Assembly (NCBI RefSeq): GCF_014132355.1
Contig: NZ_BLZO01000071.1
Span: 101,778-165,777, forward strand
Length of the DNA stretch: 64,000 nt
Direction of reading: 5' to 3'
From: Okeania sp. KiyG1
Lineage (GTDB): Bacteria > Cyanobacteriota > Cyanobacteriia > Cyanobacteriales > Microcoleaceae
Both the position numbers and the translations under genes were made by a program. A model generated the notes under the pieces. The model was given only the letters and a program-made list of their open reading frames with translations. It searched no databases and was not told where the DNA came from. Positions 1 through 64,000 of this stretch are shown here, piece after piece (position 1 is the first letter of the stretch; each line of letters begins with the position of its first letter).

Positions 1-12
1 GGCATTAGCTAA

Positions 13-972
13 AAGATTTGGTTCGATTTTGAAAAAGCAAAATTTTTAGGATATGTTAATAAAGTTAGGAACAATTTAGAAGAAATTGCTATTTTTATAG
101 ATAGTAATCCTAATGATATAGCTATAGATCCCAAGGAATATAGAAAACTATTAAATTCATATAAAACGGTAACAGATTCATATTCTAATTATATCAATAA
201 TCTTTGGCAGAAAATAGATATTTCTAACTTAAAGCAAGAGGAAATTTTACAAACACAGCATATTATTATTGCTTCATTGAGTGAAAATCAAGCTACTCAA
301 ATAGACCTAAAATTCGATCGCCTCTCACAAGAACTAATTGCTATTGTGAAAGTAGCAGAAGGTCAAGATTATGAAGCTCATGCTGCTTTAAAATCCGTAA
401 CTCAGCTACAAAAAATTATTATTATTATTAGTGTTTTAACTTCTCTAGGAATAGCGACATTTTTAGCCATTTATATAAGTCGTTTAATTGCTAATCCTCT
501 AAAACAACTCGCTGAAGTTGCTCAACAAGTAACAAAAAAATCTAATTTTCAATTACAAGCTACGGTAAATACAAAGGATGAAGTTGGATTATTAGCTACT
601 TCTTTAAATCAACTTATTTTATGGGTAGGAGAATACACTCATCAGCTAGAAATGTCTCAGAAAACTCTAGAAAATCGTGTGGAAGAACGTACTATTGAAC
701 TTACTAAAGCACTTCATAAACTTCAACAAACTCAATCTCAACTTGTTCAGACAGAAAAAATGTCTAGTTTAGGAAAAATGGTAGGTGGAGTCGCCCATGA
801 AATTAATAATCCAGTTAGCTTCATTTATGGTAATACTGAGTATGCGAAACAATATGTTCTTGATTTATTACATTTAATACATTTATATCAGCAGCACTAT
901 CCTCAGCCAAAACCAGAAATTCAAGATTATATTGAGGAAATTGACCTAGATTTTTTAACTGAAGATTTTTAA
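13..972 (+). pseudogene. Sensor histidine kinase, N-terminal part (frameshifted)
   Basis: This is the front part of a membrane-bound two-component sensor kinase. The frame is open from base 13, just after a TAA at 10-12, and has no ATG in its first 260 bases. The true start therefore lies upstream or has been lost; a TTG at 277 is the first usable alternative. The product shows a helical extracytoplasmic sensor region, a transmembrane segment (IIIIISVLTSLG onward), a HAMP linker (ISRLIANPLKQL), a coiled coil, and a HisKA dimerisation domain with the H-box GGVAHEINNP. The frame ends in TAA after a T5 run at 966-970. Reading on in the -1 frame gives FLKVLSSMKTG and joins smoothly to the ATPase half at 987, so one T appears to be missing. 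This is either a real frameshift or a homopolymer error. No response regulator is visible nearby. Confidence 0.8.
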
Positions 973-986
973 AAGTTTTATCTTCA

Positions 987-1595
987 ATGAAAACTGGGGC
1001 GGAAAGAATTAAGCATATTGTTCAATCTTTAAGAAATTTTTCTCGCCTTGATGAGTCAGAAACTAAATTTGTTAATCTCCAAGAAGGCATTGAAAATACT
1101 CTGGTAATTTTAAATAATAAAATTCAGCACATAAAAGTAATTAAAAACTATGGAGAATTATCTTTAGTTGAATGTTATCCTGCCAAAATCAATCAAGTAT
1201 TTTTAGATATTATTTTTAATGCTGTTGATGCAATCAATCAATTAATATCTAAACAGCAAAATAATCAACTAGATTTTGTTCCTACTCTAAAAATTAAGAC
1301 TGAAACAATAGAGAGCGATCGAGTTAGAATCAGTTTTTGGAATAACGGTCCGGTCATACCACCAAAGATTATAGAAAAATTATTTGACCCATTTTTTACT
1401 ACAAAACCTGTTGGTCAAGGTACGGGTTTAGGATTAACAAATTGTTATCAGATTGTGCAACAGCATTGTGGTCAAATTGAAGTAATTTCTAATTCTGAGC
1501 AAGGAACAGAATTTACTATTACTTTGCCGACTAAAATGTCCGATCGAAAAAATAGTAAGGAGAAATTAATTCTGTCTTCTGGAGGGGGCAAATGA
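987..1595 (+). CDS. Histidine kinase catalytic (HATPase_c) half
   Basis: This is the C-terminal ATP-binding half of the kinase that begins upstream, displaced by one frame. It begins at the conserved MKTGAERIKHIVQSLRNFSR linker that follows the H-box helices. An N-box (DIIFNAVDAI), an F-box-like LFDPFFTTKP and a G2 box (GQGTGLGLT) are present, which are the ATP-lid elements of GHKL ATPases. The G1 box reads NNGPVIPP rather than the usual DNGxG, so nucleotide binding may be altered. On its own the fragment lacks the phosphoacceptor histidine, which lies about 180 bases upstream in the other frame. The homologous C-termini of the hybrid kinases at 43-64 kb have the same organisation. It probably functions only if the T5 frameshift is a sequencing error. 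Confidence 0.8.
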   Translation: MKTGAERIKHIVQSLRNFSRLDESETKFVNLQEGIENTLVILNNKIQHIKVIKNYGELSLVECYPAKINQVFLDIIFNAVDAINQLISKQQNNQLDFVPTLKIKTETIESDRVRISFWNNGPVIPPKIIEKLFDPFFTTKPVGQGTGLGLTNCYQIVQQHCGQIEVISNSEQGTEFTITLPTKMSDRKNSKEKLILSSGGGK

Positions 1596-1951
1596 TATGA
1601 TATATCTTTATTACTGAAGCTTAACCTTAAATTATTGAAAATTTAACTAAAATATGTTAAACTTATAGACTATATCAAATCTGGTTAAACAAACTCACTT
1701 CAATTTAGTAGTTAGTAGCTCAATAGAGGATACTAAACTCTGAAACGTTTACTATTCAAGATCAGTGTAAATTGGATCTATGTACAATTAAACGGATTTG
1801 GTATAATTAGTCAATATTCATTAATTTGGCAATTGCATTTGTATAAAACTTTGTGATAGATTGTAAATGTTCATGTGAGTTCTATATTAATTAGAGAATA
1901 CTCTAAAGATCCTTACAGCAAACAAAAGTTATTTTTTCTAGGACAGGGAAA
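1596..1951. other. Intergenic spacer with dispersed-repeat fragment
   Basis: This 356-base AT-rich spacer has no convincing gene. It contains the motif TATCAAATCTGGTTAAAC (about 1673), which recurs with variations at about 2193, inverted near 2777, and again near 49,055 and 61,450. I see no strong terminator after the kinase. The purine-rich stretch AGGACAGGG at 1941-1949 would serve as a ribosome binding site for the small frame at 1952. Confidence 0.4.
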
Positions 1952-2164
1952 ATGTTACAAACTAAGTGCAATAATTCTAAATTTAAGCAAGTGATGATCG
2001 ATAGAACTTGTAGCCAGACATTCTCAGTTGCAATTAGAAAGCCTAAATATGGGCACAACTACAATTCATATGTTTGTCATACATCTGCTCCTAGTTTAGT
2101 TTCTTTATTTAAAAACTCTAATCTCCAGAAGGATATGGTAGCAACAGTTCCCGAAGAAGTATAA
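1952..2164 (+). CDS. Small hypothetical protein (70 aa)
   Basis: I do not recognise this product. The 70-residue frame starts with ATG shortly after AGGACAGGG, a plausible Shine-Dalgarno sequence. It has three cysteines, several basic residues and an acidic C-terminus (VPEEV), with no signal peptide or membrane span. It sits alone between the broken histidine kinase and a repeat-rich spacer. The start context argues for a gene, while its short length and isolation argue against one. It could be a lineage-specific peptide or a chance frame. Confidence 0.35.
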   Translation: MLQTKCNNSKFKQVMIDRTCSQTFSVAIRKPKYGHNYNSYVCHTSAPSLVSLFKNSNLQKDMVATVPEEV

Positions 2165-2220
2165 TCTATATTCATTTTTCCTCATATACATAATATCAAA
2201 TCTGGTTGAATACTTATTCA

Positions 2221-2370
2221 AGACTTACGCAAATTCATCTTGAAAACGCGATATGTAGGGGCGTTTTGCTGTCGCATAACTCCGTTAACGCTCCGCGACA
2301 TGTAAAGCGGAGCTTTGCGTTAGCAAATGGCATTCGCCCTCACTCGATTTAGTGTCCGCGCGTAAGTCCT
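2221..2370. repeat. Palindromic element with AGACTTACGC / GCGTAAGTCCT ends
   Basis: This 150-base stretch begins AGACTTACGCAAATTC and ends CCGCGCGTAAGTCCT, so its ends form an imperfect inverted repeat. The interior is GC-richer and folds (for example GCGGAGC and TGTCGCATAACTCCG). A single end of the same family (CAGGACTTACGCAAAG) occurs at about 28,327. It resembles a non-autonomous transposable repeat. No target duplication is clear. Confidence 0.5.
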
Positions 2371-2407
2371 GTTATTATATAGTTGAAAGTAGGGGACCCA
2401 CCCCTAA

Positions 2408-2609
2408 TATCATGTCCGGTTGAATACTTATTATTAAAATAGTAGGGGAGCGGGTAGGGACGTTGCATGCAACGTCCGTACGGGGAGTATGGGAGTAGGG
2501 GAGTAGGGAACCCACCCCTAACCCCGACCGTGGAGGGGAAAATAGAAAGATTTACTGTTTAAGCACTCATGATAAGTTTTTTCCAGATCGCTCTTATCCG
2601 GACATGATA
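2408..2609. mobile_element. MITE, TATCATGTCCGG family, TAA target duplication
   Basis: The termini TATCATGTCCGG (2408) and CCGGACATGATA (2609) are perfect inverted repeats. They are flanked by TAA (2405-2407 and 2610-2612). The element interrupts another dispersed repeat: the flanks join to CCCCTAACCCCGACC, a string found uninterrupted at about 2515, so the empty site can be reconstructed. The interior holds AGTAGGGGAG microsatellite, the near-palindrome TAGGGACGTTGCATGCAACG at 2455-2480, and no gene. The same family occurs at 18,032, 19,917, 20,075 and 42,919. Confidence 0.75.
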
Positions 2610-2842
2610 TAACCCCGACCGTGGAGGGGAAGAAGGGAGTAGGGGAGTAGGGGAGATTAAATAGACATCTCTTTCCTCCTACTCTCTATTCCCTATCCGT
2701 GGTGGAGATATCTAGTATTGAAGTAATTTAAGAAATTATCAACAGATATTATATCAGCAGATTTGGTAGTGCAGTTAACCGGATTTGATATCAGAATTAC
2801 GCACTCGCTTCTGCCTCCTACCCTCTGCCTTTTCTGATAATA

Positions 2843-4852
2843 CTATTTCCATTCATCCCAAGTATTATTAAAAATCGAAGTTTCAGGAAAAGCAGTCGGA
2901 TTACCATTTTCCTCTAAACGACCTTGTAAAATCTCCAATTCCCATTCCTTAGAAGGCATATCATCAATCAATTCATAAGGAAAAATACCCCGCTCCAAAG
3001 CAAAATCAATCGTTGTACCAGCAGCAGCACCAGCAGACCATTCAAAAGAATGAACCCGATAAGCAGCAGCAGCAATATAACTCGTAGCAATAGTCTTCCC
3101 TGCTACCAACAAATTATCAATTTCCTGAGGTATCATTGCCCGTAAAGGAATTTGAAAAGGATAAGCAGAACCTTGACCCCTCCTAATACCTGCTCGTTCA
3201 GAATTACCAGGTGCTTCTGCCGGACTTTTTGTCATGCAGGGATGAAAATCTATAGCATAATGACCAATACCCACACTATCAGGAAAAACAGTCGCCCGAG
3301 CGCGTTGAGGCATTTCTTGCATTGAGTTAATTTGTACATCTGGAGGTACAAAAGCAGAAACAGCTCCCCACAAATAATGTAATGTATCCGGTGCTAAATT
3401 TTGCAGATAAAAATCATCCCGAAAATTCTTTTTAGCAATATCAACTTCTGCCACCGTAAAACCTTCTGGATAAGTCTTTCCTGGACGACCAATAATACGT
3501 CTTCCCTCTCGCATATAAGGATATTTTGACAACCCGTGAGCTGTTCCCATCGGTGCATCAAACCCACTCAAAAAACGATTATTCGGATGTTTTTCCTTTA
3601 CCCCTGCTCCCAACTGAGAGTCAGTAGTTCCCTCAACCAACCAATGGAAATAACCGAGAGCATTTTCCTCACCCCGACGGAGGGTTTCGGCACGCAAACC
3701 ACCCATCCAACCACCGGGTCGCAGTTGACCTGTAGCTTGCAGTTGGTTTCGACTATAAATCAAATTATCTTCACGGTTTCCAGGACGGTAGTCATTGCCC
3801 CAAGTCCAATTTTGCATGGAAATATCGCCGGGAAAAATTGTTCGTTTTTTGTAGTCTCCTGGTTGCGGTGCGTCTGGTTTCACTGACCAAATTTGACGAT
3901 AGGTGAAAACTAGGGGGAAACTAGCTAATCTTGATAATTCATAACTATAGTAGGGAGCATACTGAGAATAAAAGGGTGGTTCGACATGGGTTTGAGGTGT
4001 TTCCGTTGCTTCCATGGCGAAGGTGTAGGTAAAACCTTGAGTGCAGTAGGAGTCTCTGGTGTCAACGGGAGATGAGGGGTCAAGATAGGTTTGCGGGTCG
4101 ATACCGAGACGATAGGGAACGTCTGCTAGGGCAATAATTTCTCCGGTTTCGGTTGCTTCGACAACATACCAGTCTGCACCTCCTGTTTTTTCTGGGGAAG
4201 GTTGGGGTACAAACTGAATTATGGTTTTGTCGAAACGTGCTGAGTTTTGGTAACGGTAAGCATCTTCAATAACTTGAGATAGGGGTTCGGTGTTGATGGG
4301 TGGGGTTCCTGCTGCTGGTTGGTGTTGAATAGCGATCGCTCTATTGATTTGATTATTGGAAATATCTAACTGTTTCACAACAGTATTGGGAAACCATTTG
4401 AATGTTCCTCCACCTTTTTTGGCAGCATCTTGCAACATCTGAAATAGAATACCGTGACCATCGTAAGGCATAAAACAGGAGACGCTTACCCAACAACGAC
4501 CGGGATTTAATCTACCGTATTTTTCTTCGATACGTTCCCGTAATTCTAAGTAACCACGGGGATAAAATAGGAGACTGCGTTGAGTACCACGTTCGTCGAG
4601 AGCGGAGGTGCCTTGGGAAGAAATTTGACCGCCTACCCAGTCGGTAATTTCGGTGACACAAACGGTGCGTCCTGCTAATAATGATTCGTAGGCAGTTGCT
4701 GCTCCTGATAAACCGCCGCCGATGATGAGTATTTCGCAGGTTTCTTCTTGGTCTGGGGTGCGGGGTGGCGCTGCTAACGCGGGGGCAATAGTTGGAGTTA
4801 GGGAAAATAAGCTGAGAATTAGGCTGATTATTGGTTTGGTTTTTTTGAGCAT
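2843..4852 (-). CDS. Exported FAD-dependent oxidoreductase (FAD_oxidored family)
   Basis: This 669-residue flavoprotein has an N-terminal signal peptide (LILSLFSLTPTIAPALA, cut near residue 27). The dinucleotide-binding motif ILIIGGGLSGAATAYE follows at residues 41-56, the GxGxxG Rossmann fingerprint of the FAD_oxidored superfamily. A second conserved stretch near the C-terminus (NLLVAGKTIATSYIAAAAYR) is the typical FAD-closing motif of these proteins. The signal peptide suggests a periplasmic enzyme. Its substrate cannot be inferred from sequence, and annotating it beyond 'FAD-dependent oxidoreductase' would be guesswork. It is encoded alone on the minus strand. Codon use and GC are slightly above its neighbours, and the frame is uninterrupted over 2 kb, which supports a functional gene. 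Confidence 0.88.
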   Translation of the reverse strand: MLKKTKPIISLILSLFSLTPTIAPALAAPPRTPDQEETCEILIIGGGLSGAATAYESLLAGRTVCVTEITDWVGGQISSQGTSALDERGTQRSLLFYPRGYLELRERIEEKYGRLNPGRCWVSVSCFMPYDGHGILFQMLQDAAKKGGGTFKWFPNTVVKQLDISNNQINRAIAIQHQPAAGTPPINTEPLSQVIEDAYRYQNSARFDKTIIQFVPQPSPEKTGGADWYVVEATETGEIIALADVPYRLGIDPQTYLDPSSPVDTRDSYCTQGFTYTFAMEATETPQTHVEPPFYSQYAPYYSYELSRLASFPLVFTYRQIWSVKPDAPQPGDYKKRTIFPGDISMQNWTWGNDYRPGNREDNLIYSRNQLQATGQLRPGGWMGGLRAETLRRGEENALGYFHWLVEGTTDSQLGAGVKEKHPNNRFLSGFDAPMGTAHGLSKYPYMREGRRIIGRPGKTYPEGFTVAEVDIAKKNFRDDFYLQNLAPDTLHYLWGAVSAFVPPDVQINSMQEMPQRARATVFPDSVGIGHYAIDFHPCMTKSPAEAPGNSERAGIRRGQGSAYPFQIPLRAMIPQEIDNLLVAGKTIATSYIAAAAYRVHSFEWSAGAAAGTTIDFALERGIFPYELIDDMPSKEWELEILQGRLEENGNPTAFPETSIFNNTWDEWK

Positions 4853-5158
4853 AATTTAAGTTAATTTGTAATAATCAAATACTCAAATTTTAGATGAATT
4901 TGAACAGACTTGATTGAGACTTTATAGCACTACAAGAATTGGTTAGGACGTTTTTCAATCCTAAAACCCTTTTACAGTTTGCTATTACCTATCCCCTAGC
5001 GTGTAGCACTATAATAGGTTTGTATGGCCAATTGAATAATTAGTCGATAGTTGACGATTTTTATTTTTGGAGGATATTATAAATACTGTAAATTTCAAAA
5101 ATAATAGAGTTATCGTTTTATCTGGGTAAGAGACTGTTTGTCAAAAAAAAAGCTCAAG
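4853..5158. other. Intergenic spacer upstream of the FAD oxidoreductase
   Basis: This AT-rich spacer probably holds the minus-strand promoter of the flavoprotein gene, though I cannot fix -10 and -35 boxes with confidence. It contains a directly repeated TAGCACTA (about 4926 and 5009). No open frame of interest is present. Confidence 0.35.
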
Positions 5159-5290
5159 GTGGCCACAAAAAAGTATGTAAGGTAGGGAAATAAAAAAATC
5201 AATGTCCCGAAAATCTTATGCCAGCGGTCTAAGCGATTCCTTACGGGACGCTACGCGAACGGCAGTGGGAACTACTAAAACCTTTTATAC
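5159..5290 (+). pseudogene. IS5-like transposase remnant (left end and N-terminus)
   Basis: The stretch begins with a putative IS end (GGCCACAAAAAAGTATGTAAG) that is matched at about 8592 (GCCATAAAAAAGTATGTAAG). From 5203 the bases read MSRKSYAS and, after an inserted GC-rich palindromic repeat (about 5224-5261), QWELLKPFILD. This is the typical N-terminus of small IS5-family/DDE_Tnp_1 transposases of cyanobacteria. It is only a relic, with no downstream catalytic part here. Confidence 0.55.
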
Positions 5291-5325
5291 TAGACTTAGT
5301 AGAACAGTGGTGCATTAGAATATCT

Positions 5326-5474
5326 GGCGTTGCTGATTCTGGGTATGATGCAAGCCCCCCTAGCCCCCCAATTTTGGGGGGAATAAAACTCTAAAAGTCC
5401 CCCAATTTTGGGGGATTTAGGGGGCTTGACAAGAACCAAACAATCGCGCATTCATACTTCAATTCAGCAACGCC
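5326..5474. mobile_element. MITE, GGCGTTGCTGA family, copy A
   Basis: This 149-base element has inverted termini GGCGTTGCTGATT and AATTCAGCAACGCC. Its flanks, GAATATCT (5318-5325) and GAATATAT (5475-5482), look like an 8-base target duplication with one change. The interior is a C/G-tract hairpin (CCCCCCAATTTTGGGGGG). A second copy in inverted orientation with a perfect 8-base duplication lies at 42,414-42,621. It has no coding capacity and is presumably moved in trans by a full-length IS elsewhere. Confidence 0.7.
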
Positions 5475-5546
5475 GAATATATCTACTAAATAAGTAACCA
5501 GTAATAATTTTTCGCCTATATTTACTATTATAATTACACAGATTTT

Positions 5547-5762
5547 ATGCAAGCAGATAGTGTTCCACTAGATATTGTCTTTATTCTGTTTTGTGCAGTC
5601 CTAGTGATTTTGATGCAGCTAGGTTTTGCTCTTTTGGAAGCGGGGTTGCTTCCTTCCAAGCACACAGTCTCAATCATATTCAAAAATTTTGCTGACTTTG
5701 GTGTTAGCTTTATCGCTTTTTTCTTATTTGGTTACTGGATATTGAAGGGTAGAAATAAATAA
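5547..5762 (+). pseudogene. amt: Ammonium transporter (Amt), truncated 5' end
   Basis: The 71-codon frame encodes the first two membrane helices of an Amt/Mep/Rh-type ammonium channel. The stretches MQLGFALLEAGLLPSKHT and NFADFGVSFIAFFLFGYW match the family's first two helices and the loop between them. A full Amt has about 400-500 residues and eleven helices, so over 80 percent is missing. Homology stops at GYWI, and the remaining LKGRNK comes from the leader sequence of the following GTPase gene. That leader's GGTAGAAAT recurs in front of the second GTPase copy. The gene was therefore cut when the GTPase unit arrived. It cannot make a functional channel. Confidence 0.75.
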
Positions 5763-5772
5763 GAATTTAGAC

Positions 5773-6864
5773 ATGAACAACGAAGTAGAACAAGAACTAG
5801 AGAAAATACGAGAGGGACTCAAACCACCAAGTATTGCTGTAATTGGTAGAACTGGTACAGGAAAGAGTAGTCTAATTAAAGCTATTTTGGGACTAGATGA
5901 CGATGAAATCAAAGTAGGTGCTGGGTTCCCGGTAACAGAACGCTATGAAAGGTATCCATTCCCACACAATCAAGATACTCCAATCATACTCTATGATTCT
6001 CCTGGCTATGAAGCTAGCAAAACAGATGATTTTTTAGAAGAGACTTTAAAATTCCTTCGGGACAAATCTCTTTCCAATACCGAATCTGTAGATGACTGTA
6101 TTCACCTTATTTGGTATCTTATTCATGGGGGATTAGGTAGGATTGAATATTTCGATAAACAAGTGATTCAAACATTACTTAGCGAAAAAATTCCTATAAT
6201 CATGGTGTTAAGTCGGTGTGATACTGCGCAACCAGAAAAACTTTCTAAACTTAGAAAAAAGCTGAGTGAAGTCTTAGCTGACATTGAGCAGACAGCAAAT
6301 ACCCAACTCAAAATTATGGAAGTCTCTGCCGATCCTATTCCAGGAAAGACAGTTTCAGGTCTAAAAGAATTAACAGAAGAATCTAAAAAAGCCATTCCTG
6401 AATTATATGCAGAAGCATTTATCAGAGCTCAGAGAGTGAATATCAAATTGAAAAGGAAACCAGCATACTCTCTTATTGGGAAGACAGCTGGGGCATGTTT
6501 TGGTTTATCTTTTATTCCTATTCCAGGCTCTACTAAGCTAAGTGTTATGGGAACTCAGCCAGCTTTACTAGCATCTATTGCTAAACTTTATAATCTTGAT
6601 CCCTTTCTTAATAACGGTATTACAGCTGCCACCATAGCATTTAGTGGTTTACTAGTGATCGTTGGCGCAACAATACTAGATGTAGCTACAACTTTCTTGT
6701 CAGGAATATTTCCTCCTCTTTTTATACCAGGTAAAAGCATTACTGGTGTAGTAGCTGCAAGTTACATTTTGGCTGTAGGATTGGCATATACTTCTACTTT
6801 AGAAGCACTATCAATTCGTCGCTTAAACTCCAACATGAATAAGAAAGACATAAAAAATTCATAA
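5773..6864 (+). CDS. Membrane-associated GTPase, copy 1 (C-terminally frameshifted)
   Basis: This is a P-loop GTPase of the TRAFAC/Era-like class. It has G1 GRTGTGKS (residues 25-32), G3 DSPG (75-78), a G4-like SRCD (147-150) and a G5-like SAD. The C-terminal half has hydrophobic helices and IPIPGSTKLSVMGTQPALLA followed by LYNLD, a pattern like the DUF697 membrane-associated tail of related GTPases. It is a close paralogue of the gene at 7080 (tandem duplication). Compared with that copy it has lost two bases near 6850 and stops early at KNS. The remaining tail (ELKRYQK...GDYNPED) is still readable in another frame up to 6985. So about 40 residues are missing, and it may be non-functional. 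The cellular role is unknown; such GTPases act at membranes. Confidence 0.8.
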   Translation: MNNEVEQELEKIREGLKPPSIAVIGRTGTGKSSLIKAILGLDDDEIKVGAGFPVTERYERYPFPHNQDTPIILYDSPGYEASKTDDFLEETLKFLRDKSLSNTESVDDCIHLIWYLIHGGLGRIEYFDKQVIQTLLSEKIPIIMVLSRCDTAQPEKLSKLRKKLSEVLADIEQTANTQLKIMEVSADPIPGKTVSGLKELTEESKKAIPELYAEAFIRAQRVNIKLKRKPAYSLIGKTAGACFGLSFIPIPGSTKLSVMGTQPALLASIAKLYNLDPFLNNGITAATIAFSGLLVIVGATILDVATTFLSGIFPPLFIPGKSITGVVAASYILAVGLAYTSTLEALSIRRLNSNMNKKDIKNS

Positions 6865-7079
6865 AAAAAGATTTTCATCTGAGCTGAAAAGATATCAGAA
6901 AAAAGTACGACAAAAGTTAAACATGAAGATGATGAAAGAATTTATTGAATCACTCGAGCAGGGAGATTATAACCCAGAAGATTGATATATTTGTAAAAAA
7001 AAGCTAAAGATGGCTGTACTATAAAGAATATATTAGAGTTTTGAAAGGTAGAAATATATAATATATTAGGAGTTTAGAA

Positions 7080-8294
7080 ATGAACAACGAAATAGATCAA
7101 GAACTGAAGAAAATACAAGAGAAACTAAAACCACCAAGTATTGCTATAATTGGTAGAACAGGTGCAGGAAAGAGTAGTCTAATTAAAGCTATTTTTGGGC
7201 TAGATGACGATGAAATCGCGGTAGATGTTGGATTGCCAGTAACAAAAAGCTATAGAAAATATCCAAATCCATATAATCCAGATATTCCAATCATACTCTA
7301 TGATTCTCCTGGCTATGAAGTTAGCAAAACCGATGATTTTTTAGAAGATACTTTAAAATTCCTTGGGGAAAAATCTCTTTACAATACCCCATCTGTAGAT
7401 GACTGTATTCACCTTGTTTGGTATCTCATTCATGCGGGATTAAGTAGGATTGAATATTTCGATAAACAAGTGATTGAAACAGCACTTAGCTTAAAAATTC
7501 CTATAATCATCGTGTTAAGTCAGTGCGATATTGCTAAACCAAAAGAGCTCTCTGAACTTAAAAAAAAGCTGAGTTACATCTTAGCTGACATTGAGCAGAG
7601 AGCAAATACTCAACTCAAAATTATGGAAGTTTCTGCCGATCCTATTCCAGGAAAGACAGTTTCAGGTCTAAAAGAATTAACAAAAGCATCTATAAAAGCT
7701 ATTCCTGAATCGTATTCAGAAGCATTTATTAGAGCTCAGACAGTTAATGTCAAACTAAAAAGGAGAGTCGCATACTCTCTGGTTGCGACTGCAGCTGGGG
7801 TATGTTTTGGTTCAGCTTTTGTTCCTATTCCAGGATCTACTCCAATTAGTATTATTGGAACTCAGCCAACTTTATTAGCATCTCTTGCTAAAATTTATAA
7901 TCTCGATCGTCTTCTTGATAAAGGTGTTGCAACTGTCACCCTAGGAATTAATGCTTTAGTAGCGATCGCTGGTACAACAATACTAGATGTAGCCACAACT
8001 ATCTTTTCAGCAATATTTCCTCCTCTTTTTATACCAGGTGAAAGCATTACTGGTATAGTAGCTGCGAGTTACATTTTGATTATAGGGCTAGCATATACTT
8101 CTACCTTAGAAGCAGTATCAATTAATTACTTAAACTCCAACATGAATAGGGAAGAAGTCACAACATTCTTTAAAAGAAGATTTGCATATGAACTGAAAAG
8201 ATATCAGAAAGAAGTACAACAAAAGTCAGACATGAAGATGATGAAAGAATTTATTGAATCACTCAAGCGGGGAGATTATAACCCACAAGATTAA
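7080..8294 (+). CDS. Membrane-associated GTPase, copy 2
   Basis: This intact 404-residue paralogue of the preceding gene has G1 GRTGAGKS near residue 25, G3 DSPG, G4-like SQCD and a SAD G5 element. Next come paired hydrophobic segments (FVPIPGSTPISIIGTQ and VAIAGTTILDVATTIF) resembling DUF697 tails, then an extra basic C-terminal helix (KRRFAYELKRYQKEVQQK) that copy 1 has lost. It starts at ATG 7080 after AGGAGTTTAGAA, a good ribosome binding site. The 215-base gap from copy 1 contains the decayed copy-1 tail and a leader homologous to the one before copy 1, so the duplicated unit is about 1.3 kb. The function is unrecognised beyond a nucleotide-binding, membrane-associated protein. Confidence 0.85.
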   Translation: MNNEIDQELKKIQEKLKPPSIAIIGRTGAGKSSLIKAIFGLDDDEIAVDVGLPVTKSYRKYPNPYNPDIPIILYDSPGYEVSKTDDFLEDTLKFLGEKSLYNTPSVDDCIHLVWYLIHAGLSRIEYFDKQVIETALSLKIPIIIVLSQCDIAKPKELSELKKKLSYILADIEQRANTQLKIMEVSADPIPGKTVSGLKELTKASIKAIPESYSEAFIRAQTVNVKLKRRVAYSLVATAAGVCFGSAFVPIPGSTPISIIGTQPTLLASLAKIYNLDRLLDKGVATVTLGINALVAIAGTTILDVATTIFSAIFPPLFIPGESITGIVAASYILIIGLAYTSTLEAVSINYLNSNMNREEVTTFFKRRFAYELKRYQKEVQQKSDMKMMKEFIESLKRGDYNPQD

Positions 8295-8352
8295 TTCAAT
8301 ATATCATATCATATTATTCAGTTGTTTGAAACAGTCGGTCCCTTAGCAGAAA

Positions 8353-8454
8353 ATGCCGTTAAACTTGAGAACTTATGAGTGTAGTGAATGCGGTTTTGAA
8401 GCTGATAGAGATTTTAATGCTGCTATCAACTTGAAAAACTATGTGTATCAGTAG
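8353..8454 (+). pseudogene. tnpB: IS200/IS605 TnpB C-terminal relic
   Basis: The bases encode RTYECSECGFEADRDFNAAI followed by NLKNY and a stop. This is the zinc-ribbon and RuvC-III DRD-N-A-A-N end of TnpB/OrfB proteins. The rest of the gene is missing. Downstream (to about 8580) are typical TnpB tail and element-end sequences in broken frames, ending near CAATCACG. Confidence 0.65.
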
Positions 8455-8589
8455 CTTGAGTTCCAAGCGAATTGAAGCCTGTGGAGAAGATAAGTTACAG
8501 ACTGCGGTCAGTGGTCTTCAGAGAAGCAGGAAGCTAGCTCCAAAGCTTATGCAATCACGTATGGGTAAGTTTGGGTAAGTTTAGTAGAA

Positions 8590-8985
8590 CGGTAGCCATA
8601 AAAAAGTATGTAAGAGCTGATTTATAAAGAAAATCTAAAGAAAGTTAAGTCATAAGAGCTGATTTATAAAGAGAATCTAAAAAAGTAGGGGATTAAGTGA
8701 ATATGGTGTTATCCTTATGTGCTAGTTATAATTAAGCCATATTGTGACTAATACACTTGTATTGTACGCCAAAAACTCAGAACAGAATTAGACAGGGATG
8801 AAGACTCAACTGTTGCCATTGCTGATTCCCAGTCAGTGAAAACAACAGAAAAAAGCGCACCGCCCGCGCTGAGGTTTCCTCAGCTTAAGGACGGAGCAAG
8901 CAAGGCTCTTTCTACGGCGCACGACGGTGGCAAGAAAGTTAAGGGGCGTAAGCGTCACATTGTAGTAGATTCCTGAGGTACAGCA
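8590..8985 (+). pseudogene. IS5-like transposase remnant (central part)
   Basis: A left end similar to the one at 5159 (GCCATAAAAAAGTATGTAAG) is followed by a tandem AGAGCTGATTTATAAAG (8612 and 8660). From 8767 the bases read RQKLRTELDRDEDSTVAIAD, then SQSVKTTEK. After an inserted palindromic repeat (about 8853-8922) they read DGGKKVKGRKRHIVVDS and a stop. This is the catalytic-core region of an IS5/DDE_Tnp_1 transposase. Stops and the insertion show it is dead. Confidence 0.6.
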
Positions 8986-9044
8986 ATCCTAAAACTCTAA
9001 TTAACCTTCTTATACCAATTCTTGAAAATAGGACTACAAATAGG

Positions 9045-11219
9045 ATGACAATAAACCCTCCCTCTTCCGTCATTTTTGTTGATAGCAATATTGCTGACTA
9101 CCAATCTCTAGTTAACAGCGTCGAACCAGAGACAAAAGTAGTTGTCTTGGATAGCAACCGCAATGGTGTCGAGCAAATTACTGAAGTATTAGCTAACTAC
9201 GACAATTTAGATAGCGTACAAATTCTTTCTCACGGAGATTCAGGCGTTTTACAGTTGGGGAATAGCAGCCTAGATAACGGTAATATTGAGAGCTATGAAA
9301 ACCAATTGCAACAGTGGGGACAAGCCCTAAGTGAAAATGGTGATATTCTTTTATATGGTTGTAATGTCGCAGAAGGCCAACAAGGACAAGCTTTTATTCA
9401 TCGCTTAGGAGAGATTACCGCAGCGGATATTGCTGCCTCTGAAGATTTGACTGGTAGTAGCGATCTGGGGGGAGACTGGGTATTAGAAGCGACTACGGGA
9501 TTTATCGAATCACCTCTAGCGTTTCAAGTTGAGGCAATGTCTGCGTTTAATTCTGTATTGCAGACTTTTACAGTTACTAACGGGAATAATGGTGGTGCGG
9601 GTTCTTTGCGAAGAGCCATTCTGGATGCGGAAAACAATAACAATGGCGGGACAAGAGACATTATCCAAGTAGATGAAGGTTTAACTATCAATTTAGCTGA
9701 TAGCTTGCCAACTATTAGTGAGGATGTTGAGATTCGAGGTAATGGTGTTGTAATTGATGGCTCGAACCAACATCAGATTTTGACAATTAATGGAGAAACC
9801 GACGATACCCAAATAATCTTATCCGATCTCTCTTTGAGAGACGGTAATGTAAGGGGTAGTAATGGATCTACTGGCGGAGGCGGAGGTTTAGGTGCTGGTG
9901 GTGCTTTATTTATTAACAACGGTACGGTAATTGCGAATAACGTTGATTTTACTGACAATAGTGCTGTTGGTGGCAATGGTAGCACTGGAGCCAGAGGCGG
10001 TAGTGCTGAGAGAACGGGTGAAAATGGAGGTCGTGGGGGAATTGCCAATGTAAATGGTACTGCTTTTGCTGACAGAACTCGTGCTGATGGTGGAAGAGCA
10101 GGTAGAGGTGAAAGAAGAAATGGTCGTAGTGGCGGTAGTGGTAGTGGTGGTGAGGATGGTAGCTTTGGCAATGGCGGTGGTGCTGGCGGTGGCGGTGGCG
10201 GTGGCGAATCTGGTGGATTGCAAGAAGGCAAAGGTGGTTTTGGTGGTGATGGTGGTGATGGTGGTTTCGGTGCTGGAGGCGGTGCTGGAGGCGGTGCTGG
10301 ATCGAATCCCAATAGAAGAAGAAGAAGAAGAACAGCATTAGGAGGTGACGGCGGTAATGGTGGAGAATTTGGCGGTGATGGCGGTGATGGTGTTGATGTC
10401 CCACCAGATGGAAGTAGAGGTCCAGCTGTTCGCGGTGGCGGTGGTGCTGGACTCGGTGGTGCTATCTTCGTCCAAAATGAAGCTGAGTTAATCTTGCTCA
10501 ACAGCAATTTTTCTGGTAACTCAACTGCTGGGGGGAATGGTGCCAACAATGGTCAGGCAAAAGGTCGTGACATTTTTGTTAGGGATAATGCTACCGTTTC
10601 TAGGGCTAGTACCAATGTTGCAACGGGAAATAACCTAGATAATGGTCGCGTCTTTGGTGACATCAGCAATTTTATTCTGCCCACAATTAATATCGCACCT
10701 GGAGATAATTTATCAGAAATTACCCAGGGCGGTTCTTTTAATCTTTCCCTCAATAGAAGATTACCCATAGATTTAATAGTTAACTACACCGTTACGGGAA
10801 CAGCTACCAATGGCGAAGATTTTGAAATTCCCAGTAGCGTTACAATTCCTGTGGGAGCAAGACAAGGTTCTATCGATATTGAAGTAACTGACGATCGCCT
10901 TTTCGATCCTAATGAAAATATCATTATCACCTTAGAAGATTCTCCACTTTACAATCTCGGTGGTACTATTTCTGCTGAATCCCCTATTGTAGACGACGAG
11001 CCAGATATTAGCCTCAATGCGAGAAATGCAGTAGAAGGGGAGCGTAACGGTAGGTTGATTTTTAATTTAGACCCCAATGCTCCTGAAGCTCGTCAGTTAA
11101 GCTTTAGTATTACTGGGGGAACAGCAGAACTAGATACAGATTACAGGTTGCTCAATGCTGACGATGAACCTATCGTTACAGATGAAGAGGGTAATTTTTT
11201 TCCTAGATATTTCTGGTGA
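9045..11219 (+). CDS. Giant DUF4347/Calx-beta/RTX exoprotein, segment 1
   Basis: This is the N-terminal quarter of a predicted 2,907-residue secreted protein spanning 9045-17770. Residues 8-165 form a DUF4347 domain with SHG (His63) and YGCN (Cys106), the His-Cys pair expected of a caspase-like (clan CD) fold. Residues 180-260 resemble a right-handed beta-helix start. About 265-500 is strongly glycine-rich with an NPNRRRRRRTALGG patch near 425-435. A Calx-beta domain follows (LPIDLIVNYTVTGTATNGED). The frame ends at TGA 11217 after a T7 run (11195-11201). Removing one T continues as LDISGEERVVVQVDATG in the next segment, so this is a single gene with a +1 homopolymer shift. The start ATG follows AAATAGG. 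No signal peptide is present, as expected for a type I secretion substrate. Confidence 0.82.
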   Translation: MTINPPSSVIFVDSNIADYQSLVNSVEPETKVVVLDSNRNGVEQITEVLANYDNLDSVQILSHGDSGVLQLGNSSLDNGNIESYENQLQQWGQALSENGDILLYGCNVAEGQQGQAFIHRLGEITAADIAASEDLTGSSDLGGDWVLEATTGFIESPLAFQVEAMSAFNSVLQTFTVTNGNNGGAGSLRRAILDAENNNNGGTRDIIQVDEGLTINLADSLPTISEDVEIRGNGVVIDGSNQHQILTINGETDDTQIILSDLSLRDGNVRGSNGSTGGGGGLGAGGALFINNGTVIANNVDFTDNSAVGGNGSTGARGGSAERTGENGGRGGIANVNGTAFADRTRADGGRAGRGERRNGRSGGSGSGGEDGSFGNGGGAGGGGGGGESGGLQEGKGGFGGDGGDGGFGAGGGAGGGAGSNPNRRRRRRTALGGDGGNGGEFGGDGGDGVDVPPDGSRGPAVRGGGGAGLGGAIFVQNEAELILLNSNFSGNSTAGGNGANNGQAKGRDIFVRDNATVSRASTNVATGNNLDNGRVFGDISNFILPTINIAPGDNLSEITQGGSFNLSLNRRLPIDLIVNYTVTGTATNGEDFEIPSSVTIPVGARQGSIDIEVTDDRLFDPNENIIITLEDSPLYNLGGTISAESPIVDDEPDISLNARNAVEGERNGRLIFNLDPNAPEARQLSFSITGGTAELDTDYRLLNADDEPIVTDEEGNFFPRYFW

Positions 11220-12486
11220 AGAACGAGTTGTGGTTCAAGTAGATGCCACAGGAATTTCAGGGGGGATTCCCGATTTTGACGATTCTGCTGCGGAAGGAAA
11301 TGAGACAATAGAAATTACTCTCAATCCTAGTGAAGAGTATGGTGGTGGCGGAAATACCATAACCGCAAATATTGTTGATAATGACAGTCCCCCGACAATT
11401 GATGTTGTTGCGGGAGATAATGCTACTGAAGAGAACTCCGAACCTGGTGTTTTCGAGCTTGATTTATCCAATCCTTTACTCAGTAATGGCAATGAAAATG
11501 ATGACGAAGATGCTATCTTTAACTTTACTATCGGTGGAGATGCTACGCGAGGTGAAGACTACAATTTAGTTTTAGTTGCTAATAATACGGAGCGAGATAT
11601 TATCGGCAACAGTTTCTCTTTACCAGAAGGTACGAATACTGCCAGAATAGAGGTCAGACCAATTGATGACAATGAAGAAGAAGTCAATGAAAACGTTACT
11701 TTTACTCTAAATGAAGGAGAGGGATACGAACTAGGGGCAAATTCAGCAGAACTAACCATTGAAGACAGTGGTAGAGATGATGCGAGTAATGTAGTAGGGG
11801 TGCAAATTATCGAATCTCAAGGTGAGACTAACGTCATAGAAGGACAAACTACAGATAACTATACGATCGAGTTAACCAGTGAACCTACTAGCGATGTTAC
11901 TATTAATTTTGATACCGAGACCACTCAGGTAGAGAGTATTGATTCCATTACTTTTACTCCCGAAAACTTCAACATCAAGGAAAATGTTACGGTGGTTCCT
12001 GTTGATGATGATATAAGTACAGAAGACCGCACTTCGGTTATTTCCCATACTGCAACCAGTGACGATGATGCTTATGATGGAATTACCATTAATGAAGTTA
12101 CTGTCAATATTACCGAAAATGATGTTCCTGGGATTATTATTGCCAACGGAAATAATTTCAGCATCGCTGAAGGTGCAGCAGGGGAAATCTACACCATTGC
12201 TCTAGCAACCGAACCCACAGCAGATGTCAATATTAGTTTTGACATTAGCGACGATCTCGAAGCTATTACACCCATAACTTTTACTCCCGATAACTTTGCT
12301 ACTCCTCAAGAAGTTACAGTTACTGCTGCAATTGATGATGAAGTAGAAGAAACGGAATTTCAAGACATCGATCACATTATTGAGAGTGACGATTCTGTAT
12401 ATGATGGCTTGTCAGTACAACCTCTTCCCATTGCCATTAACGAACTCAGTTTCGATAATATCGAGACAGCAGGGGGGTTTAAATAA
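11155..12486 (+). CDS. Giant DUF4347/Calx-beta/RTX exoprotein, segment 2 (Calx-beta repeats)
   Basis: This is the continuation of the same gene in another frame. Genuine homology starts at about 11,195 (LDISGEERVVVQV), and the first dozen residues here are out-of-frame noise. It carries further Calx-beta-like domains, with the recurring pattern of FNFTIGGDATRGEDY and IPEGTNTARIEVRPIDDNE-type strands. Two copies of a related repeat end in SDDDAYDGITIN and SDDSVYDGLSV. These calcium-binding beta-sandwiches are typical of cyanobacterial surface and motility proteins. The frame stops at 12486 after a G6 run (about 12,474-12,479). With one G fewer it continues GGLNNALNSIQDSLDAQ into the third segment. 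Acidic composition fits an extracellular, calcium-loaded protein. Confidence 0.8.
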   Translation: MLTMNLSLQMKRVIFFLDISGEERVVVQVDATGISGGIPDFDDSAAEGNETIEITLNPSEEYGGGGNTITANIVDNDSPPTIDVVAGDNATEENSEPGVFELDLSNPLLSNGNENDDEDAIFNFTIGGDATRGEDYNLVLVANNTERDIIGNSFSLPEGTNTARIEVRPIDDNEEEVNENVTFTLNEGEGYELGANSAELTIEDSGRDDASNVVGVQIIESQGETNVIEGQTTDNYTIELTSEPTSDVTINFDTETTQVESIDSITFTPENFNIKENVTVVPVDDDISTEDRTSVISHTATSDDDAYDGITINEVTVNITENDVPGIIIANGNNFSIAEGAAGEIYTIALATEPTADVNISFDISDDLEAITPITFTPDNFATPQEVTVTAAIDDEVEETEFQDIDHIIESDDSVYDGLSVQPLPIAINELSFDNIETAGGFK

Positions 12487-15400
12487 CGCCCTCAATTCGA
12501 TTCAAGATTCCCTTGACGCTCAGTTTCGAGCCATTGAATTACCTTTTATTGGTTCTCTAGAAACTCTCGCACCAGATTTGATCGGTAGTTTCCAAAATAC
12601 CTTAATTAATCGGGTGCAGACTGGAGGGGTATTAGACGTAGAGAAACTTGGTGGGTTAGTTGAAGAAACTCTTGAGGAGATTCTCAATGTTGACGTAGAA
12701 ACAAGTGCAACTCTCTCGGAAGAAGAAGCTACTTTCGATATTACAGTTGCCAAAGAATTTAACCTTGCCAATATCGATCTGGATGCGGATTTAGGTTTGC
12801 CAGGATTAGGAATTGATGTTGATGGTAGTGTCGATCTAACTTTTGATTACCAATTCGATCTGGGATTTGGCATTAACCAAGAATTCGGTTTCTTTATCGA
12901 TACAGAAAAAACCAACTTTACCGCAGGAATCGATCTTGGTTTGAGTGATGATTTCCAAGCAACGGGTAATCTGGGCTTTTTGCAACTCGATCTGGTCAAT
13001 GATGAAGAAAACCCCACTGCTGTCAGTGCTGATTTTACTCTAGGACTCAACGACATCGATAATAATGAAGATTCAGATAATGGCGAAAATTTAGATAATG
13101 GCGAAAATTTAGATAATGGCGAAGATTCAGATAATGGTGAAGATTCAGATGATGAAGAAGATTTAGATGGCGATCGCCTGACCAGCACGGAACTTAGGAA
13201 TGCTTCTTTCGATGACATATCGGATCTCTTCAATCCCAGTGCTTCGGCAAATGCCAATCTTGGTTTAAAAGCTGTTACGAGCATCCAAGCGGATACTGCT
13301 TTTCCCAGTATTAATTTCGATTTGGCAGGGGAGTTTGGCTCGTTTACCTTTGAAGAGGGAGAAGCAGTTGGTGATTTTTCACCTACGATCGCCTTTAACA
13401 ACGTGCAACTAGATTTAGGTAGTTTTCTATCCGACTTTGCTCGCCCCGTAATTGGTAATATTAACAGTATCATCGATCCTTTTCGTCCTATAGTTGATTT
13501 TCTCAATACCGATACGGAAATCCTCAACGATCTGAGCATTGCGGATGGTTTGGATGGCAATGGTGATGGTGAAATTAGCGTCATCGAACTCGCGATTGGT
13601 ATTGCGGAATTGGCGGGCAATCCTCCCAACGCTAGATTTCAGGAGGCTTTCGATCAAATTACCGAACTGTTCGCTCTGTCAGATGCTCTCAATGAATCGA
13701 TCGCTGGTGATGAAGGCATCCTCATTGATGTTGGTTCTTTCGAGTTGGGTAATTTTGATGCTAGCGATCCCGATGCCGATCCGACGGGCGTTGAAGCAGA
13801 TCAAACCGAGTCCGAACCAGATTTAGAGCAACAACTCGATGATGCTCCTAATGGTGGTAGCAGAAATACCCAGAAAGCAAATACCAATAGAATACTTAAT
13901 AACGATAATTTCGATATTCCTCTAATTAACGATCCCTTCAGCGCCATCGACTTACTCTTGGGTAAAGATGTCGCACTCTTTACTTACGATCTTCCTGCAT
14001 TAGAAGTTGGATTCGACGTACAACAAACGTTTCCCATTTTTGGCCCGATTAGCGGTTTGCTGGAAGGGGATTTTAATGTCGCTTTGGATCTCGCTTTTGG
14101 CTTCGATACCTTTGGTTTCAATCAATGGGCGGCTAATGATTTCGACCTCGCAGAATCCTTTAGAGTCCTCGATGGTTTCTTTGTCAGCGATCGCGAAAAT
14201 CCAGACGGTACAGGGGAAGATATCGATGAGTTGGTTGCTACCGCCACTATTGCAGCAGGTTTAGGTGTAGACCTTGTTATTATTTCGGGCTTTCTCAAAG
14301 GAGGTTTAGAAGGAATTATCGGTCTGGATCTAATTGATGGTGGTGAAATAAACGGCACAGATGATGGCAGACTGCGTGCTTCGGAGATTGCAGACCGCAT
14401 TTCCACACCCTTTGAACTGTTCCAATTAAACGGTATCGTTAACGCCTTTTTGGGTGCAGAAGTTAACTTGTTTCGTAGGACGGTATTCGAGCAACGTATT
14501 GCCACTTTCCCCCTAGCTGAGTTTAGTGTCGGGGGTAAGGGAAATAGTTTTAGTAGTGTCTTGGATGGGGTAATTTCTGGCGGTACGGTCTTCTTTGATG
14601 CCAACTTCAATGGTATTCAAGACCCCAACGAACCCGTTACCATTAGTAATGCCGATGGTAGTTACGATCTCGATATTCCCTTCTCTCCCTTCGATCTTAA
14701 TAGTAATGGTGTTATAGATCCCGAAGAAGGTAGAGTGGTTATTATTAACGGCATTGATATCTCCACTTCCTTACCTCAAACCGCACCGATTATTACTACT
14801 CCCAATGCGACTGTTGCCACACCTTTAACGAGCTTGGCCGCAGAAATTGCTGAACCCGATCTCGAAGCAGCACAAGCAGAAGTAATTAATGTTTTCGGTT
14901 TATCAGAAAATAGCGATTTATATAATGATGACCCCCAAACTTCCGACGTATCGGTCTTGGGTTTACAATCTCAACTGCAAAATTTGATTATTTTAGCTAC
15001 CCAAACTATCGGTGCGACTTCTTTAACAGGGCAAACCATCAATGGTAGCGAAATTTTGAGTAAAGATGGTCTGATTTATCTCGATAACAACAATAACCAA
15101 CAGTTCGACGATGGAGATTTAGAAGTAGTTCAAGCTGATGATGGCTCTCGTTTTTTCGATGTTAACGACAACGGAGAATTAGATAATAACGAGGTTTCTT
15201 CTACAGTAAATGAAGCACAAATTGCCAGTGCTATTCTGCAAGCGATTGTTGATCGCGCCAACAATGGGGGAGTCCCCGGTCTTGCCGATACTGATACCGT
15301 AACTGCTATTATTAACGAGGCTTTAACCTTTGCAATCGCCGAAGATAGCAATACCAATCTTAATGAAAATGCCATTTCTCAACTAACCGCAAGCATTGTG

Positions 15401-17770
15401 GAGAAAAACCTCAATATTGATGGCATATTAGGTAAAGCTTTCCTTTCTGAAGCCCAACAAAGACAACAAATTAGCGGTCGCTATGTCTTTATTGATGTTA
15501 ACGATAATGGGATACAAGATACGGGCGAACCTTCTTCTTTAGTAGACGAAACAGGCGCAGATGAGCTAGATATTACTCCCTTTGACACCAATGAAAACGG
15601 TCTATTAGACGTGCGCGTTGTCGTCGAAGGAGAATCCCCAGATTTTGTCTTTGTAGATAGTAATGGCAACGGCGAATTCGATTCAGACGAACCCTTCTCA
15701 GTTGTTAATCCCAGCGGTGACAATAACTTAGAAATTGATTTTATTGATAATAATGGCAACGGTGTACAAGATGACAACGAATCCTTCTCGATCGCTTCTC
15801 CTCTCAATCCCGATGGTACTGAAATTGTAATTTCTCCTTTCGATCTTAATGAGAATGGGGTTTTAGAAGCAGGAGAAGACGATAACAATAACGGTATCTT
15901 AGATCCAGGAGAAGATAATAATCAAAATGGCGTCTTAGAATTAGACGAACTAGGACAAGTAGTGCTTGAAAGTCCCCCTGTAGATCGATGGTCCTTTGTA
16001 GATAGTAATAGCAACGGAGAATTCGATCGCGGAGAACTCTTCTCTCCTGTCTTTGATGATGGCACAGACCTCCTCGATCCTTTTGTCGAACCTGGTAAAG
16101 TATTTGTCGATGCTACAGAATCTCCCGAATTAGCTGGCGGGTTCCAACATCTAGTCACCAATCCTTTAGCAACCATCTCCCGTCTGCTTGCCGAAGCAAC
16201 CGATACCGCAGTAGCTCAAAACCGAGTTAAAACCGCATTAGGACTACCAGAAGATGTGGATCTGCTCAACTACGATGCTTTAGAAGCAGCCTCCGACGAC
16301 GATCCCAACTGGCTAGAAGTTTATGCAACACAGGTTCAGGTGCAAAATACCCTCGTCCAAATAGAGGCGGTAACGGGAGTTTCCGAAACCGAAATTGTTG
16401 AAGCACTATCAAATGAAATCGCTAACTCTGAAAATCTTGATTTGAGCGACTCAACTCAAGTAGAAGAAATCATCAACGAACTTGCTCCCGAATTAGCAGA
16501 CAATACTGTTGATGGTGCAGCAGAAATCATTACTGAAACTAACGAACGCATTGATGACATCGCTGACGATAGCACGATGGACGATCGCGAAAAATCAATA
16601 GAAATAGTCCAAGTACAGCAAGTAGCTCAAAGCGATAATCCAGAAGGTTTAGTAGAAGATTTACTACAATTAGGAACACAAGAGAAAAATGTTGCACAAA
16701 TTGTTGATAATAATACAAGAGCAAAACTTACCGAACAAATTGAAAATACAGAAGAAATAGACCCTACTACCCGTCCTGACTTTAGCAATAGTCGCCCCAT
16801 CGCTGAAGCAGATTTGGCAGATACTGAGATTGGTACATCAGTCACGATCAATGTTTTAGACAACGATAGCGATCCAGACAACGATGCAATTGAAATTGTA
16901 GATATTTTTGCCTCTGATAATGCGGAAGTAGTTATTAACCCAGATAATACCCTTACCTACACTCCCAATAATGGTTTTACAGGAGAAGACATTATCTTCT
17001 ATGCTATTCAAGATAGTAAAGGCAGTGTTGATAATAATATTGTCACTGTGACAGTGAGACCTGATGGAGTTCTCCGTGAAGGTAATGATGATAATGATTT
17101 TATTAATGGTAGTGAAGGTAACGATACATATATTGGCCGAGGAGGTAACGACTTAATCAGGAGTCATGAAGGTGACGATAGTCTGAGTGGCGGTCCTGGT
17201 GAGGATACTTTGGAAGCTGGTGTAGATGATGATAGTCTGAATGGAGGCAGTGGAAACGATCGTATGTTTGCTGGATCTGGCGACGATCTATTGATAGGTC
17301 GCCCCGGTAACGATATCTTGTTAGGGAGTGAAGGTGATGATACTCTGGAAGGAGGTATTGGTCGCGATCGACTCAACGGTGGACCAGGAAACGACCAACT
17401 CACAGGAGGAGGTAGTATTGACCGCTTTATCTTTAACACTAATCAGGAATTTCAGACTGAGGATTTAGGTATAGACACAATTACTGATTTTTCCAAAACA
17501 CAAAGAGATATTATTCTCCTAGACCTGAGAACTTTTACTGCTATCAACAGCCAACCAGGAACAGGTTTCAGTATCGCCAGTGAGTTTGCAACAGTTACTG
17601 ATGATGAATCAGCAGAAAATTCTAATGCAGTCATTGTCTATAACAGTGAAAATGGTAATTTATTCTATAACCCCAATGGTAGTGAAGCAGGTTTCAGCGA
17701 TGGAGGTCAATTTGCCACTTTGACAAATACCCCAGAGTTAGAAGCAGGAGATTTATTTTTGAGAGGTTAG
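12380..17770 (+). CDS. Giant DUF4347/Calx-beta/RTX exoprotein, segment 3 (EF-hand-like repeats, RTX tail)
   Basis: This is the C-terminal 60 percent of the giant exoprotein; true homology starts at about 12,480. In order, it contains an amphipathic region (FDLGFGINQEFGFFIDTEK) and an acidic 18-base-repeat stretch (SDNGENLDNGENLDNGED, 13,069-13,170). Then come several EF-hand/dockerin-like loops (FFDANFNGIQDPNEP, FVDSNGNGEFDSDEP, DFIDNNGNGVQDDNE). A helical region is shared with the subtilase at 20,951. A tandem-95/cadherin-like domain follows (VTINVLDNDSDPDNDAIEIV), then six or more RTX nonapeptides (GGPGEDTLEAG, GGSGNDRMFAG) and a C-terminal type I secretion signal region (IDTITDFSKTQRDIILLDL). 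It is predicted to be exported by an ABC-type system and folded by calcium outside. An adhesin or sheath role is inference. Confidence 0.85.
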   Translation: MRVTILYMMACQYNLFPLPLTNSVSIISRQQGGLNNALNSIQDSLDAQFRAIELPFIGSLETLAPDLIGSFQNTLINRVQTGGVLDVEKLGGLVEETLEEILNVDVETSATLSEEEATFDITVAKEFNLANIDLDADLGLPGLGIDVDGSVDLTFDYQFDLGFGINQEFGFFIDTEKTNFTAGIDLGLSDDFQATGNLGFLQLDLVNDEENPTAVSADFTLGLNDIDNNEDSDNGENLDNGENLDNGEDSDNGEDSDDEEDLDGDRLTSTELRNASFDDISDLFNPSASANANLGLKAVTSIQADTAFPSINFDLAGEFGSFTFEEGEAVGDFSPTIAFNNVQLDLGSFLSDFARPVIGNINSIIDPFRPIVDFLNTDTEILNDLSIADGLDGNGDGEISVIELAIGIAELAGNPPNARFQEAFDQITELFALSDALNESIAGDEGILIDVGSFELGNFDASDPDADPTGVEADQTESEPDLEQQLDDAPNGGSRNTQKANTNRILNNDNFDIPLINDPFSAIDLLLGKDVALFTYDLPALEVGFDVQQTFPIFGPISGLLEGDFNVALDLAFGFDTFGFNQWAANDFDLAESFRVLDGFFVSDRENPDGTGEDIDELVATATIAAGLGVDLVIISGFLKGGLEGIIGLDLIDGGEINGTDDGRLRASEIADRISTPFELFQLNGIVNAFLGAEVNLFRRTVFEQRIATFPLAEFSVGGKGNSFSSVLDGVISGGTVFFDANFNGIQDPNEPVTISNADGSYDLDIPFSPFDLNSNGVIDPEEGRVVIINGIDISTSLPQTAPIITTPNATVATPLTSLAAEIAEPDLEAAQAEVINVFGLSENSDLYNDDPQTSDVSVLGLQSQLQNLIILATQTIGATSLTGQTINGSEILSKDGLIYLDNNNNQQFDDGDLEVVQADDGSRFFDVNDNGELDNNEVSSTVNEAQIASAILQAIVDRANNGGVPGLADTDTVTAIINEALTFAIAEDSNTNLNENAISQLTASIVEKNLNIDGILGKAFLSEAQQRQQISGRYVFIDVNDNGIQDTGEPSSLVDETGADELDITPFDTNENGLLDVRVVVEGESPDFVFVDSNGNGEFDSDEPFSVVNPSGDNNLEIDFIDNNGNGVQDDNESFSIASPLNPDGTEIVISPFDLNENGVLEAGEDDNNNGILDPGEDNNQNGVLELDELGQVVLESPPVDRWSFVDSNSNGEFDRGELFSPVFDDGTDLLDPFVEPGKVFVDATESPELAGGFQHLVTNPLATISRLLAEATDTAVAQNRVKTALGLPEDVDLLNYDALEAASDDDPNWLEVYATQVQVQNTLVQIEAVTGVSETEIVEALSNEIANSENLDLSDSTQVEEIINELAPELADNTVDGAAEIITETNERIDDIADDSTMDDREKSIEIVQVQQVAQSDNPEGLVEDLLQLGTQEKNVAQIVDNNTRAKLTEQIENTEEIDPTTRPDFSNSRPIAEADLADTEIGTSVTINVLDNDSDPDNDAIEIVDIFASDNAEVVINPDNTLTYTPNNGFTGEDIIFYAIQDSKGSVDNNIVTVTVRPDGVLREGNDDNDFINGSEGNDTYIGRGGNDLIRSHEGDDSLSGGPGEDTLEAGVDDDSLNGGSGNDRMFAGSGDDLLIGRPGNDILLGSEGDDTLEGGIGRDRLNGGPGNDQLTGGGSIDRFIFNTNQEFQTEDLGIDTITDFSKTQRDIILLDLRTFTAINSQPGTGFSIASEFATVTDDESAENSNAVIVYNSENGNLFYNPNGSEAGFSDGGQFATLTNTPELEAGDLFLRG

Positions 17771-18031
17771 CGATCGCTCTTTATGGGTTTTGGGTAAAGG
17801 TAAGTCTGATATCATGTTCGCTGGTATCGTTTGTGTAAACCAAAGGATTTTTCAATAATGGATAATGGATAATGGATAATGGATAATTGATAATTACCTC
17901 TTCCTTTTAGGGAGAGGATTGAATCAAAGGAAAATTTTTTCTTGTTTCTCCTTAAAAGGAGAGGCTTTAAACCTTAATTATTCGGTAACTGTTGGATAAA
18001 ATCTGGTATTATCTATAAAAATCTGGGATTA
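17771..18031. repeat. Spacer with AATGGAT microsatellite and dispersed-repeat ends
   Basis: It begins with a GCGATCGC site just after the exoprotein stop. A MITE-like end (TATCATGTTCGCTGGTATCG, 17,810) follows a TGA. Four tandem ATGGATA-type units occupy about 17,857-17,890. The string AGGAGAGGCTTTAAACCTTA (about 17,958) recurs at 49,205 and 61,601. No gene is visible. Confidence 0.5.
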
Positions 18032-18149
18032 TACCATGTCCGGTAGCATCGTTTTTATATAAAATTAAGGTTAAAATAGGAGAAAACCTTCTGCCTCCTG
18101 CCTCCTGCCTTATTTCCACCAAAGTCTAATCATTCAACCGGACATGATA
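18032..18149. mobile_element. MITE, TATCATGTCCGG family, TTA target duplication
   Basis: This 118-base element begins TACCATGTCCGGTAGCATCG and ends CAACCGGACATGATA. It is flanked on both sides by TTA (18,029-18,031 and 18,150-18,152). The interior contains a CTGCCTC microsatellite and no gene. It fits the TNA target rule seen for the other copies. Confidence 0.7.
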
Positions 18150-18159
18150 TTATCTGTTT

Positions 18160-18609
18160 ATGCTACTTGGATTCAAAACTGAACTACATCCGAATAACCA
18201 ACAAAAAACATTACTGGCTAAACACGCGCTTTGTAGTTTGCTGGCGCAAAGCTTTCCTATCGGAATGCTACCGCAAACGCTAACGTCACCCTTGGAGTTG
18301 GGGATTATGGTTAACTAGAAACATCCGTATAGCACAATTCCAATAATCCAGACAGCAAACTTAAGTTCCCTACTGCAATTGACTTACATAAACTTTTAGT
18401 AGCAATGGTTAAACCTAATAACTGTTGGTATTATGAAGTGTCTAAAACAGTGCCGAGCTATGCTTTGAGGCATTTATCCGTTGCTTGGAAGCGTTGTTTT
18501 GGCAAAGTCGCCTCCAAGGGAGGAGCTTCGCTATCAGGACAACCTCAATTCAAGAAAAAAGGTAGGGATGATAGCTTGACTTTAGATGGCTCAATATCGG
18601 TAGGCTTTA
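18160..18609 (+). pseudogene. tnpB: tnpB remnant (IS607/IS605-type), N-terminal part
   Basis: From ATG 18,160 the bases encode MLLGFKTELHPNNQQKTLLA, the N-terminus of TnpB. The frame is then broken by an inserted palindromic repeat (about 18,225-18,288). Homology resumes with FPTAIDLHKLLVAMVKPNN and continues through RDDSLTLDGSISVG, again interrupted by a small GC-rich insert near 18,507-18,535. It closely resembles the truncated TnpB on the minus strand at 26,363-26,842. The RuvC catalytic half is absent. Homology stops where the 258-base duplicated segment begins (18,610), which suggests that duplication or its parent element truncated the gene. Confidence 0.7.
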
Positions 18610-18867
18610 AAAGTTTTTTGTTTGCTGGCGCACAACGCAGGTTATCGCGTAAGCGGAAGGTCTTTCTATAGCGCTCTTATCCGGACATGATATCATACCT
18701 CTTTTCACCAACGCCCTGAATTCTGATAATTCCCAGAATACTAAAGCTTTCATCCCAAATTTCTGAATTCTAAATTCTAAATTCTAAATTCTAAATTCTG
18801 ATAATTCCCAGAATACTAAAGCTTTCATCCCAAATTTCTGAATTCTAAATTCTAAATTCTAAATTCT
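18610..18867 (+). repeat. 258-bp duplicated segment, copy 1
   Basis: It is identical to 19,001-19,258. The segment holds the palindromic GTTTGCTGGCGCACAACGC repeat, a MITE end (CCGGACATGATA followed by TCA), ACCAACGCCCTGAATTCTGA, and runs of the AATTCTA heptamer. It has no coding role. Confidence 0.75.
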
Positions 18868-18912
18868 GAATTCGGCGTTGGTGAATTACTGTATGATATT
18901 AATCTTAATTAC

Positions 18913-18948
<36 letters not shown>

Positions 18949-19000
18949 TAAGAGGGAAGAAGAAAGAAGAAGAAAGAAGAAGAAAGAAGAGTAGAAAGAG

Positions 19001-19258
19001 AAAGTTTTTTGTTTGCTGGCGCACAACGCAGGTTATCGCGTAAGCGGAAGGTCTTTCTATAGCGCTCTTATCCGGACATGATATCATACCTCTTTTCACC
19101 AACGCCCTGAATTCTGATAATTCCCAGAATACTAAAGCTTTCATCCCAAATTTCTGAATTCTAAATTCTAAATTCTAAATTCTAAATTCTGATAATTCCC
19201 AGAATACTAAAGCTTTCATCCCAAATTTCTGAATTCTAAATTCTAAATTCTAAATTCT
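19001..19258 (+). repeat. 258-bp duplicated segment, copy 2
   Basis: This is a perfect copy of 18,610-18,867 at an offset of 391 bases. The copies are separated by a purine-rich GGAGACA/GAAGAAA microsatellite (18,915-18,995). It runs up to the 3' end of the PEP-CTERM gene at 19,279, extended by extra AATTCTA units. Confidence 0.75.
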
Positions 19259-19278
19259 AAATTCTAAATTCTAAATTC

Positions 19279-19794
19279 TTACCCTTTCTTTTTCACCAAC
19301 CATCCCCAGAAAGAAAGAGAAAACAAACCAATTAACATTCCCGGTTCTGGCGCTGCTTTCTTAACTTCGTTCTCTGAAATTTCCCGAAACTCGCGACTGA
19401 GAATTTCCCCAGACCAACCAACATTTGTAGCCTCAACTCCAGGAAGGACTGCCTGTAAAACTTCCTCGCTTTCCCAATAGGAATTAGAAAAGGCGATCGC
19501 TTCTCCAGCATCTACTCCATTAACTCCGTCTTCGTTGGCTGCCCAAAACCAGAAGTCTTCTCCCAAAACATCCCAGTCTAAAAAGGAACCGTCGGTCACT
19601 TCATAGCGCGTCCAATCTTCATCGACTATCCCAGAAGTATCGTCGTAACTAAAAAAACCGGTGCTGGTTTCGCCGCTGTCTAATCGATAATCCAAATCGT
19701 ATCTGATAGTAGCAGCATTGGCGGCATTTGTTATGCAAAAAATTAGGGCGAAACTGGTAGTAAAAGCTCCTATTTTTGCGATGGTTGTTTTCAT
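19279..19794 (-). CDS. PEP-CTERM sorting-domain protein
   Basis: This is a secreted protein of about 171 residues. I choose ATG 19,794 (MKTTIAKIGAFTTSFALIFC) because it begins a standard signal peptide ending ITNAANA; an upstream ATG at 19,845 would only add a non-signal extension. The mature part is acidic with many Asp, Ser and Trp residues. The C-terminus has the PEP-CTERM tripartite signal: APEPG, a hydrophobic helix (MLIGLFSLSFWGWL) and a basic end VKKKG. In other bacteria such signals are recognised by exosortase, and the proteins go to the surface or into exopolysaccharide. No exosortase is in this window. It resembles the second PEP-CTERM protein at 20,214, and both lie next to large exoproteins. 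The particular function is unknown. Confidence 0.85.
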   Translation of the reverse strand: MKTTIAKIGAFTTSFALIFCITNAANAATIRYDLDYRLDSGETSTGFFSYDDTSGIVDEDWTRYEVTDGSFLDWDVLGEDFWFWAANEDGVNGVDAGEAIAFSNSYWESEEVLQAVLPGVEATNVGWSGEILSREFREISENEVKKAAPEPGMLIGLFSLSFWGWLVKKKG

Positions 19795-19916
19795 GTTTTT
19801 TGTGCTTAATAAAATTATTGGATTTGAGAAACCCGGTTTTTCCAAAAAGCAGGGTTTTTGGGCTGCAAAGGAACAGGCAAATTATCTAAGAGTGCCTGTT
19901 CTACGGTGTCGTTTTA

Positions 19917-20071
19917 TATTATGTCCGCTGGTATCATTTGTGTAAAATCAAGGGTGAATATCTAAAGGAAATTTACGTTTTTTCAAGCTTTTAAGCCTTC
20001 TTCCCTCTTCTTTCTTCCTTCTTCCTTCTTCCTTACTTCACTATACAATACCAATGCTACCGGACATGATA
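19917..20071. mobile_element. MITE, TATCATGTCCGG family, long-ended subtype
   Basis: This 155-base element has extended imperfect inverted ends. The left end reads TATTATGTCCGCTGGTATCA then TTTGTGTAAA; the right end reads TACAATACCAATGCTACCGG then ACATGATA. It is very similar to 42,919-43,064. It abuts the next copy (20,075) through TAA, and the pair together is flanked by TTA (19,914-19,916 and 20,214-20,216). One therefore probably inserted beside or within the other. Confidence 0.7.
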
Positions 20072-20074
20072 TAA

Positions 20075-20213
20075 TATCATGTCCGGATAATTAGTGATAA
20101 AAAAACTTTCTCCTTCTCTTCTTCTTTCTTCCCTCCTGTAGGGGCGAACGGCCGTTGGCCCCTACTCCTAACTCCTCCGTCGTTTATTTATAACTATTCA
20201 ACCGGACATGATA
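20075..20213. mobile_element. MITE, TATCATGTCCGG family, adjacent copy
   Basis: The termini are TATCATGTCCGGATAATTAG and CTATTCAACCGGACATGATA. The interior carries a CTTCTTTCTTCC stretch and the near-palindrome GTAGGGGCGAACGGCCGTTG. The TTA at its right edge (20,214-20,216) doubles as the complement of the TAA stop codon of the PEP-CTERM gene, so the insertion lies exactly at the end of that gene. Confidence 0.65.
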
Positions 20214-20798
20214 TTACTTCTTGGATTTAACTTTTTTCAACAACAAACTGCTGCCCAAAATTCCCAATCCAATAATAGTATTAGGTTCGGGAGTTGACTT
20301 GAGGTTATCGTCGTCGCCACCACCAATAGGAACGGGAGGACGCCGGGCATAACTAAACTCTCCGGTACCTTCTACATCGCCGATATTGTAGGAGAAAGAA
20401 GACTCTTCTAACTCCAAGAAACCGGGGTTAAAAGAAAAGGTATCGTTTGCCAAACTCAACCCTAAAAATTCGCCGTCGAATAACAGGACTTCTGCGAATA
20501 GATCGTCATGGGTTTCGGAAGTGTATTTGGTTCCCAAAAACTCAAATTCAAAGTCATCGAGTTCGATAAATTCTTCGCCGACTCCGGTGACTTTCGAGTC
20601 TTTATAACTGAAGGAACCGTCAAAGGTTTGATCCAATAAAGGACCGGCGTCGATAGTTAAATCGAAATCGTAAGTTGTGGTGGTAGGTTCTTGAACGTCG
20701 GAAGAGAATTGGGCTTGGGCTTTATTAACGTTAATTACGCCGCAACCAAGGGCTAAAGTGGCAGCGAAAATTCCGAGTTTTTGGATTTTGTTAGTCAT
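20214..20798 (-). CDS. PEP-CTERM sorting-domain protein
   Basis: This 194-residue exported protein has a signal peptide (MTNKIQKLGIFAATLALGCG through NKAQA). The acidic mature domain has a SFSYKDSK/FDGSFSYKD pattern also seen, as STGFFSYDDTSG, in the neighbour at 19,279. The C-terminal sorting signal consists of TPEPN, a hydrophobic stretch IIGLGILGSSLLL and a basic KKVKSKK tail. It is a member of the PEP-CTERM class and is expected to be handled by an exosortase and placed at the cell surface or in the matrix. A dispersed repeat inserted immediately at its stop codon may have altered its 3' untranslated region. I do not recognise the domain, and the partner is unknown. Confidence 0.85.
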   Translation of the reverse strand: MTNKIQKLGIFAATLALGCGVINVNKAQAQFSSDVQEPTTTTYDFDLTIDAGPLLDQTFDGSFSYKDSKVTGVGEEFIELDDFEFEFLGTKYTSETHDDLFAEVLLFDGEFLGLSLANDTFSFNPGFLELEESSFSYNIGDVEGTGEFSYARRPPVPIGGGDDDNLKSTPEPNTIIGLGILGSSLLLKKVKSKK

Positions 20799-20950
20799 TG
20801 TTTTTGTTGTTGTTGTGAATATATTGTGTCGATCCCCCCCAGCCGCCCTTGAAAAGGGGGGAGGAAGAGGGGAATTATGAATTTGGAATTGGGAATTGGA
20901 CCCCGTAGAACAGGCACTCTTAGATAATTTGCCTGTTCCACAGTTATTGC

Positions 20951-23900
20951 TTAAAATCCGAAATTGCTGGGGTCGTTCAATGCTTCTTCGGAAACGCCTT
21001 CCAGGGCGATAAAGGTGCGGGCACGACCGCTGCCATCGGGACCGTCTGCGTCGATGGAAATCATAGTGGTTCCACCACGGGAGGCGAACTTGATGTAATC
21101 GTCGGCGATCGCGTTGTCTCCTTCGTAACCGATACGATCTAATAGTTCAGTAAGGATAATTCGATCGCTGCCGGGCTCGAAGTCGGTTATCCGATCGCCC
21201 GCATCTAACAAGCTGTCGTAAACGAAGCTATCGCTACCTTCGCCCCCAGTCAAAATATCCCGACCTTGGAAACCAGTAATGGTATCGTCGCCATCGGTCC
21301 CAGTCAAAGTATCCCGACGGCCAGTGCCTTCTATTTCTTCCCCGGGGGTGACTTCGATATCTTCGCCGACACCGGATTCGATCTGGTCGTCTAAAGCAGA
21401 ACCGGTGTTTTCGGCAACGACTTGTTCTATCTCTTTTGTGCCGGCGGTGACTTCCTGGAGGTCGTCGCTGGTTTCGCCCATTGTGATGGTTTGGACTTTG
21501 GCAACTTCTGTGCTGATGTCGGCCCCCGTGTTGCTGGATGCGGCATTGTCGATGCGATCGTTGCTTTCGGCTACGACATCGGCAACTTCAGTGGCTACGT
21601 CGGATACTAAGTTAACGTTAATTTCCGGGTCGATGGCTTTCGCTGCATTGGCGGCATCGTTAATTAACCCTTCTATGGGTTGGGCGGCTGTTAAGTTGAG
21701 TTGGCCATCCTTGACTTTGTTGGCAATGGCTTTTATAGCGGCCCCAGAGAGTTCGTCGAGATCGGCGGTGGAGGCACCATCCAGCAAGTGAGCTATTTGG
21801 GTGACGGTGTTTTGCACCTGAATCATGCTGTTGAAGACTTCGGCGGAGCCTGGTTCGTTGGCCTCGGTGGCGGCAACGGGATCGAGGGTGGCGAGGTCAA
21901 TTTCCGATGGCAGGGAAAAGGCGTTTTTGACTTGGTTTTGCGCCTGTTGCACCGTGAGTCCTTGTTCCACTAAGTCCGCTGCTACGCTGGTTAACATGGT
22001 GACGACGGTGGAATCTGGGGTGGAATAGATGGGGGTTTCCAGGGGCAAACCGGTGGCGGTGTCGGTACCGCCGATGATGACGATACGACCTTCTTCGGGG
22101 TCAAAAATGCCGTTTTGGTTGGTGTCGAAGATTTCGTAGTCGATATCAAGCTCGAATTCACCTTTATCTCCAGTGATTGCAGATGGCTCGCCGTCGTCGA
22201 GTATGCCATTTTTGTTGGCATCGAAGAATCCGGTACCGCCTTTGATGTAATTGTCAATGCCGATGAAATTACCGCTTTTGTAGATATGGAAATCACCGCT
22301 GACAGTGGCCCCAAACCTGTCAGTTGCCGTCACTTTAATCCAGTTATCCCCAGTCAGCGAGGGATCGATAGTAAAGGTACGAGTATTGGGGTTGAACTTA
22401 ATTGTGTTCACTAAAGGTGTGGGTGCACCGTTACGACCACCACGCAATGACTCGGCTTTATAAGTCAGGAAATCGCCAGGGTCTGGATCGGTGAAGGTAT
22501 CCTCATCAAAGGTAAACTTTAAAGTATTGCGCAAGGCAGGATTCCGAGTCCAGTTAACTCCTTGCGTGAACAGGTGAGTCCCAGTCCTTTGTGGCGGGTT
22601 GTTGAAGATGCCTCGCTCTAGCTCGAAAGTGTCTTTAACAGTCTCGCCGAACTGATCTCGTGCTTCCACTTCGAGATTCAATTTGAACCAGTTCGGGTCA
22701 TTTCCCTTTACATCAAAAGTACGGTTTGCCGGATCGAAAGTAAGCCAGGCCGGTAGGTTTCCGGCAGGAACCGCACTCTTCACATGGTTCCGCTGACTCT
22801 CCCCGTTCAACACCCTTACCGAGTAGGTCAGGCTATCTCCCGGGTCTGGGTCAGTGAAAGTATTCTCAGCAAAAGTAAAATCGGAAAAATTCCGTGCCGA
22901 AGAATCAGGGATGGGATTGCTAACTACTGGAGCCTCGTTAACATCAATCTCTTGAGCCAACGCCAGCATATTAACCCGCTTGAAGTTGTCTCCGGTATTA
23001 GTAACGTTATCGTCCTCATCATCGCCATCATTAATAGCAACCCCAGTATCGCCCAATAGCTGTCCGAACTCCTGGGGAGTCAAACGCCGACCCAGTTCTC
23101 GTTCTGCCAACTGTTGCGCCAATACCGCAATACCAGAGATATGCGGTGCTGCCTGACTCGTGCCATCAAAGGTAACAGTACCGCCATTATGGTTAGCACC
23201 AGTAATAGGAGCGCCGGGAGCAAAAACCGTAGTTAAATTTTCGTGGCGCTGAGAGAAAGGAGCGATGATGTCGGCATCCGTAGAATTAGCCAGGGCACCA
23301 TCTGGATAACCCTTGCCTCCCACATTGGAATCGTAAACCGCCCCAATAGAAAGAGAATTCGGGTCTACCGAGGGATAGCTGACACCAGGTTTACTATCGT
23401 GGGAGTGAAACTTGTTGCCAGAAGAAGAACTGACGATAATGTTCTTGTCCGCTAACGCCTTAAGTTCGTCACCCCAACCATAATTCGGGATATTTGCAGC
23501 AGTGTAATTTTTCCCATCCGAGAGAGACATATTGACGCTGGCAATGTTGTATTTGTCAGCATTTTCCACCGTCCACTGCAAAGCATTTTCGATCGCCTCT
23601 GCATCTGCCTCAAGCTCGCCGTCAACAATCTTAAAAACCTTGAGATGAATGATGTCGGCCTCTGGAGCCATCCCCGTGTGAACTTTATCCGAGGAGGCAA
23701 CAATGCTGGAAACATTAGAACCGTGCCCCTGGGGATCGCTGGCATCCGCATCCCCGTTAGCAAAATCGAAGGAATGAACGATGCGATCGCCAAAGAAGGG
23801 ATGATCTAGATCGATGCCCGTATCCAAAATTACAGTAGCAAAACCGCTACCATCGATACCAGCAAAACGGGGATCAGCCCGGAAATCATCCATACCTATC

Positions 23901-25285
23901 AAAGAAGAAGATTTCGCGAGTCCCGGTACGAAAGCGTTTTCTTGTAATGCCGGCGCTGTTGTGAAAAACGGCGCTTCCGCTCCAGTGGTAGTAATTCCAG
24001 GCAATAGGGATTCAGTCTGGAGATTCAGATCGTAGAAAGTGCTGCTGTCGTCAGCAGAAGAAACCCGAAGATTATAAACCCCCCCGTCTAGGGTTTTGCT
24101 AATTGACTCTGCCGCAGCACCCGAGTTTTTAGAACTGGCAATGACCTCGCCTTTGCTATCGAGCAACTCGAAATCAGCATTAGCAGTCATGCCATCGAGG
24201 GATAAATCGACATTGCTGCGGGAACCCAGAGCGAACTTGTAGTAGTCGTCTCCGTCTTCCCGACCGACCCAGTCTTTGTAGTTTTTATTCCCACCCACGC
24301 GAACTTGGCTCGCATCGGCAATTTCGTCGCCGCCAGCATCCTCTTTGGGAGCCTCGTTATCGAGAATAGTCAGGGTAGCAGTCCTCCGAACGCCCAGCAC
24401 TGTTAGCTCACTGGGATTACTCAAGGTGAGTTCGAGGCTTTCGTCACCCTCGACAGTTTGATCCTCGGTAATAGGAATGGTTATAGTTTTGCTTGCTTCC
24501 CCATGAGCAAATTCAACGGTTTGGGTCGCGTTATCGAAGTCTTCGCCTCCTTTGGCACTACCGTCGCTTAATTGCACTTCGACGGTGGATTTGCCTTCGA
24601 GGCTGACAGTGCGTTCGATGGTGACATCTGCTCCAATTACAGTGCCATCTTCCCTTACTCGGTAGGTAGCCTGGGAGAACTCCAAACTTGGTAGTTTCTC
24701 TGGGTCGAACACATCAGGTCGGAAAGTGAAAACCCCCGGATAGTTACGAATAACTTGAGGTTCAAAAGTCAGGCGAGTCTCAACCTCCCCGATAACAGTT
24801 TCCAACTCCCAACTGCCACCCTTGGCAGCATTACCAACTTTCTTGGTTGATGCCGCAATATTGGCACCAGTTAATTGATGGAGAACTTGCAAAAACTCAG
24901 GTTCCGCAGCGACGTTGCAACCATAGATAAGGATTTCCGACACACCCCATTCTAGAAGTTGCTGTCGATATTGTTGGATATTAGCGAGACTCAGAACGGT
25001 CTCACCTAAAGAGATACTCCCGGGAACGCCGTGACCGACTAAATGCAAGCTAGAAATCTTACTCTTGCCTATAGTCTGGGTAATTTGAGCGATGCTATCT
25101 CGTTGCGGATTGAGAACTAGCACCTTTGCCCCGGCACGAACTCCCACCTCTAATGTGGGTATTGCTTCGACATCGGGAGCGATCGCCACTAACATACCCT
25201 CTCCCGGGGCTTTGGGGAGGCGATCGTCCAGTTTAAAGGACCGAATTAATCGGCCATCTCGGTAATTACTTGCTGCTTCGAGCAT
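20951..25285 (-). CDS. DUF4347 - Calx-beta - subtilisin-like protease - RTX exoprotein
   Basis: This secreted multidomain serine protease has 1,444 residues. A DUF4347 domain lies at 30-185, with HLVGHG (His85) and YGCN (Cys123) as the possible caspase-like dyad. A Calx-beta domain spans about 195-310, and a pre-peptidase C-terminal (PPC) domain about 330-420. The S8 subtilase at about 470-780 has a complete triad: Asp488 (LDTGID), His521 (GHGSNV), Ser710 (GTSQAAP), with Asn624 (SSGN) as oxyanion residue. Next are two cadherin/He-PIG-like domains (FTDPDPGD motifs), an EF-hand-like loop (FFDANKNGILDDGEP), a helical region shared with the 12.4-17.8 kb gene, a short RTX block (LTGTDGDDTITGFQG) and a type I secretion C-terminus. 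It probably matures or degrades extracellular proteins, and the giant exoprotein is an obvious candidate partner. It starts at ATG 25,285, beneath a tandem leader array. Confidence 0.9.
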   Translation of the reverse strand: MLEAASNYRDGRLIRSFKLDDRLPKAPGEGMLVAIAPDVEAIPTLEVGVRAGAKVLVLNPQRDSIAQITQTIGKSKISSLHLVGHGVPGSISLGETVLSLANIQQYRQQLLEWGVSEILIYGCNVAAEPEFLQVLHQLTGANIAASTKKVGNAAKGGSWELETVIGEVETRLTFEPQVIRNYPGVFTFRPDVFDPEKLPSLEFSQATYRVREDGTVIGADVTIERTVSLEGKSTVEVQLSDGSAKGGEDFDNATQTVEFAHGEASKTITIPITEDQTVEGDESLELTLSNPSELTVLGVRRTATLTILDNEAPKEDAGGDEIADASQVRVGGNKNYKDWVGREDGDDYYKFALGSRSNVDLSLDGMTANADFELLDSKGEVIASSKNSGAAAESISKTLDGGVYNLRVSSADDSSTFYDLNLQTESLLPGITTTGAEAPFFTTAPALQENAFVPGLAKSSSLIGMDDFRADPRFAGIDGSGFATVILDTGIDLDHPFFGDRIVHSFDFANGDADASDPQGHGSNVSSIVASSDKVHTGMAPEADIIHLKVFKIVDGELEADAEAIENALQWTVENADKYNIASVNMSLSDGKNYTAANIPNYGWGDELKALADKNIIVSSSSGNKFHSHDSKPGVSYPSVDPNSLSIGAVYDSNVGGKGYPDGALANSTDADIIAPFSQRHENLTTVFAPGAPITGANHNGGTVTFDGTSQAAPHISGIAVLAQQLAERELGRRLTPQEFGQLLGDTGVAINDGDDEDDNVTNTGDNFKRVNMLALAQEIDVNEAPVVSNPIPDSSARNFSDFTFAENTFTDPDPGDSLTYSVRVLNGESQRNHVKSAVPAGNLPAWLTFDPANRTFDVKGNDPNWFKLNLEVEARDQFGETVKDTFELERGIFNNPPQRTGTHLFTQGVNWTRNPALRNTLKFTFDEDTFTDPDPGDFLTYKAESLRGGRNGAPTPLVNTIKFNPNTRTFTIDPSLTGDNWIKVTATDRFGATVSGDFHIYKSGNFIGIDNYIKGGTGFFDANKNGILDDGEPSAITGDKGEFELDIDYEIFDTNQNGIFDPEEGRIVIIGGTDTATGLPLETPIYSTPDSTVVTMLTSVAADLVEQGLTVQQAQNQVKNAFSLPSEIDLATLDPVAATEANEPGSAEVFNSMIQVQNTVTQIAHLLDGASTADLDELSGAAIKAIANKVKDGQLNLTAAQPIEGLINDAANAAKAIDPEINVNLVSDVATEVADVVAESNDRIDNAASSNTGADISTEVAKVQTITMGETSDDLQEVTAGTKEIEQVVAENTGSALDDQIESGVGEDIEVTPGEEIEGTGRRDTLTGTDGDDTITGFQGRDILTGGEGSDSFVYDSLLDAGDRITDFEPGSDRIILTELLDRIGYEGDNAIADDYIKFASRGGTTMISIDADGPDGSGRARTFIALEGVSEEALNDPSNFGF

Positions 25286-25320
25286 GGTAGAATATCTTGA
25301 TAATTAGCTTTTAATTTCAT

Positions 25321-25758
25321 CGGGGGCCCGAAAGTTGGTAGCTTTCTTGCGCCCCTATTTTTTGACTCCCGGCCCACCAGAAAAATACTGATGGACAACT
25401 CGGTTTTGAGTCAGGTGGCCCTGAAAATCAATTGCTTTTCCTGCGCCCCTATTAAAACTATGAGGAAGAGCCAGCATTTTTATGCCAGTTTCCTACTATT
25501 TCTTTATTTTTGACTCCCCGGCCCACCAGAAAAATACTGACGGACAACTCGGTTTTGAGTCAGGTGGCCCTGAAAATCAATTGCTTTTCCTGCGCTCCTA
25601 TTAAAACTATGAGGAAGAGCCAGCATTTTTATGCCAGTTTCCTACTATTTCTTTATTTTTGACTCCCCGGCCCACCAGAAAAATACTGATGGACAACTCG
25701 GTTTTGAGTCAGGTGGCCCTGAAAATCAATTGCTTTTCCTGCGCCCCTATTAAAACTA
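25321..25758 (-). promoter_or_regulatory. Tandem structured 5' leader elements (149-bp period)
   Basis: Three near-identical units occur at 25,371, 25,520 and 25,669 (period 149, the last one shortened), plus a decayed partial at 25,321-25,360. They end just 36 bases upstream of the protease ATG and lie in its presumed 5' untranslated region. Read on the minus strand, each unit has GGGCCACC paired with GGTGGGCC (one mismatch), enclosing a small hairpin ACTCAAAACCGAGT. It also has a hairpin GAAAAGCAATTGATTTTC and a spacer hairpin around CTGGCATAAAAATGCTGG. GAGTC after the main stem could compete for the inner GACTC, giving two states. This looks like a repeated cis-acting RNA or a protein-binding array. 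I do not recognise a known riboswitch class. Confidence 0.45.
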
Positions 25759-25912
25759 TATTGATCGGAAAAATTCCTGATTTTTTTAACAAATTGCTAA
25801 GTTTAGTAAAGAATTACTTACCGAAAAATTGGGTTTAAAGCCTCGCCCTTGTAGGGCGACTTTTTATTTGAGTTTGCAAGTGAATTGAATATATGCTACA
25901 GTATTATTAGTT
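25759..25912. other. AT-rich spacer
   Basis: It contains TTACCGAAAAATTGGGTTTA followed by AAGCCTCGCCC, an inverted relative of the TTTAAACCTTAATTATTCGG repeat seen at 17,970, 49,215 and 61,611. The short hairpin CGCCCTTGTAGGGCG (25,844) is followed by ACTTTTTA and could terminate plus-strand transcription. No gene is visible. Confidence 0.35.
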
Positions 25913-26080
25913 GCCGAGGGGCACTCGGAAACTCTAAACGGACGTGGAGGGAAGCGTCAGACTACCGCCAAGGAAGCAGCACCCTGTGTTAGCGACAGCT
26001 ATGCGAAGCAAAGCGTCAACCCGGCGAAGAGCTACGGCTCAGTAGGAATCCCCGTGCCTTTAGGCCGGGGAGGATGTCAA
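25913..26080 (+). ncRNA. Orphan IS605-type right end, omega-RNA-like
   Basis: The stretch from GCCGAGGGGCACTCGG to GGAGGATGTCAA resembles the structured 3' region that follows tnpB in cyanobacterial IS200/IS605 elements. Nested hairpins (GCCGAGGGGCACTCGG; CCCCGTGCCTTTAGGCCGGGG at 26,050) lead to the GGATGTCAA end. In intact elements this region is processed to the guide (omega) RNA used by TnpB. No tnpB lies upstream, and a palindromic repeat (about 25,988-26,015) is inserted in the scaffold. It is therefore a relic. Confidence 0.5.
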
Positions 26081-26106
26081 TTAGCAAGTATAGAATAGGC
26101 AAATTC

Positions 26107-26150
26107 AAAAGTTGTCGAAAATCGACAGTAGAAATCGACAACTTTTTTTT
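26107..26150 (+). terminator. Intrinsic terminator-like hairpin
   Basis: AAAGTTGTCGA (26,108-26,118) and TCGACAACTTT (26,135-26,145) form a perfect 11-base-pair stem followed by a T run on the plus strand. A related AAAGTTGTCGATTTTTGACA lies at 26,222. It may belong to the end of the IS607 element. Confidence 0.5.
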
Positions 26151-26321
26151 GATGAGTTTAAAATCCACTTGTGGTAAGACATTCAGCATGATTGAGTAGA
26201 GATCGACAAAAGTATTGTTTAAAGTTGTCGATTTTTGACAGCATTAAATTGTCAGGATGGTGTTATAATCCTTGTAGGGGTTTTCCGAGCCATAAACCAC
26301 ATCGTCATAATCAAAAAAATT

Positions 26322-26347
26322 TAGGGACGAATGGCCATTCGTCCCTA
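26322..26347. repeat. 26-nt perfect palindrome (TAGGGACGAATGG type)
   Basis: TAGGGACGAATGG is followed directly by its exact complement. It is related to the palindromes with TTGCATGCAA centres at 49,377-49,402 and 61,773-61,798. It lies just beyond the truncated TnpB gene. Confidence 0.6.
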
Positions 26348-26362
26348 CTATATACAGGATTA

Positions 26363-26842
26363 TTAGATATCTTTTTTAGTTATAGTTACAGATTTAGGAG
26401 ATACTTGATCTGGCAATATTTCGTAGGTTTTCACCCATCCAATTCTTGGTAATTTAATCTGAAACACGCCTACCGATATTGAGCCATCTAAGGTAAAGCT
26501 ATCATCTCTACCTTTTTTCTTGAATTTAGGTTGACCAGACACTTTAGTAAAGCAGCGTTTCCAGGCTTGTGATAAATATCTCAAAGCATATTGAGGTGCA
26601 CATTTAGAAACCTCGTAGTACCAATAGTTTAATGGTTTAACCATTGCTACTAAAAGTTTATGCAGGTCGATTGCCGTCGGAAATTTAAGTTTACCTGAAG
26701 GATTGTTGGAATTGTGAGTCAGGATGTTTTTAGTTAACCACAAGCCCCAATTGTAAGCATGACGCGCTACACCAGCGTGTTTAGCCAGCAAGGTTTTTTG
26801 CTGGTTATTTGGGTACAGTTCAGTTTTGAATCCTAGTAGCAT
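26363..26842 (-). pseudogene. tnpB: TnpB, C-terminally truncated (IS607 element)
   Basis: This is the N-terminal 159 residues of an RNA-guided endonuclease TnpB. It starts at ATG 26,842 (MLLGFKTELYPNNQQKTLLA), overlapping the 3' end of tnpA by 23 bases as in IS607-family operons. The N-terminal helix-turn-helix and WED/REC portion is present (WGLWLTKNIL, GQPKFKKKGRDDSFTLDG, PRIGWVK), but the frame stops at TKKDI. The RuvC catalytic residues and zinc ribbon, normally reached by about 370-400 residues, are lacking. It is thus catalytically dead. The plus-strand relic at 18,160 is its close relative. Confidence 0.8.
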
Positions 26843-27476
26843 TATTATCAATTTTCCTGACAACTTGATCTAATTCCTCTTGTAATCCAAGTAATAATTT
26901 TTTGTGTTTTTTTGATCTTGAACCGTAAAGCCTAGCTGAAAAAACTGTGATGATTTCTAGTACGTCTTGAGCTAATTCTTCTTCAAAACTTGGTTGTTCT
27001 CCTTTGTTAATAATAACTATCTCAATCCCCTGGAGTTCGCAAAAAGAAAAAACCAACTCAGCACCAAACCTTAACAATCTATCTTTATGAGTTAATACTA
27101 ATCGCTTAGTTTGCTTCCTCAAGATTTTCTCTAATAATTTTTGCAACCCTTTTTTGCGGTAGTTCATACCAGAGCCTAAGTCTTTAATGATCTCAAATTT
27201 CCATCCTTTGGCAGCACAATAAGCCTCTAACATTGCTTGTTGCCTGTCTAAATCTGCCTTTTGGTCGTGGCTACTGACTCTGGCATAACAAATAGTAGAA
27301 TTGTCTACATCTCCTAAATTGATAAGTTTAGAAGAGTCATAGAATCTAGTACCAGCCTGGCTTTTTCGGTCGGGTATCAGTTCTCCAGACAATTCCCATT
27401 TCCGGAGCGTATCAATCGACACTCCTAATAGTTTTGCTGCTGCACCTATTTTGATGAATTTGTCAGTCATAATCAT
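26820..27476 (-). CDS. tnpA: IS607-family serine recombinase TnpA
   Basis: This transposase of 218 residues has an N-terminal MerR-type helix-turn-helix (IKIGAAAKLLGVSIDTLRKW, residues 8-27). A small serine-recombinase domain follows, with the nucleophile in CYARVSSHDQKADLDRQ (Ser68/69) and the conserved LGSGMNYRKKGLQKLL and RLVLTHKDRLLRFG motifs. This order is diagnostic of IS607-family TnpA (OrfA), which moves circular intermediates without target duplication. It is followed by a truncated tnpB with overlapping frames. The gene is complete and could still act. Two ATGs (27,476 and 27,470) are possible starts, and both lie inside a 20-base tandem repeat that is likely a recombinase binding or promoter region. 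Confidence 0.88.
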   Translation of the reverse strand: MIMTDKFIKIGAAAKLLGVSIDTLRKWELSGELIPDRKSQAGTRFYDSSKLINLGDVDNSTICYARVSSHDQKADLDRQQAMLEAYCAAKGWKFEIIKDLGSGMNYRKKGLQKLLEKILRKQTKRLVLTHKDRLLRFGAELVFSFCELQGIEIVIINKGEQPSFEEELAQDVLEIITVFSARLYGSRSKKHKKLLLGLQEELDQVVRKIDNNATRIQN

Positions 27477-27520
27477 AGACTATACTATATAATCATAGAT
27501 TATACTAGATAATCATAGAT
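27469..27520. repeat. 20-bp tandem repeats at the IS607 left end
   Basis: ATAATCATAGACTATACTAT, ATAATCATAGATTATACTAG and a partial ATAATCATAGAT stand head to tail across the tnpA start. They are candidate TnpA binding sites or an autoregulatory operator. The element boundary appears to lie just beyond, at about 27,530. Confidence 0.6.
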
Positions 27521-27532
27521 TTTGTCAAACTG

Positions 27533-27766
27533 TTATTTACCCTCGTCTTTTAAACCTTGTTTGAGTAAGGCGAATATTTCAGATAAATTATCTACATAAG
27601 ACTCAACTTTTGCTTCGTTGCCAAGTTCGCTGTTGCCTGGATATTCTCATTGCTGCCAATAGGGTGGACTGGTAATACAACAGTCGAGCGATCGCTTTGG
27701 TATGTCTCTGAGAATTTTAGCCGCATCTCCGCAATAAAGGAGATAGTTTTCTGGATTGATTAATTG
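27533..27766 (-). pseudogene. DNA methyltransferase N-terminal remnant
   Basis: Read on the minus strand, the bases encode QLINPENYLLYCGDAAKILR, then DIPKRSLDCCITSPPYWQQ, an in-frame TGA, and EYPGNSELGNEAKVESYVD. TSPPYW is catalytic motif IV of amino-methyltransferases (N4-cytosine or N6-adenine type), and the ELGxE context is typical of type II enzymes. There is no start codon, one internal stop, and the frame ends where the IS607 left end begins. This is therefore a fragment cut by that element. Confidence 0.65.
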
Positions 27767-27937
27767 CTATTAGAATAGTGATATTGGTCACGAAAGTTAC
27801 TTATCTACTTCACTTTTGCATAGTTGAATAACTCACTCTTCACAATACCGAAAAATCACTCTTTACTCCAACTGCTAGTCACCACCATAACCATAAAAAC
27901 AGAAGATGATAAAAGTGTAGAGTTCAAGGTAAGTCTC

Positions 27938-28132
27938 ATGCCTCAAGTTAAATTACTCCCCGGCGCAATAAACGAAATTATGGCTTCTGTAGCTGACAAA
28001 TGTGTTCTAACTCAATCAGACCGTTATGGCCTCATGGCTGCTATATTGGATGGTTCTCTCAGTGAAGAAGATCGTCGCAGTATTGAGAGATTGTTACGTT
28101 CTGTTGCGAAAGGACGGGTGAAAGTAGCATAG
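27938..28132 (+). CDS. Small conserved-looking hypothetical protein (64 aa)
   Basis: I choose ATG 27,938 (MPQVKLLPGAINEIMASVAD), since the longer frame from TTG 27,824 adds an unlikely, differently composed extension. The product is 64 residues, mostly helical, ending in a basic tail (RLLRSVAKGRVKVA). The arrangement LLPG, helix, LTQSDRYGLMAAIL, SLSEEDRRSIERLLR resembles a family of short uncharacterised cyanobacterial proteins that I cannot name. A weak AAGGTAAG lies upstream. It stands alone between a methyltransferase fragment and repeats. Function is unknown. Confidence 0.6.
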   Translation: MPQVKLLPGAINEIMASVADKCVLTQSDRYGLMAAILDGSLSEEDRRSIERLLRSVAKGRVKVA

Positions 28133-28669
28133 AGTTGTCTATCCTGACCAAGAAATAAGGTCTCTAGCCTCACTTTCAAGGGGGTTAAAAAAAAATAAAG
28201 TTCAATATTTCAAGCCTCTGACTTTCCTGCGGAATGCTGCGCAAAAAGGCAGAGAGAGGTACTGATAACTGATAACTGAAATGACCCCTGTCCAATTTTT
28301 TCTGGCACTTCAGCAATTAACAATTACAGGACTTACGCAAAGACACTATATATGGAGTGCTGCTCAGTTACGCTAGCGCTAACACCTACTGGACTGACAC
28401 AGCTAAAATGGTGCATTAGACGTAGGTTGGGTTGAGGAACGTTAGCGGAGCTTATCCGTTAGGATAAACCCAACATTAGCAAAGTTTTGTTGGGTTTCAC
28501 TGTCGTTCAACCCAACCTACATTTTTAGACGTGTCAGTCTACTACCAATAGCTGTCCAATTTTTTCTGGCACTTCAGCAATTAACAATTAATAATTACCT
28601 CTAATTTGAAGATCGGCATATAATCAAAAGGGTACAAAATTTACTCAAAACAAGTTCAATTAAAAAATC
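28133..28669. repeat. Repeat-filled spacer with a 39-bp direct repeat
   Basis: A 39-base string starting CTGTCCAATTTTTTCTGGCA occurs at 28,288-28,326 and again at 28,552-28,590, bracketing a MITE (28,391-28,540). A GATAACTGATAACTGA microsatellite precedes it. An AGGACTTACGC element end sits at about 28,328. Nothing coding is seen. The last 70 bases probably hold the promoter of the DUF362 gene. Confidence 0.55.
28391..28540. mobile_element. MITE with GACTGACAC ends
   Basis: This 150-base element has imperfect inverted termini. The left reads GGACTGACACAGCTAAAATG; the right is its partner ending ...TAGACGTGTCAGTCT. An inner inverted pair GTAGGTTGGGTTGA / TCAACCCAACCTAC at about 28,422 and 28,507 forms a long hairpin common in cyanobacterial genomes. 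It contains no gene. Confidence 0.55.
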
Positions 28670-29494
28670 ATGTCTACTGTAAGTTTAATCAGGACTAATT
28701 CCTATCAGATAAATGAATTAGAAAAATCTATAGAGGAACTTTTAGAACCATTAGGGGGAATCAATACCTTTGTCAAGCCTGGCGATCGCGTCCTACTCAA
28801 ACCAAATTTGCTCACAGGTTCTCGCCCAACAAAAGAATGTGTAACGAGAAGAGAAATAGTTTATTGTGTAGCTAAAATTGTCAAAAAAGCAGGAGGCAAA
28901 CCTTTTTTAGGCGACAGTCCAGCTTTCGGTAGTGCTCTGGGTGTTGCAAAAGCAAATGGTTATTTATCATTACTCGAAGAATTTGACTTACCAATAGTTG
29001 AGTTTCATGGCAAACGTTACGAAACAGTTAGTCAAGAGTTTAATCATTTGCTGTTAAGTAAATCCCTAGAAAATTTAGAAAATAGAAAAATGAGAGAATT
29101 TGATTATGTAGTAGATTTTTTAAAATTCATTTTACTAATACCTATAGTAATAAGTGAAATAGTAATATTGAGAATACCAGGATTAACATTAATAAAAGTA
29201 TGTGAGAATCTAGAGATGTACAATATGTCAAATAAAATATGTAATATCTTAATATGGCATAACAATAACGTAAAACAATTCCTAATATTGTTATTTAACC
29301 TAGAAGATTTAGAAGAAGAAGAAATGACTAATGCAATGGCATCAATATTCGGGAGAAATTTATCAATGATATGTTTGATAGGACTAACAATAGCATCAAT
29401 GTCATTAATACCATCAGTATTAAATATGATTGAATTAAATATAATTAAGTTAGGCAGGAACATTAAAGAAATAATTGATATTGTTGGAAAATAA
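28670..29494 (+). CDS. DUF362-family protein, N-terminal half, fused to prophage end
   Basis: Residues 1-129 (28,670-29,056) are the front half of a DUF362 protein: PGDRVLLKPNLLTGSRPTKE, then AGGKPFLGDSPAFGSALGVA. Homology stops abruptly at LLLSK. The frame then runs by chance into the inserted element, adding a 145-residue membrane-protein-like tail that belongs to the element. The missing DUF362 C-terminal half is found in frame at 41,810-42,361. Joining at AGTAAA gives LLLSKEAMAADVIINLPKLK and a 312-residue protein of normal size. DUF362 proteins are often linked to iron-sulphur or ferredoxin functions; the precise role is unknown. As it stands the gene is interrupted, and the fusion is unlikely to be active. 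Confidence 0.85.
   Translation: MSTVSLIRTNSYQINELEKSIEELLEPLGGINTFVKPGDRVLLKPNLLTGSRPTKECVTRREIVYCVAKIVKKAGGKPFLGDSPAFGSALGVAKANGYLSLLEEFDLPIVEFHGKRYETVSQEFNHLLLSKSLENLENRKMREFDYVVDFLKFILLIPIVISEIVILRIPGLTLIKVCENLEMYNMSNKICNILIWHNNNVKQFLILLFNLEDLEEEEMTNAMASIFGRNLSMICLIGLTIASMSLIPSVLNMIELNIIKLGRNIKEIIDIVGK
29057..29062 (+). other. attL core (AGTAAA)
   Basis: This is the left junction of the integrated element. Host DUF362 codons end TTA AGT AAA, and element sequence starts TCCCTAG. The same hexamer lies at the right junction. The crossover lies somewhere within or at the edge of this shared core. Confidence 0.75.
29090..29494 (+). CDS. Hypothetical two-span membrane protein of the prophage
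   Basis: This is the element's own part of the fused frame. A natural start is ATG 29,090 (MREFDYVVDFLKFILLIPIV), giving 134 residues with a hydrophobic segment at about 10-30 and another near 90-110 (LSMICLIGLTIASMSLIPSV). A short acidic stretch (LEDLEEEE) lies between them. It is the only plus-strand gene at the left end, convergent with the Rep gene and 17 bases from its stop. I do not recognise the family. In the circular phage form it would follow the right-end sequences. It could be a host-interaction or morphogenesis membrane protein, or a chance AT-rich frame. Confidence 0.4.
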   Translation: MREFDYVVDFLKFILLIPIVISEIVILRIPGLTLIKVCENLEMYNMSNKICNILIWHNNNVKQFLILLFNLEDLEEEEMTNAMASIFGRNLSMICLIGLTIASMSLIPSVLNMIELNIIKLGRNIKEIIDIVGK

Positions 29495-29511
29495 TAATTA
29501 GTTAAAAAATA

Positions 29512-30468
29512 TTACTTACTATATCTAATTAAATCTTCATCCAAAGTACTAAATTTATATTTACCAAACTCAATCATCTCCTGAACTACACCATCCCCCA
29601 AAACCTCCCGAGCAATAGCTAAATTTTTAGAACACTGCCTAAACAACCACTCAACTTTTTTATCAAAACTGGTGGACTGTTTAGGAATAGAAAACTTCTC
29701 ACAACCACCACAATAATCAACAAATTTTTCCCATTGCCTAAGTCTGGAACAACGAGAAACTCTCTTCTTAGAAGAATTCACAAAATCAACAGAACCACAA
29801 ATATATTTAGGTATCTCATCAAGTCCTTGTTGTTGCAAAAACATTGCCATACCTCTTGCCCTATCATCCCTAAGCTCTAACTCCCAACGAATAGCATCTT
29901 TACCATGAACTGGAAGTGCCTCATAAACTCTGAGAAACTTTTTAGACGATCGCCTACCAAAAGTTTTAGTTACTCCAAGGCTAACATTAGTGCCTAAAGT
30001 AAACTGAAAATCTTCAAAAGGAGAACTGTGGAGACGAAAACCTCGCATATAACCAGAAGTAGCCCAAGAATGTAACTTCTTAGGAGTTAATTTTTTACTA
30101 TAGTCATTAAAAGCAATATCAATCCTAGTTAACTTTAGTTGTTCATCTAATATAATTGAAGCTAATAAATTAGATTGATTGTCCAAAGTTAATTCATCTA
30201 GGTAAGAGCCAGGAATTAAGAAAAAGCCTTCAACCAAATCTTTAACAGAATAACCAACTCTCACAGCTTTAAGAGAAACTCCCGAACGATCATAAACTTT
30301 TCCCATTCTAGTAGGAGTGTCGCGCCATTGAAAAGTATCATCTAAAGATTTAGCAAAATTAATCAACTCAAATTCAGAACTAAACTGACAAACACCTTGT
30401 AACCAGTGAATACCAACCTCAAGTTCACCAAATCTTTTTGTACTTACCTTTCCATTCAACGCAACCAT
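29512..30468 (-). CDS. rep: Rolling-circle replication initiation protein (RstA/Rep_trans-like)
   Basis: This 318-residue protein is of the replication-initiation-factor family found in filamentous phages and small plasmids. Recognisable blocks are LTRIDIAFND (113-122), which corresponds to the acidic metal-binding R-I/L-D-x-A-x-D/N-D motif, LRVYEALPVHGK (179-190), and RWELELRDDRARGMA (194-208). These are the characteristic central motifs. It would nick the double-stranded origin and drive rolling-circle synthesis of phage single strands. It is the last gene of the minus-strand operon and overlaps the 3' end of the Zot region by 44 bases. The frame is intact, and the start at ATG 30,468 is the only sensible one. 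The origin itself is not identified. Confidence 0.85.
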   Translation of the reverse strand: MVALNGKVSTKRFGELEVGIHWLQGVCQFSSEFELINFAKSLDDTFQWRDTPTRMGKVYDRSGVSLKAVRVGYSVKDLVEGFFLIPGSYLDELTLDNQSNLLASIILDEQLKLTRIDIAFNDYSKKLTPKKLHSWATSGYMRGFRLHSSPFEDFQFTLGTNVSLGVTKTFGRRSSKKFLRVYEALPVHGKDAIRWELELRDDRARGMAMFLQQQGLDEIPKYICGSVDFVNSSKKRVSRCSRLRQWEKFVDYCGGCEKFSIPKQSTSFDKKVEWLFRQCSKNLAIAREVLGDGVVQEMIEFGKYKFSTLDEDLIRYSK

Positions 30469-31405
30469 TTTTAATATTCAATAGCTTGGGTATTTTTCTA
30501 ACAATTTTAGAGAAAGTTGCTGGAAAATTAGCAAGATGATTCCAGTAAAAACTAAATCTATTAGGAACCATACAACTTTCTTTATCTAAATCCAATTCAT
30601 AATAATTAGGAGGTTGAGAATGAATGCGAAAACATTGAAAATTATAGCCTGCCAAATTTGCCTTAACCCAATTTTCAGAATGAGGGTCTAAAATCTCCTT
30701 GAAATAAATTTTCTGATATTCCTTGGGAAGTCTTCCATCTAAATTCTCACCTAAATCTAAAGTTGAATCATATAAATTAAACAACATTAAATCATGGCAA
30801 ACAACTGGTTTGTTCCAACGTTTAAGCTGATGTTTTTCCTAAATAAAAATTTATTCCTATTAACATGACTATACCATTTTTCATAGCTGTGTTTTTCATG
30901 AATACTAACGTCCTTAGAGACTAGAATTGGATAACCTTCAAGATTAGGGATTAAAGCACCTTCACAATTAACTACATAATGAGTCTGTCTTCTAAGTTCA
31001 GAATCTACACTAGCCCAATCTTGAGCAGCATATAGAAGGTCAGATTTTTCTTGCGAACCTGGGAAAGGCGGTTGATAATTTTATCTGGATTTCTAGTAGC
31101 TCTACGACTACTCAAAAATTGAGGAGCCTCATCAAAAAATATCTCAGAATTTTTACAGAAATTAATCCTAATATTGAATCCTTACTCTCTCCATAAGGAT
31201 TAAAATAGAAAAATTTACCTTCAATTAATTTTCGGCAAAGATTCCAATACTTCCTAAAAATCAAGTAATCCCAAAGTGCATCTAATCTAAAAGGAAAATT
31301 TGAAGCGATACACCTATTGTATTTATTTGCCATATACAAACCAATTTCGCAAATACTTAAAGACTTTCCGTATCCTTGAGCTCCAATAAATCCATAAGTC
31401 GGCAT
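30425..31405 (-). pseudogene. zot: Zot-like (pI) phage assembly ATPase, frameshifted
   Basis: The N-terminus MPTYGFIGAQGYGKSLSICE (start 31,405) carries the Walker A GxxGxGKS of Zot/pI proteins. These are inner-membrane motors that extrude filamentous phage. In a second frame the bases read INFCKNSEIFFDEAPQFLSS, with Walker B EIFFDEA, then RRATRNPDKI and LSQVRKKNLTFY. A third frame gives AAQDWASVDSELRRQTHYVV. A fourth (from about 30,835) reads QLKRWNKPVVCHDLMLFNLY and runs to the end at 30,425. Shifts lie near 31,176, 31,031 and 30,835, the last beside a T5 run. The full-length product would be about 325 residues, normal for the family. Either the phage is decaying or the assembly has indels. 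Confidence 0.75.
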
Positions 31406-32006
31406 CGTTCTGATTTAAGAAAATATAATTAATTATAAATATGAAGTAATGAATCGGCATGAGATGCCAAAAGATTAATATAAAGTGATAACCTAAAAAA
31501 TAAGGGATAGAATTTAATCTGTCTACAAGAATAAAGAATAAAGCAAAAAATATGTAATAAGCAACATGATTTTCATCGAAAATACATATAGGAGTATGGC
31601 AGAATTGCAATCTATGATTTATAGCCCTAAATCTGAAATTTAGACAGAGGATGATGAAAGTAAGAAACAAAATCAATAGTTTGATTTTTCGACTGATTTC
31701 AGGATTCAATAATATTGATACTAAAGTAGCAACAATACAGGATTTATTAGGAAGAAATAAAAATATATAGTGAAGGTTAAATGGAAATAAAACCAACCAC
31801 CATTTAATCATTTCATATCCAGGATGCGGATGCGCTTCTGGAATCAAAAAGCCTATACACAGGCTAATAACTGGAAAATAAGATATTAGTCTTTTAAAAA
31901 ATATCCTAAAGAATTTATCTCTAGAGGTTTCTACAAAATCATAATGTGGTGATGGCAACAATACCATCACCAAATAAACAACTATCAGTAAGACTGAAAA
32001 TCTCAA
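31323..32006 (-). CDS. Multi-span membrane protein of the phage operon
   Basis: This hydrophobic protein of up to 227 residues has about six membrane segments (MRFSVLLIVVYLVMVLLPS, SYFPVISLCIGFLIP, WWLVLFPFNLHYIFLFL and others). It begins with TTG directly after the stop of the major-coat-like gene (TAATTG), so translation is probably coupled. The last 27 or so residues overlap the Zot start in another frame, which suggests the natural end is earlier. By position it lies where pVI-like or other inner-membrane morphogenesis proteins occur, but it is larger than pVI, and I do not recognise a family. It could help anchor the assembly site. Confidence 0.6.
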   Translation of the reverse strand: MRFSVLLIVVYLVMVLLPSPHYDFVETSRDKFFRIFFKRLISYFPVISLCIGFLIPEAHPHPGYEMIKWWLVLFPFNLHYIFLFLPNKSCIVATLVSILLNPEISRKIKLLILFLTFIILCLNFRFRAINHRLQFCHTPICIFDENHVAYYIFFALFFILVDRLNSIPYFLGYHFILIFWHLMPIHYFIFIINYIFLNQNDADLWIYWSSRIRKVFKYLRNWFVYGK

Positions 32007-32258
32007 TTAGACAGCAGTGAAAGCTTTAGAAATTGAGAGCATAGCAATACGGGCAACAAATGGCGTAATTGATGCACCAAACGCAACCAAGGCTAAACCA
32101 CCAACTGAAACAACAGCATCTTCAGCAGTATCAGCAATTTGTTCGTAGTTGGGAGCAGGAGGATCGTTAGCAAGAGCTGCTCCAGTTAATGCAGTCAAAG
32201 TAAGAAAAGTGATAGCACCAGTCTTACCGCATTTTTGAGTGATTTTTTTAAGATTCAT
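32007..32258 (-). CDS. Major coat protein-like (pVIII-like)
   Basis: This 83-residue product has the layout of a filamentous-phage major coat protein. A basic, hydrophobic signal peptide (MNLKKITQKC through LTGAALA) is cut after Ala30. The mature chain is 53 residues, close to the 50 of the Ff phages. Its N-terminus is acidic (NYEQIADTAEDAVV), a membrane helix follows (VGGLALVAFGASITPFV, about 52-68), and the tail has basic residues (RIAMLSISKAF). There is no recognisable sequence identity to well-known phages, so the call rests on architecture and context: it sits between the pIII-like and Zot-like genes. Confidence 0.7.
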   Translation of the reverse strand: MNLKKITQKCGKTGAITFLTLTALTGAALANDPPAPNYEQIADTAEDAVVSVGGLALVAFGASITPFVARIAMLSISKAFTAV

Positions 32259-32303
32259 AATTTTAGCAATAGTTAAAGAGAGAATGAGAGGAAGAAAAAA
32301 AGA

Positions 32304-33071
32304 CTAAAAATGTATAACAGCTCTAATTATGAAGACAATTAAAAAAATGTGTTTCACGGCAGATGCAACCATTACAACTGCACAAAATTCCATGTCTTGA
32401 CCAAAAAGTGTTATTTCAGGACAAGCAGTATCACCAGCAGTGAAATTGTATGAAGGTACAAAAATATCTAGGGGAAATTTTGTAGACAACTTGGAAAATA
32501 AATAATCAAAAACATTGTTACAACTAGAGTCATCGTTATCATCATCAGGATTGTCGCCAGGAAAAATTTCACCACCGCAACCAAAAGTAGATATCTCATC
32601 CTGATACAGACTATCATTGTAATTATACTCTCCTTGACTAAAATTGTAATAACTAAAGTCAACTTCTAAAGTTGAAGACTTGATATCATCTACAAAGTCA
32701 GCATTTAAAGAGGATAACTTATGGAAACAACTAGAAATCATGGAAGGTAATGCACCATTTTGAATAAATGAGCAATAAGAATATATGATTTCAGTACAGT
32801 AGTAATAGTTGCAATTTTCAGGCAAATCATCTTTATGAAAATCATAGTAATCCACAGACTGTGCTATTGACTTCCAGGAGTCATCACATTGTTGAGGGGA
32901 AAGAGAAGGAACTAATTGGATACTATGATAAGTACAAGTTTCACCAGTTCTAATAGATTGATAGGTATATGTACAAACAACTGAATTCGCCTCAGAAGCA
33001 AGTGAAGGTGAAGAATATAAAACTATTGATATCCATAGAATAAAGACAAAGAAAAATCTAAGAAAAATCAC
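32304..33071 (-). CDS. Minor coat / attachment protein-like (pIII-like)
   Basis: This 255-residue protein has an N-terminal signal peptide (FFFVFILWISIVLYSSPSLA). A cysteine-rich extracellular domain has about a dozen Cys between residues 33 and 184. An Asp-rich linker follows (PGDNPDDDNDD, 171-181). The C-terminal domain ends in a membrane anchor (FCAVVMVASAVKHIFLIVFI) with a short IIRAVIHF tail. Signal, disulphide-rich host-binding part, flexible linker and anchored C-domain is the plan of inovirus pIII/TspB-type adsorption proteins. It starts with GTG overlapping the previous stop (GTGA), which implies coupled translation. The receptor specificity is unknown. Confidence 0.7.
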   Translation of the reverse strand: MIFLRFFFVFILWISIVLYSSPSLASEANSVVCTYTYQSIRTGETCTYHSIQLVPSLSPQQCDDSWKSIAQSVDYYDFHKDDLPENCNYYYCTEIIYSYCSFIQNGALPSMISSCFHKLSSLNADFVDDIKSSTLEVDFSYYNFSQGEYNYNDSLYQDEISTFGCGGEIFPGDNPDDDNDDSSCNNVFDYLFSKLSTKFPLDIFVPSYNFTAGDTACPEITLFGQDMEFCAVVMVASAVKHIFLIVFIIRAVIHF

Positions 33072-33226
33072 AACTTCCTCAAAAACATTCCCACTAAACT
33101 TGCTAACGCCACAAATGCAATCAGTGACAAACCAACTTCAGTTCCATAATCAACCGCTTTCATAGTTTCTTTTTCTATGTGATTAACCAATTCTTCTGCT
33201 GTAATTGTTGTTGCTATCAATTTCAT
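33068..33226 (-). CDS. Short single-span coat-like protein (52 aa)
   Basis: This small gene starts at ATG 33,226 and overlaps the previous stop as ATGA. It ends where the pIII-like gene begins (GTGA). The 52 residues have an amphipathic, acidic N-terminal half (TAEELVNHIEKETMKAVDYG), a membrane helix (VGLSLIAFVALASLVGMFL) and a basic end RKL, without a signal peptide. The design and its place in the operon resemble pVII/pIX-type tip proteins or a leaderless major coat protein. Tight overlaps on both sides strongly support it as a real gene despite its size. Confidence 0.7.
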   Translation of the reverse strand: MKLIATTITAEELVNHIEKETMKAVDYGTEVGLSLIAFVALASLVGMFLRKL

Positions 33227-33540
33227 ATCGGCCTCAATTGCTTCAATATTCTCATCGCTACAACTGCCACCACTATGATGAGTTCAGTCATCAAAAAAGG
33301 CTGAATTAAACCTTTGATAGATGCTATCACAACATCAGTTTGTTCTATAGAACAAACTTGAGGAGACTGAACATTATCTTCAGCTACAAAACCAGCAATA
33401 TCGTAACCATAAGCAAGACATTCTTCATCACTATCAACTTCCATTTGTTTACTCTGTGAAAGAGAAGTGCCATCATAGTCGTTATAAGAAACCTGGCATG
33501 TGCCATTACTGTGAAGCCTTGTTTGAAAGAATAAAGACAT
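33223..33540 (-). CDS. Single-span phage structural-like protein (105 aa)
   Basis: The hydrophilic, acidic N-terminal domain includes CQVSYNDYDGTSL and ECLAYGYDIAGFVAED. It is followed by one C-terminal membrane helix (FLMTELIIVVAVVAMRIL) and a basic end KQLRPI. The start ATG directly follows the upstream stop (TAGATG), and its own stop overlaps the next gene by four bases. No signal peptide is evident, so it would insert with the N-terminus either side of the membrane. I do not recognise a family. A minor coat role is an inference from context. Confidence 0.6.
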   Translation of the reverse strand: MSLFFQTRLHSNGTCQVSYNDYDGTSLSQSKQMEVDSDEECLAYGYDIAGFVAEDNVQSPQVCSIEQTDVVIASIKGLIQPFLMTELIIVVAVVAMRILKQLRPI

Positions 33541-33798
33541 CTAGTTCAAGGAACTCCTGATTAGTAGAGCAGTAATAGTTACAGGAACTGCATAACCTAG
33601 AAATTCTGTGATGTAAGGGAAAAATTTGTCTTTTACCATAAGAACAAACTCTTCCTTACTTGGGAGTGGTGCATCTTCAAAAGTTCCTAGCTCAACAGCT
33701 AAAATTCCACCATTGCACAAACACCCCAGAAGAATAACTGGAATGCAGACACCACAAACAAATCTGGCAAAAAGGATACGACGAGATAACCTAGACAT
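33541..33798 (-). CDS. Two-span small phage membrane protein (85 aa)
   Basis: It has a strongly basic N-terminus (MSRLSRRILFARF), a hydrophobic signal-like segment (VCGVCIPVILLGCLCNGGIL), a short acidic middle (ELGTFEDAPLPSKEEF) and a C-terminal membrane helix (ITEFLGYAVPVTITALLI). The pattern of leader, about 25 exposed residues, then an anchor is again coat-protein-like. It begins 11 bases after the upstream gene and its stop abuts the next ATG. A minor coat protein or an alternative major subunit are both possible. Confidence 0.6.
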   Translation of the reverse strand: MSRLSRRILFARFVCGVCIPVILLGCLCNGGILAVELGTFEDAPLPSKEEFVLMVKDKFFPYITEFLGYAVPVTITALLIRSSLN

Positions 33799-33809
33799 AT
33801 TTCCATAAA

Positions 33810-34172
33810 TTAGAACAAAAGTAGTTTCTTGAAGTAAACCAAGATTTTGATTGCCTTAAAAAATGCAATCAGTGTAAGCACCTGAAAAATACCACTATAA
33901 GCCTCAAATATAACAGCTGAACCAATAGGCGCTTGAATCGCGAATTCGGTTAGAACATTTGACAGCTTGATAGAATCAGGTGTTTCAGGTAAAAAGTTAA
34001 TAAAAAAGTCTAATAAGACAAAGTCACACGATGGCAAAGACTGAGCTAATGCTTTTGAAGACAAGGTAAACAAAAACGCAATCAATGCTAAAATAATTTT
34101 GGAGAAAGTTCTACCAATATTATTTTTATTTAGATGACGACATGGCAGGAGCTGGTGGAGGCGATTGAACAT
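33810..34172 (-). CDS. Signal-anchored phage membrane protein
   Basis: I favour ATG 34,172 (MFNRLHQLLPCRHLNKNNIG), giving about 120 residues. A start at 34,217 is also open and would overlap the upstream gene further. A leader-like stretch (IILALIAFLFTLSSKALAQS) is followed by a short soluble part with one cysteine, then hydrophobic segments (SAVIFEAYSGIFQVLTLIAF) and a lysine-rich end. It overlaps the 3' end of the preceding gene by 47 bases. Function is not recognised; its place in the phage operon suggests a structural or assembly role. Confidence 0.55.
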   Translation of the reverse strand: MFNRLHQLLPCRHLNKNNIGRTFSKIILALIAFLFTLSSKALAQSLPSCDFVLLDFFINFLPETPDSIKLSNVLTEFAIQAPIGSAVIFEAYSGIFQVLTLIAFFKAIKILVYFKKLLLF

Positions 34173-34536
34173 TGCCCTTGGTAGTAAAGTCAATAAACCT
34201 ATAATAAACATTTCCACCTAATCCCATTGCAAGAACTTGCAAAACTCCTTTAGAACCTAACTTAAATCTAGATGGGTCAAAACTTTGCACTGGAACTTTG
34301 CAGTTTATAGATGATTCAGTAGAGTTTTCTCCTAATGAATCTAAGACTTTTTCAATAGGCAAAATTTGAGAAGTCTCACCAATTTTTTGATACATTGCCG
34401 TAGCAAAGTTCAAGTGAACGTTATTAGGGTCCGGAGTTTTCGACCCATCTTTATTGTAGATAAAACACTCGGAGTGTCCTAAAAAAACAGCGTTGATTGT
34501 AAACAACGGTGAAAATGTTAATTTAATTTTTGCCAT
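34126..34536 (-). CDS. First gene of the phage operon (candidate ssDNA-binding protein)
   Basis: This soluble 136-residue protein opens the minus-strand operon. It has no signal peptide or membrane helix. The N-terminal part is beta-rich (MAKIKLTFSPLFTINAVFLG), and the tail is Pro/Ser-rich (SPPPAPAMSSSK). Filamentous phages need an abundant single-stranded-DNA-binding protein encoded near the promoter, and this is the only soluble small protein in the operon, so I propose that role. There is no sequence motif to prove it. Confidence 0.5.
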   Translation of the reverse strand: MAKIKLTFSPLFTINAVFLGHSECFIYNKDGSKTPDPNNVHLNFATAMYQKIGETSQILPIEKVLDSLGENSTESSINCKVPVQSFDPSRFKLGSKGVLQVLAMGLGGNVYYRFIDFTTKGNVQSPPPAPAMSSSK

Positions 34537-34742
34537 AACTTTAAATAATTTAAAGAAAGTTAATTTGATTTTGAGGTTATAATTCCAAGTAATCCTGAGA
34601 TTAGATTAATTAAAATCAATCTCAGGCTTTTTTCTTCCTCTCAATGATTTAATAAAAGCATAGTCGATTTCAAGAATAAAAACATTGTTGAAATCACTGA
34701 CTTTATAAAGTCAGCATTTGCCACAATTGAGATTTAGTAAGA
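34537..34742. promoter_or_regulatory. Divergent promoter region of the prophage
   Basis: This 206-base spacer separates the minus-strand structural operon from the plus-strand regulatory genes and must hold both promoters. It includes the hairpin at 34,594-34,626 and the inverted string TGACTTTATAAAGTCA (34,698-34,713), a perfect 16-base palindrome. The palindrome is a plausible operator for the winged-helix-like protein encoded at 34,743. Confidence 0.45.
34594..34633 (+). terminator. Hairpin with T-tail in the prophage control region
   Basis: CCTGAGATT (34,594-34,602) pairs with AATCTCAGG (34,618-34,626) and is followed by CTTTTTT on the plus strand. It has the form of an intrinsic terminator. 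Lying inside the leader region of the minus-strand operon, it may instead act as an origin or attenuator structure. Confidence 0.45.
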
Positions 34743-34979
34743 ATGAACAGTAACATTAAACTAAATTCATCTGAGATTTTAACTCTATTAATTTGTAAAT
34801 ATCCAATGACTATAAAGGATATTGTATCAAAATTGTTAGATATAGGAGTTATCAAATCTTCTAGCTATAGCAGAGGTTTGATAATGTCACTAAGGAGAAA
34901 AAATTTATTAGTTAAATCTCATGGGAAAATCACAAGAACTAATGAAGGAATGAAAATCATACAAGAATATGTACAATAA
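34743..34979 (+). CDS. Small winged-helix-like regulator (78 aa)
   Basis: This is a short basic protein. Its stretch SSEILTLLICKYPMTIKDIV, with LVKSHGKITRTNEGMKII, has the look of a compact winged helix: helix, helix, recognition helix near SRGLIMSLRRKN, and a wing. It is the first plus-strand gene, divergent from the structural operon, the usual place for a phage repressor or control gene. Its stop overlaps the next start (34,969) by 11 bases. The regulator call is inference. Confidence 0.5.
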   Translation: MNSNIKLNSSEILTLLICKYPMTIKDIVSKLLDIGVIKSSSYSRGLIMSLRRKNLLVKSHGKITRTNEGMKIIQEYVQ

Positions 34980-35181
34980 TGATATTTCAAGGCTGGTAAT
35001 TATCTGGCGCGCTCTCAGGTTTGCTTGTCAAGAAGTCAATGAAGATTACAAGGAAATTGCTATAAGTTGTCTGGTAAAAGCAACTGAACTTTTTCAGAAT
35101 ATGTCAGATGATGAAATCCAAGCAATCTATAACGATATCAACGAAAGTATAATTTTAAAGGAGGAAGAAAAATGTCTGTAG
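34969..35181 (+). CDS. Small helical hypothetical protein (70 aa)
   Basis: This acidic, all-helical protein (VNEDYKEIAISCLVKATELF, DDEIQAIYNDINESI) lies in a tight plus-strand trio, overlapping both neighbours. No known domain is visible. The strong sequence AAAGGAGGAAG near its 3' end serves the next gene. A phage accessory or control function is possible. Confidence 0.5.
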   Translation: MYNNDISRLVIIWRALRFACQEVNEDYKEIAISCLVKATELFQNMSDDEIQAIYNDINESIILKEEEKCL

Positions 35182-35327
35182 TACAAGGATTAAGAGAAAT
35201 AATGTTGGTTAAAGTTAAAGAAGTGTTAGACTCTCCTCAGTTTTGGAATGAGGTCTTTGAAAGTGAGAGTAATAGTAAGAAAAATACTAAGGATGAAGAG
35301 TATCAGAAAAAGAAGTTGAAATCGTAG
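35172..35327 (+). CDS. Small hypothetical protein (51 aa), probably frameshifted
   Basis: It starts at ATG 35,172 behind the very strong Shine-Dalgarno AAAGGAGG, overlapping the preceding gene by ten bases. The frame stops at TAG 35,327. Another frame continues smoothly from about 35,300 with VSEKEVEIVESEEVESNNVS to 35,398, an acidic tail typical of ssDNA-binding or chaperone-like proteins. The original was probably about 75 residues. The function is unknown. Confidence 0.5.
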   Translation: MSVVQGLREIMLVKVKEVLDSPQFWNEVFESESNSKKNTKDEEYQKKKLKS

Positions 35328-35408
35328 AAAGTGAAGAAGTTGAAAGTAATAATGTCAGCAATAATGATTCAATTTCAATATCACTTTCACAAATTTAAAA
35401 GTATTAAA

Positions 35409-35460
35409 AATCACTATCAAGTGAGATATTAAAAATAAGTGACTTTCTATGATAGTGATT
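35409..35460. repeat. Inverted repeat AATCACTATCA / TGATAGTGATT
   Basis: Perfect 11-base arms are separated by 30 bases, immediately after the small plus-strand genes. The internal GTGAG/GTGAC strings add further pairing. It is a candidate origin, packaging or regulatory hairpin of the phage, because filamentous phages carry such structures in the intergenic region. Confidence 0.45.
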
Positions 35461-35502
35461 AATAATATTCAATTTATAAAAACATTAAGCTAGGCAGAAT
35501 TG

Positions 35503-35527
35503 TAGGCATTTTTAAGTGCCTATTTTT
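35503..35527 (+). terminator. Intrinsic terminator (TAGGCA stem)
   Basis: TAGGCA and TGCCTA flank an eight-base loop and are followed by TTTTT on the plus strand. It would end the 34,743-35,398 transcript. Confidence 0.55.
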
Positions 35528-35580
35528 ATATCTATTATCGCATTATCTTAAGCTTAGACTAGAATTGACTTTTGAAACAA

Positions 35581-35628
35581 CCCCTAATAGCTGAAGGGTA
35601 ATTACAGGAAGAGTTAGGGGCGTTTTTT
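35581..35628 (+). terminator. Intrinsic terminator (CCCCTAA stem)
   Basis: CCCCTAA and TTAGGGG arms enclose a 26-base loop with inner pairing and are followed by CGTTTTTT. The downstream bases to 35,720 contain another CCCCCTATTAGTAAGGGG hairpin and a GC-rich block (GGCACCCCAGGGGTCCCC). The whole spacer is a candidate replication or packaging region. Confidence 0.5.
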
Positions 35629-35863
35629 ATGGCAATTTAACCCCCTATTAGTAAGGGGTTAAAATGTCATGGCCTCGTCGGCACCCCAGGGGTCCCCGCC
35701 TCCTTCGGCCTTCTTATTTTTTACTCCTAATTAAATATTTTTCTTGAGATAAAAATCACTATTGAATAAATTGGACTTACCAAGTTTTGTATTATGTACA
35801 GTGACAACAGAACTGTTTAGTGTACAATAGAATGAACAGTAAACTGAACAGGATACAAAACAA

Positions 35864-36463
35864 ATGATTGTCCAAGAATTACTATTAAGGTATGGCCTAA
35901 GCTCTCGCGCAGCGTTATACACCAGGTTAAAAATTCTAGAAATTGAATTAGCGAAAGATAATAATGATAAAGCTTTTGCAACTTCAAAACAATTAAAAGA
36001 GTTAGATATGTTGCACGAACATATTAAGGCTGGTAATAAAATGTCCACATTTGTTAGAGAAGTTAAAGCAGATGTAGTATATGGCAAGACTAAACAGTAC
36101 AGTGAACAGTACAGTGAACAGTACAGTGAACAAGAAAAGTCCAAATTTGGCTCCATCACTGAACAGTTCACAGAACAGACCACAGTACAAAGTAAAAATA
36201 AAAGTGCTGAAATTCTTTTAGAAAATATAATAGGAGCAATTATTCATAATATGAATCCCCGTGAAAATTCACTTCAAATGCACAGAGATTTGAAAGAATG
36301 TTCAGAAGAAAAATGGTTACTTACTACTAAGCAATTAGAAGAATTAATAGGAAGAAAACCCAGGAAATTAAAAGATAAAAATTATTATATTTTTGGAGGG
36401 TGGAAGTTTGTAGTAACAGGAAAGTCAGGGAGTCAAAATCTTTGGCAAGTTGAAAAGTTGTAG
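35864..36463 (+). CDS. Predicted DNA-binding protein with internal QYSE repeats
   Basis: This 199-residue protein has an N-terminal helix-turn-helix-like part (VQELLLRYGLSSRAALYTRL) suited to DNA recognition. A helical middle is followed by a low-complexity linker with tandem SEQYSEQYSEQ, then a C-terminal domain (WLLTTKQLEELIGRKPRKL and IFGGWKFVVTGKSG). Plasmid- or phage-encoded MerR/HTH-like control proteins have this flavour, but I cannot assign a family. Its DNA is notable: the ACAGTACAGTGA repeats in the linker (36,096-36,130) resemble strings in the promoter just upstream (TGTACAGTGACAACAG and GTACAATAG), so it may bind its own gene. Confidence 0.55.
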   Translation: MIVQELLLRYGLSSRAALYTRLKILEIELAKDNNDKAFATSKQLKELDMLHEHIKAGNKMSTFVREVKADVVYGKTKQYSEQYSEQYSEQEKSKFGSITEQFTEQTTVQSKNKSAEILLENIIGAIIHNMNPRENSLQMHRDLKECSEEKWLLTTKQLEELIGRKPRKLKDKNYYIFGGWKFVVTGKSGSQNLWQVEKL

Positions 36464-37070
36464 AAAAGGACAAAAAAGTTTGAAAGCTCAAAGAATACTA
36501 TAGTCGAAGAACACACAATCTAGGCCGCTACGCTAAATCTTTTCCCCAACACGACCCTACAAAATCTAATGTAAAAAGCAAAGGTTGTTGGTGGACGGGT
36601 CGGTTGGGTCGCTGACGCTAAAAGATTTGCCTAGATTGTGTTCAGCTTAAATTGTTACAGATAGGTTAAAAAATAAATGAATGATTGAAAAGTAAAAGCC
36701 TTATATATCAATGATTATAGTCAACACGCACCTAGGAAGCTGTGTCAAATATATGTGTATCAATGTAAAGTATATTTTCCCCATTGTCGCGATCGCTTTT
36801 CCTGGAAATTTTTTTCCACTTGGAAAGTTTAAAGAAGTAGCTAGGGGTAGTTTGAGGGTGCTAAGAGCAATGATTTATAATATCTCTGAGAAAAGAATAA
36901 TCAAAAAATCTATGTAACCCCGATTAGCTCGTGATTTATGGAAGAATTACTACGAGGAGTTCTTATTTTTTTGTTGGGTGCTGAGAAGAATGAATTTTAA
37001 TTCTATAGTCACCAACAAAAGGGAGTAGGGGTAATAGGAGAGAATTTTTCTACAGTAAGATTAATTGGAC
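36464..37070. other. Spacer within the prophage, no convincing gene
   Basis: It contains the hairpin element at 36,509-36,643. A 68-codon frame at 36,711-36,917 lacks a ribosome binding site and good codon character. A GCGATCGC site lies at 36,788. The GAGTAGGGGTAATAGGAG stretch at 37,022 is low complexity. Confidence 0.4.
36509..36643. repeat. 135-bp inverted-repeat element inside the prophage
   Basis: The left arm GAACACACAATCTAGGC, then AAATCTTTT after nine extra bases, is mirrored by AAAAGATTTGCCTAGATTGT then GTTC on the right. The central loop is GC-richer. It could be a MITE picked up by the phage or a functional hairpin such as a packaging signal. Confidence 0.5.
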
Positions 37071-37096
37071 ATAAAAAAAAAGGCGATCGCTCGCCT
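37071..37096 (-). terminator. Terminator of the 37.1-37.8 kb minus-strand gene
   Basis: On the minus strand AGGCGA, GCGA, TCGCCT forms a short GC-rich stem followed by a run of ten T. It lies 30 bases after the stop of the 37,126 gene. The stem is built around a HIP1 octamer. Confidence 0.6.
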
Positions 37097-37125
37097 AGTC
37101 GAAGCATTTGTCTAATAGAATTAAC

Positions 37126-37821
37126 CTAAAATATTATATCGTCTACTAAATCTTCTATTTGACTAGCTGAATATCCGGCTTTAATCATTTCTTCCACTAT
37201 TGATTTTTGAGTGTTGGAAATTTTGGTCTTTTTAACTCGACGCTGGTACTCGTCACGGCAAAAATACCAAGTAATTGCTCCAGAGGTTTTACTTTCATAT
37301 TTATCTAACCACCCAGATGCTGCTTTGGTATTTTTACTACCTGGAGGTTTTCCTCCTTTGTTCCTGGGTAAGTTGTTAGTTTTTGCTCCGGATGCCTGGA
37401 GATTTTCGGAGCAAATACTACCCTCAGATGTTTCGGAGCAAATACTGTTTTTTGTTGATATATCTAGTTTAGATAGTATTTGCTCCAAAGGTTGCTTGTC
37501 TAGTATTTGCTCCAAAAAGTTCATGTCAACTCGCCCACCGATAGACTGATATCTATTGATTAATTTTTTAATGTTGGCCTTGATAGAGTCTGGGGTGATG
37601 GAAGGTTTTTTAGATGCTGGAACTTTTGGGAGGTAGGCTAGTTTAACTTTTGTGTTAAGTAGTTTTATCCTACCCATTATTTCTCCGGTGTCCACTACTA
37701 ATTCTCCGGTGTCAGGGTTGAATTTTTCTATTTGATAGGTTTGGCCTTTGAGATTGATTTTTCTTGTATTGAGTCGGGTGGTGTTGATTTCTATTAAGTC
37801 TCCTGTAGCTACTATGGCCAT
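37126..37821 (-). CDS. Hypothetical DNA-binding-like protein carrying a symmetric site array
   Basis: I choose ATG 37,821 (MAIVATGDLIEINTTRLNTR), giving 231 residues; an upstream ATG at 37,878 is also open. The N-terminal 80 residues are beta-rich (KINLKGQTYQIEKFNPDTGE), like a small barrel. A helical stretch (IKANIKKLINRYQSIGGRVD), duplicated LEQIL and SICSE elements, and a basic linker (RNKGGKPPGSKNTK) lead to a C-terminal helix-turn-helix-like part (SIVEEMIKAGYSASQIEDLV). I do not recognise the family. The codons for the LEQIL and SICSE segments form four copies of GGAGCAAATACT in exact mirror symmetry (37,408-37,513), which suggests that the gene contains its own protein-binding locus. 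Confidence 0.55.
   Translation of the reverse strand: MAIVATGDLIEINTTRLNTRKINLKGQTYQIEKFNPDTGELVVDTGEIMGRIKLLNTKVKLAYLPKVPASKKPSITPDSIKANIKKLINRYQSIGGRVDMNFLEQILDKQPLEQILSKLDISTKNSICSETSEGSICSENLQASGAKTNNLPRNKGGKPPGSKNTKAASGWLDKYESKTSGAITWYFCRDEYQRRVKKTKISNTQKSIVEEMIKAGYSASQIEDLVDDIIF
37408..37513. promoter_or_regulatory. Mirror-symmetric array of four GGAGCAAATACT sites
   Basis: Two direct copies (37,408-37,419 and 37,435-37,446) and two inverted copies (37,475-37,486 and 37,502-37,513) are spaced 27 bases within each pair. They are exactly symmetric about 37,460.5. They lie inside a coding sequence. Such geometry is typical of iterons, centromere-like partition sites or recombinase-binding sites. 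Confidence 0.55.
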
Positions 37822-37908
37822 TTGATTACTCCTAGATGTGGCGATCGCTTTTTTCGATACATGAAAAATGCCGACCACTTATTGGGCGATCGGCATTGGT
37901 GATAGTTT

Positions 37909-38049
37909 TTATTCTGATGCACTTATGGAACCTGATATTTGACTCTTTAACAGAGAAAGTTCTTGTTCAAATTTTTCAGTGAACTGTTGATTTTCTTCTA
38001 ACCCTTTTTCCAATATGCCACGGTGTGCATCAACATATTTGTAAAACAT
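37909..38049 (-). CDS. Short coiled-coil protein downstream of the RHH gene
   Basis: The last 62 codons of a longer frame encode a convincing coiled coil (LANQLELLTQMFYKYVDAHR, EKFEQELSLLKSQISG). I mark ATG 38,049 as a minimal start; a TTG near 38,064 or an overlapping start inside the RHH gene are alternatives. The upstream part of the same frame overlaps the ribbon-helix-helix gene antiparallel in phase and looks like noise. It may be the partner of the RHH protein in a small operon, but no known antitoxin-toxin pair is recognised. Confidence 0.4.
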   Translation of the reverse strand: MFYKYVDAHRGILEKGLEENQQFTEKFEQELSLLKSQISGSISASE

Positions 38050-38075
38050 TTGTGTTAACAGTTCCAATTGGTTGG

Positions 38076-38291
38076 CTAGTTTTTTAAAATCTCCCCCTCT
38101 TCCAATGTCGTTATCGTCTGAGATTTTGCCTCCATCTGCTCCCGTATTATCTGCTCGACTACCTGACTGCGACTCACTTCTGGTTCGATTTGAGAAGCCA
38201 ACATTTGTAAGTAGTCCAGCGCTGTCCGAGTCAAACTGACTGAGGTTGAATATTTCGGTTCGTTGTAATGTTTCGGGCTGATTTTGGGCAT
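38076..38291 (-). CDS. Ribbon-helix-helix (CopG-like) DNA-binding protein (71 aa)
   Basis: The central stretch YSTSVSLTRTALDYLQMLAS, then SRSQVVEQIIREQM, fits the beta-strand, helix, helix pattern of RHH repressors, which control plasmid copy number, partition or toxin-antitoxin genes. It starts at ATG 38,291. Directly upstream are four TAGCAATA half-sites (38,322-38,395) that are likely its operator, lying between it and the divergent gene at 38,453. It probably autoregulates and controls the plus-strand pair. The assignment to the RHH fold is good; the regulated process is inferred. Confidence 0.65.
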   Translation of the reverse strand: MPKISPKHYNEPKYSTSVSLTRTALDYLQMLASQIEPEVSRSQVVEQIIREQMEAKSQTITTLEEGEILKN

Positions 38292-38321
38292 CTTGATTAT
38301 TTAAACAACTCATACATATTC

Positions 38322-38395
38322 TAGCAATATGATATAGACTAAACATACAAACATTCTAGCAATAATATATTGCTATTACAACATTATATTGCTAA
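38322..38395. promoter_or_regulatory. Operator cluster of TAGCAATA half-sites
   Basis: CTAGCAATATGATA (38,321), the near-palindrome TAGCAATAATATATTGCTA (38,357-38,375) and ATATTGCTAAG (38,386) give four half-sites. They lie in the divergent promoter between the RHH gene and 38,453. The spacing suits cooperative binding by RHH dimers. Confidence 0.55.
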
Positions 38396-38452
38396 GATAA
38401 ATATATACAAAAAAATAAGCTATAAGGCCATTAACCTAAAGGAGCAGGATTA

Positions 38453-38959
38453 ATGAAAAAACTCAAACTCAAGTACATGAAGCGGAGAATCTACAAACTA
38501 GGAATCTCCCCAGCAGAAGTACGTAGTAAATTTGGCGACTTGAGATTCCGCAAAACCTGGGAAGCTGCTTATGCACACTACATAAAGAATGAGGTTGTGA
38601 CCACCCAGCAGAGTCAACCAAAAGACAATGAGTGTAAGGTTGTTCCAGTTAGGCCAGTAATTGAGAAAGTAGTAAATCGCGATCGCGACAGTGGAAACGA
38701 ATTCTATCGCGACTATAAGAAAGACAAAAATGGACAATTCTTATTATTTAATATAGAAGCTTACAGACAAAATAATGTCATTCCATTCAAACCAACCATC
38801 CGCAAAGGCAGAGTCAAAAGACAGAAAAGCTTTAGTCAAGGTAAGAAATTGTTATTATTTGAAGTTGAGAGAATTAAAGCCTACGCTAAGTCAGATAATT
38901 TATGGGCTGAAGAGTTTCCAGAAATTGCTAATATGTTTGAACAGTGGGCAAGAATTTAA
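38453..38959 (+). CDS. Basic hypothetical protein of the prophage (168 aa)
   Basis: This lysine- and arginine-rich protein (MKKLKLKYMKRRIYKLGISP, RKGRVKRQKSFSQGKK) is predicted to bind nucleic acid, with no recognisable domain. A good AAAGGAGCAGG ribosome binding site lies nine bases before the ATG. Its TAA is followed at once by the ATG of the next gene, so the two are an operon, probably under the RHH operator upstream. It might act in replication or packaging. Confidence 0.55.
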   Translation: MKKLKLKYMKRRIYKLGISPAEVRSKFGDLRFRKTWEAAYAHYIKNEVVTTQQSQPKDNECKVVPVRPVIEKVVNRDRDSGNEFYRDYKKDKNGQFLLFNIEAYRQNNVIPFKPTIRKGRVKRQKSFSQGKKLLLFEVERIKAYAKSDNLWAEEFPEIANMFEQWARI

Positions 38960-39988
38960 ATGAGGAAAATTCCACTACCAATATTTGAAGAAATAATTGT
39001 TGATAAAGACACTCCAGAGTGGATAAAATCCATCGAAAAATGTCGGAATAAATATGAATTATCTTCATGTGGTACTGAAGAATTACATCAATCTTTACTT
39101 GATAGCTCCTACAACTACATTAAATTTGGTATCAAAATTAAAGCAGCAATTCAAAATAAACTATACATTAAGAAAGGCTTTAAGACTTTTGAAGAATATT
39201 GCCTCAAAGTTTTCAGAATGTCTGAACCGTATTGTCGAAAAATTATGCGGGCTGCCCGTATGGCAATTATATTGATAAGATGTGGATTTAAAGAGCTGCC
39301 AAGATGTATCTCTCATGCCTACAAATTTGCTGAATTAGTGTCTGATAGACAAGGGAAACGCACTAATGAAGAAATTAAAATTGCTGCACAGAAATGGCAA
39401 GATGTATTAGATGCTGCTGAAATTTCTAAGACTCCTATCACTACTAATTTTATTCTTAAAGTCTTAGAGCCTAATTCATATACTCCATTTAAGGCTAAAT
39501 TTAGTGAAGCAATTTATGATGCTTTGAGAGAATTAACTAATTTTTGGAGTTGGAAAAATAATTCAGAAGTTGATATAAATCAGTATCTCAGCATCACAAT
39601 TGAACAAAGTTATTTACAATTAATTAATTCTCAAGAGTATCAAGAATATCAGGAAAGTGCTTATAAATATAAAGACCAGGAAGTTGATGAGTATTATTCA
39701 GTAAATGGTGGAAATAAAGTATCTAGAGAAGAAATAATACAGACAGTCTCAAAGGAACATTTAGAAGATGAATCAGAGGAAACTTCTACAGTAGTTGAGA
39801 CTGAAACTAACAATTCAGTTGTAAGATATAACTCTGAAATAACTTTGGCTAAAGCTTTTAGTCATCCAATAAAGTACTTGGAAAAGTTAAGGGTTAGTAA
39901 ACCTCATCTTTCAGAACAAGTTGACCATTATATCAAGTTTGTATTAGAGAAAAATGAGAATGAAAGATATGGAGACAGACCTCCGTGA
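38960..39988 (+). CDS. Plasmid-type DNA-binding protein (ParB/KorB-like HTH region)
   Basis: This 342-residue protein has IKKGFKTFEEYCLKVFRMSE, then PYCRKIMRAARMAIIL. That is the pattern of a helix-turn-helix found in replicon-encoded ParB/KorB-like or DUF3102-like proteins (a -FEEYC-R-GIS---AY-LI-A style motif). The C-terminal part is acidic and low complexity, then ends in a helix (HPIKYLEKLRVSKPHLSEQV). ATG directly follows the previous stop. It probably helps maintain or regulate the element. The match is to a style of motif, not to a specific named protein. Confidence 0.55.
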   Translation: MRKIPLPIFEEIIVDKDTPEWIKSIEKCRNKYELSSCGTEELHQSLLDSSYNYIKFGIKIKAAIQNKLYIKKGFKTFEEYCLKVFRMSEPYCRKIMRAARMAIILIRCGFKELPRCISHAYKFAELVSDRQGKRTNEEIKIAAQKWQDVLDAAEISKTPITTNFILKVLEPNSYTPFKAKFSEAIYDALRELTNFWSWKNNSEVDINQYLSITIEQSYLQLINSQEYQEYQESAYKYKDQEVDEYYSVNGGNKVSREEIIQTVSKEHLEDESEETSTVVETETNNSVVRYNSEITLAKAFSHPIKYLEKLRVSKPHLSEQVDHYIKFVLEKNENERYGDRPP

Positions 39989-40267
39989 TTGGAAATAAAT
40001 ACCTTCTAAAAGACCTGCCTGATGATTTAACCAGCAGGAATTAATGAAACGGCTATTGATTTAGCTGTTGCAGGTTTACCTGCATATACTCAGTAAGTTA
40101 CCTGCTTTGTAAGTAAAGTGAGCGTTTACGCTTTTGCCTCTTTATGAGCAACCTTACTGAGTTTATAAACACTGTACTTTGAGAGTAAAGTAAATGGTTA
40201 TTGCAACCGTTTTCAGGTGATTTGTGAGTACATTGTTTTTTTCTTTAATTTGATATCACCACGACAA
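39989..40267 (+). ncRNA. Structured spacer upstream of the IS110 recombinase, candidate guide (bridge) RNA
   Basis: This 279-base non-coding region contains several hairpins: CCTGC...GCAGG (40,015-40,039), GCAGGTTTACCTGC (40,071), AGCGTTTACGCT, and long arms CTCAGTAAG / CTTACTGAG enclosing 40,089-40,161. It includes TAAGTAAAG (40,110-40,118), also present in the reconstructed empty target. It also includes AGAGTAAA (40,182-40,189), also present at the element's right end. Known IS110 elements encode a bridge RNA with target- and donor-pairing loops beside the recombinase. The order target-then-donor fits, but the assignment is an inference. Confidence 0.35.
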
Positions 40268-41452
40268 ATGAGAAAAACAGTTATTGGAGGCGACATCTGT
40301 AAGTCGTCTATTGTTTGCTGGAAACTTGATGAGATTCCTACTGATTTACGCAAGTATTTTAGAGATAATAAGAGACTTAAGAGAACTGACCCGTTAACTT
40401 TCAACCTCAATTCAGAAAGTGTGGGAAAGTTTGTTGAGTTTTTACAAACTTCTGATGGTTTGGTGATGGAGCCAACTGGAGGCAATTATAGTTATCTGTG
40501 GGCTAAAATTGCTGAGACTCATCAAATACCTGTATTTTGGGTTGGTCATCCAGAGGTTAAGTATTTAAGGAAATCGGAGAGATTACCGGATAAGAATGAC
40601 CAGGCTGATGCAATAGCATTAGCTGTTTATGGTTTGAAACATTGGGATAAGCCGGAAGCCTTTCTTAAGTTTGAGCCGGGCTTGATTAAAGAAATTAACG
40701 ATAGATATTTACAGCTACATTCACTGGCTAGAATTCAATCCCCAATTATTAATCGCTTGAGACAACAAATGGCTAGGGAGTTTCCGGAAGTAGCTCATGT
40801 TAAGTCACTTCCAGCAGGTGATGGTTTATCTCCGCTATGGGCTTGGATTGCTGGTAGAGAAAGGTACACGAATAGAGGAGCTAATAAATATAGTAAAAAG
40901 TATGAAAAATCTGTAGCTCCTCAGTATGGAATAGAGATTTCTGAGTTTTCTAGGTTTTTAGCTAATCAACTGTGTGAATTGCATCTACATGAGTTTTTAC
41001 TCCGGAGAGAGTTAGATAGTTTGGTTTATTCTCCAGAGTTCGATCACTTTAATCAAGTGTTCAATTTATATAATTTTGGTTTAATGGTCCGCGCTATGTT
41101 GTTGGTGCGTTGTTATCCATTTAGTAGATTTGAAAGTGAGGGAGCTTTTAAGAGACGTTTGGGATTTGGTAGAGAGGAAAAATCTTCTGGAGATATGGAA
41201 AGATTTAGTAAGTCTGGTTCTTCTTTGGCTAGGTCTGAATTGTATCTTTGGTGTGTGACTGTTGTGGGAAAAGGAAGACTTATTTCTAGAGTTGGATTGG
41301 AAATAATAGCCAAGTTTGAATACTATAGGGAACAGTTGCAAAAAGACCCTAATAAAGGCCAAAAGTTTACTGATTTAGTCAGGTCTCGAACTGTGGCTTT
41401 TATGTTGAGAAGATTGTTTCGGGACTTGAAAAGAAGTTGCATGAGAAGTTGA
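40268..41452 (+). CDS. IS110/Piv-family DEDD recombinase (probable phage integrase)
   Basis: This 394-residue recombinase starts at ATG 40,268; a GTG frame upstream lies in the structured spacer. The N-terminal RuvC-like DEDD domain has Asp9 (IGGDIC), Glu68 (VMEPTGG), and Asp111/Asp114 (KNDQADA). The C-terminal IS110 transposase domain ends with the serine-rich SKSGSSLARSELYLW (about 314-328), the region of the nucleophilic Ser in this family. IS110/Piv enzymes recombine without long terminal repeats, and some filamentous phages (for example in Neisseria) use them for integration. Position next to the right junction and the clean, in-frame insertion support that role. No other integrase is present in the element. 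Confidence 0.85.
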   Translation: MRKTVIGGDICKSSIVCWKLDEIPTDLRKYFRDNKRLKRTDPLTFNLNSESVGKFVEFLQTSDGLVMEPTGGNYSYLWAKIAETHQIPVFWVGHPEVKYLRKSERLPDKNDQADAIALAVYGLKHWDKPEAFLKFEPGLIKEINDRYLQLHSLARIQSPIINRLRQQMAREFPEVAHVKSLPAGDGLSPLWAWIAGRERYTNRGANKYSKKYEKSVAPQYGIEISEFSRFLANQLCELHLHEFLLRRELDSLVYSPEFDHFNQVFNLYNFGLMVRAMLLVRCYPFSRFESEGAFKRRLGFGREEKSSGDMERFSKSGSSLARSELYLWCVTVVGKGRLISRVGLEIIAKFEYYREQLQKDPNKGQKFTDLVRSRTVAFMLRRLFRDLKRSCMRS

Positions 41453-41809
41453 TATTAAAAGTCGTCTAAAAATATCTCTAAAAATAGTAAATCATTCCTA
41501 AGACATCTAACAATCTTTGTTGTGTTCGTGATGCAATACTAAAATATTTATTAGACAACTTTCTAGCCTTACTAACAAATGTACTATTATTAGACAAGGT
41601 AGAAGCTACATAATGTCTTTCAGAAATTCTGTAATAAAGTTGAATTTTTTGATAATTCTGATTAAAGTAGGCAGAGTATTTAGTTTCATTTTTGTGGTAA
41701 AGAATTTGTTTAGATACTTGAAAACAATTTGTATGAGCGATCGCTATTAATAAAATTCATACTATTATTATGAGCGATCGCTTATACTTTAAACATCAGT
41801 CCCTTGTAG
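41453..41809. other. Right-end region of the prophage with partial minus-strand frame
   Basis: No complete gene is visible. On the minus strand a frame without a start codon (about 41,478-41,741) reads NYQKIQLYYRISERHYVAST and YFSIASRTQQRLLDVLG before a stop, and may be a gene remnant. Two GCGATCGC octamers occur at 41,738 and 41,773. The last bases (CAGTCCCTTGTAG) adjoin the right core and would form half of the phage attachment site. Confidence 0.35.
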
Positions 41810-41815
41810 AGTAAA
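41810..41815 (+). other. attR core (AGTAAA)
   Basis: This is the right junction: element bases end CTTGTAG, and the DUF362 reading frame resumes as AGT AAA GAA GCA ATG. The hexamer is identical to attL, and joining the two restores the host gene without loss or gain of a base. Confidence 0.75.
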
Positions 41816-42361
41816 GAAGCAATGGCCGCAGATGTAATAATTAATTTACCTAAGCTTAAATCCCATGTTCAACTAACTATGACAATGGGAGTAAAAAACT
41901 TATTTGGTTGTGTCCCAGGAAAAATGAAAGCTTGGTGGCATTTAGAGGCAGGTAAAGATGCTCGCCGTTTTGGAAAAATGCTGGTAGAAACAGCAAAAAC
42001 AATTAATCCAGATTTGACTATTATTGATAGTATTATCGCTCAAGAAGGTAATGGTCCTATTGGTGGAGAACCTCGGGAATTAGGTATTTTAGGGGCTTCG
42101 ACAGATGTTTTTGCTCTCGATCAAACATTTATAGAAATTCTCAAAGTAAATCCGGCAGAAGTTCCAACAGTGGCAGTTGCTCGGGAAATGGGATTTTGTT
42201 CTGATTTAAATAAGGTTAATTTTCCATTATTACAACCTGCTGAATTGGAAGTAGAAAATTGGCAGTTACCCACAATTAAGAAACCTATTGATTTTGGAAT
42301 TCCACGCATAGTTAGGTCTACTTTTAAACATCTATATGTTAAGTTTATTCAAGAAAAATGA
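41810..42361 (+). pseudogene. DUF362-family protein, C-terminal half (interrupted by prophage)
   Basis: This is the distal half of the gene that begins at 28,670. An internal ATG at 41,822 would allow a 179-residue product (MAADVIINLPKLKSHVQLTM). The signature LPKLKSH and GVKNLFGCVPGKMKAWWH motifs of DUF362 are here, as are IIDSIIAQEGNGPIGGEPRE and the usual end. The proximal motifs are 12.7 kb away. The two halves are in the same frame at the AGTAAA core and make 312 residues together. Expression of this half alone is unlikely to be useful. Precise excision would restore the gene, as happens for developmentally excised elements in some cyanobacteria. Confidence 0.85.
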
Positions 42362-42413
42362 ATACTTATATCAATCCTAAATCATTATGACTAATAGGCA
42401 TCTCTGAAAAAGA

Positions 42414-42621
42414 GGCGTTGCTGAATTGAAGTATGAATGCACGATTGTTTGGTTCTGCTCAAGCCCCCTAAATCCCCCATTCAACAAAAAGCGCAGCAAC
42501 ATCTGGCTTCCCCCGATCCTGCGGGGGACGGGAGGGGGATTAAGGGGGACTTTTAGAGTTTTATTCCCCCCACGCATTGGGGGGTTAGGGGGGCAAAATC
42601 ATACCCAGAATCAGCAACGCC
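42414..42621. mobile_element. MITE, GGCGTTGCTGA family, copy B, with 8-bp target duplication
   Basis: This 208-base element has termini GGCGTTGCTGAATTGAAGTA and CCCAGAATCAGCAACGCC. It is flanked by perfect direct repeats GAAAAAGA (42,406-42,413 and 42,622-42,629). It is inverted relative to copy A at 5,326. It carries an additional G/C-rich insert (about 42,480-42,550) with strings CAACATCTGGC and GGGGGACGGGAGGGGGATT, the same material found inside the kinase linkers at 47,600 and 60,000. Confidence 0.8.
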
Positions 42622-42918
42622 GAAAAAGAAATATATTGTGATAATAAGTGGGGTGGGTATCCTGCCTGCGGTGAAAATATCAGGAACGGGCAAGATGCCC
42701 ATTCCACAAAACACAAAATACAAAACACAAAACTATTAAAATCATCCTGCATTTATCAAAATAATATGGGTCTAAAACCCCGCCTTTTAAGGCGCAATAT
42801 TTTTGGAGCGAAGCTCAAATCCCCTATTTCCCTCCCTCCACGGTCGGGGTTAGGGGTGGGTTGGGAGGGGAGGGGCTAGGGGTGGGTTAACTTCTGACTT
42901 CTGACTTCTGACTTCTGA
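42622..42918. repeat. Repeat-rich spacer between DUF362 remnant and kinase array
   Basis: It contains CACAAAACACAAAATACAAA low-complexity sequence, GGGGTTAGGGGTGGGTTGGG tracts (the inverse of the CCCACCCCTAACCCC repeat at 2,513), and a four-fold CTTCTGA microsatellite ending at 42,918. No gene is seen. Confidence 0.5.
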
Positions 42919-43064
42919 TCTCATGTCCGTTGGTATCGTTTGTGTAAAAGTTAGCGTGGATATCTACAGGAAATTTAGGTTTTTTTCTTGCCTGTTGCCT
43001 GTTGCCTGTTGCCTGTTGCCTGTTGCCTATTTACTATACAAGACCGATGCTACCGGACATGATA
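42919..43064. mobile_element. MITE, TATCATGTCCGG family, TGA target duplication
   Basis: This 146-base element runs from TCTCATGTCCGTTGGTATCG to CCGATGCTACCGGACATGATA, flanked by TGA (42,916-42,918 and 43,065-43,067). A GTTGCCT microsatellite (five units) fills the interior. Its extended ends match 19,917-20,071. Confidence 0.75.
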
Positions 43065-43082
43065 TGACTTCGTTAAGCAACG

Positions 43083-46000
43083 CTAAATACCAATAGGAAT
43101 TTCAATGACAAATTCAGTACCTTGACCCAGTTGTGATTCACAACTTAATTTTCCATTATGTTTTTCTTCCACAATTTGACTAGCGATCGACAGTCCTAAA
43201 CCTGTTCCTTTCCCCACTGCTTTAGTTGTAAATAGATGGTTAAATATTCGATTTTTCACTTCATCAGACATTCCACAACCATTATCTTGAATGCTAATTT
43301 TGACCATTTGAGTTACAGGGTCAAAATTTGTTGTTAACGTAATACTATAGGGATTTTGCTTCATTTGTGTCATTGAACGTCCTTCGCTCATCTCATCAAA
43401 CACATCAATAGCATTGGCAATAATATTCATAAACACTTGGTTTAACTGTCCGGGAAATCCAATAATTTGTGGCAAATTTCCATAGTCTTTAATAATATTA
43501 ATTTCTGGACGTTTGTCGTTTCCTTTCAACCGATGTTTGAGAATTAACACAGTGCTATCAATGGTCTCATGTAAGTCAAAAATTACTTTTTGTTCTCGAT
43601 CGCTACGGGAGAAAATACGCATTGATTTACTAATCTCGGCAATGCGCTTCACCCCTGTTTGCATATCAGTGAGCATTGGGGGTAAATCTTCTAACACATA
43701 TTCTAGCTGAATTTCTTCAGCATAAGCTTTGACTTGTTCCCCTGGTGGATGATTTTGTTGATAGATTTCTAAATAATTCAGCAACTCTTGTATTGCTTCC
43801 TCCGCTTGAGTAAGATTACCTGAAATAAAGCCTAATGGATTATTAATTTCATGGGTAATACCAGACATCATTTGCCCCAGAGTTGACATTTTTTCACTCT
43901 GAACTAACTGTAGTTGTGCAAGTTGTAATTCTGTTAAAGAGTGTTCTAATTGTTGAGCATATTCTTGAGATTTTTGATACAGTTGAGCATTTTCTAAGGA
44001 AATTGCTGCTTGAGAACACAAAGGTTTTAATACTTCAACTCGTTCTTCGGTAAATGCTCCTGCTGTTAAGTTATTTTCTAAATATAAAATTCCTAAAAAT
44101 TCTCCACGACTGCATAATGGTAAGCATAATAAACTCTGGGGTTGATGTTGGATGAGGTAGTCATCTGATGCAAATTGACCTTGAGATGAAACCTCATCAA
44201 GATTGAGGGGTTTTAAACTGCGTTTGACTAAGTTAATTACACTGAGAGGAACGGCAAAACTCTCTTCAATTAGAATGGATTTTTCAGTGCAATAAATCGT
44301 TTCATCATCATTTGTATTGTGATGGGAAATGGCTTTAACTGTTAACTTTTCAGCTTGAGATAAGATTAAAACTCCTTTTGTGGCGCCTGCATTTTCCATC
44401 ATCACTTGCATTAACTGAGAGATTAATTGATTGAGTTCAATTTCACTGGATAATGCTTGAGATGCTTTAATGATGCTGGTAAAGTCGAGTGCGTCTGAAA
44501 TTCCGGTGGTATTGCTGTTAATTGTGGCTTGAGTGTAACTGCTGGTTTTTCCTAAACTGGCAATGGTTTTGAAGGGATTGAGACTAATTTTTTGTTGTTC
44601 TAAAATTGGTGCTAATAGCTGAGGATAACACTGTTCTAGGTTCTTGATTTTGGCTTTAGCACCCCAACGAGAATAGCAATAGTAGGCATCTATCATGTAG
44701 GTTTGAGCGACTTTTTTTCGTCCTAACTCTAGATAAAATTTAGCTGCTAATTCGTTGGCGAGTGCTTCTTCTTGGATATATTCATTTTCTTTTGCACCTG
44801 CAATAGCTTTGTCGTAGAGTTCCATTGCTTCTAGTTTTTTGCCCAAAACTCGATGTTTTTCTGCTTCTACTAAGTCAACCTTATGTTGATGATTCATGGG
44901 GGCGTGTTTTGCCCAATGCTGTTGCAATTGAGCTTGATTTTGTTCTACCCGTTGGAATAGTTCTGATGTCTCTGCTGATGGTAAACTAAAAGCAGCTAAA
45001 GCAGTTAAAGAATCATAAAAATAAAATACAGGTTCAGCAGAAGTTCCTACAACATTCATTAAGTAATGTCGAGTTTGAATAGCTTGACTTTGAGTAAGTT
45101 CAATTTCCCCGAAGAGATAACATAGCATTAACTTGTATAAATAAAAGACACATAACCCCCACAGGTCTTGATTTTCTATCAGTTTAGGAATAGATTCTGC
45201 TTCTTGGAGTGCCTCTCCTGATAAAATATTAGGGTTTTCTGCAAATCCTAACAAGTTTAAAATGGGTTGCCAATAGATATGACACCAATTTCCTGTATTT
45301 AATTGGTTTAATCGGACTAATTCATGACAGTAAGCACGAGTCTCTTGTTCTAAAGAGGTAAGAGGTTGACCGCTCCAAAAAGAATTGAAACAAAAAACAT
45401 GGGCGCTATATCCGGCAAATTCTTGATTTCCAATCTCTAGAGCAATAGTATAACTATTTTGTAAGATTGCTAATGTGGTATTTAGATGAGATGTCCGATG
45501 AAAGATCAATAGTCCTGCTATAGTTAATACATTTGGTTCAACTATTTTGGCATTGAATTTGGAGACAACTTTAATGGCAAGCTTTCCCAGCTTTTCTCCT
45601 ACATCGATTTCTTTTAAGGTATTACAAACAATGATGCCATAACTAACATAACCTACAGCAGAAACTGGTATATTTCCATATTGAATAGAAAGTTTAACAC
45701 TTAAGGAAAGAATCATTGGAAATAAAGGAGAACCGGAAACATAGGTAGCGGGAATAATGCTATTGATAATCTGAAGAATGGCAATTTTTTCTGGATCTGT
45801 CATTAGTGGAAGATTTACCAAATCTTCAATATTCTGGTCTTCCAGCAGTTTTTTAGCTTCTATTATCGCTCTTTGAATATCTTCTGAATTCGGAGTTTCG
45901 GGCAGTATAACACCAAGCTGGTGTAAGAATTTTAGAGCAATAGTGATTGCATTAGTGGGGTTATTTTGAGCAGCATTTGAGAGGATTTTAATGCGGTAAA

Positions 46001-47081
46001 CATTAACCCGGTCTAAGACAGTATGAGTTTGTTGAATGACTACATCAGCATACTGCTTCATCAGATCCAAGTCGCCACAGAGTAAAGCTAATTCGGTGGC
46101 TAAGTCATAAAAAGCTAACGTTAGTTGATATTGCTCTTGCCAAGGGTTTTTTCCGAGCAAAGATATTCCCGTATTTGCATATTCACGACCAGCTTGATAT
46201 GCTGTTGCACTTTTAGCTTTCCTACAAGCAATTAGATTCAGTTCAGCCAATTCATGGCGTTCTTTCTGTTCAGCAATTAATTCCACACCATAGTTCAACT
46301 GATTAACAATTTCAAATATTCTTTCTTCTCGTTCATCTTCTGGTGTATTTGTTAATAACAATTTACCAATTTGGAAATGTGTTTCTTTCTTTTGGTCTTC
46401 AGGAATCAGAGAATAAGCTGCTTGTTGAATTCGGTCATGTAAAAACTTATAACTGGCTGAAAGATGACTGCCTTGAACTGGATTTATTTCTGTGGTTGTA
46501 TCTGCATAAAACTTATAAATTTCTGTGGTAGGTAAAATCAATCCTTCTTTGAGGGCAACCCATAAATCTGTAGCGCTTTCCACTTCAGAAGTCTGTCTGA
46601 CAATTGCCAGGGTTTCTAAATCAAATTGGTTGCCAATACAAGCAGCAAGTTTGAGGCAATCCTGAGTTACAGAATTTAATTTTTGCAACCGTTTACTCAC
46701 AAATTCAACCACATCTTCACTCACTGCTGCCTGTTTCACTTGAGCTAAGTCGCATTGCCAAAACCCTTCTTCGGGATTAAAATAAATCAGTCTATCTTCA
46801 TACAATGCTTTCAAAAATTGCGTGGCAAAGAAAGGATTTCCTTGAGTTTTTTGAGCAACTGCTTGAGTTAATGGAAAGGCTTTTTGTACAGAACAATGTA
46901 ACGTATCTGCCACTAATTTGTTTAAATCATCTTGTTGCAATGGTGCTAATGTAATTGTATTAATAATTCCTTGCTCTTTCTGAATCTCATCCAAAGTTAA
47001 CATCAAAGGATGAGCCGAATTTACTTCATTATCTCGATAAGCTCCAATTAACAATAAATATTCACTATTACCATCACTCAT
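43083..47081 (-). CDS. Hybrid kinase copy 1: ATPase C-part, GAF and histidine kinase
   Basis: This is the main C-terminal piece (1,332 residues) of an HstK-type trifunctional protein. It starts after the Walker B region ([20 protein letters not shown], in AAA/STAND sequence). It continues through a winged-helix/TPR-like sensor region with many Trp/Tyr-rich repeats (FYFYDSLTALAAF) and a GAF domain (GVLILSQAEKLTVKAISHHN ... LKPLCSQAAISLENAQLY). HisKA follows, with H-box MMSGITHEINNPLGFISGN, and then HATPase (NQVFMNIIANAIDVFD, DNGCGMSDE, GKGTGLGLSIA). It is the last gene of the array. It is out of frame with its N-terminal parts at 47,132 and 47,533 through single-base losses in homopolymers. 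The 3' end is IPIGI, unlike the ISTNS of the other copies. Confidence 0.85.
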   Translation of the reverse strand: MSDGNSEYLLLIGAYRDNEVNSAHPLMLTLDEIQKEQGIINTITLAPLQQDDLNKLVADTLHCSVQKAFPLTQAVAQKTQGNPFFATQFLKALYEDRLIYFNPEEGFWQCDLAQVKQAAVSEDVVEFVSKRLQKLNSVTQDCLKLAACIGNQFDLETLAIVRQTSEVESATDLWVALKEGLILPTTEIYKFYADTTTEINPVQGSHLSASYKFLHDRIQQAAYSLIPEDQKKETHFQIGKLLLTNTPEDEREERIFEIVNQLNYGVELIAEQKERHELAELNLIACRKAKSATAYQAGREYANTGISLLGKNPWQEQYQLTLAFYDLATELALLCGDLDLMKQYADVVIQQTHTVLDRVNVYRIKILSNAAQNNPTNAITIALKFLHQLGVILPETPNSEDIQRAIIEAKKLLEDQNIEDLVNLPLMTDPEKIAILQIINSIIPATYVSGSPLFPMILSLSVKLSIQYGNIPVSAVGYVSYGIIVCNTLKEIDVGEKLGKLAIKVVSKFNAKIVEPNVLTIAGLLIFHRTSHLNTTLAILQNSYTIALEIGNQEFAGYSAHVFCFNSFWSGQPLTSLEQETRAYCHELVRLNQLNTGNWCHIYWQPILNLLGFAENPNILSGEALQEAESIPKLIENQDLWGLCVFYLYKLMLCYLFGEIELTQSQAIQTRHYLMNVVGTSAEPVFYFYDSLTALAAFSLPSAETSELFQRVEQNQAQLQQHWAKHAPMNHQHKVDLVEAEKHRVLGKKLEAMELYDKAIAGAKENEYIQEEALANELAAKFYLELGRKKVAQTYMIDAYYCYSRWGAKAKIKNLEQCYPQLLAPILEQQKISLNPFKTIASLGKTSSYTQATINSNTTGISDALDFTSIIKASQALSSEIELNQLISQLMQVMMENAGATKGVLILSQAEKLTVKAISHHNTNDDETIYCTEKSILIEESFAVPLSVINLVKRSLKPLNLDEVSSQGQFASDDYLIQHQPQSLLCLPLCSRGEFLGILYLENNLTAGAFTEERVEVLKPLCSQAAISLENAQLYQKSQEYAQQLEHSLTELQLAQLQLVQSEKMSTLGQMMSGITHEINNPLGFISGNLTQAEEAIQELLNYLEIYQQNHPPGEQVKAYAEEIQLEYVLEDLPPMLTDMQTGVKRIAEISKSMRIFSRSDREQKVIFDLHETIDSTVLILKHRLKGNDKRPEINIIKDYGNLPQIIGFPGQLNQVFMNIIANAIDVFDEMSEGRSMTQMKQNPYSITLTTNFDPVTQMVKISIQDNGCGMSDEVKNRIFNHLFTTKAVGKGTGLGLSIASQIVEEKHNGKLSCESQLGQGTEFVIEIPIGI

Positions 47082-47131
47082 TAATAGTTTTAATAGATTA
47101 AATGAAGCCGAATCTGCCCACTGTAAATCAT

Positions 47132-47536
47132 CTAAAAAATAACTAAGGGATGGTCTTTTGTGGTGAAAACTTGGATGAATTTTTGAAATAATAAATTAAA
47201 CCGATTTTGGGCTGCAGTTCCTGACAGTTCAGCAACAGTAGGTTGAGAACCAATAATCTTTTCCAGTTCGGGGATAACTTCAATAATAACCTGTCCGTTT
47301 TCCCCAACCACAGCTAATATTTGCTCTTTCCATTGTTGCAATTGAGCATCATTTTCACTTAATAATTGCCCCATTAAATCTCGCAATGCTTGGACAAAAG
47401 CACTGAAAGGAATATTACGTTGAAACTGGTCATATTTTCCCTTAATAAAGTAACCTCTTTGCCGAACAATAGGTTTATGAACTTCATTGACAACTGCTGT
47501 TTTTCCCACCCCAGAATATCCCGCCACCAGCATCAT
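47132..47536 (-). CDS. Hybrid kinase copy 1: Walker A segment of the ATPase
   Basis: This 134-residue middle piece has [20 protein letters not shown] with the Walker A GYSGVGKT, then the [20 protein letters not shown] block of AAA/STAND modules. It stops at KDHPLVIF, just where Walker B (FLDDLQWAD) should follow. The minus-strand frame is lost because the A-run at about 47,133-47,138 has six bases, where copy 3 has seven (59,532-59,538). It belongs to one gene with 47,533-48,777 and 43,083-47,081. Confidence 0.8.
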   Translation of the reverse strand: MMLVAGYSGVGKTAVVNEVHKPIVRQRGYFIKGKYDQFQRNIPFSAFVQALRDLMGQLLSENDAQLQQWKEQILAVVGENGQVIIEVIPELEKIIGSQPTVAELSGTAAQNRFNLLFQKFIQVFTTKDHPLVIF

Positions 47537-48777
47537 TTCTGAACTTCCCCCAAGAGCGATCGCCCTTCCGTCCCCCCTGGTAATCCCTCTCCCGTCCCCT
47601 GTGTAATCCCCCTCCCGTCCCCCTTGGAAAGGGGGAGGCCAGATGTTGCTTCGCTTTTTGTTGAATGGGGAGACCAGCGGATGCTTCGCTTTTGATAGAT
47701 GGGGGGATTGAGGGGGATTTCTTCCTTTTCAACAGAAAGCTGAGAAGATATAGGATTAGAAACACGCTCAAAGGCATCTAATAATTGTTGAACTTGTTGC
47801 TGTCGTCCATAGAGTTTTTCGGGGATAATAAAATGGTCACAAATATCTCGTTTGCCAATTTCAAAGAATTCAATTTTCCCAGTATTTTCTAATTGTTTTA
47901 AACAAGTCTCTAAATCTTTTTGAATTCCCCAAGCACTCTGATAACGTTCTTCCGCATTTTTCTCCATCAATTTGAGGATAATATTAGACAGTACTTTGGG
48001 ATTTTTTTTTCTATTACTTAAAGAACTAGGCATCTTCGCAATATGACAATGAACTAATTCCATGGCATCTGTTGTTTCAAAGGGCAGTTTTCCACTTAAT
48101 AATTCATACAAAGTCACACCAAAAGAATAAAAATCAGTTCGATAATCAATTCCTCGATTCATCCGTCCGGTTTGTTCGGGAGAAATATAAGCTAGAGTTC
48201 CTTCTAAAATATTGGGATTTTTCAGCACTTGGGTTTCTTTTGGCAGGACTGAAGCAATACTAAAATCAATTAGTTGAATCTCTAAAGATTGAGGATGAAT
48301 TAAAATATTTGCGGGTTTAATATCTTTATGAATAATACGATGATGATATAGTTCTGCTAAAATTTCAGTCAGTTTAATTCCTATGGTTAGACATTGACTC
48401 AAACTCAGAGAATTATCTTTTTTAATATACTCGTCAAGAGAAATATAACCTTCATCCGCCATCACTAAAATTAAACTATTGCGATAGTTTTCCAGAGCTA
48501 GGGGTTGGACAACTCCAGATAAGTTCAGATTCTTTGTGATGGTGTATTGATGGCGAAATTGGACAAGTTCATTAAAACTGGGATATTCACTGCGTAATAA
48601 TTTCAGAATAACAGGTTTGTTGTCTGAAATGTGTTGAGCACGATAAACTAAAGATTTTTTGCCTTGATGAATACATTCAATTGTCTGATAATTTTGAAAG
48701 TTTAAAATTTGATGATCGTTCATGGTTTTACTCTTGCTTTTAATTAAAGTTTTTATAGTTAATTTTTGGTTGAACAT
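47533..48777 (-). CDS. Hybrid kinase copy 1: Ser/Thr kinase domain and repeat-derived linker
   Basis: This N-terminal piece of copy 1 has 414 residues. The protein-kinase domain (about 30-290) has a glycine-loop CIHQGKKSLVYRA, the ATP lysine in VILKLL, catalytic IIHKDIKPANIL (HKD instead of HRD), LIDFSIAS and the APE-like ISPEQTGRMNRGIDYRTDFY. After residue 345 the linker is translated from a palindromic, G/C-rich dispersed repeat (LPLSKGDGRGITQGTGEGLP), also seen in MITE copy B. The frame ends at GEVQK because a C5 run (about 47,550) is one base shorter than in copy 3. Conserved upstream bases (48,778-48,836) are shared with copies 2 and 3 and probably contain the promoter. Confidence 0.82.
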   Translation of the reverse strand: MFNQKLTIKTLIKSKSKTMNDHQILNFQNYQTIECIHQGKKSLVYRAQHISDNKPVILKLLRSEYPSFNELVQFRHQYTITKNLNLSGVVQPLALENYRNSLILVMADEGYISLDEYIKKDNSLSLSQCLTIGIKLTEILAELYHHRIIHKDIKPANILIHPQSLEIQLIDFSIASVLPKETQVLKNPNILEGTLAYISPEQTGRMNRGIDYRTDFYSFGVTLYELLSGKLPFETTDAMELVHCHIAKMPSSLSNRKKNPKVLSNIILKLMEKNAEERYQSAWGIQKDLETCLKQLENTGKIEFFEIGKRDICDHFIIPEKLYGRQQQVQQLLDAFERVSNPISSQLSVEKEEIPLNPPIYQKRSIRWSPHSTKSEATSGLPLSKGDGRGITQGTGEGLPGGTEGRSLLGEVQK

Positions 48778-49731
48778 ACATCTAGTTTAAATCAAAATCT
48801 GCTTAACCAACTCAGTGTTGTCACTTAATGGTATAATTCAACAATTAATAATTAATAATTAATAATTAATAATTCTATCAAATCCGCCTAATTGCAGATA
48901 GATACAATAAGGTCATAATCATGATTTTAAGCTATTAGACATCTCCAATAATAAAAAATAAAATCAATTATACTACATAAATTATCAATTATTTCTCCCT
49001 ACCCCCTACTCCCTATTCCCTCTTTTCTGGGTCTATTGATTGTGAGGTTATTTAACTGGATTTGATATTACCTCTCCTGGAAAAGAAGAGGATTGACGCG
49101 GTAGGGAATTTTTTTTCTTCTCTTGGTCGATTGGATATGGCGAGGAAACCTCGCCATCCCACCCAACGGGTGCGCTCCGCTACGACCGCTTTTTTCTCCT
49201 TTAAAGGAGAGGCTTTAAACCTTAATTATTCGGTAAGAATTGTAAGAATTATTTTTCTGCCCAACTATGCGCCTAAAATACGCTCCTTTTTGAGCTTGAA
49301 GAGCTGAAAACCAGGCACTTTTTAAAGGCCCCAAAAAGGCACTTATACCAATTTGATAAATGTTTGTTACAAATGGTAGGGACGTTGCATGCAACGTCCC
49401 TACGAAAGAAGGAAGAAGGAAGAAGGAAGAGGGGAAAGGTATTGAAAAAAGGGAAAACAATAGATATAAATATCTAAAATGAACTGGAGAAGCTATTTTG
49501 AAGCATATCCGATAAAAGTCTATTTTTTGTAGCATTCTTTTTCAAAGTGGTATTATCTTTATATGTCAATGCTTTTAGATTTAATCAGCAAGCCCTAATT
49601 AGCCATAATAAAAACGTTATTCTGTTATATGATAAATTTATCCCTATTCCCTGTTCCCTATTCCCTATTCCCTATTCCCTAAATTTTTCCGAAGTGGTTA
49701 TTCAAAGAGACATGATATAAATTCAACTCAA
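48778..49731. repeat. 954-bp spacer between kinase copies 1 and 2 (duplicated at 61,174)
   Basis: It appears identical to 61,174-62,127. It contains TTAATAA microsatellite (48,842), the AACTGGATTTGATATTA repeat (49,057), the AGGAGAGGCTTTAAACCTTA repeat (49,205), the 26-base palindrome at 49,377-49,402, a GAAGGAAGAA stretch, CCCTATT tandem units, and a MITE-like end AGACATGATA (49,699). The first 60 bases are the conserved kinase leader. No genuine gene is present. Confidence 0.65.
49377..49402. repeat. 26-nt perfect palindrome (TTGCATGCAA centre)
   Basis: TAGGGACGTTGCA is followed by its exact reverse complement TGCAACGTCCCTA. The same palindrome lies at 61,773-61,798 and, with one change, at 2,455-2,480. 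It is part of a family with 26,322-26,347. Confidence 0.7.
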
Positions 49732-52700
49732 TCAAGAATTGGTAGAAATAGGAATTTCAATAACAAATTCAGTTCCCTTACCCAGTTGTGAATCACAACT
49801 TAATTTTCCATCATGTTTTTCTTCCACAATTTGACGAGCAATAGACAGTCCTAAACCTGTTCCTTTCCCTACTTCTTTGGTTGTAAATAGATGATTAAAT
49901 ATTCGATTTTTCACTTCATCAGACATTCCACAACCATTATCTTGAATGCTAATTTTGACCATTTGAGTTCCATTGTCTAAATTTGTTGTTAACGTAATAC
50001 TATCGGGATTTTGCTTTATTTGTGTCATTGAACGTCCTTCGCTCATCTCATCAAACACATCAATAGCATTGGCAATAATATTCATAAACACTTGGTTTAA
50101 CTGTCCTGGAAATCCAATAATTTCTGGCAAATCTCCATAGTCTTTAATAATATTAATTTCTGGACGTTTGTAGTTCCCTTTCAAGCGATGTTTGAGAATT
50201 AACAAAGTGCTATCAATTCCTTCATGCAAGTCAAAAGTGACTTTTTGCTGTTGATCGCTACGGGAGAAAATACGCATTGATTTACTAATCTCGGCAATGC
50301 GTTTCACCCCTGTTTTTATGGCAGCAAGCATTTCTGGTAAATCTGCTAATACATATTCCAGTTCAATTTCTTCAGCATGGGTAGTCACAGCTTCCCCTGG
50401 TGGATGATTTTGTTGATAGATTTCTAAATGCTCCAGTATATCTTGTAACGCTTCTTCGAGTTGAGTAATATTACCCGAAACAAAGCCTAATGGATTATTA
50501 ATTTCATGGGTAATACCAGACATCATTTGCCCTAGAGCTGACATTTTTTCACTTTGAACCAGTTGCACTTGTGTTTGTTGTAATTCTGTTAAAGACTGTT
50601 CTAATTGTTGAGCATATTCTTGAGATTTTTGATACAGTTGAGCATTTTCTAAGGAAATTGCTGCTTGAGAACACAAGGGTTTCAATACTTCAATTCGTTG
50701 TTCAGTAAATGCTCCTGCTGTTAAGTTATTTTCTAAATATAAAATTCCTAAAAATTCTCCACGACTGCATAATGGTAAGCATAATAAACTCTGGGGTTGA
50801 TTTGGGATGAAGTATTCATCAGATGCGAATTGAGGTTGAGATGAAACTTCGTCAAGATTTAGTGGTTCTAAACTGCGTTTGACTAAGTTAATTATACTGA
50901 TGGGAACGGCTAAACTCTGTTCAACTGGAATAGATTTTTCAGTGCAATAAATTGTTTCATTATCATTGGTATTGTGAGTGGAAATTGCTTGAACTGTTAA
51001 TTGTGATAGTTGGGATAAGATTAAAACTCCTTTTGTGGCCCCGGCATTTTCCATCATTACTTGCATTAATTGAGAGATTAATTGATTGAGTTCAATTTCA
51101 CTGGATAATGCTTGAGATGCTTTAATGATGCTGGTAAAGTCCAGTGCGTCTGAAACTCCTGTAGTATTGCTGTTAACAGTTACTTTAGTGTAACTATCTG
51201 TATTTCCTAAACTGGCAATGGTTTTGAAGGGATTGAGACTAATTTTTTGTTGTTCTAAAATTGGTGCTAATAGTTGAGGATAACGTTGTTCTAAGTCTTT
51301 GATTTTGGCTTTAGCTCCCCAATGGGAATAGCAATAGTAGGCATCTATCATGTAAGCTTGAGCAAATTTTTCTTTACCCCATTCTAGATAGAATTTAGCT
51401 GCTAATTCGTTAGCTAAAGCTTGTTCTTGGATGTATTCATTTTCTTTTGCACCTGCAATGGCTTTGTCATAAAGTTCTATTGCTTCTAATTTTTGGTCTA
51501 AAACTCGATGTTTTTCTGCTGCGACTAAATCTACTTTATGTTGATGATTCATGGGAGCATGAGTTGCCCAATGCTGTTGCAATTGAGTTTGATTTTGTTC
51601 CACCCGTTGGAATAGTTCTGATGTCTGTGCTGCTGATGAATCGAAAGTAGCTAAAGCGGTCAAAGAATCATAGAAATAAAACGCAGGTTCCACAACCATT
51701 CCAGGAGCAGCTATTAAATAACGCTTGACCTCAACTGCTTGGTTTTGAGCAGATTCAATTTCCCCAAATAGGTAACACAGCATTAACTTATAGATATAGA
51801 AAGCATATAAACCATAAAAATCTTGAGCTTCGAGTAGTCGGGGCAAAAATTCTGCTTCTGGAAAAGCTTCCCCAGATAAAATACTCGGATGCTCCGTATT
51901 TCCCTGCAAATTTAAAATCGATTGCCAATAGATTCGCAACCAATTAGCTGCTATTAATTGATTGAATTGCAATAATGCATTCAAGTAGGTGTGAGTTTCT
52001 GTCTCTAAGCTAGAAAGAAGCTGACCGCACCAAAAAGAATTCAGACAAAAACCATGGGCGGAATATCCCGCAAATTCTTGATTTCCAACTGCTAGACCAC
52101 TTGTATAACCCTCTTGCAGCAGCGGTAGCGTTTCTTTAATATGAGATTTACTGTGTAAGATGAATGTCCCCACCATAAATAATATCTCTGGTTTAATAGC
52201 TTTAGCATCGAGTTGAGAGGCAACTTGAACTGCCAATTGACCAAACTTTACCCCTGTCTCCACATCTTGCTGCATATTACAAGTGGTGTTGCCATGACTG
52301 ACATAAGCACTGGCTGAAACTTCGGTATTTCCATATTGAATTGAGAGCTTAACTGATAAGCTTGCCAGTAATGGATATAACAGAGAACCCGAAAGGTAAG
52401 TGGCGGGTAGAATGCTCTTGGCAATCTGCAAAATAGCAATTTTCTCCCCATCTGTCATTATTGACAGGTGAACCAAGTCTTCAATTTCCCGGTTTCCCAT
52501 TAGTTTTCCAATTTCCGCAACTGCCTGTTGAACATCATTCTGTGTGGGTTTTTCAGGAAAGGTAATACCCAACTTTTGCAAGAATTGTTTGCCAATGCTG
52601 ATGGCTTGGATCAGTTGATTTTGAACAGTATTTGATTGAATTCTAAGTCTGTAAACATTAACCTGTTCTAATAAAGTATGAGTCTGTGCAATGACCGTTT

Positions 52701-55326
52701 CAATTAACTGTTCCATTGCCTCAAAGTCACCGCATAGTGAAGCTAATTCCGCAGCCAATTCATGGAACTCTAAACTCATTTCATATTGTCGTAGCCAAGG
52801 TTTTTCACCAAGCAAAAATAAGCCAATGTCGGCATATTCACGACCTGCTTGATAAGCAGTAGCACTTCGGGCTTTACGACAGGCAATTAAATTCAGTTCA
52901 GCAAGTTCATCTCTTTCTTGTTGTGCTGCAATTAATTCAACACCATAATTCAATTGATTGACAATTTCAAATATTCTCTCTTCTCCTTCATCTTCTGGTG
53001 TATTTGTTAATAACAATTGACCAATTTGGAAATGTGTTTCTTTCTTTTGATCTTCAGGAATCAGAGAATAAGCTGCTTGTTGTACACGGTCATGTAAAAA
53101 CTTATAACAGGCAGAAATATGACTGCCTTGAATTGGATTTATTTCTGTCATTGTATCTGTATAAAACTTATAAATTTCTGTGGTAGGTAAAATCAATCCT
53201 TCTTTGAGGGCAACCCATAAATCTGTAGCGGTTTCCACCTCAGAAGTCTGTCTGACAATTGCCAGGGTTTCTAAATCAAATTGGTTGCCAATACAAGCTG
53301 CTAATTTCAGCACATCCTGAGTAGCATAATTTAATTTCTGTAATCTTTTACCAACAAACTCAACTACATCTTCACTAACTGATGCTAGTTTAACTTGAGC
53401 TAGATCGCATTGCCAAAATCCTTCTTCAGAATTAAAATAAATCAGTCTATCTTCATATAATGCTTTCAAAAATTGAGTAGCAAAGAAAGGATTTCCTTGA
53501 GTTTTTTGAGAAACTGCTTTAGTTAATGGTAAGGCTTTTTGTAAAGAACAATATAACGTATCTGCTACTAATTGGTTTAAATCATCTTGTCGCAATGGAG
53601 CTAATGTAATTGTATTAACAATTCCTTGATTTTTATGAATTTCATCTAATGTCAACATCAATGGATGAGCCGGATTAACTTCATTATCTCGATAAGCTCC
53701 AATTAACAATAAATATTGACTATTAGCATCACTCATCAACAGCTTAATTAGGCTCAATGAAGCTGAATCTGCCCATTGTAAATCATCTAAGAAAATGACT
53801 AATGGATGGTCTTTTGTGGTAAAAACCTGAATAAATTTTTGAAACAGTAAATTAAACCGATTTTGTGCCGCAGTTCCTGACAGTTCAACAGCCGCAGGTT
53901 GTTTCCCAATAATTTTTTCGAGTTCGGGAATAACTTCAATAATAACCTGTCCGTTTTCCCCAACTGCTTTTAATATTTTATCTTTCCATTGTTGGAGTTT
54001 GACATCATTTTCACTCAATAATTGCCCCATTAAATCCCGCAACGCTTGTACAAAAGCTGAAAACGGAATATTGCGTTGAAACTGGTCAAATTTCCCTTTA
54101 ATAAAATAGCCCCGTTGACGGACAATCGGTTTATGAACTTCATTGACAATGGCTGTTTTTCCTACCCCAGAATATCCCGCCACCAGCATCATTTCTGAAC
54201 CTCCCCCCAAGAGCGGTCCCCCTTCCGTCCCCCTTACCAAGGGAGAGACCAGCAGATTCTTCGCTTTTATTTCTCCCTTTTGAAAAGAAGAATCAGAAGA
54301 GATAGGATTAGCAACACGCTCAAAAGCATCTAATAATTGTTCAACTTGTTGCTGTCGTCCATAGAGTTTTTCAGGAATAATAAAATGGTCACAAATATCT
54401 CGTTTACCAATTTCAAAGAATTCAATTTTCCCAGTATTTTCTAATTGTTCTAAACAGGTTTCTAAATCTTTTTGAATTCCCCAAGCACTCTGATAACGTT
54501 CTTCAGCATTTTTCGCCATCAACTTCATCACAATCTTAGAGACAACTTCCGGTATCTCTTCCCTATCCCCTAATTTTGGAGGCACTTTAGCAATATGACA
54601 ATGAACTAACTCCATGGCATCAGTGGTTTCAAACGGCAGTTTTCCACTGAATAATTCATACAAAGTCACACCAAAAGAATAAAAATCAGTTCGATAATCA
54701 ATTCCTCGATTCATCCGTCCGGTTTGTTCTGGAGAAATATAACCTAGAGTTCCTTCTAAAATATTAGGATTTTTCAGCACTTGGGTTTCTCTGGGAAGCA
54801 AAGAAGCAATACTAAAGTCAATCAGTTGAATCTCTAAAGTTTGAGGATGAATTAAAATATTTGCAGGTTTAATATCTTTATGAATAATACGATGCTGATA
54901 AAGTCCAGCTAAAATTTCAGCCAGTTTAATTCCAATAGTTAGACATTGACTTAGATTCAGAGAATTATCTTGAGTATGCTCGTCAACAGAAATATAGCCT
55001 TCATCCGCCATAACTAAAATTAAACTATTGCGATAGTTTTCCAGAGCAAGTGGTTGGACAACTCCAGATAAGTCCAGATTCTGTGCGATGGTGTATTGAT
55101 GGCGAAATTGGACGAGTTCATTAAAACTGGGATATTCACTGCGTAATAATTTCAGAATAACAGGTTTGTTGTCTGAAATGTGTTGAGCGCGATAAACTAA
55201 AGATTTTTTTCCTTGGTGAATACATTCAATTGTCTGATAATTTTGTAAGTTTAAAATTTGATTACCCTTCATGGTTTTACTCTTGCTTTTAATTAAAGTT
55301 TTTATAGTTAATTTTTGGTTGAACAT
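49732..55326 (-). CDS. Trifunctional Ser/Thr kinase - AAA ATPase - histidine kinase, copy 2 (intact)
   Basis: This is the only uninterrupted copy (1,864 residues). The protein kinase spans residues 30-290: Lys59, His149-Lys150-Asp151, Asn156, Asp170 in DFS. The repeat-like linker spans about 344-378 (LVSPLVRGTEGGPLLGGG). The AAA/STAND ATPase has Walker A GYSGVGKT (384-391) and Walker [13 protein letters not shown] long helical/TPR-like region follows, then GAF, then a coiled coil (LEQSLTELQQTQVQLVQSEK). HisKA has phosphoacceptor His1607 (GITHEINNP), and HATPase has N-box IIANAID, DNGCGMSDE and GTGLGLSIA. These HstK-type proteins are common in filamentous cyanobacteria and are thought to link eukaryote-type and two-component signalling. 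The cytoplasmic ligand is unknown, and no response regulator is adjacent. The start could also be the Met at residue 19. Confidence 0.92.
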   Translation of the reverse strand: MFNQKLTIKTLIKSKSKTMKGNQILNLQNYQTIECIHQGKKSLVYRAQHISDNKPVILKLLRSEYPSFNELVQFRHQYTIAQNLDLSGVVQPLALENYRNSLILVMADEGYISVDEHTQDNSLNLSQCLTIGIKLAEILAGLYQHRIIHKDIKPANILIHPQTLEIQLIDFSIASLLPRETQVLKNPNILEGTLGYISPEQTGRMNRGIDYRTDFYSFGVTLYELFSGKLPFETTDAMELVHCHIAKVPPKLGDREEIPEVVSKIVMKLMAKNAEERYQSAWGIQKDLETCLEQLENTGKIEFFEIGKRDICDHFIIPEKLYGRQQQVEQLLDAFERVANPISSDSSFQKGEIKAKNLLVSPLVRGTEGGPLLGGGSEMMLVAGYSGVGKTAIVNEVHKPIVRQRGYFIKGKFDQFQRNIPFSAFVQALRDLMGQLLSENDVKLQQWKDKILKAVGENGQVIIEVIPELEKIIGKQPAAVELSGTAAQNRFNLLFQKFIQVFTTKDHPLVIFLDDLQWADSASLSLIKLLMSDANSQYLLLIGAYRDNEVNPAHPLMLTLDEIHKNQGIVNTITLAPLRQDDLNQLVADTLYCSLQKALPLTKAVSQKTQGNPFFATQFLKALYEDRLIYFNSEEGFWQCDLAQVKLASVSEDVVEFVGKRLQKLNYATQDVLKLAACIGNQFDLETLAIVRQTSEVETATDLWVALKEGLILPTTEIYKFYTDTMTEINPIQGSHISACYKFLHDRVQQAAYSLIPEDQKKETHFQIGQLLLTNTPEDEGEERIFEIVNQLNYGVELIAAQQERDELAELNLIACRKARSATAYQAGREYADIGLFLLGEKPWLRQYEMSLEFHELAAELASLCGDFEAMEQLIETVIAQTHTLLEQVNVYRLRIQSNTVQNQLIQAISIGKQFLQKLGITFPEKPTQNDVQQAVAEIGKLMGNREIEDLVHLSIMTDGEKIAILQIAKSILPATYLSGSLLYPLLASLSVKLSIQYGNTEVSASAYVSHGNTTCNMQQDVETGVKFGQLAVQVASQLDAKAIKPEILFMVGTFILHSKSHIKETLPLLQEGYTSGLAVGNQEFAGYSAHGFCLNSFWCGQLLSSLETETHTYLNALLQFNQLIAANWLRIYWQSILNLQGNTEHPSILSGEAFPEAEFLPRLLEAQDFYGLYAFYIYKLMLCYLFGEIESAQNQAVEVKRYLIAAPGMVVEPAFYFYDSLTALATFDSSAAQTSELFQRVEQNQTQLQQHWATHAPMNHQHKVDLVAAEKHRVLDQKLEAIELYDKAIAGAKENEYIQEQALANELAAKFYLEWGKEKFAQAYMIDAYYCYSHWGAKAKIKDLEQRYPQLLAPILEQQKISLNPFKTIASLGNTDSYTKVTVNSNTTGVSDALDFTSIIKASQALSSEIELNQLISQLMQVMMENAGATKGVLILSQLSQLTVQAISTHNTNDNETIYCTEKSIPVEQSLAVPISIINLVKRSLEPLNLDEVSSQPQFASDEYFIPNQPQSLLCLPLCSRGEFLGILYLENNLTAGAFTEQRIEVLKPLCSQAAISLENAQLYQKSQEYAQQLEQSLTELQQTQVQLVQSEKMSALGQMMSGITHEINNPLGFVSGNITQLEEALQDILEHLEIYQQNHPPGEAVTTHAEEIELEYVLADLPEMLAAIKTGVKRIAEISKSMRIFSRSDQQQKVTFDLHEGIDSTLLILKHRLKGNYKRPEINIIKDYGDLPEIIGFPGQLNQVFMNIIANAIDVFDEMSEGRSMTQIKQNPDSITLTTNLDNGTQMVKISIQDNGCGMSDEVKNRIFNHLFTTKEVGKGTGLGLSIARQIVEEKHDGKLSCDSQLGKGTEFVIEIPISTNS

Positions 55327-55467
55327 ACATCTAGTTTAAATCAAAATCTGCTTAACCAACTCAGTGTTGTCACTTATATCATGTCTCTTTAAATAAATAA
55401 CCGCAATAAAAAATTTAGAGAGTAGGGAGTAGCAATACTTTTGAGAAATGGTATAAGTTCAACTCAA
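55327..55467. other. Leader of kinase copy 2 / end of copy 3
   Basis: It contains the conserved kinase leader (CATCTAGTTTAAATCAAAAT and CTTAACCAACTCAGTGTTG) and TATCATGTCTCTTTAAATAA, a MITE-family end. Unlike the other spacers it is only 141 bases. Confidence 0.5.
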
Positions 55468-58428
55468 TTAAGAATTGGTAGAAATAGGAATTTCAATGAC
55501 AAATTCAGTTCCCTTACCCAGTTGTGAATCACAACTTAATTTTCCATCATGTTTTTCTTCCACAATTTGACGAGCGATCGACAGTCCTAAACCTGTTCCT
55601 TTCCCCACTTCTTTAGTTGTAAATAGATGATTAAATATTCGATTTTTCACTTCATCAGACATTCCACAACCATTATCTTGAATGCTAATTTTGACCATTT
55701 GAGTTCCATTGTCTAAATTTGTTGTTAACGTAATACTATCGGGATTTTGCTTTATTTGTGTCATTGAACGTCCTTCGCTCATCTCATCAAACACATCAAT
55801 AGCATTGGCAATAATATTCATAAACACTTGGTTTAACTGCCCTGGAAATCCAATAATTTGTGGCAAATCTCCATAGTCTTTAATAATATTAATTTCTGGA
55901 CGTTTGTAGTTCCCTTTCAAGCGATGTTTGAGAATTAACAAAGTGCTATCAATTCCTTCATGCAAGTCAAAAGTGACTTTTTGCTGTTGATCGCTACGGG
56001 AGAAAATACGCATTGATTTACTAATCTCGGCAATGCGTTTCACCCCTGTTTTTATGGCAGCAAGCATTTCTGGTAAATCTGCTAATACATATTCCAGTTC
56101 AATTTCTTCAGCATGGGTAGTCACAGCTTCCCCTGGTGGATGATTTTGTTGATAGATTTCTAAATGCTCCAGTATATCTTGTAACGCTTCTTCGAGTTGA
56201 GTAATATTACCCGAAACAAAGCCTAATGGATTATTAATTTCATGGGTAATACCAGACATCATTTGCCCTAGAGCTGACATTTTTTCACTTTGAACCAGTT
56301 GCACTTGTGTTTGTTGTAATTCTGTTAAAGACTGTTCTAATTGTTGAGCATATTCTTGAGATTTTTGATACAGTTGAGCATTTTCTAAGGAAATTGCTGC
56401 TTGAGAACACAAGGGTTTCAATACTTCAATTCGTTGTTCAGTAAATGCTCCTGCTGTTAAGTTATTTTCTAAATATAAAATTCCTAAAAATTCTCCACGA
56501 CTGCATAATGGTAAGCATAATAAACTCTGGGGTTGATTTGGGATGAAGTATTCATCAGATGCGAATTGAGGTTGAGATGAAACTTCGTCAAGATTTAGTG
56601 GTTCTAAACTGCGTTTGACTAAGTTAATTATACTGATGGGAACGGCTAAACTCTGTTCAACTGGAATAGATTTTTCAGTGCAATAAATTGTTTCATTATC
56701 ATTGGTATTGTGAGTGGAAATTGCTTGAACTGTTAATTGTGATAGTTGGGATAAGATTAAAACTCCTTTTGTTGCCCCGGCATTTTCCATCATTACTTGC
56801 ATTAATTGAGAGATTAATTGATTGAGTTCAATTTCACTGGATAATGCTTGAGATGCTTTAATGATGCTGGTAAAGTCCAGTGCGTCTGAAACTCCGGTGG
56901 TATTGCTGTTAATTGTGGCTTGAGTGTAACTATCTGTATTTCCTAAACTGGCAATGGTTTTGAAGGGGTTTAGGCTAATTTTTTGTTGTTCTAAAATTGG
57001 TGCTAATAGTTGAGGATAACGTTGTTCTAAGTCTTTGATTTTGGCTTTTGCTCCCCAATGGGAATAGCAATAGTAGGCATCTATCATGTAAGCTTGAGCA
57101 AATTTTTCTTTACCCCATTCTAGATAGAATTTAGCTGCTAATTCGTTAGCTAAAGCTTGTTCTTGGATGTATTCATTTTCTTTTGCACCTGCAATGGCTT
57201 TGTCATAAAGTTCTATTGCTTCTAATTTTTGGTCTAAAACTCGATGTTTTTCTGCTGCGACTAAATCTACTTTATGTTGATGATTCATGGGAGCATATTT
57301 TGCCCAATGCTGTTGCAATTGAGCTTGATTTTGTTCAACTTGCTGGAGTATCTCTGAGTTTTTATTTAATTGTAAATTTGAGGCTACCAAAGCAGTTAAA
57401 GAATCATAGAAATAAAATGCAGGTTCACCCACTGTCCCAGCACCGCCTTTGAAATAATCCCTAACTTCAATTGCATGACTTTGAGCGGATTCAATTTCCC
57501 CGAACAAGTAGCAAAGCATCAGCTTATTTAAATATAAGAAATATAACCCCATGAAGTCACGATCCGAGAGTAGTTGAGGGAGACATTCTGTTTCTTGAAG
57601 CACTTCTCCAGATAATAGACTTGGATACTCACAAACCTCTAGTAAATTTAAAATTGATTGCCAATGAATTCGAGACCAACGAATTGCTGTCAATTGATTC
57701 AATTGCTTCAACTTACTGCAGTAGGCACGAATGACTTGCTCTAAAGTCAAAAGAGGCTGTCCGCACCAAAAAGAATTGAAACAAATATGGTGGGCAGCGT
57801 ATCCAACATATTCCAAGCTGCCAACTTCTAAACCTGCCGTATACCCCTGTTGCAGTAACGGTATAGTTTTTTTGATGTGAGATTTGCGGTGCAAGATAAA
57901 TAGCCCCACCGCGTCGAAGACCTCTGATTTAACTGCTTTGGCATCCAGTTTTGAGACAATCTGGAGTGCTAGCTGACCAAATTTCACCCCTGCCTCAACA
58001 TTTTGATTGACATTACAAGCAATAACACCGTAGCACAGATAAGCAAAAGCTGAAGCTGATGTATTGCCATACTCAGTTGATAGCTTAACTGAGAACATAA
58101 CCAATAATGGAAATAAAGGAGAACCTGAGACATATGCCACTGGCATGATACTACTGGTAGTCTGTAAAATGGTGATTTTCTCTCTATCTATCATAATTGG
58201 CAAATTAAGTAAATCTTCAATTTCTCGGTTTCTAATTAGTTTTTCAATCTCTACAATGCTATTTTGAAGATCATCTGGTGTTACCGTTTCGGGAAAAGTG
58301 ACATCCAACTGCTGTAGGAATTTTAAAGCAATATTAATGGCTTCAGTTATTTGATTCCGAGAAGCATTTGATTGGATTTTAATGTGGTAAACATTAACCC
58401 GGTCTAAGACAGTATGAGTTTGTTGCAA
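55468..58428 (-). CDS. Hybrid kinase copy 3: sensor region, GAF and histidine kinase
   Basis: This C-terminal 986 residues of copy 3 come in two parts. The first 390 or so residues are a central sensor region that differs clearly from copies 1 and 2 (for example FYFYDSLTALVASNLQLNKN). From MNHQHKVDLVAAEKHRV to the end the protein is almost identical to copy 2, with a GAF domain, H-box GITHEINNP and the complete HATPase. DNA identity in that part is also near-perfect, which indicates recent gene conversion or duplication. The true N-terminus lies upstream in other frames: bases 58,430-58,560 are full of single-base differences from copy 1, and the reading frame is lost there. Confidence 0.82.
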   Translation of the reverse strand: MQQTHTVLDRVNVYHIKIQSNASRNQITEAINIALKFLQQLDVTFPETVTPDDLQNSIVEIEKLIRNREIEDLLNLPIMIDREKITILQTTSSIMPVAYVSGSPLFPLLVMFSVKLSTEYGNTSASAFAYLCYGVIACNVNQNVEAGVKFGQLALQIVSKLDAKAVKSEVFDAVGLFILHRKSHIKKTIPLLQQGYTAGLEVGSLEYVGYAAHHICFNSFWCGQPLLTLEQVIRAYCSKLKQLNQLTAIRWSRIHWQSILNLLEVCEYPSLLSGEVLQETECLPQLLSDRDFMGLYFLYLNKLMLCYLFGEIESAQSHAIEVRDYFKGGAGTVGEPAFYFYDSLTALVASNLQLNKNSEILQQVEQNQAQLQQHWAKYAPMNHQHKVDLVAAEKHRVLDQKLEAIELYDKAIAGAKENEYIQEQALANELAAKFYLEWGKEKFAQAYMIDAYYCYSHWGAKAKIKDLEQRYPQLLAPILEQQKISLNPFKTIASLGNTDSYTQATINSNTTGVSDALDFTSIIKASQALSSEIELNQLISQLMQVMMENAGATKGVLILSQLSQLTVQAISTHNTNDNETIYCTEKSIPVEQSLAVPISIINLVKRSLEPLNLDEVSSQPQFASDEYFIPNQPQSLLCLPLCSRGEFLGILYLENNLTAGAFTEQRIEVLKPLCSQAAISLENAQLYQKSQEYAQQLEQSLTELQQTQVQLVQSEKMSALGQMMSGITHEINNPLGFVSGNITQLEEALQDILEHLEIYQQNHPPGEAVTTHAEEIELEYVLADLPEMLAAIKTGVKRIAEISKSMRIFSRSDQQQKVTFDLHEGIDSTLLILKHRLKGNYKRPEINIIKDYGDLPQIIGFPGQLNQVFMNIIANAIDVFDEMSEGRSMTQIKQNPDSITLTTNLDNGTQMVKISIQDNGCGMSDEVKNRIFNHLFTTKEVGKGTGLGLSIARQIVEEKHDGKLSCDSQLGKGTEFVIEIPISTNS

Positions 58429-58501
58429 TGACTACATCAGCATTAACTGCTTCCATCAGCCTCAAAGTCGCCACAGAGTAACGCTAATTCGGCTGGCTAA
58501 G

Positions 58502-58696
58502 TCATGGAACGCTAAACGTTAGTTGATATTGCTGCTTGCCAAGGGTTTTTCCGAGCAAAGATATTCCCGTATTTGCATATTCACGACCAGCTTGATAAGC
58601 TGTTGCACTTCTTGCTTTCCGACAAGCAATTAGATTCAGTTCAGCCAATTCATGGCGTTCTTTCTGTTCAGCAATTAATTCCACACCATAGTTCAA
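58502..58696 (-). pseudogene. Hybrid kinase copy 3 fragment (post-ATPase helix)
   Basis: A short frame ([20 protein letters not shown], then [18 protein letters not shown]) matches copy 1 between the ATPase and the sensor region. It is separated from its neighbours by indels near 58,500 and 58,700. Confidence 0.7.
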
Positions 58697-59295
58697 CTGA
58701 TTAACAATTTCAAATATCCTTTCTTCTTGTTCAGTCTTCTGGTGTATTTGTTCAATAACAACTGACCAATCTTGAAATGTGTCTCTTTCTTTTGGTCTTC
58801 AGGAATCAGAGAATAAGCCGCCTGTTGAATTCGGTCATGTAAAAACTTATAACTGGCTGAGATATGACTACCTTGAACTGGATTTATTTCTGTGGTTGTA
58901 TCTGCATAAAACTTATAAACTTCTGTCGTAGGTAAAATCAATCCTTCTTTGAGGGCAACCCATAAATCTGTAGCGCTTTCCACTTCAGAAGTCTGTCTGA
59001 CAATAGCCAAGGTTTCTAAATCAAATTCATTGCCAATACAAGCAGCAAGTTTGAGGCAATCCTGAGTTACAGAATTTAATTTTTGCAACCGTTTACTCAC
59101 AAATTCAACCACATCTTCACTCACTGCTGCCTGTTTCACTTGAGCTAAGTCGCATTGCCAAAACCCTTCTTCGGGATTAAAATAAATCAGTCTATCTTCA
59201 TACAATGCTTTCAAAAATTGCGTGGCAAAGAAAGGATTTCCTTGAGTTTTTGAGCAACTGCTTGAGTTAATGGAAAGGCTTTTTGTACAGAACAA
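58693..59295 (-). pseudogene. Hybrid kinase copy 3 fragment (ATPase C-part)
   Basis: This frame covers [20 protein letters not shown] to the [20 protein letters not shown] block of the STAND ATPase and winged-helix region, closely matching copy 1. A one-base loss in the T-run near 59,250 puts it out of frame with the Walker A/B piece at 59,211-59,954. Further indels end it near 58,730. Confidence 0.75.
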
Positions 59296-59954
59296 TGTAA
59301 CGTATCTGCCACTAATTTGTTTAAATCATCTTGTTGCAATGGTGCTAATGTAATTGTATTAATAATTCCTTGCTCTTTCTGAATCTCATCCAAAGTTAAC
59401 ATCAAAGGATGAGCCGAATTTACTTCATTATCTCGATAAGCTCCAATTAACAATAAATATTCACTATTACCATCACTCATTAATAGTTTTAATAGATTAA
59501 ATGAAGCCGAATCTGCCCACTGTAAATCATCTAAAAAAATAACTAAGGGATGGTCTTTTGTGGTGAAAACTTGGATGAATTTTTGAAATAATAAATTAAA
59601 CCGATTTTGGGCTGCAGTTCCTGACAGTTCAGCAACAGTAGGTTGAGAACCAATAATCTTTTCCAGTTCGGGGATAACTTCAATAATAACCTGTCCGTTT
59701 TCCCCAACCGCAGCTAATATTTGCTCTTTCCATTGTTGCAATTGAGCATCATTTTCACTTAATAATTGCCCCATTAAATCTCGCAATGCTTGGACAAAAG
59801 CACTGAAAGGAATATTACGTTGAAACTGGTCATATTTTCCCTTAATAAAGTAACCTCTTTGCCGAACAATAGGTTTATGAACTTCATTGACAACTGCTGT
59901 TTTTCCCACCCCAGAATATCCCGCCACCAGCATCATTTCTGAACTTCCCCCCAA
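59211..59954 (-). CDS. Hybrid kinase copy 3 fragment (Walker A and B of the ATPase)
   Basis: It carries [40 protein letters not shown] and, unlike copy 1, an in-frame Walker B ([20 protein letters not shown]), because the A-run here has seven bases. It is nearly identical to copy 1 DNA otherwise. It ends at [13 protein letters not shown] after a one-base loss. It is part of the same broken gene as 60,307-61,173. Confidence 0.78.
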
Positions 59955-60328
59955 GAGCGATCGCCCTTCCGTCCCCCCTGGTAATCCCTCTCCCGTCCCC
60001 TGTGTAATCCCCCTCCCGTCCCCCTTGGAAAGGGAGGCCAGATGTTGCTTCGCTTTTGTTGAATGGGGAGACCAGCGGATGCTTCGCTTTTGATAGATGG
60101 GGGATTGAGGGGGATTTCTTCCTTTTCAACAGAAAGCTGAGAAGATATAGGATTAGAAACACGCTCAAAGGCATCTAATAATTGTTGAACTTGTTGCTGT
60201 CGTCCATAGAGTTTTTCGGGGATAATAAAATGGTCACAAATATCTCGTTTGCCAATTTCAAAGAATTCAATTTTCCCAGTATTTTCTAATTGTTTTAAAC
60301 AAGTCTCTAAATCTTTTGAATTCCCCAA
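59933..60328 (-). pseudogene. Hybrid kinase copy 3 fragment (kinase-ATPase linker)
   Basis: This frame has the conserved KDLETCLKQLENTGKIEFFE and KLYGRQQQVQQLLDAFERVS, then a linker translated from a G/C-rich dispersed repeat (SIKSEASAGLPIQQKRSNIW, GGGLHRGRERDYQGGRKGD). It is out of frame with the kinase domain by one base in an A-run near 60,315, and with the ATPase after the linker. Confidence 0.72.
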
Positions 60329-61173
60329 GCACTCTGATAACGTTCTTCCGCATTTTTCTCCATCAATTTGAGGATAATATTAGACAGTACTTTGGGATTT
60401 TTTTTTCTATTACTTAAAGAACTAGGCATCTTCGCAATATGACAATGAACTAATTCCATGGCATCTGTTGTTTCAAAGGGCAGTTTTCCACTTAATAATT
60501 CATACAAAGTCACACCAAAAGAATAAAAATCAGTTCGATAATCAATTCCTCGATTCATCCGTCCGGTTTGTTCGGGAGAAATATAAGCTAGAGTTCCTTC
60601 TAAAATATTGGGATTTTTCAGCACTTGGGTTTCTTTTGGCAGGACTGAAGCAATACTAAAATCAATTAGTTGAATCTCTAAAGATTGAGGATGAATTAAA
60701 ATATTTGCGGGTTTAATATCTTTATGAATAATACGATGATGATATAGTTCTGCTAAAATTTCAGTCAGTTTAATTCCTATGGTTAGACATTGACTCAAAC
60801 TCAGAGAATTATCTTTTTTAATATACTCGTCAAGAGAAATATAACCTTCATCCGCCATCACTAAAATTAAACTATTGCGATAGTTTTCCAGAGCTAGGGG
60901 TTGGACAACTCCAGATAAGTTCAGATTCTTTGTGATGGTGTATTGATGGCGAAATTGGACAAGTTCATTAAAACTGGGATATTCACTGCGTAATAATTTC
61001 AGAATAACAGGTTTGTTGTCTGAAATGTGTTGAGCACGATAAACTAAAGATTTTTTGCCTTGATGAATACATTCAATTGTCTGATAATTTTGAAAGTTTA
61101 AAATTTGATGATCGTTCATGGTTTTACTCTTGCTTTTAATTAAAGTTTTTATAGTTAATTTTTGGTTGAACAT
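60307..61173 (-). CDS. Hybrid kinase copy 3: Ser/Thr kinase domain
   Basis: The 288-residue N-terminal piece is, as far as I compared it, identical in protein to copy 1: CIHQGKKSLVYRA, IIHKDIKPANIL, LIDFSIASVLPKE and GTLAYISPEQTGRMNRGID are all present. The frame ends at GIQKI, where copy 1 continues GIQKDLETC, because the A-run at about 60,313 is one base short. On its own it is a complete small kinase domain. The leader is the same as in copies 1 and 2. Confidence 0.82.
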   Translation of the reverse strand: MFNQKLTIKTLIKSKSKTMNDHQILNFQNYQTIECIHQGKKSLVYRAQHISDNKPVILKLLRSEYPSFNELVQFRHQYTITKNLNLSGVVQPLALENYRNSLILVMADEGYISLDEYIKKDNSLSLSQCLTIGIKLTEILAELYHHRIIHKDIKPANILIHPQSLEIQLIDFSIASVLPKETQVLKNPNILEGTLAYISPEQTGRMNRGIDYRTDFYSFGVTLYELLSGKLPFETTDAMELVHCHIAKMPSSLSNRKKNPKVLSNIILKLMEKNAEERYQSAWGIQKI

Positions 61174-62127
61174 ACATCTAGTTTAAATCAAAATCTGCTT
61201 AACCAACTCAGTGTTGTCACTTAATGGTATAATTCAACAATTAATAATTAATAATTAATAATTAATAATTCTATCAAATCCGCCTAATTGCAGATAGATA
61301 CAATAAGGTCATAATCATGATTTTAAGCTATTAGACATCTCCAATAATAAAAAATAAAATCAATTATACTACATAAATTATCAATTATTTCTCCCTACCC
61401 CCTACTCCCTATTCCCTCTTTTCTGGGTCTATTGATTGTGAGGTTATTTAACTGGATTTGATATTACCTCTCCTGGAAAAGAAGAGGATTGACGCGGTAG
61501 GGAATTTTTTTTCTTCTCTTGGTCGATTGGATATGGCGAGGAAACCTCGCCATCCCACCCAACGGGTGCGCTCCGCTACGACCGCTTTTTTCTCCTTTAA
61601 AGGAGAGGCTTTAAACCTTAATTATTCGGTAAGAATTGTAAGAATTATTTTTCTGCCCAACTATGCGCCTAAAATACGCTCCTTTTTGAGCTTGAAGAGC
61701 TGAAAACCAGGCACTTTTTAAAGGCCCCAAAAAGGCACTTATACCAATTTGATAAATGTTTGTTACAAATGGTAGGGACGTTGCATGCAACGTCCCTACG
61801 AAAGAAGGAAGAAGGAAGAAGGAAGAGGGGAAAGGTATTGAAAAAAGGGAAAACAATAGATATAAATATCTAAAATGAACTGGAGAAGCTATTTTGAAGC
61901 ATATCCGATAAAAGTCTATTTTTTGTAGCATTCTTTTTCAAAGTGGTATTATCTTTATATGTCAATGCTTTTAGATTTAATCAGCAAGCCCTAATTAGCC
62001 ATAATAAAAACGTTATTCTGTTATATGATAAATTTATCCCTATTCCCTGTTCCCTATTCCCTATTCCCTATTCCCTAAATTTTTCCGAAGTGGTTATTCA
62101 AAGAGACATGATATAAATTCAACTCAA
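61174..62127. repeat. 954-bp spacer between kinase copies 3 and 4 (duplicate of 48,778-49,731)
   Basis: It reproduces the spacer between copies 1 and 2, offset by 12,396 bases, including the palindrome at 61,773-61,798, the TTAATAA run and the CCCTATT units. I saw no base difference on reading. Confidence 0.7.
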
Positions 62128-63948
62128 TCAAGAATTGGTAGAAATAGGAATTTCAATAACAAATTCAGTTCCCTTACCCAGTTGTGAATCACAACTTAAT
62201 TTTCCATCATGTTTTTCTTCCACAATTTGACGAGCAATAGACAGTCCTAAACCTGTTCCTTTCCCTACTTCTTTGGTTGTAAATAGATGATTAAATATTC
62301 GATTTTTCACTTCATCAGACATTCCACAACCATTATCTTGAATGCTAATTTTGACCATTTGAGTTCCATTGTCTAAATTTGTTGTTAACGTAATACTATC
62401 GGGATTTTGCTTTATTTGTGTCATTGAACGTCCTTCGCTCATCTCATCAAACACATCAATAGCATTGGCAATAATATTCATAAACACTTGGTTTAACTGT
62501 CCTGGAAATCCAATAATTTCTGGCAAATCTCCATAGTCTTTAATAATATTAATTTCTGGACGTTTGTAGTTCCCTTTCAAGCGATGTTTGAGAATTAACA
62601 AAGTGCTATCAATTCCTTCATGCAAGTCAAAAGTGACTTTTTGCTGTTGATCGCTACGGGAGAAAATACGCATTGATTTACTAATCTCGGCAATGCGTTT
62701 CACCCCTGTTTTTATGGCAGCAAGCATTTCTGGTAAATCTGCTAATACATATTCCAGTTCAATTTCTTCAGCATGGGTAGTCACAGCTTCCCCTGGTGGA
62801 TGATTTTGTTGATAGATTTCTAAATGCTCCAGTATATCTTGTAACGCTTCTTCGAGTTGAGTAATATTACCCGAAACAAAGCCTAATGGATTATTAATTT
62901 CATGGGTAATACCAGACATCATTTGCCCTAGAGCTGACATTTTTTCACTTTGAACCAGTTGCACTTGTGTTTGTTGTAATTCTGTTAAAGACTGTTCTAA
63001 TTGTTGAGCATATTCTTGAGATTTTTGATACAGTTGAGCATTTTCTAAGGAAATTGCTGCTTGAGAACACAAGGGTTTCAATACTTCAATTCGTTGTTCA
63101 GTAAATGCTCCTGCTGTTAAGTTATTTTCTAAATATAAAATTCCTAAAAATTCTCCACGACTGCATAATGGTAAGCATAATAAACTCTGGGGTTGATTTG
63201 GGATGAAGTATTCATCAGATGCGAATTGAGGTTGAGATGAAACTTCGTCAAGATTTAGTGGTTCTAAACTGCGTTTGACTAAGTTAATTATACTGATGGG
63301 AACGGCTAAACTCTGTTCAACTGGAATAGATTTTTCAGTGCAATAAATTGTTTCATTATCATTGGTATTGTGAGTGGAAATTGCTTGAACTGTTAATTGT
63401 GATAGTTGGGATAAGATTAAAACTCCTTTTGTGGCCCCGGCATTTTCCATCATTACTTGCATTAATTGAGAGATTAATTGATTGAGTTCAATTTCACTGG
63501 ATAATGCTTGAGATGCTTTAATGATGCTGGTAAAGTCCAGTGCGTCTGAAACTCCTGTAGTATTGCTGTTAACAGTTACTTTAGTGTAACTATCTGTATT
63601 TCCTAAACTGGCAATGGTTTTGAAGGGATTGAGACTAATTTTTTGTTGTTCTAAAATTGGTGCTAATAGTTGAGGATAACGTTGTTCTAAGTCTTTGATT
63701 TTGGCTTTAGCTCCCCAATGGGAATAGCAATAGTAGGCATCTATCATGTAAGCTTGAGCAAATTTTTCTTTACCCCATTCTAGATAGAATTTAGCTGCTA
63801 ATTCGTTAGCTAAAGCTTGTTCTTGGATGTATTCATTTTCTTTTGCACCTGCAATGGCTTTGTCATAAAGTTCTATTGCTTCTAATTTTTGGTCTAAAAC
63901 TCGATGTTTTTCTGCTGCGACTAAATCTACTTTATGTTGATGATTCAT
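62128..63948 (-). CDS. Hybrid kinase copy 4, C-terminal part (continues beyond window)
   Basis: These 606 residues run from MNHQHKVDLVAAEKHRV through GAF, H-box GITHEINNP and HATPase to EIPISTNS, matching the end of copy 2. The gene continues upstream past the window edge. At about 63,953 GCATGATGTTGCCC replaces GCATGAGTTGCCC of copy 2, a one-base insertion that breaks the frame just before this segment. The offset to copy 2 is exactly 12,396 bases up to that point. It is either a true fourth copy or the far side of a tandem assembly repeat. Confidence 0.75.
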   Translation of the reverse strand: MNHQHKVDLVAAEKHRVLDQKLEAIELYDKAIAGAKENEYIQEQALANELAAKFYLEWGKEKFAQAYMIDAYYCYSHWGAKAKIKDLEQRYPQLLAPILEQQKISLNPFKTIASLGNTDSYTKVTVNSNTTGVSDALDFTSIIKASQALSSEIELNQLISQLMQVMMENAGATKGVLILSQLSQLTVQAISTHNTNDNETIYCTEKSIPVEQSLAVPISIINLVKRSLEPLNLDEVSSQPQFASDEYFIPNQPQSLLCLPLCSRGEFLGILYLENNLTAGAFTEQRIEVLKPLCSQAAISLENAQLYQKSQEYAQQLEQSLTELQQTQVQLVQSEKMSALGQMMSGITHEINNPLGFVSGNITQLEEALQDILEHLEIYQQNHPPGEAVTTHAEEIELEYVLADLPEMLAAIKTGVKRIAEISKSMRIFSRSDQQQKVTFDLHEGIDSTLLILKHRLKGNYKRPEINIIKDYGDLPEIIGFPGQLNQVFMNIIANAIDVFDEMSEGRSMTQIKQNPDSITLTTNLDNGTQMVKISIQDNGCGMSDEVKNRIFNHLFTTKEVGKGTGLGLSIARQIVEEKHDGKLSCDSQLGKGTEFVIEIPISTNS

Positions 63949-64000
63949 GGGAGCATGATGTTGCCCAATGCTGTTGCAATTGAGTTTGATTTTGTTCCAC
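63949..64000 (-). pseudogene. Hybrid kinase copy 4, upstream part at window edge
   Basis: The last 52 bases continue the copy 2-like coding sequence (QNQTQLQQHW-type residues) in the frame displaced by the one-base insertion near 63,958. The rest is outside the window. Confidence 0.5.

Follow-up and report, generated by a model that had tools for sequence, protein, structure and literature searches.

A filamentous-phage-type provirus in a cyanobacterium, probably integrated by RNA-guided recombination

The usual view is that an integrating phage locates its site by protein-DNA recognition or, in case of many filamentous phages, via the host XerCD system. In the window, by which we mean the whole stretch of 64,000 nucleotides analysed here, from a marine cyanobacterium, a DUF362 gene is divided by an insert of 12.75 kb. 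What is this insert, and how was its site chosen? Judging from the sequence comparisons described below, we consider it very probable that the insert is a filamentous (inovirus-type) phage provirus integrated by RNA-guided recombination.

The insert and its phage-type genes

The insert is real, since the DUF362 gene is uninterrupted in all seven relatives compared base by base (four of the same genus and three of the same family, the best seven of 20 loci fetched). Against these empty sites, the blastn match of the host stops on the left at 29062 and resumes on the right at 41810. Six bases, AGTAAA, are common to both element ends in the comparison with all seven relatives and represent the left (29057..29062, shared by target and element end) and the right crossover region (41810..41815). 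The 5' part of the gene (28670..29062, plus strand) constitutes the left target side and ends in AGTAAA, and the 3' part follows at 41816..42361 on the same strand; both halves match PF04015 (E 1.1e-14 for 28670-29056 and E 4e-36 for 41822-42358). An earlier note on this DNA had placed an insert at 29057..41815, splitting DUF362 at AGTAAA. These coordinates are confirmed. The observation that, according to that note, would have spoken against its reading, DUF362 halves that are not contiguous in insert-free relatives, was made in none of the seven. Inside the borders, the left element end (29063..29511) is the right-donor side and has no assigned gene, and the right element end (41453..41809), the left-donor side, ends in GTAGAGTAAA. 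A tRNA search of the window found none, and an Rfam search of the window gave no family at gathering score and one chance-level match (E 0.64).

The first gene from the left (29512..30468, minus strand) encodes a Rep_trans rolling-circle replication initiator. It exceeds the curated cut-off of PF02486 (E 4.2e-22), its best PHROG is 453, replication initiation protein (phrog_453, E 3.1e-13), and by these two families it is an inovirus-type rolling-circle Rep, as the earlier note had proposed pending a profile search. Relatives of this Rep occur in 5 of 149 genomes, its own genome counted, and tblastn against phage records matched six of them at 22-27% identity.

A zot/pI-like region follows on the minus strand (30425..31405), in which the frame is not open. 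The Walker A motif GAQGYGKS lies within a 97-aa ORF (31112-31405), and a Walker-B-like stretch and the remainder of zot are found in other frames, down to 30425. The motif claimed earlier is present, but an open Zot frame is not, and in profile searches the zot pieces have no family match in Pfam or PHROG. Among 386 genomes sampled from the phylum, a PF05707 search detected Zot in just 11, and it did not detect Zot in the genome of the window. A comparison is provided by L069, another cyanobacterial element: its Zot and Rep_trans frames are open and exceed the Pfam cut-offs, it has an IS110 recombinase, and its gene plan is similar. With the Zot of L069, the Walker A piece shares 36% over 72 aa (E 9.5e-8; E 4.8e-8 in a second comparison). 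The match of this piece to the Zot of element L087 is weak (E 0.004), and so is that of 30425-30787 to the L069 Zot, in its C-terminal half (E 0.085).

Upstream of zot, and likewise on the minus strand, hydropathy indicates a membrane protein with five hydrophobic segments and no Pfam match (31323..32006). It is followed by an 83-aa coat-like protein with a signal-peptide-like start and one hydrophobic segment (32007..32258), a 255-aa Cys-rich, anchored pIII-like protein with 11 Cys (32304..33071), a 52-aa single-span protein (33068..33226) and three more small membrane proteins (33223-33540, 33541-33798 and 33810-34217, together 33223..34217). Neither the coat-like nor the pIII-like protein has a Pfam or PHROG family match. 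The similarity of the former to the coat-like protein of L069 is weak, with 30 of 2000 shuffles scoring as high. In none of 2000 shuffles was the score reached for the C-terminal part of the pIII-like protein against L069 8638-9549, or for the 52-aa protein against its counterpart of equal length in L069. A 136-aa protein without hydrophobic segment or Pfam or PHROG family match (34126..34536, minus strand) may, by its position, be a candidate ssDNA-binding protein. Of the features described earlier, the compact operon with small single-span proteins, the signal-peptide coat-like protein and the Cys-rich anchored protein are present.

Small ORFs starting at 34743, 34969, 35172 and 35864 occupy the plus strand of 34743..36463; they have no match in related islands, and those at 34743 and 35864 have no confident family match. 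Farther right, tblastn reveals genes common to related islands at 37126..37878 (minus strand) and at 38453..39988 (plus strand; 38453-38959 and 38960-39988). Between them, an ORF on the minus strand (37909..38346) partly matches a single Nostoc island, L107 (47% over 49 aa), and an ORF overlapping it (38076-38291) has no match in related islands. Approximately one third of the element, from 37.1 to 41.5 kb, is a module with genes that recur in islands without a detected inovirus gene.

A recombinase gene and a structured RNA with two guide loops

The earlier note recognised the inovirus genes but overlooked what lies at the right end: an IS110-family recombinase gene and a structured RNA. The DEDD recombinase of 394 aa (40268..41452, plus strand; mechanical ORF from 40217) combines RuvC-like and Tnp domains with the conserved SG of its class. 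It barely exceeds the Pfam cut-off, and the three top fold matches of its model are ISCro4 and IS621 entries, with 291-296 of the 394 residues aligned. Used as the query in a profile search of PDB sequences, the recombinase gave a chance match at most, and tblastn with the recombinases of the window and of L069 found no match in phage records. Scans of viral contigs with the Rep, recombinase and coat protein of the window, with a recombinase alignment and with the L069 Zot found no relative.

Upstream of the recombinase gene lies a bridge-RNA-like structured RNA with two internal loops, the arrangement of a bridge-RNA system (approximately 40013..40248, plus strand; z -4.11 for 39995-40267). 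Its stems covary: 22 of 42 pairs show a compensatory change among seven sequences, 93.5% of the alignment cells are paired, and none of 500 shuffles was as high on any of five measures. No promoter stands out for this RNA. The target-binding loop (40088..40162, plus strand) comprises a left guide at 40109-40118 (GTAAGTAAAG) and a right guide at 40136-40144 (GCCTCTTTA). The 15-mer predicted from it agrees with the DUF362 site at 13 of 15 positions; of the 102,466 places compared across the window's host part, no other matches it as well. The donor-binding loop (40170..40235, plus strand) carries a left guide at 40182-40190 (AGAGTAAAG) and a right guide at 40210-40223. Its left donor, AGAGTAAA, exactly equals the right end of the element, and its right donor, AAATC(a)CCTGAAAA, compares by inspection with AAATCCCTAGAAAA at 29060-29073 in a discontiguous pairing, whose one-base skip recurs in L069 and in a further element, L099. 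The first loop is thus complementary to both target sides and the second to both element ends. Guide positions were read by eye with the targets in view, before the fixed rules used below for the cyanobacterial set and the Thermus 17-mers. An unanchored exact-match test did not single out the window: of 414 control stretches, 199 reached the score of the target, and the donor was likewise undiscriminated.

This arrangement resembles the bridge-RNA systems IS621 and ISCro4, as far as passages of Durrant 2024 (PMC11208160) and of the seekRNA paper (PMC11187229) describe them: the DEDD recombinase with its best fold match, a two-loop RNA ahead of the gene, a left guide that equals the top strand, a right guide that equals its complement, and a discontiguous right-donor pairing. 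The mobile unit here is a phage genome or island of 12.75 kb rather than a minimal insertion sequence. Unlike in them, approximately 11 kb separate the RNA from the element's left end, which would put a promoter formed at the end joint at a great distance from the RNA.

Related islands and filamentous phages with IS110-type genes

Across 23 cyanobacterial elements, guide and adjoining target agree at 126 of 161 positions, and the maximum in 200,000 permutations was 91. These 23 were counted out of 27; L057, L114, L101 and L074 were dropped for want of an exact left-donor 7-mer, while L099, which shows an end-to-end joint, and L097, with a frameshifted recombinase, were retained as misses. Four of the 23 match poorly (2, 1, 3 and 4 of 7). 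The recombinase loci outside the 27 are further copies of places or sites that were represented in the set, e.g., L058, L068 and L111, and L070/L113, L071, L073, L115, L116 and L119-L122, which are fragments or show no such RNA by eye. At an ndhF-like site the match is confined to the right guide and absent from the left, and the empty site of L095 is unreadable because of repetitive DNA beside the junction. In case of L069, empty sites are contiguous in five congeneric genomes, and its RNA spells 13 contiguous target bases. The contig of L099 carries the end-to-end joint and is circularly permuted relative to the integrated element L100.

Passages of PMC11437467 describe the Thermus phages phiOH16, Zuza8 and Zuza27 as inoviruses whose proviruses are bounded by an IS110-family transposase on one side and by rep on the opposite side. 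For 3 of 3 phages fetched, the sequence across the transposase-rep joint is spelled out in the donor loop, at 16, 17 and 16 of 17 positions, and the next best place in the whole genome reaches 11-12; the 17-mers were ranked over whole phage genomes, RNA gene included, by a rule set after earlier matches had been seen. They share with our element the inovirus type, the IS110-family gene and a donor loop spelling the joint, the donor loop being compared alone. They differ in a recombinase of approximately 300 aa versus 394 here, and in an orientation of the joint that varies, Zuza8 and Zuza27 having it on the strand opposite to that of phiOH16. With an unanchored donor/target score, phiOH16 was equalled by 0 of 400 shuffles in one run, by 1 of 300 in another and by 1 of 200 other windows, and Zuza8 by 1 of 300 shuffles; for Zuza27 (179 of 300) and for five salivary IS110 inoviruses (five fetched of 12 records named Inovirus) the score does not discriminate. 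A viral-contig scan with the phiOH16 transposase had a phiOH3-sized record, L150, as its sole match; phiOH3 itself has, according to passages of PMC11437467, lost the transposase gene. A search of a plasmid collection for the Thermus host found no near match. According to passages of PMC11209303, which cites Kawai 2005, Neisseria Nf (PivNM) and Acinetobacter Af1 likewise combine the inovirus plan with an IS110-type transposase that is thought to integrate the phage; those passages do not mention a guide RNA.

Interpretation and alternatives

The integrated cyanobacterial inovirus put forward by the earlier note is supported as the best reading by the Rep_trans protein, the coat-like and pIII-like genes and the similar plan of L069, and recombinase and RNA are best explained as a module common to inoviruses and other phage-like islands. 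Two other accounts of the arrival of the insert have to be weighed. An ordinary IS110 insertion sequence might have hopped into a provirus that was itself integrated by XerCD or another recombinase. IS110-type genes are indeed common in these genomes (a match in 58 of 197 relatives), and, according to part of Roux 2019, sequence does not tell whether a transposase belongs to a selfish element or has been domesticated by a virus. Yet it is the complete 12.75-kb element whose outer ends and insertion site are matched by the RNA loops, and L069 and the Thermus phages are similarly arranged, so we regard this account as very improbable. Hardly more credible is a non-viral, rolling-circle plasmid-like island with membrane proteins that was integrated by a bridge RNA. 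Such an origin would suit the right third shared with islands in which neither Rep_trans nor Zot was found, the broken zot frame and the coat-like genes without family match; it agrees poorly with a gene plan and several proteins that match L069, the resemblance of the Walker A piece to the L069 Zot included.

A different matter is whether this provirus is still alive. Because the zot frame is broken, the copy may be defective and may not make particles. A dead relic, which arrived by RNA-guided integration and has since lost virion formation and excision, would be compatible with the preferred reading of its arrival, and we hold it for a serious possibility, if the less probable state. The congeneric genome G002, in which rep and its neighbour have a relative in decayed form, points in the same direction as the broken zot. 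On the other hand, the frames of Rep, recombinase and coat-like protein are open, the RNA stems are intact, and the zot breaks could be assembly errors. The open recombinase and the matching guide RNA add weight to the earlier suggestion that the element is possibly excisable.

For RNA-guided integration of the provirus, we propose the following course. Circular replicating phage DNA would carry the donor joint, in which the right end is fused to the left end (GTAGAGTAAA/TCCCTAG). The RNA would be transcribed upstream of the recombinase, its second loop holding the donor joint and its first the DUF362 sequence TTAAGTAAAGAAGC. The recombinase would then exchange strands at the common AA-containing core and leave the provirus between the two parts of DUF362. 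Nothing but the shared bases would be duplicated, and excision would follow the same course backwards.

From these sequences we infer that IS110-bearing filamentous phages integrate by bridge RNA, of which our literature search found no report. It is likely that RNA-guided recombination is the general lysogeny route for filamentous phages with IS110/Piv-type recombinases, the phage genome being the donor, one bridge-RNA loop naming the chromosomal site and the other the phage joint. If this holds, an altered first loop would direct related phages and islands to different genes. The proposal offers a mechanism for those IS110-bearing filamentous phages in which integration had already been linked to the transposase; their attachment sites would become predictable from sequence, and the isolated Thermus phages Zuza8, Zuza27 and phiOH16 would be direct test cases. 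From a biological point of view, a virus appears here to specify its attachment site through a guide RNA that base-pairs with it, and lysogeny would in this case be reached under the guidance of RNA.

The probable provirus in the DUF362 gene

The window belongs to an 11-Mb genome of the genus Okeania. When both flanks were compared by blastn with the best 7 of 20 relatives' loci, the left flank match ends at 29062 and the right one begins at 41810 in all seven, with AGTAAA common to both. DUF362 identity holds for both halves of the interrupted gene, in good agreement with the earlier note, which had placed the insert there. The search of the relatives yielded no DUF362 match in the same-genus genome G003. 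The insert comprises approximately 12,753 bp and has a G+C content of 33.5%, compared with 39.0% in the host part of the window. About 1.2 kb to the left of the DUF362 gene (26363-27476), a MerR-Resolvase serine recombinase adjoins an ORF with an OrfB/IS605 helix-turn-helix; we take the two to be an IS607-like pair. Inside the element, 36513-36641 contains a 13-nt inverted repeat, ACACAATCTAGGC, whose arms match perfectly and are 103 nt apart; it is perhaps an origin or a leftover of another element.

On the minus strand, the genes are arranged in the order Rep_trans (E = 4.2e-22), a broken zot-like region (30425-31405), a membrane protein with several spans, a coat-like protein of 83 aa, a pIII-like protein of 255 aa and a number of single-span proteins. 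The inovirus-like gene plan observed earlier stands, except that the Zot frame is broken: taken as deposited, with frames unmended, its pieces are spread over three frames, which may reflect decay or an assembly error. A large addition to that description is found at the right end, where the element also carries a predicted guide RNA and an IS110-family recombinase (40268-41452). In L072, a locus of another Okeania genome (G002), a decayed relative of the window rep and of the 120-aa ORF next to it was observed at 11633-12177; the DUF362 gene of that genome is intact.

A second cyanobacterial element, L069, exceeds the respective cut-offs for Zot (PF05707, 26.9 bits vs. 20.3), Rep_trans (60.0 vs. 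29.6) and the IS110 recombinase (36.2 vs. 29). Its gene order resembles that of the window, but the coat-like and pIII-like genes are swapped. L069 is not pristine either, since a transposase-like ORF (9738-10892) sits between the pIII-like gene and the zot end. A 52-aa membrane protein and the C-terminal part of the pIII-like protein are alike in both elements (each 0 of 2000 shuffles as high), and the coat-like proteins show weak similarity (30 of 2000). The interpretation of the window element as an inovirus is based on this comparison with L069.

The structured RNA and its guides

The region upstream of the recombinase (39995-40267) folds with z = -4.11, and none of 200 shuffles is equally stable. 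When the window is aligned with six Okeania relatives, four helices comprising 42 pairs emerge as the consensus, and 22 of these pairs are preserved despite changes on both sides. Helix cells are paired in 93.5% of cases compared with 79.5% in shuffles, no shuffle out of 500 matches the observed value on any of five measures, and pairing drops to 31-58% when the partners are slid by one to three columns. The RNA has the layout given for bridge RNAs in PMC11208160, in which a 5' stem precedes two stems that contain internal loops.

The first-loop guides GTAAGTAAAG and GCCTCTTTA predict the target GTAAGTAAAGAGGCA, with which the empty DUF362 site, TTAAGTAAAGAAGCA, agrees at 13 of 15 positions; when both strands of the host sequence in the window are scanned, no other among 102,466 positions scores as high. 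The second-loop guide AGAGTAAA is identical to the element's right end, and pairing between the left end, AAATCCCTAGAAAA, and the 3' guide skips one base on each side, similar to the discontiguous pairing described for IS621. By inspection, the same skip follows ATC in L069 and in the Nostoc element L099. By an unanchored exact-match score, the window did not stand out from control stretches (199 of 414 were as high), and the guide claim therefore rests on the anchored comparison and on a family test.

The L069 site is uninterrupted in five congeneric genomes (L142-L146); a sixth locus, L141, starts 136 bases before its match and is too short to show it. The empty site reads TTAGCACGAAGAAATCC in three of the five, while two diverge right of the core. 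The L069 RNA spells AGCACGAAGAAAT, 13 contiguous target bases, and its 16-mer prediction scores 13, a value that a single further place among 15,238 also reaches.

For the family test, the right end was defined as the first exact donor-loop 7-mer match downstream of the recombinase, found in 23 of 27 related elements, and each element's right target guide was then set against its own seven bases past the two-base core. Agreement amounts to 126 of 161 positions, whereas the mean for cross-pairs is 2.49 of 7 and the highest total is 91 in 200,000 permutations, which remove only in part the bias from guides having been inspected by eye beforehand. The window scores 6 of 7; low scores occur in L097 (2), L099 (1), L104 (3) and L106 (4). 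Before a gene that is presumably ndhF-like, G000, G005 and G002, three of the six Okeania genomes, have at the same site the right-hand terminus of a related bridge-RNA island (loci L058, L098 and L128). The left guide does not match at this site. In the other three genomes (G001, G003 and G004), the DNA at this place differs and is taken to be the empty site.

Related islands and filamentous phages

In a tree built from 26 recombinase rows, the window's recombinase is sister to that of Okeania sp. SIO3B5 element L095 (96/85), in which no inovirus genes were found, and that of L069 falls into another clade (100/100). The inoviral label hence needs two changes on this tree, several rows of which are cut at contig ends. 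The window's right-hand genes recur, upstream of the recombinase, in the cyanobacterial islands L095, L098 and L101, which have an IS110 recombinase and bridge RNA. Small tyrosine recombinases (PF00589) lie near the IS110 recombinases of L095 and L098, and L098 also encodes a C39-peptidase protein that PHROGs labels endolysin; these three islands may be other phages or satellites. On the 8811-bp contig L099 of Nostoc calcicola FACHB-3891, the right end is fused to the left end at 4754-4766 (AAAGTGAATCCCC). Compared with the integrated copy, L100, the contig is circularly permuted, and its ends do not overlap. This would fit a non-inoviral bridge-RNA element in circular or tandem form.

In the Thermus filamentous phages phiOH16, Zuza8 and Zuza27, the recombinase gene is followed by rep. 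Since PMC11437467 reports proviruses in which these genes lie at opposite ends, the joint is expected between the two. The RNAs that precede the recombinase gene, aligned with one another across the three phages, predict a 17-mer donor whose best place is the recombinase-rep gap in each genome (16/17, 17/17 and 16/17, respectively; runner-up 11 or 12), under a rule fixed only after the first guide matches from this alignment were known. The strand of the joint differs, being plus in phiOH16 but minus in Zuza8 and Zuza27; the unanchored score was unsuccessful for Zuza27. Five salivary inoviruses with IS110-type recombinases, taken from 12 matched records with inovirus names, gave no clear signal in the unanchored test. 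In two of them (L153:2429 and L154:2437), a similar paired guide match lies near the transposase stop and draws on identical positions within the upstream region; it is AT-rich and not decisive.

Relation to known systems

Filamentous phages with IS110-type transposases are already known (PMC11437467, PMC11209303), and Roux 2019 pooled transposases as integration or selfish genes. The bridge RNA (PMC11208160) and seekRNA (PMC11187229) papers cover insertion sequences and the Piv invertase. Among the journal papers listed by the searches, none was found to describe a filamentous phage with a bridge RNA. The components are individually of known kinds. Judging by these searches, a virus integrating by means of a bridge RNA, as the guide matches suggest, would be a new variant.
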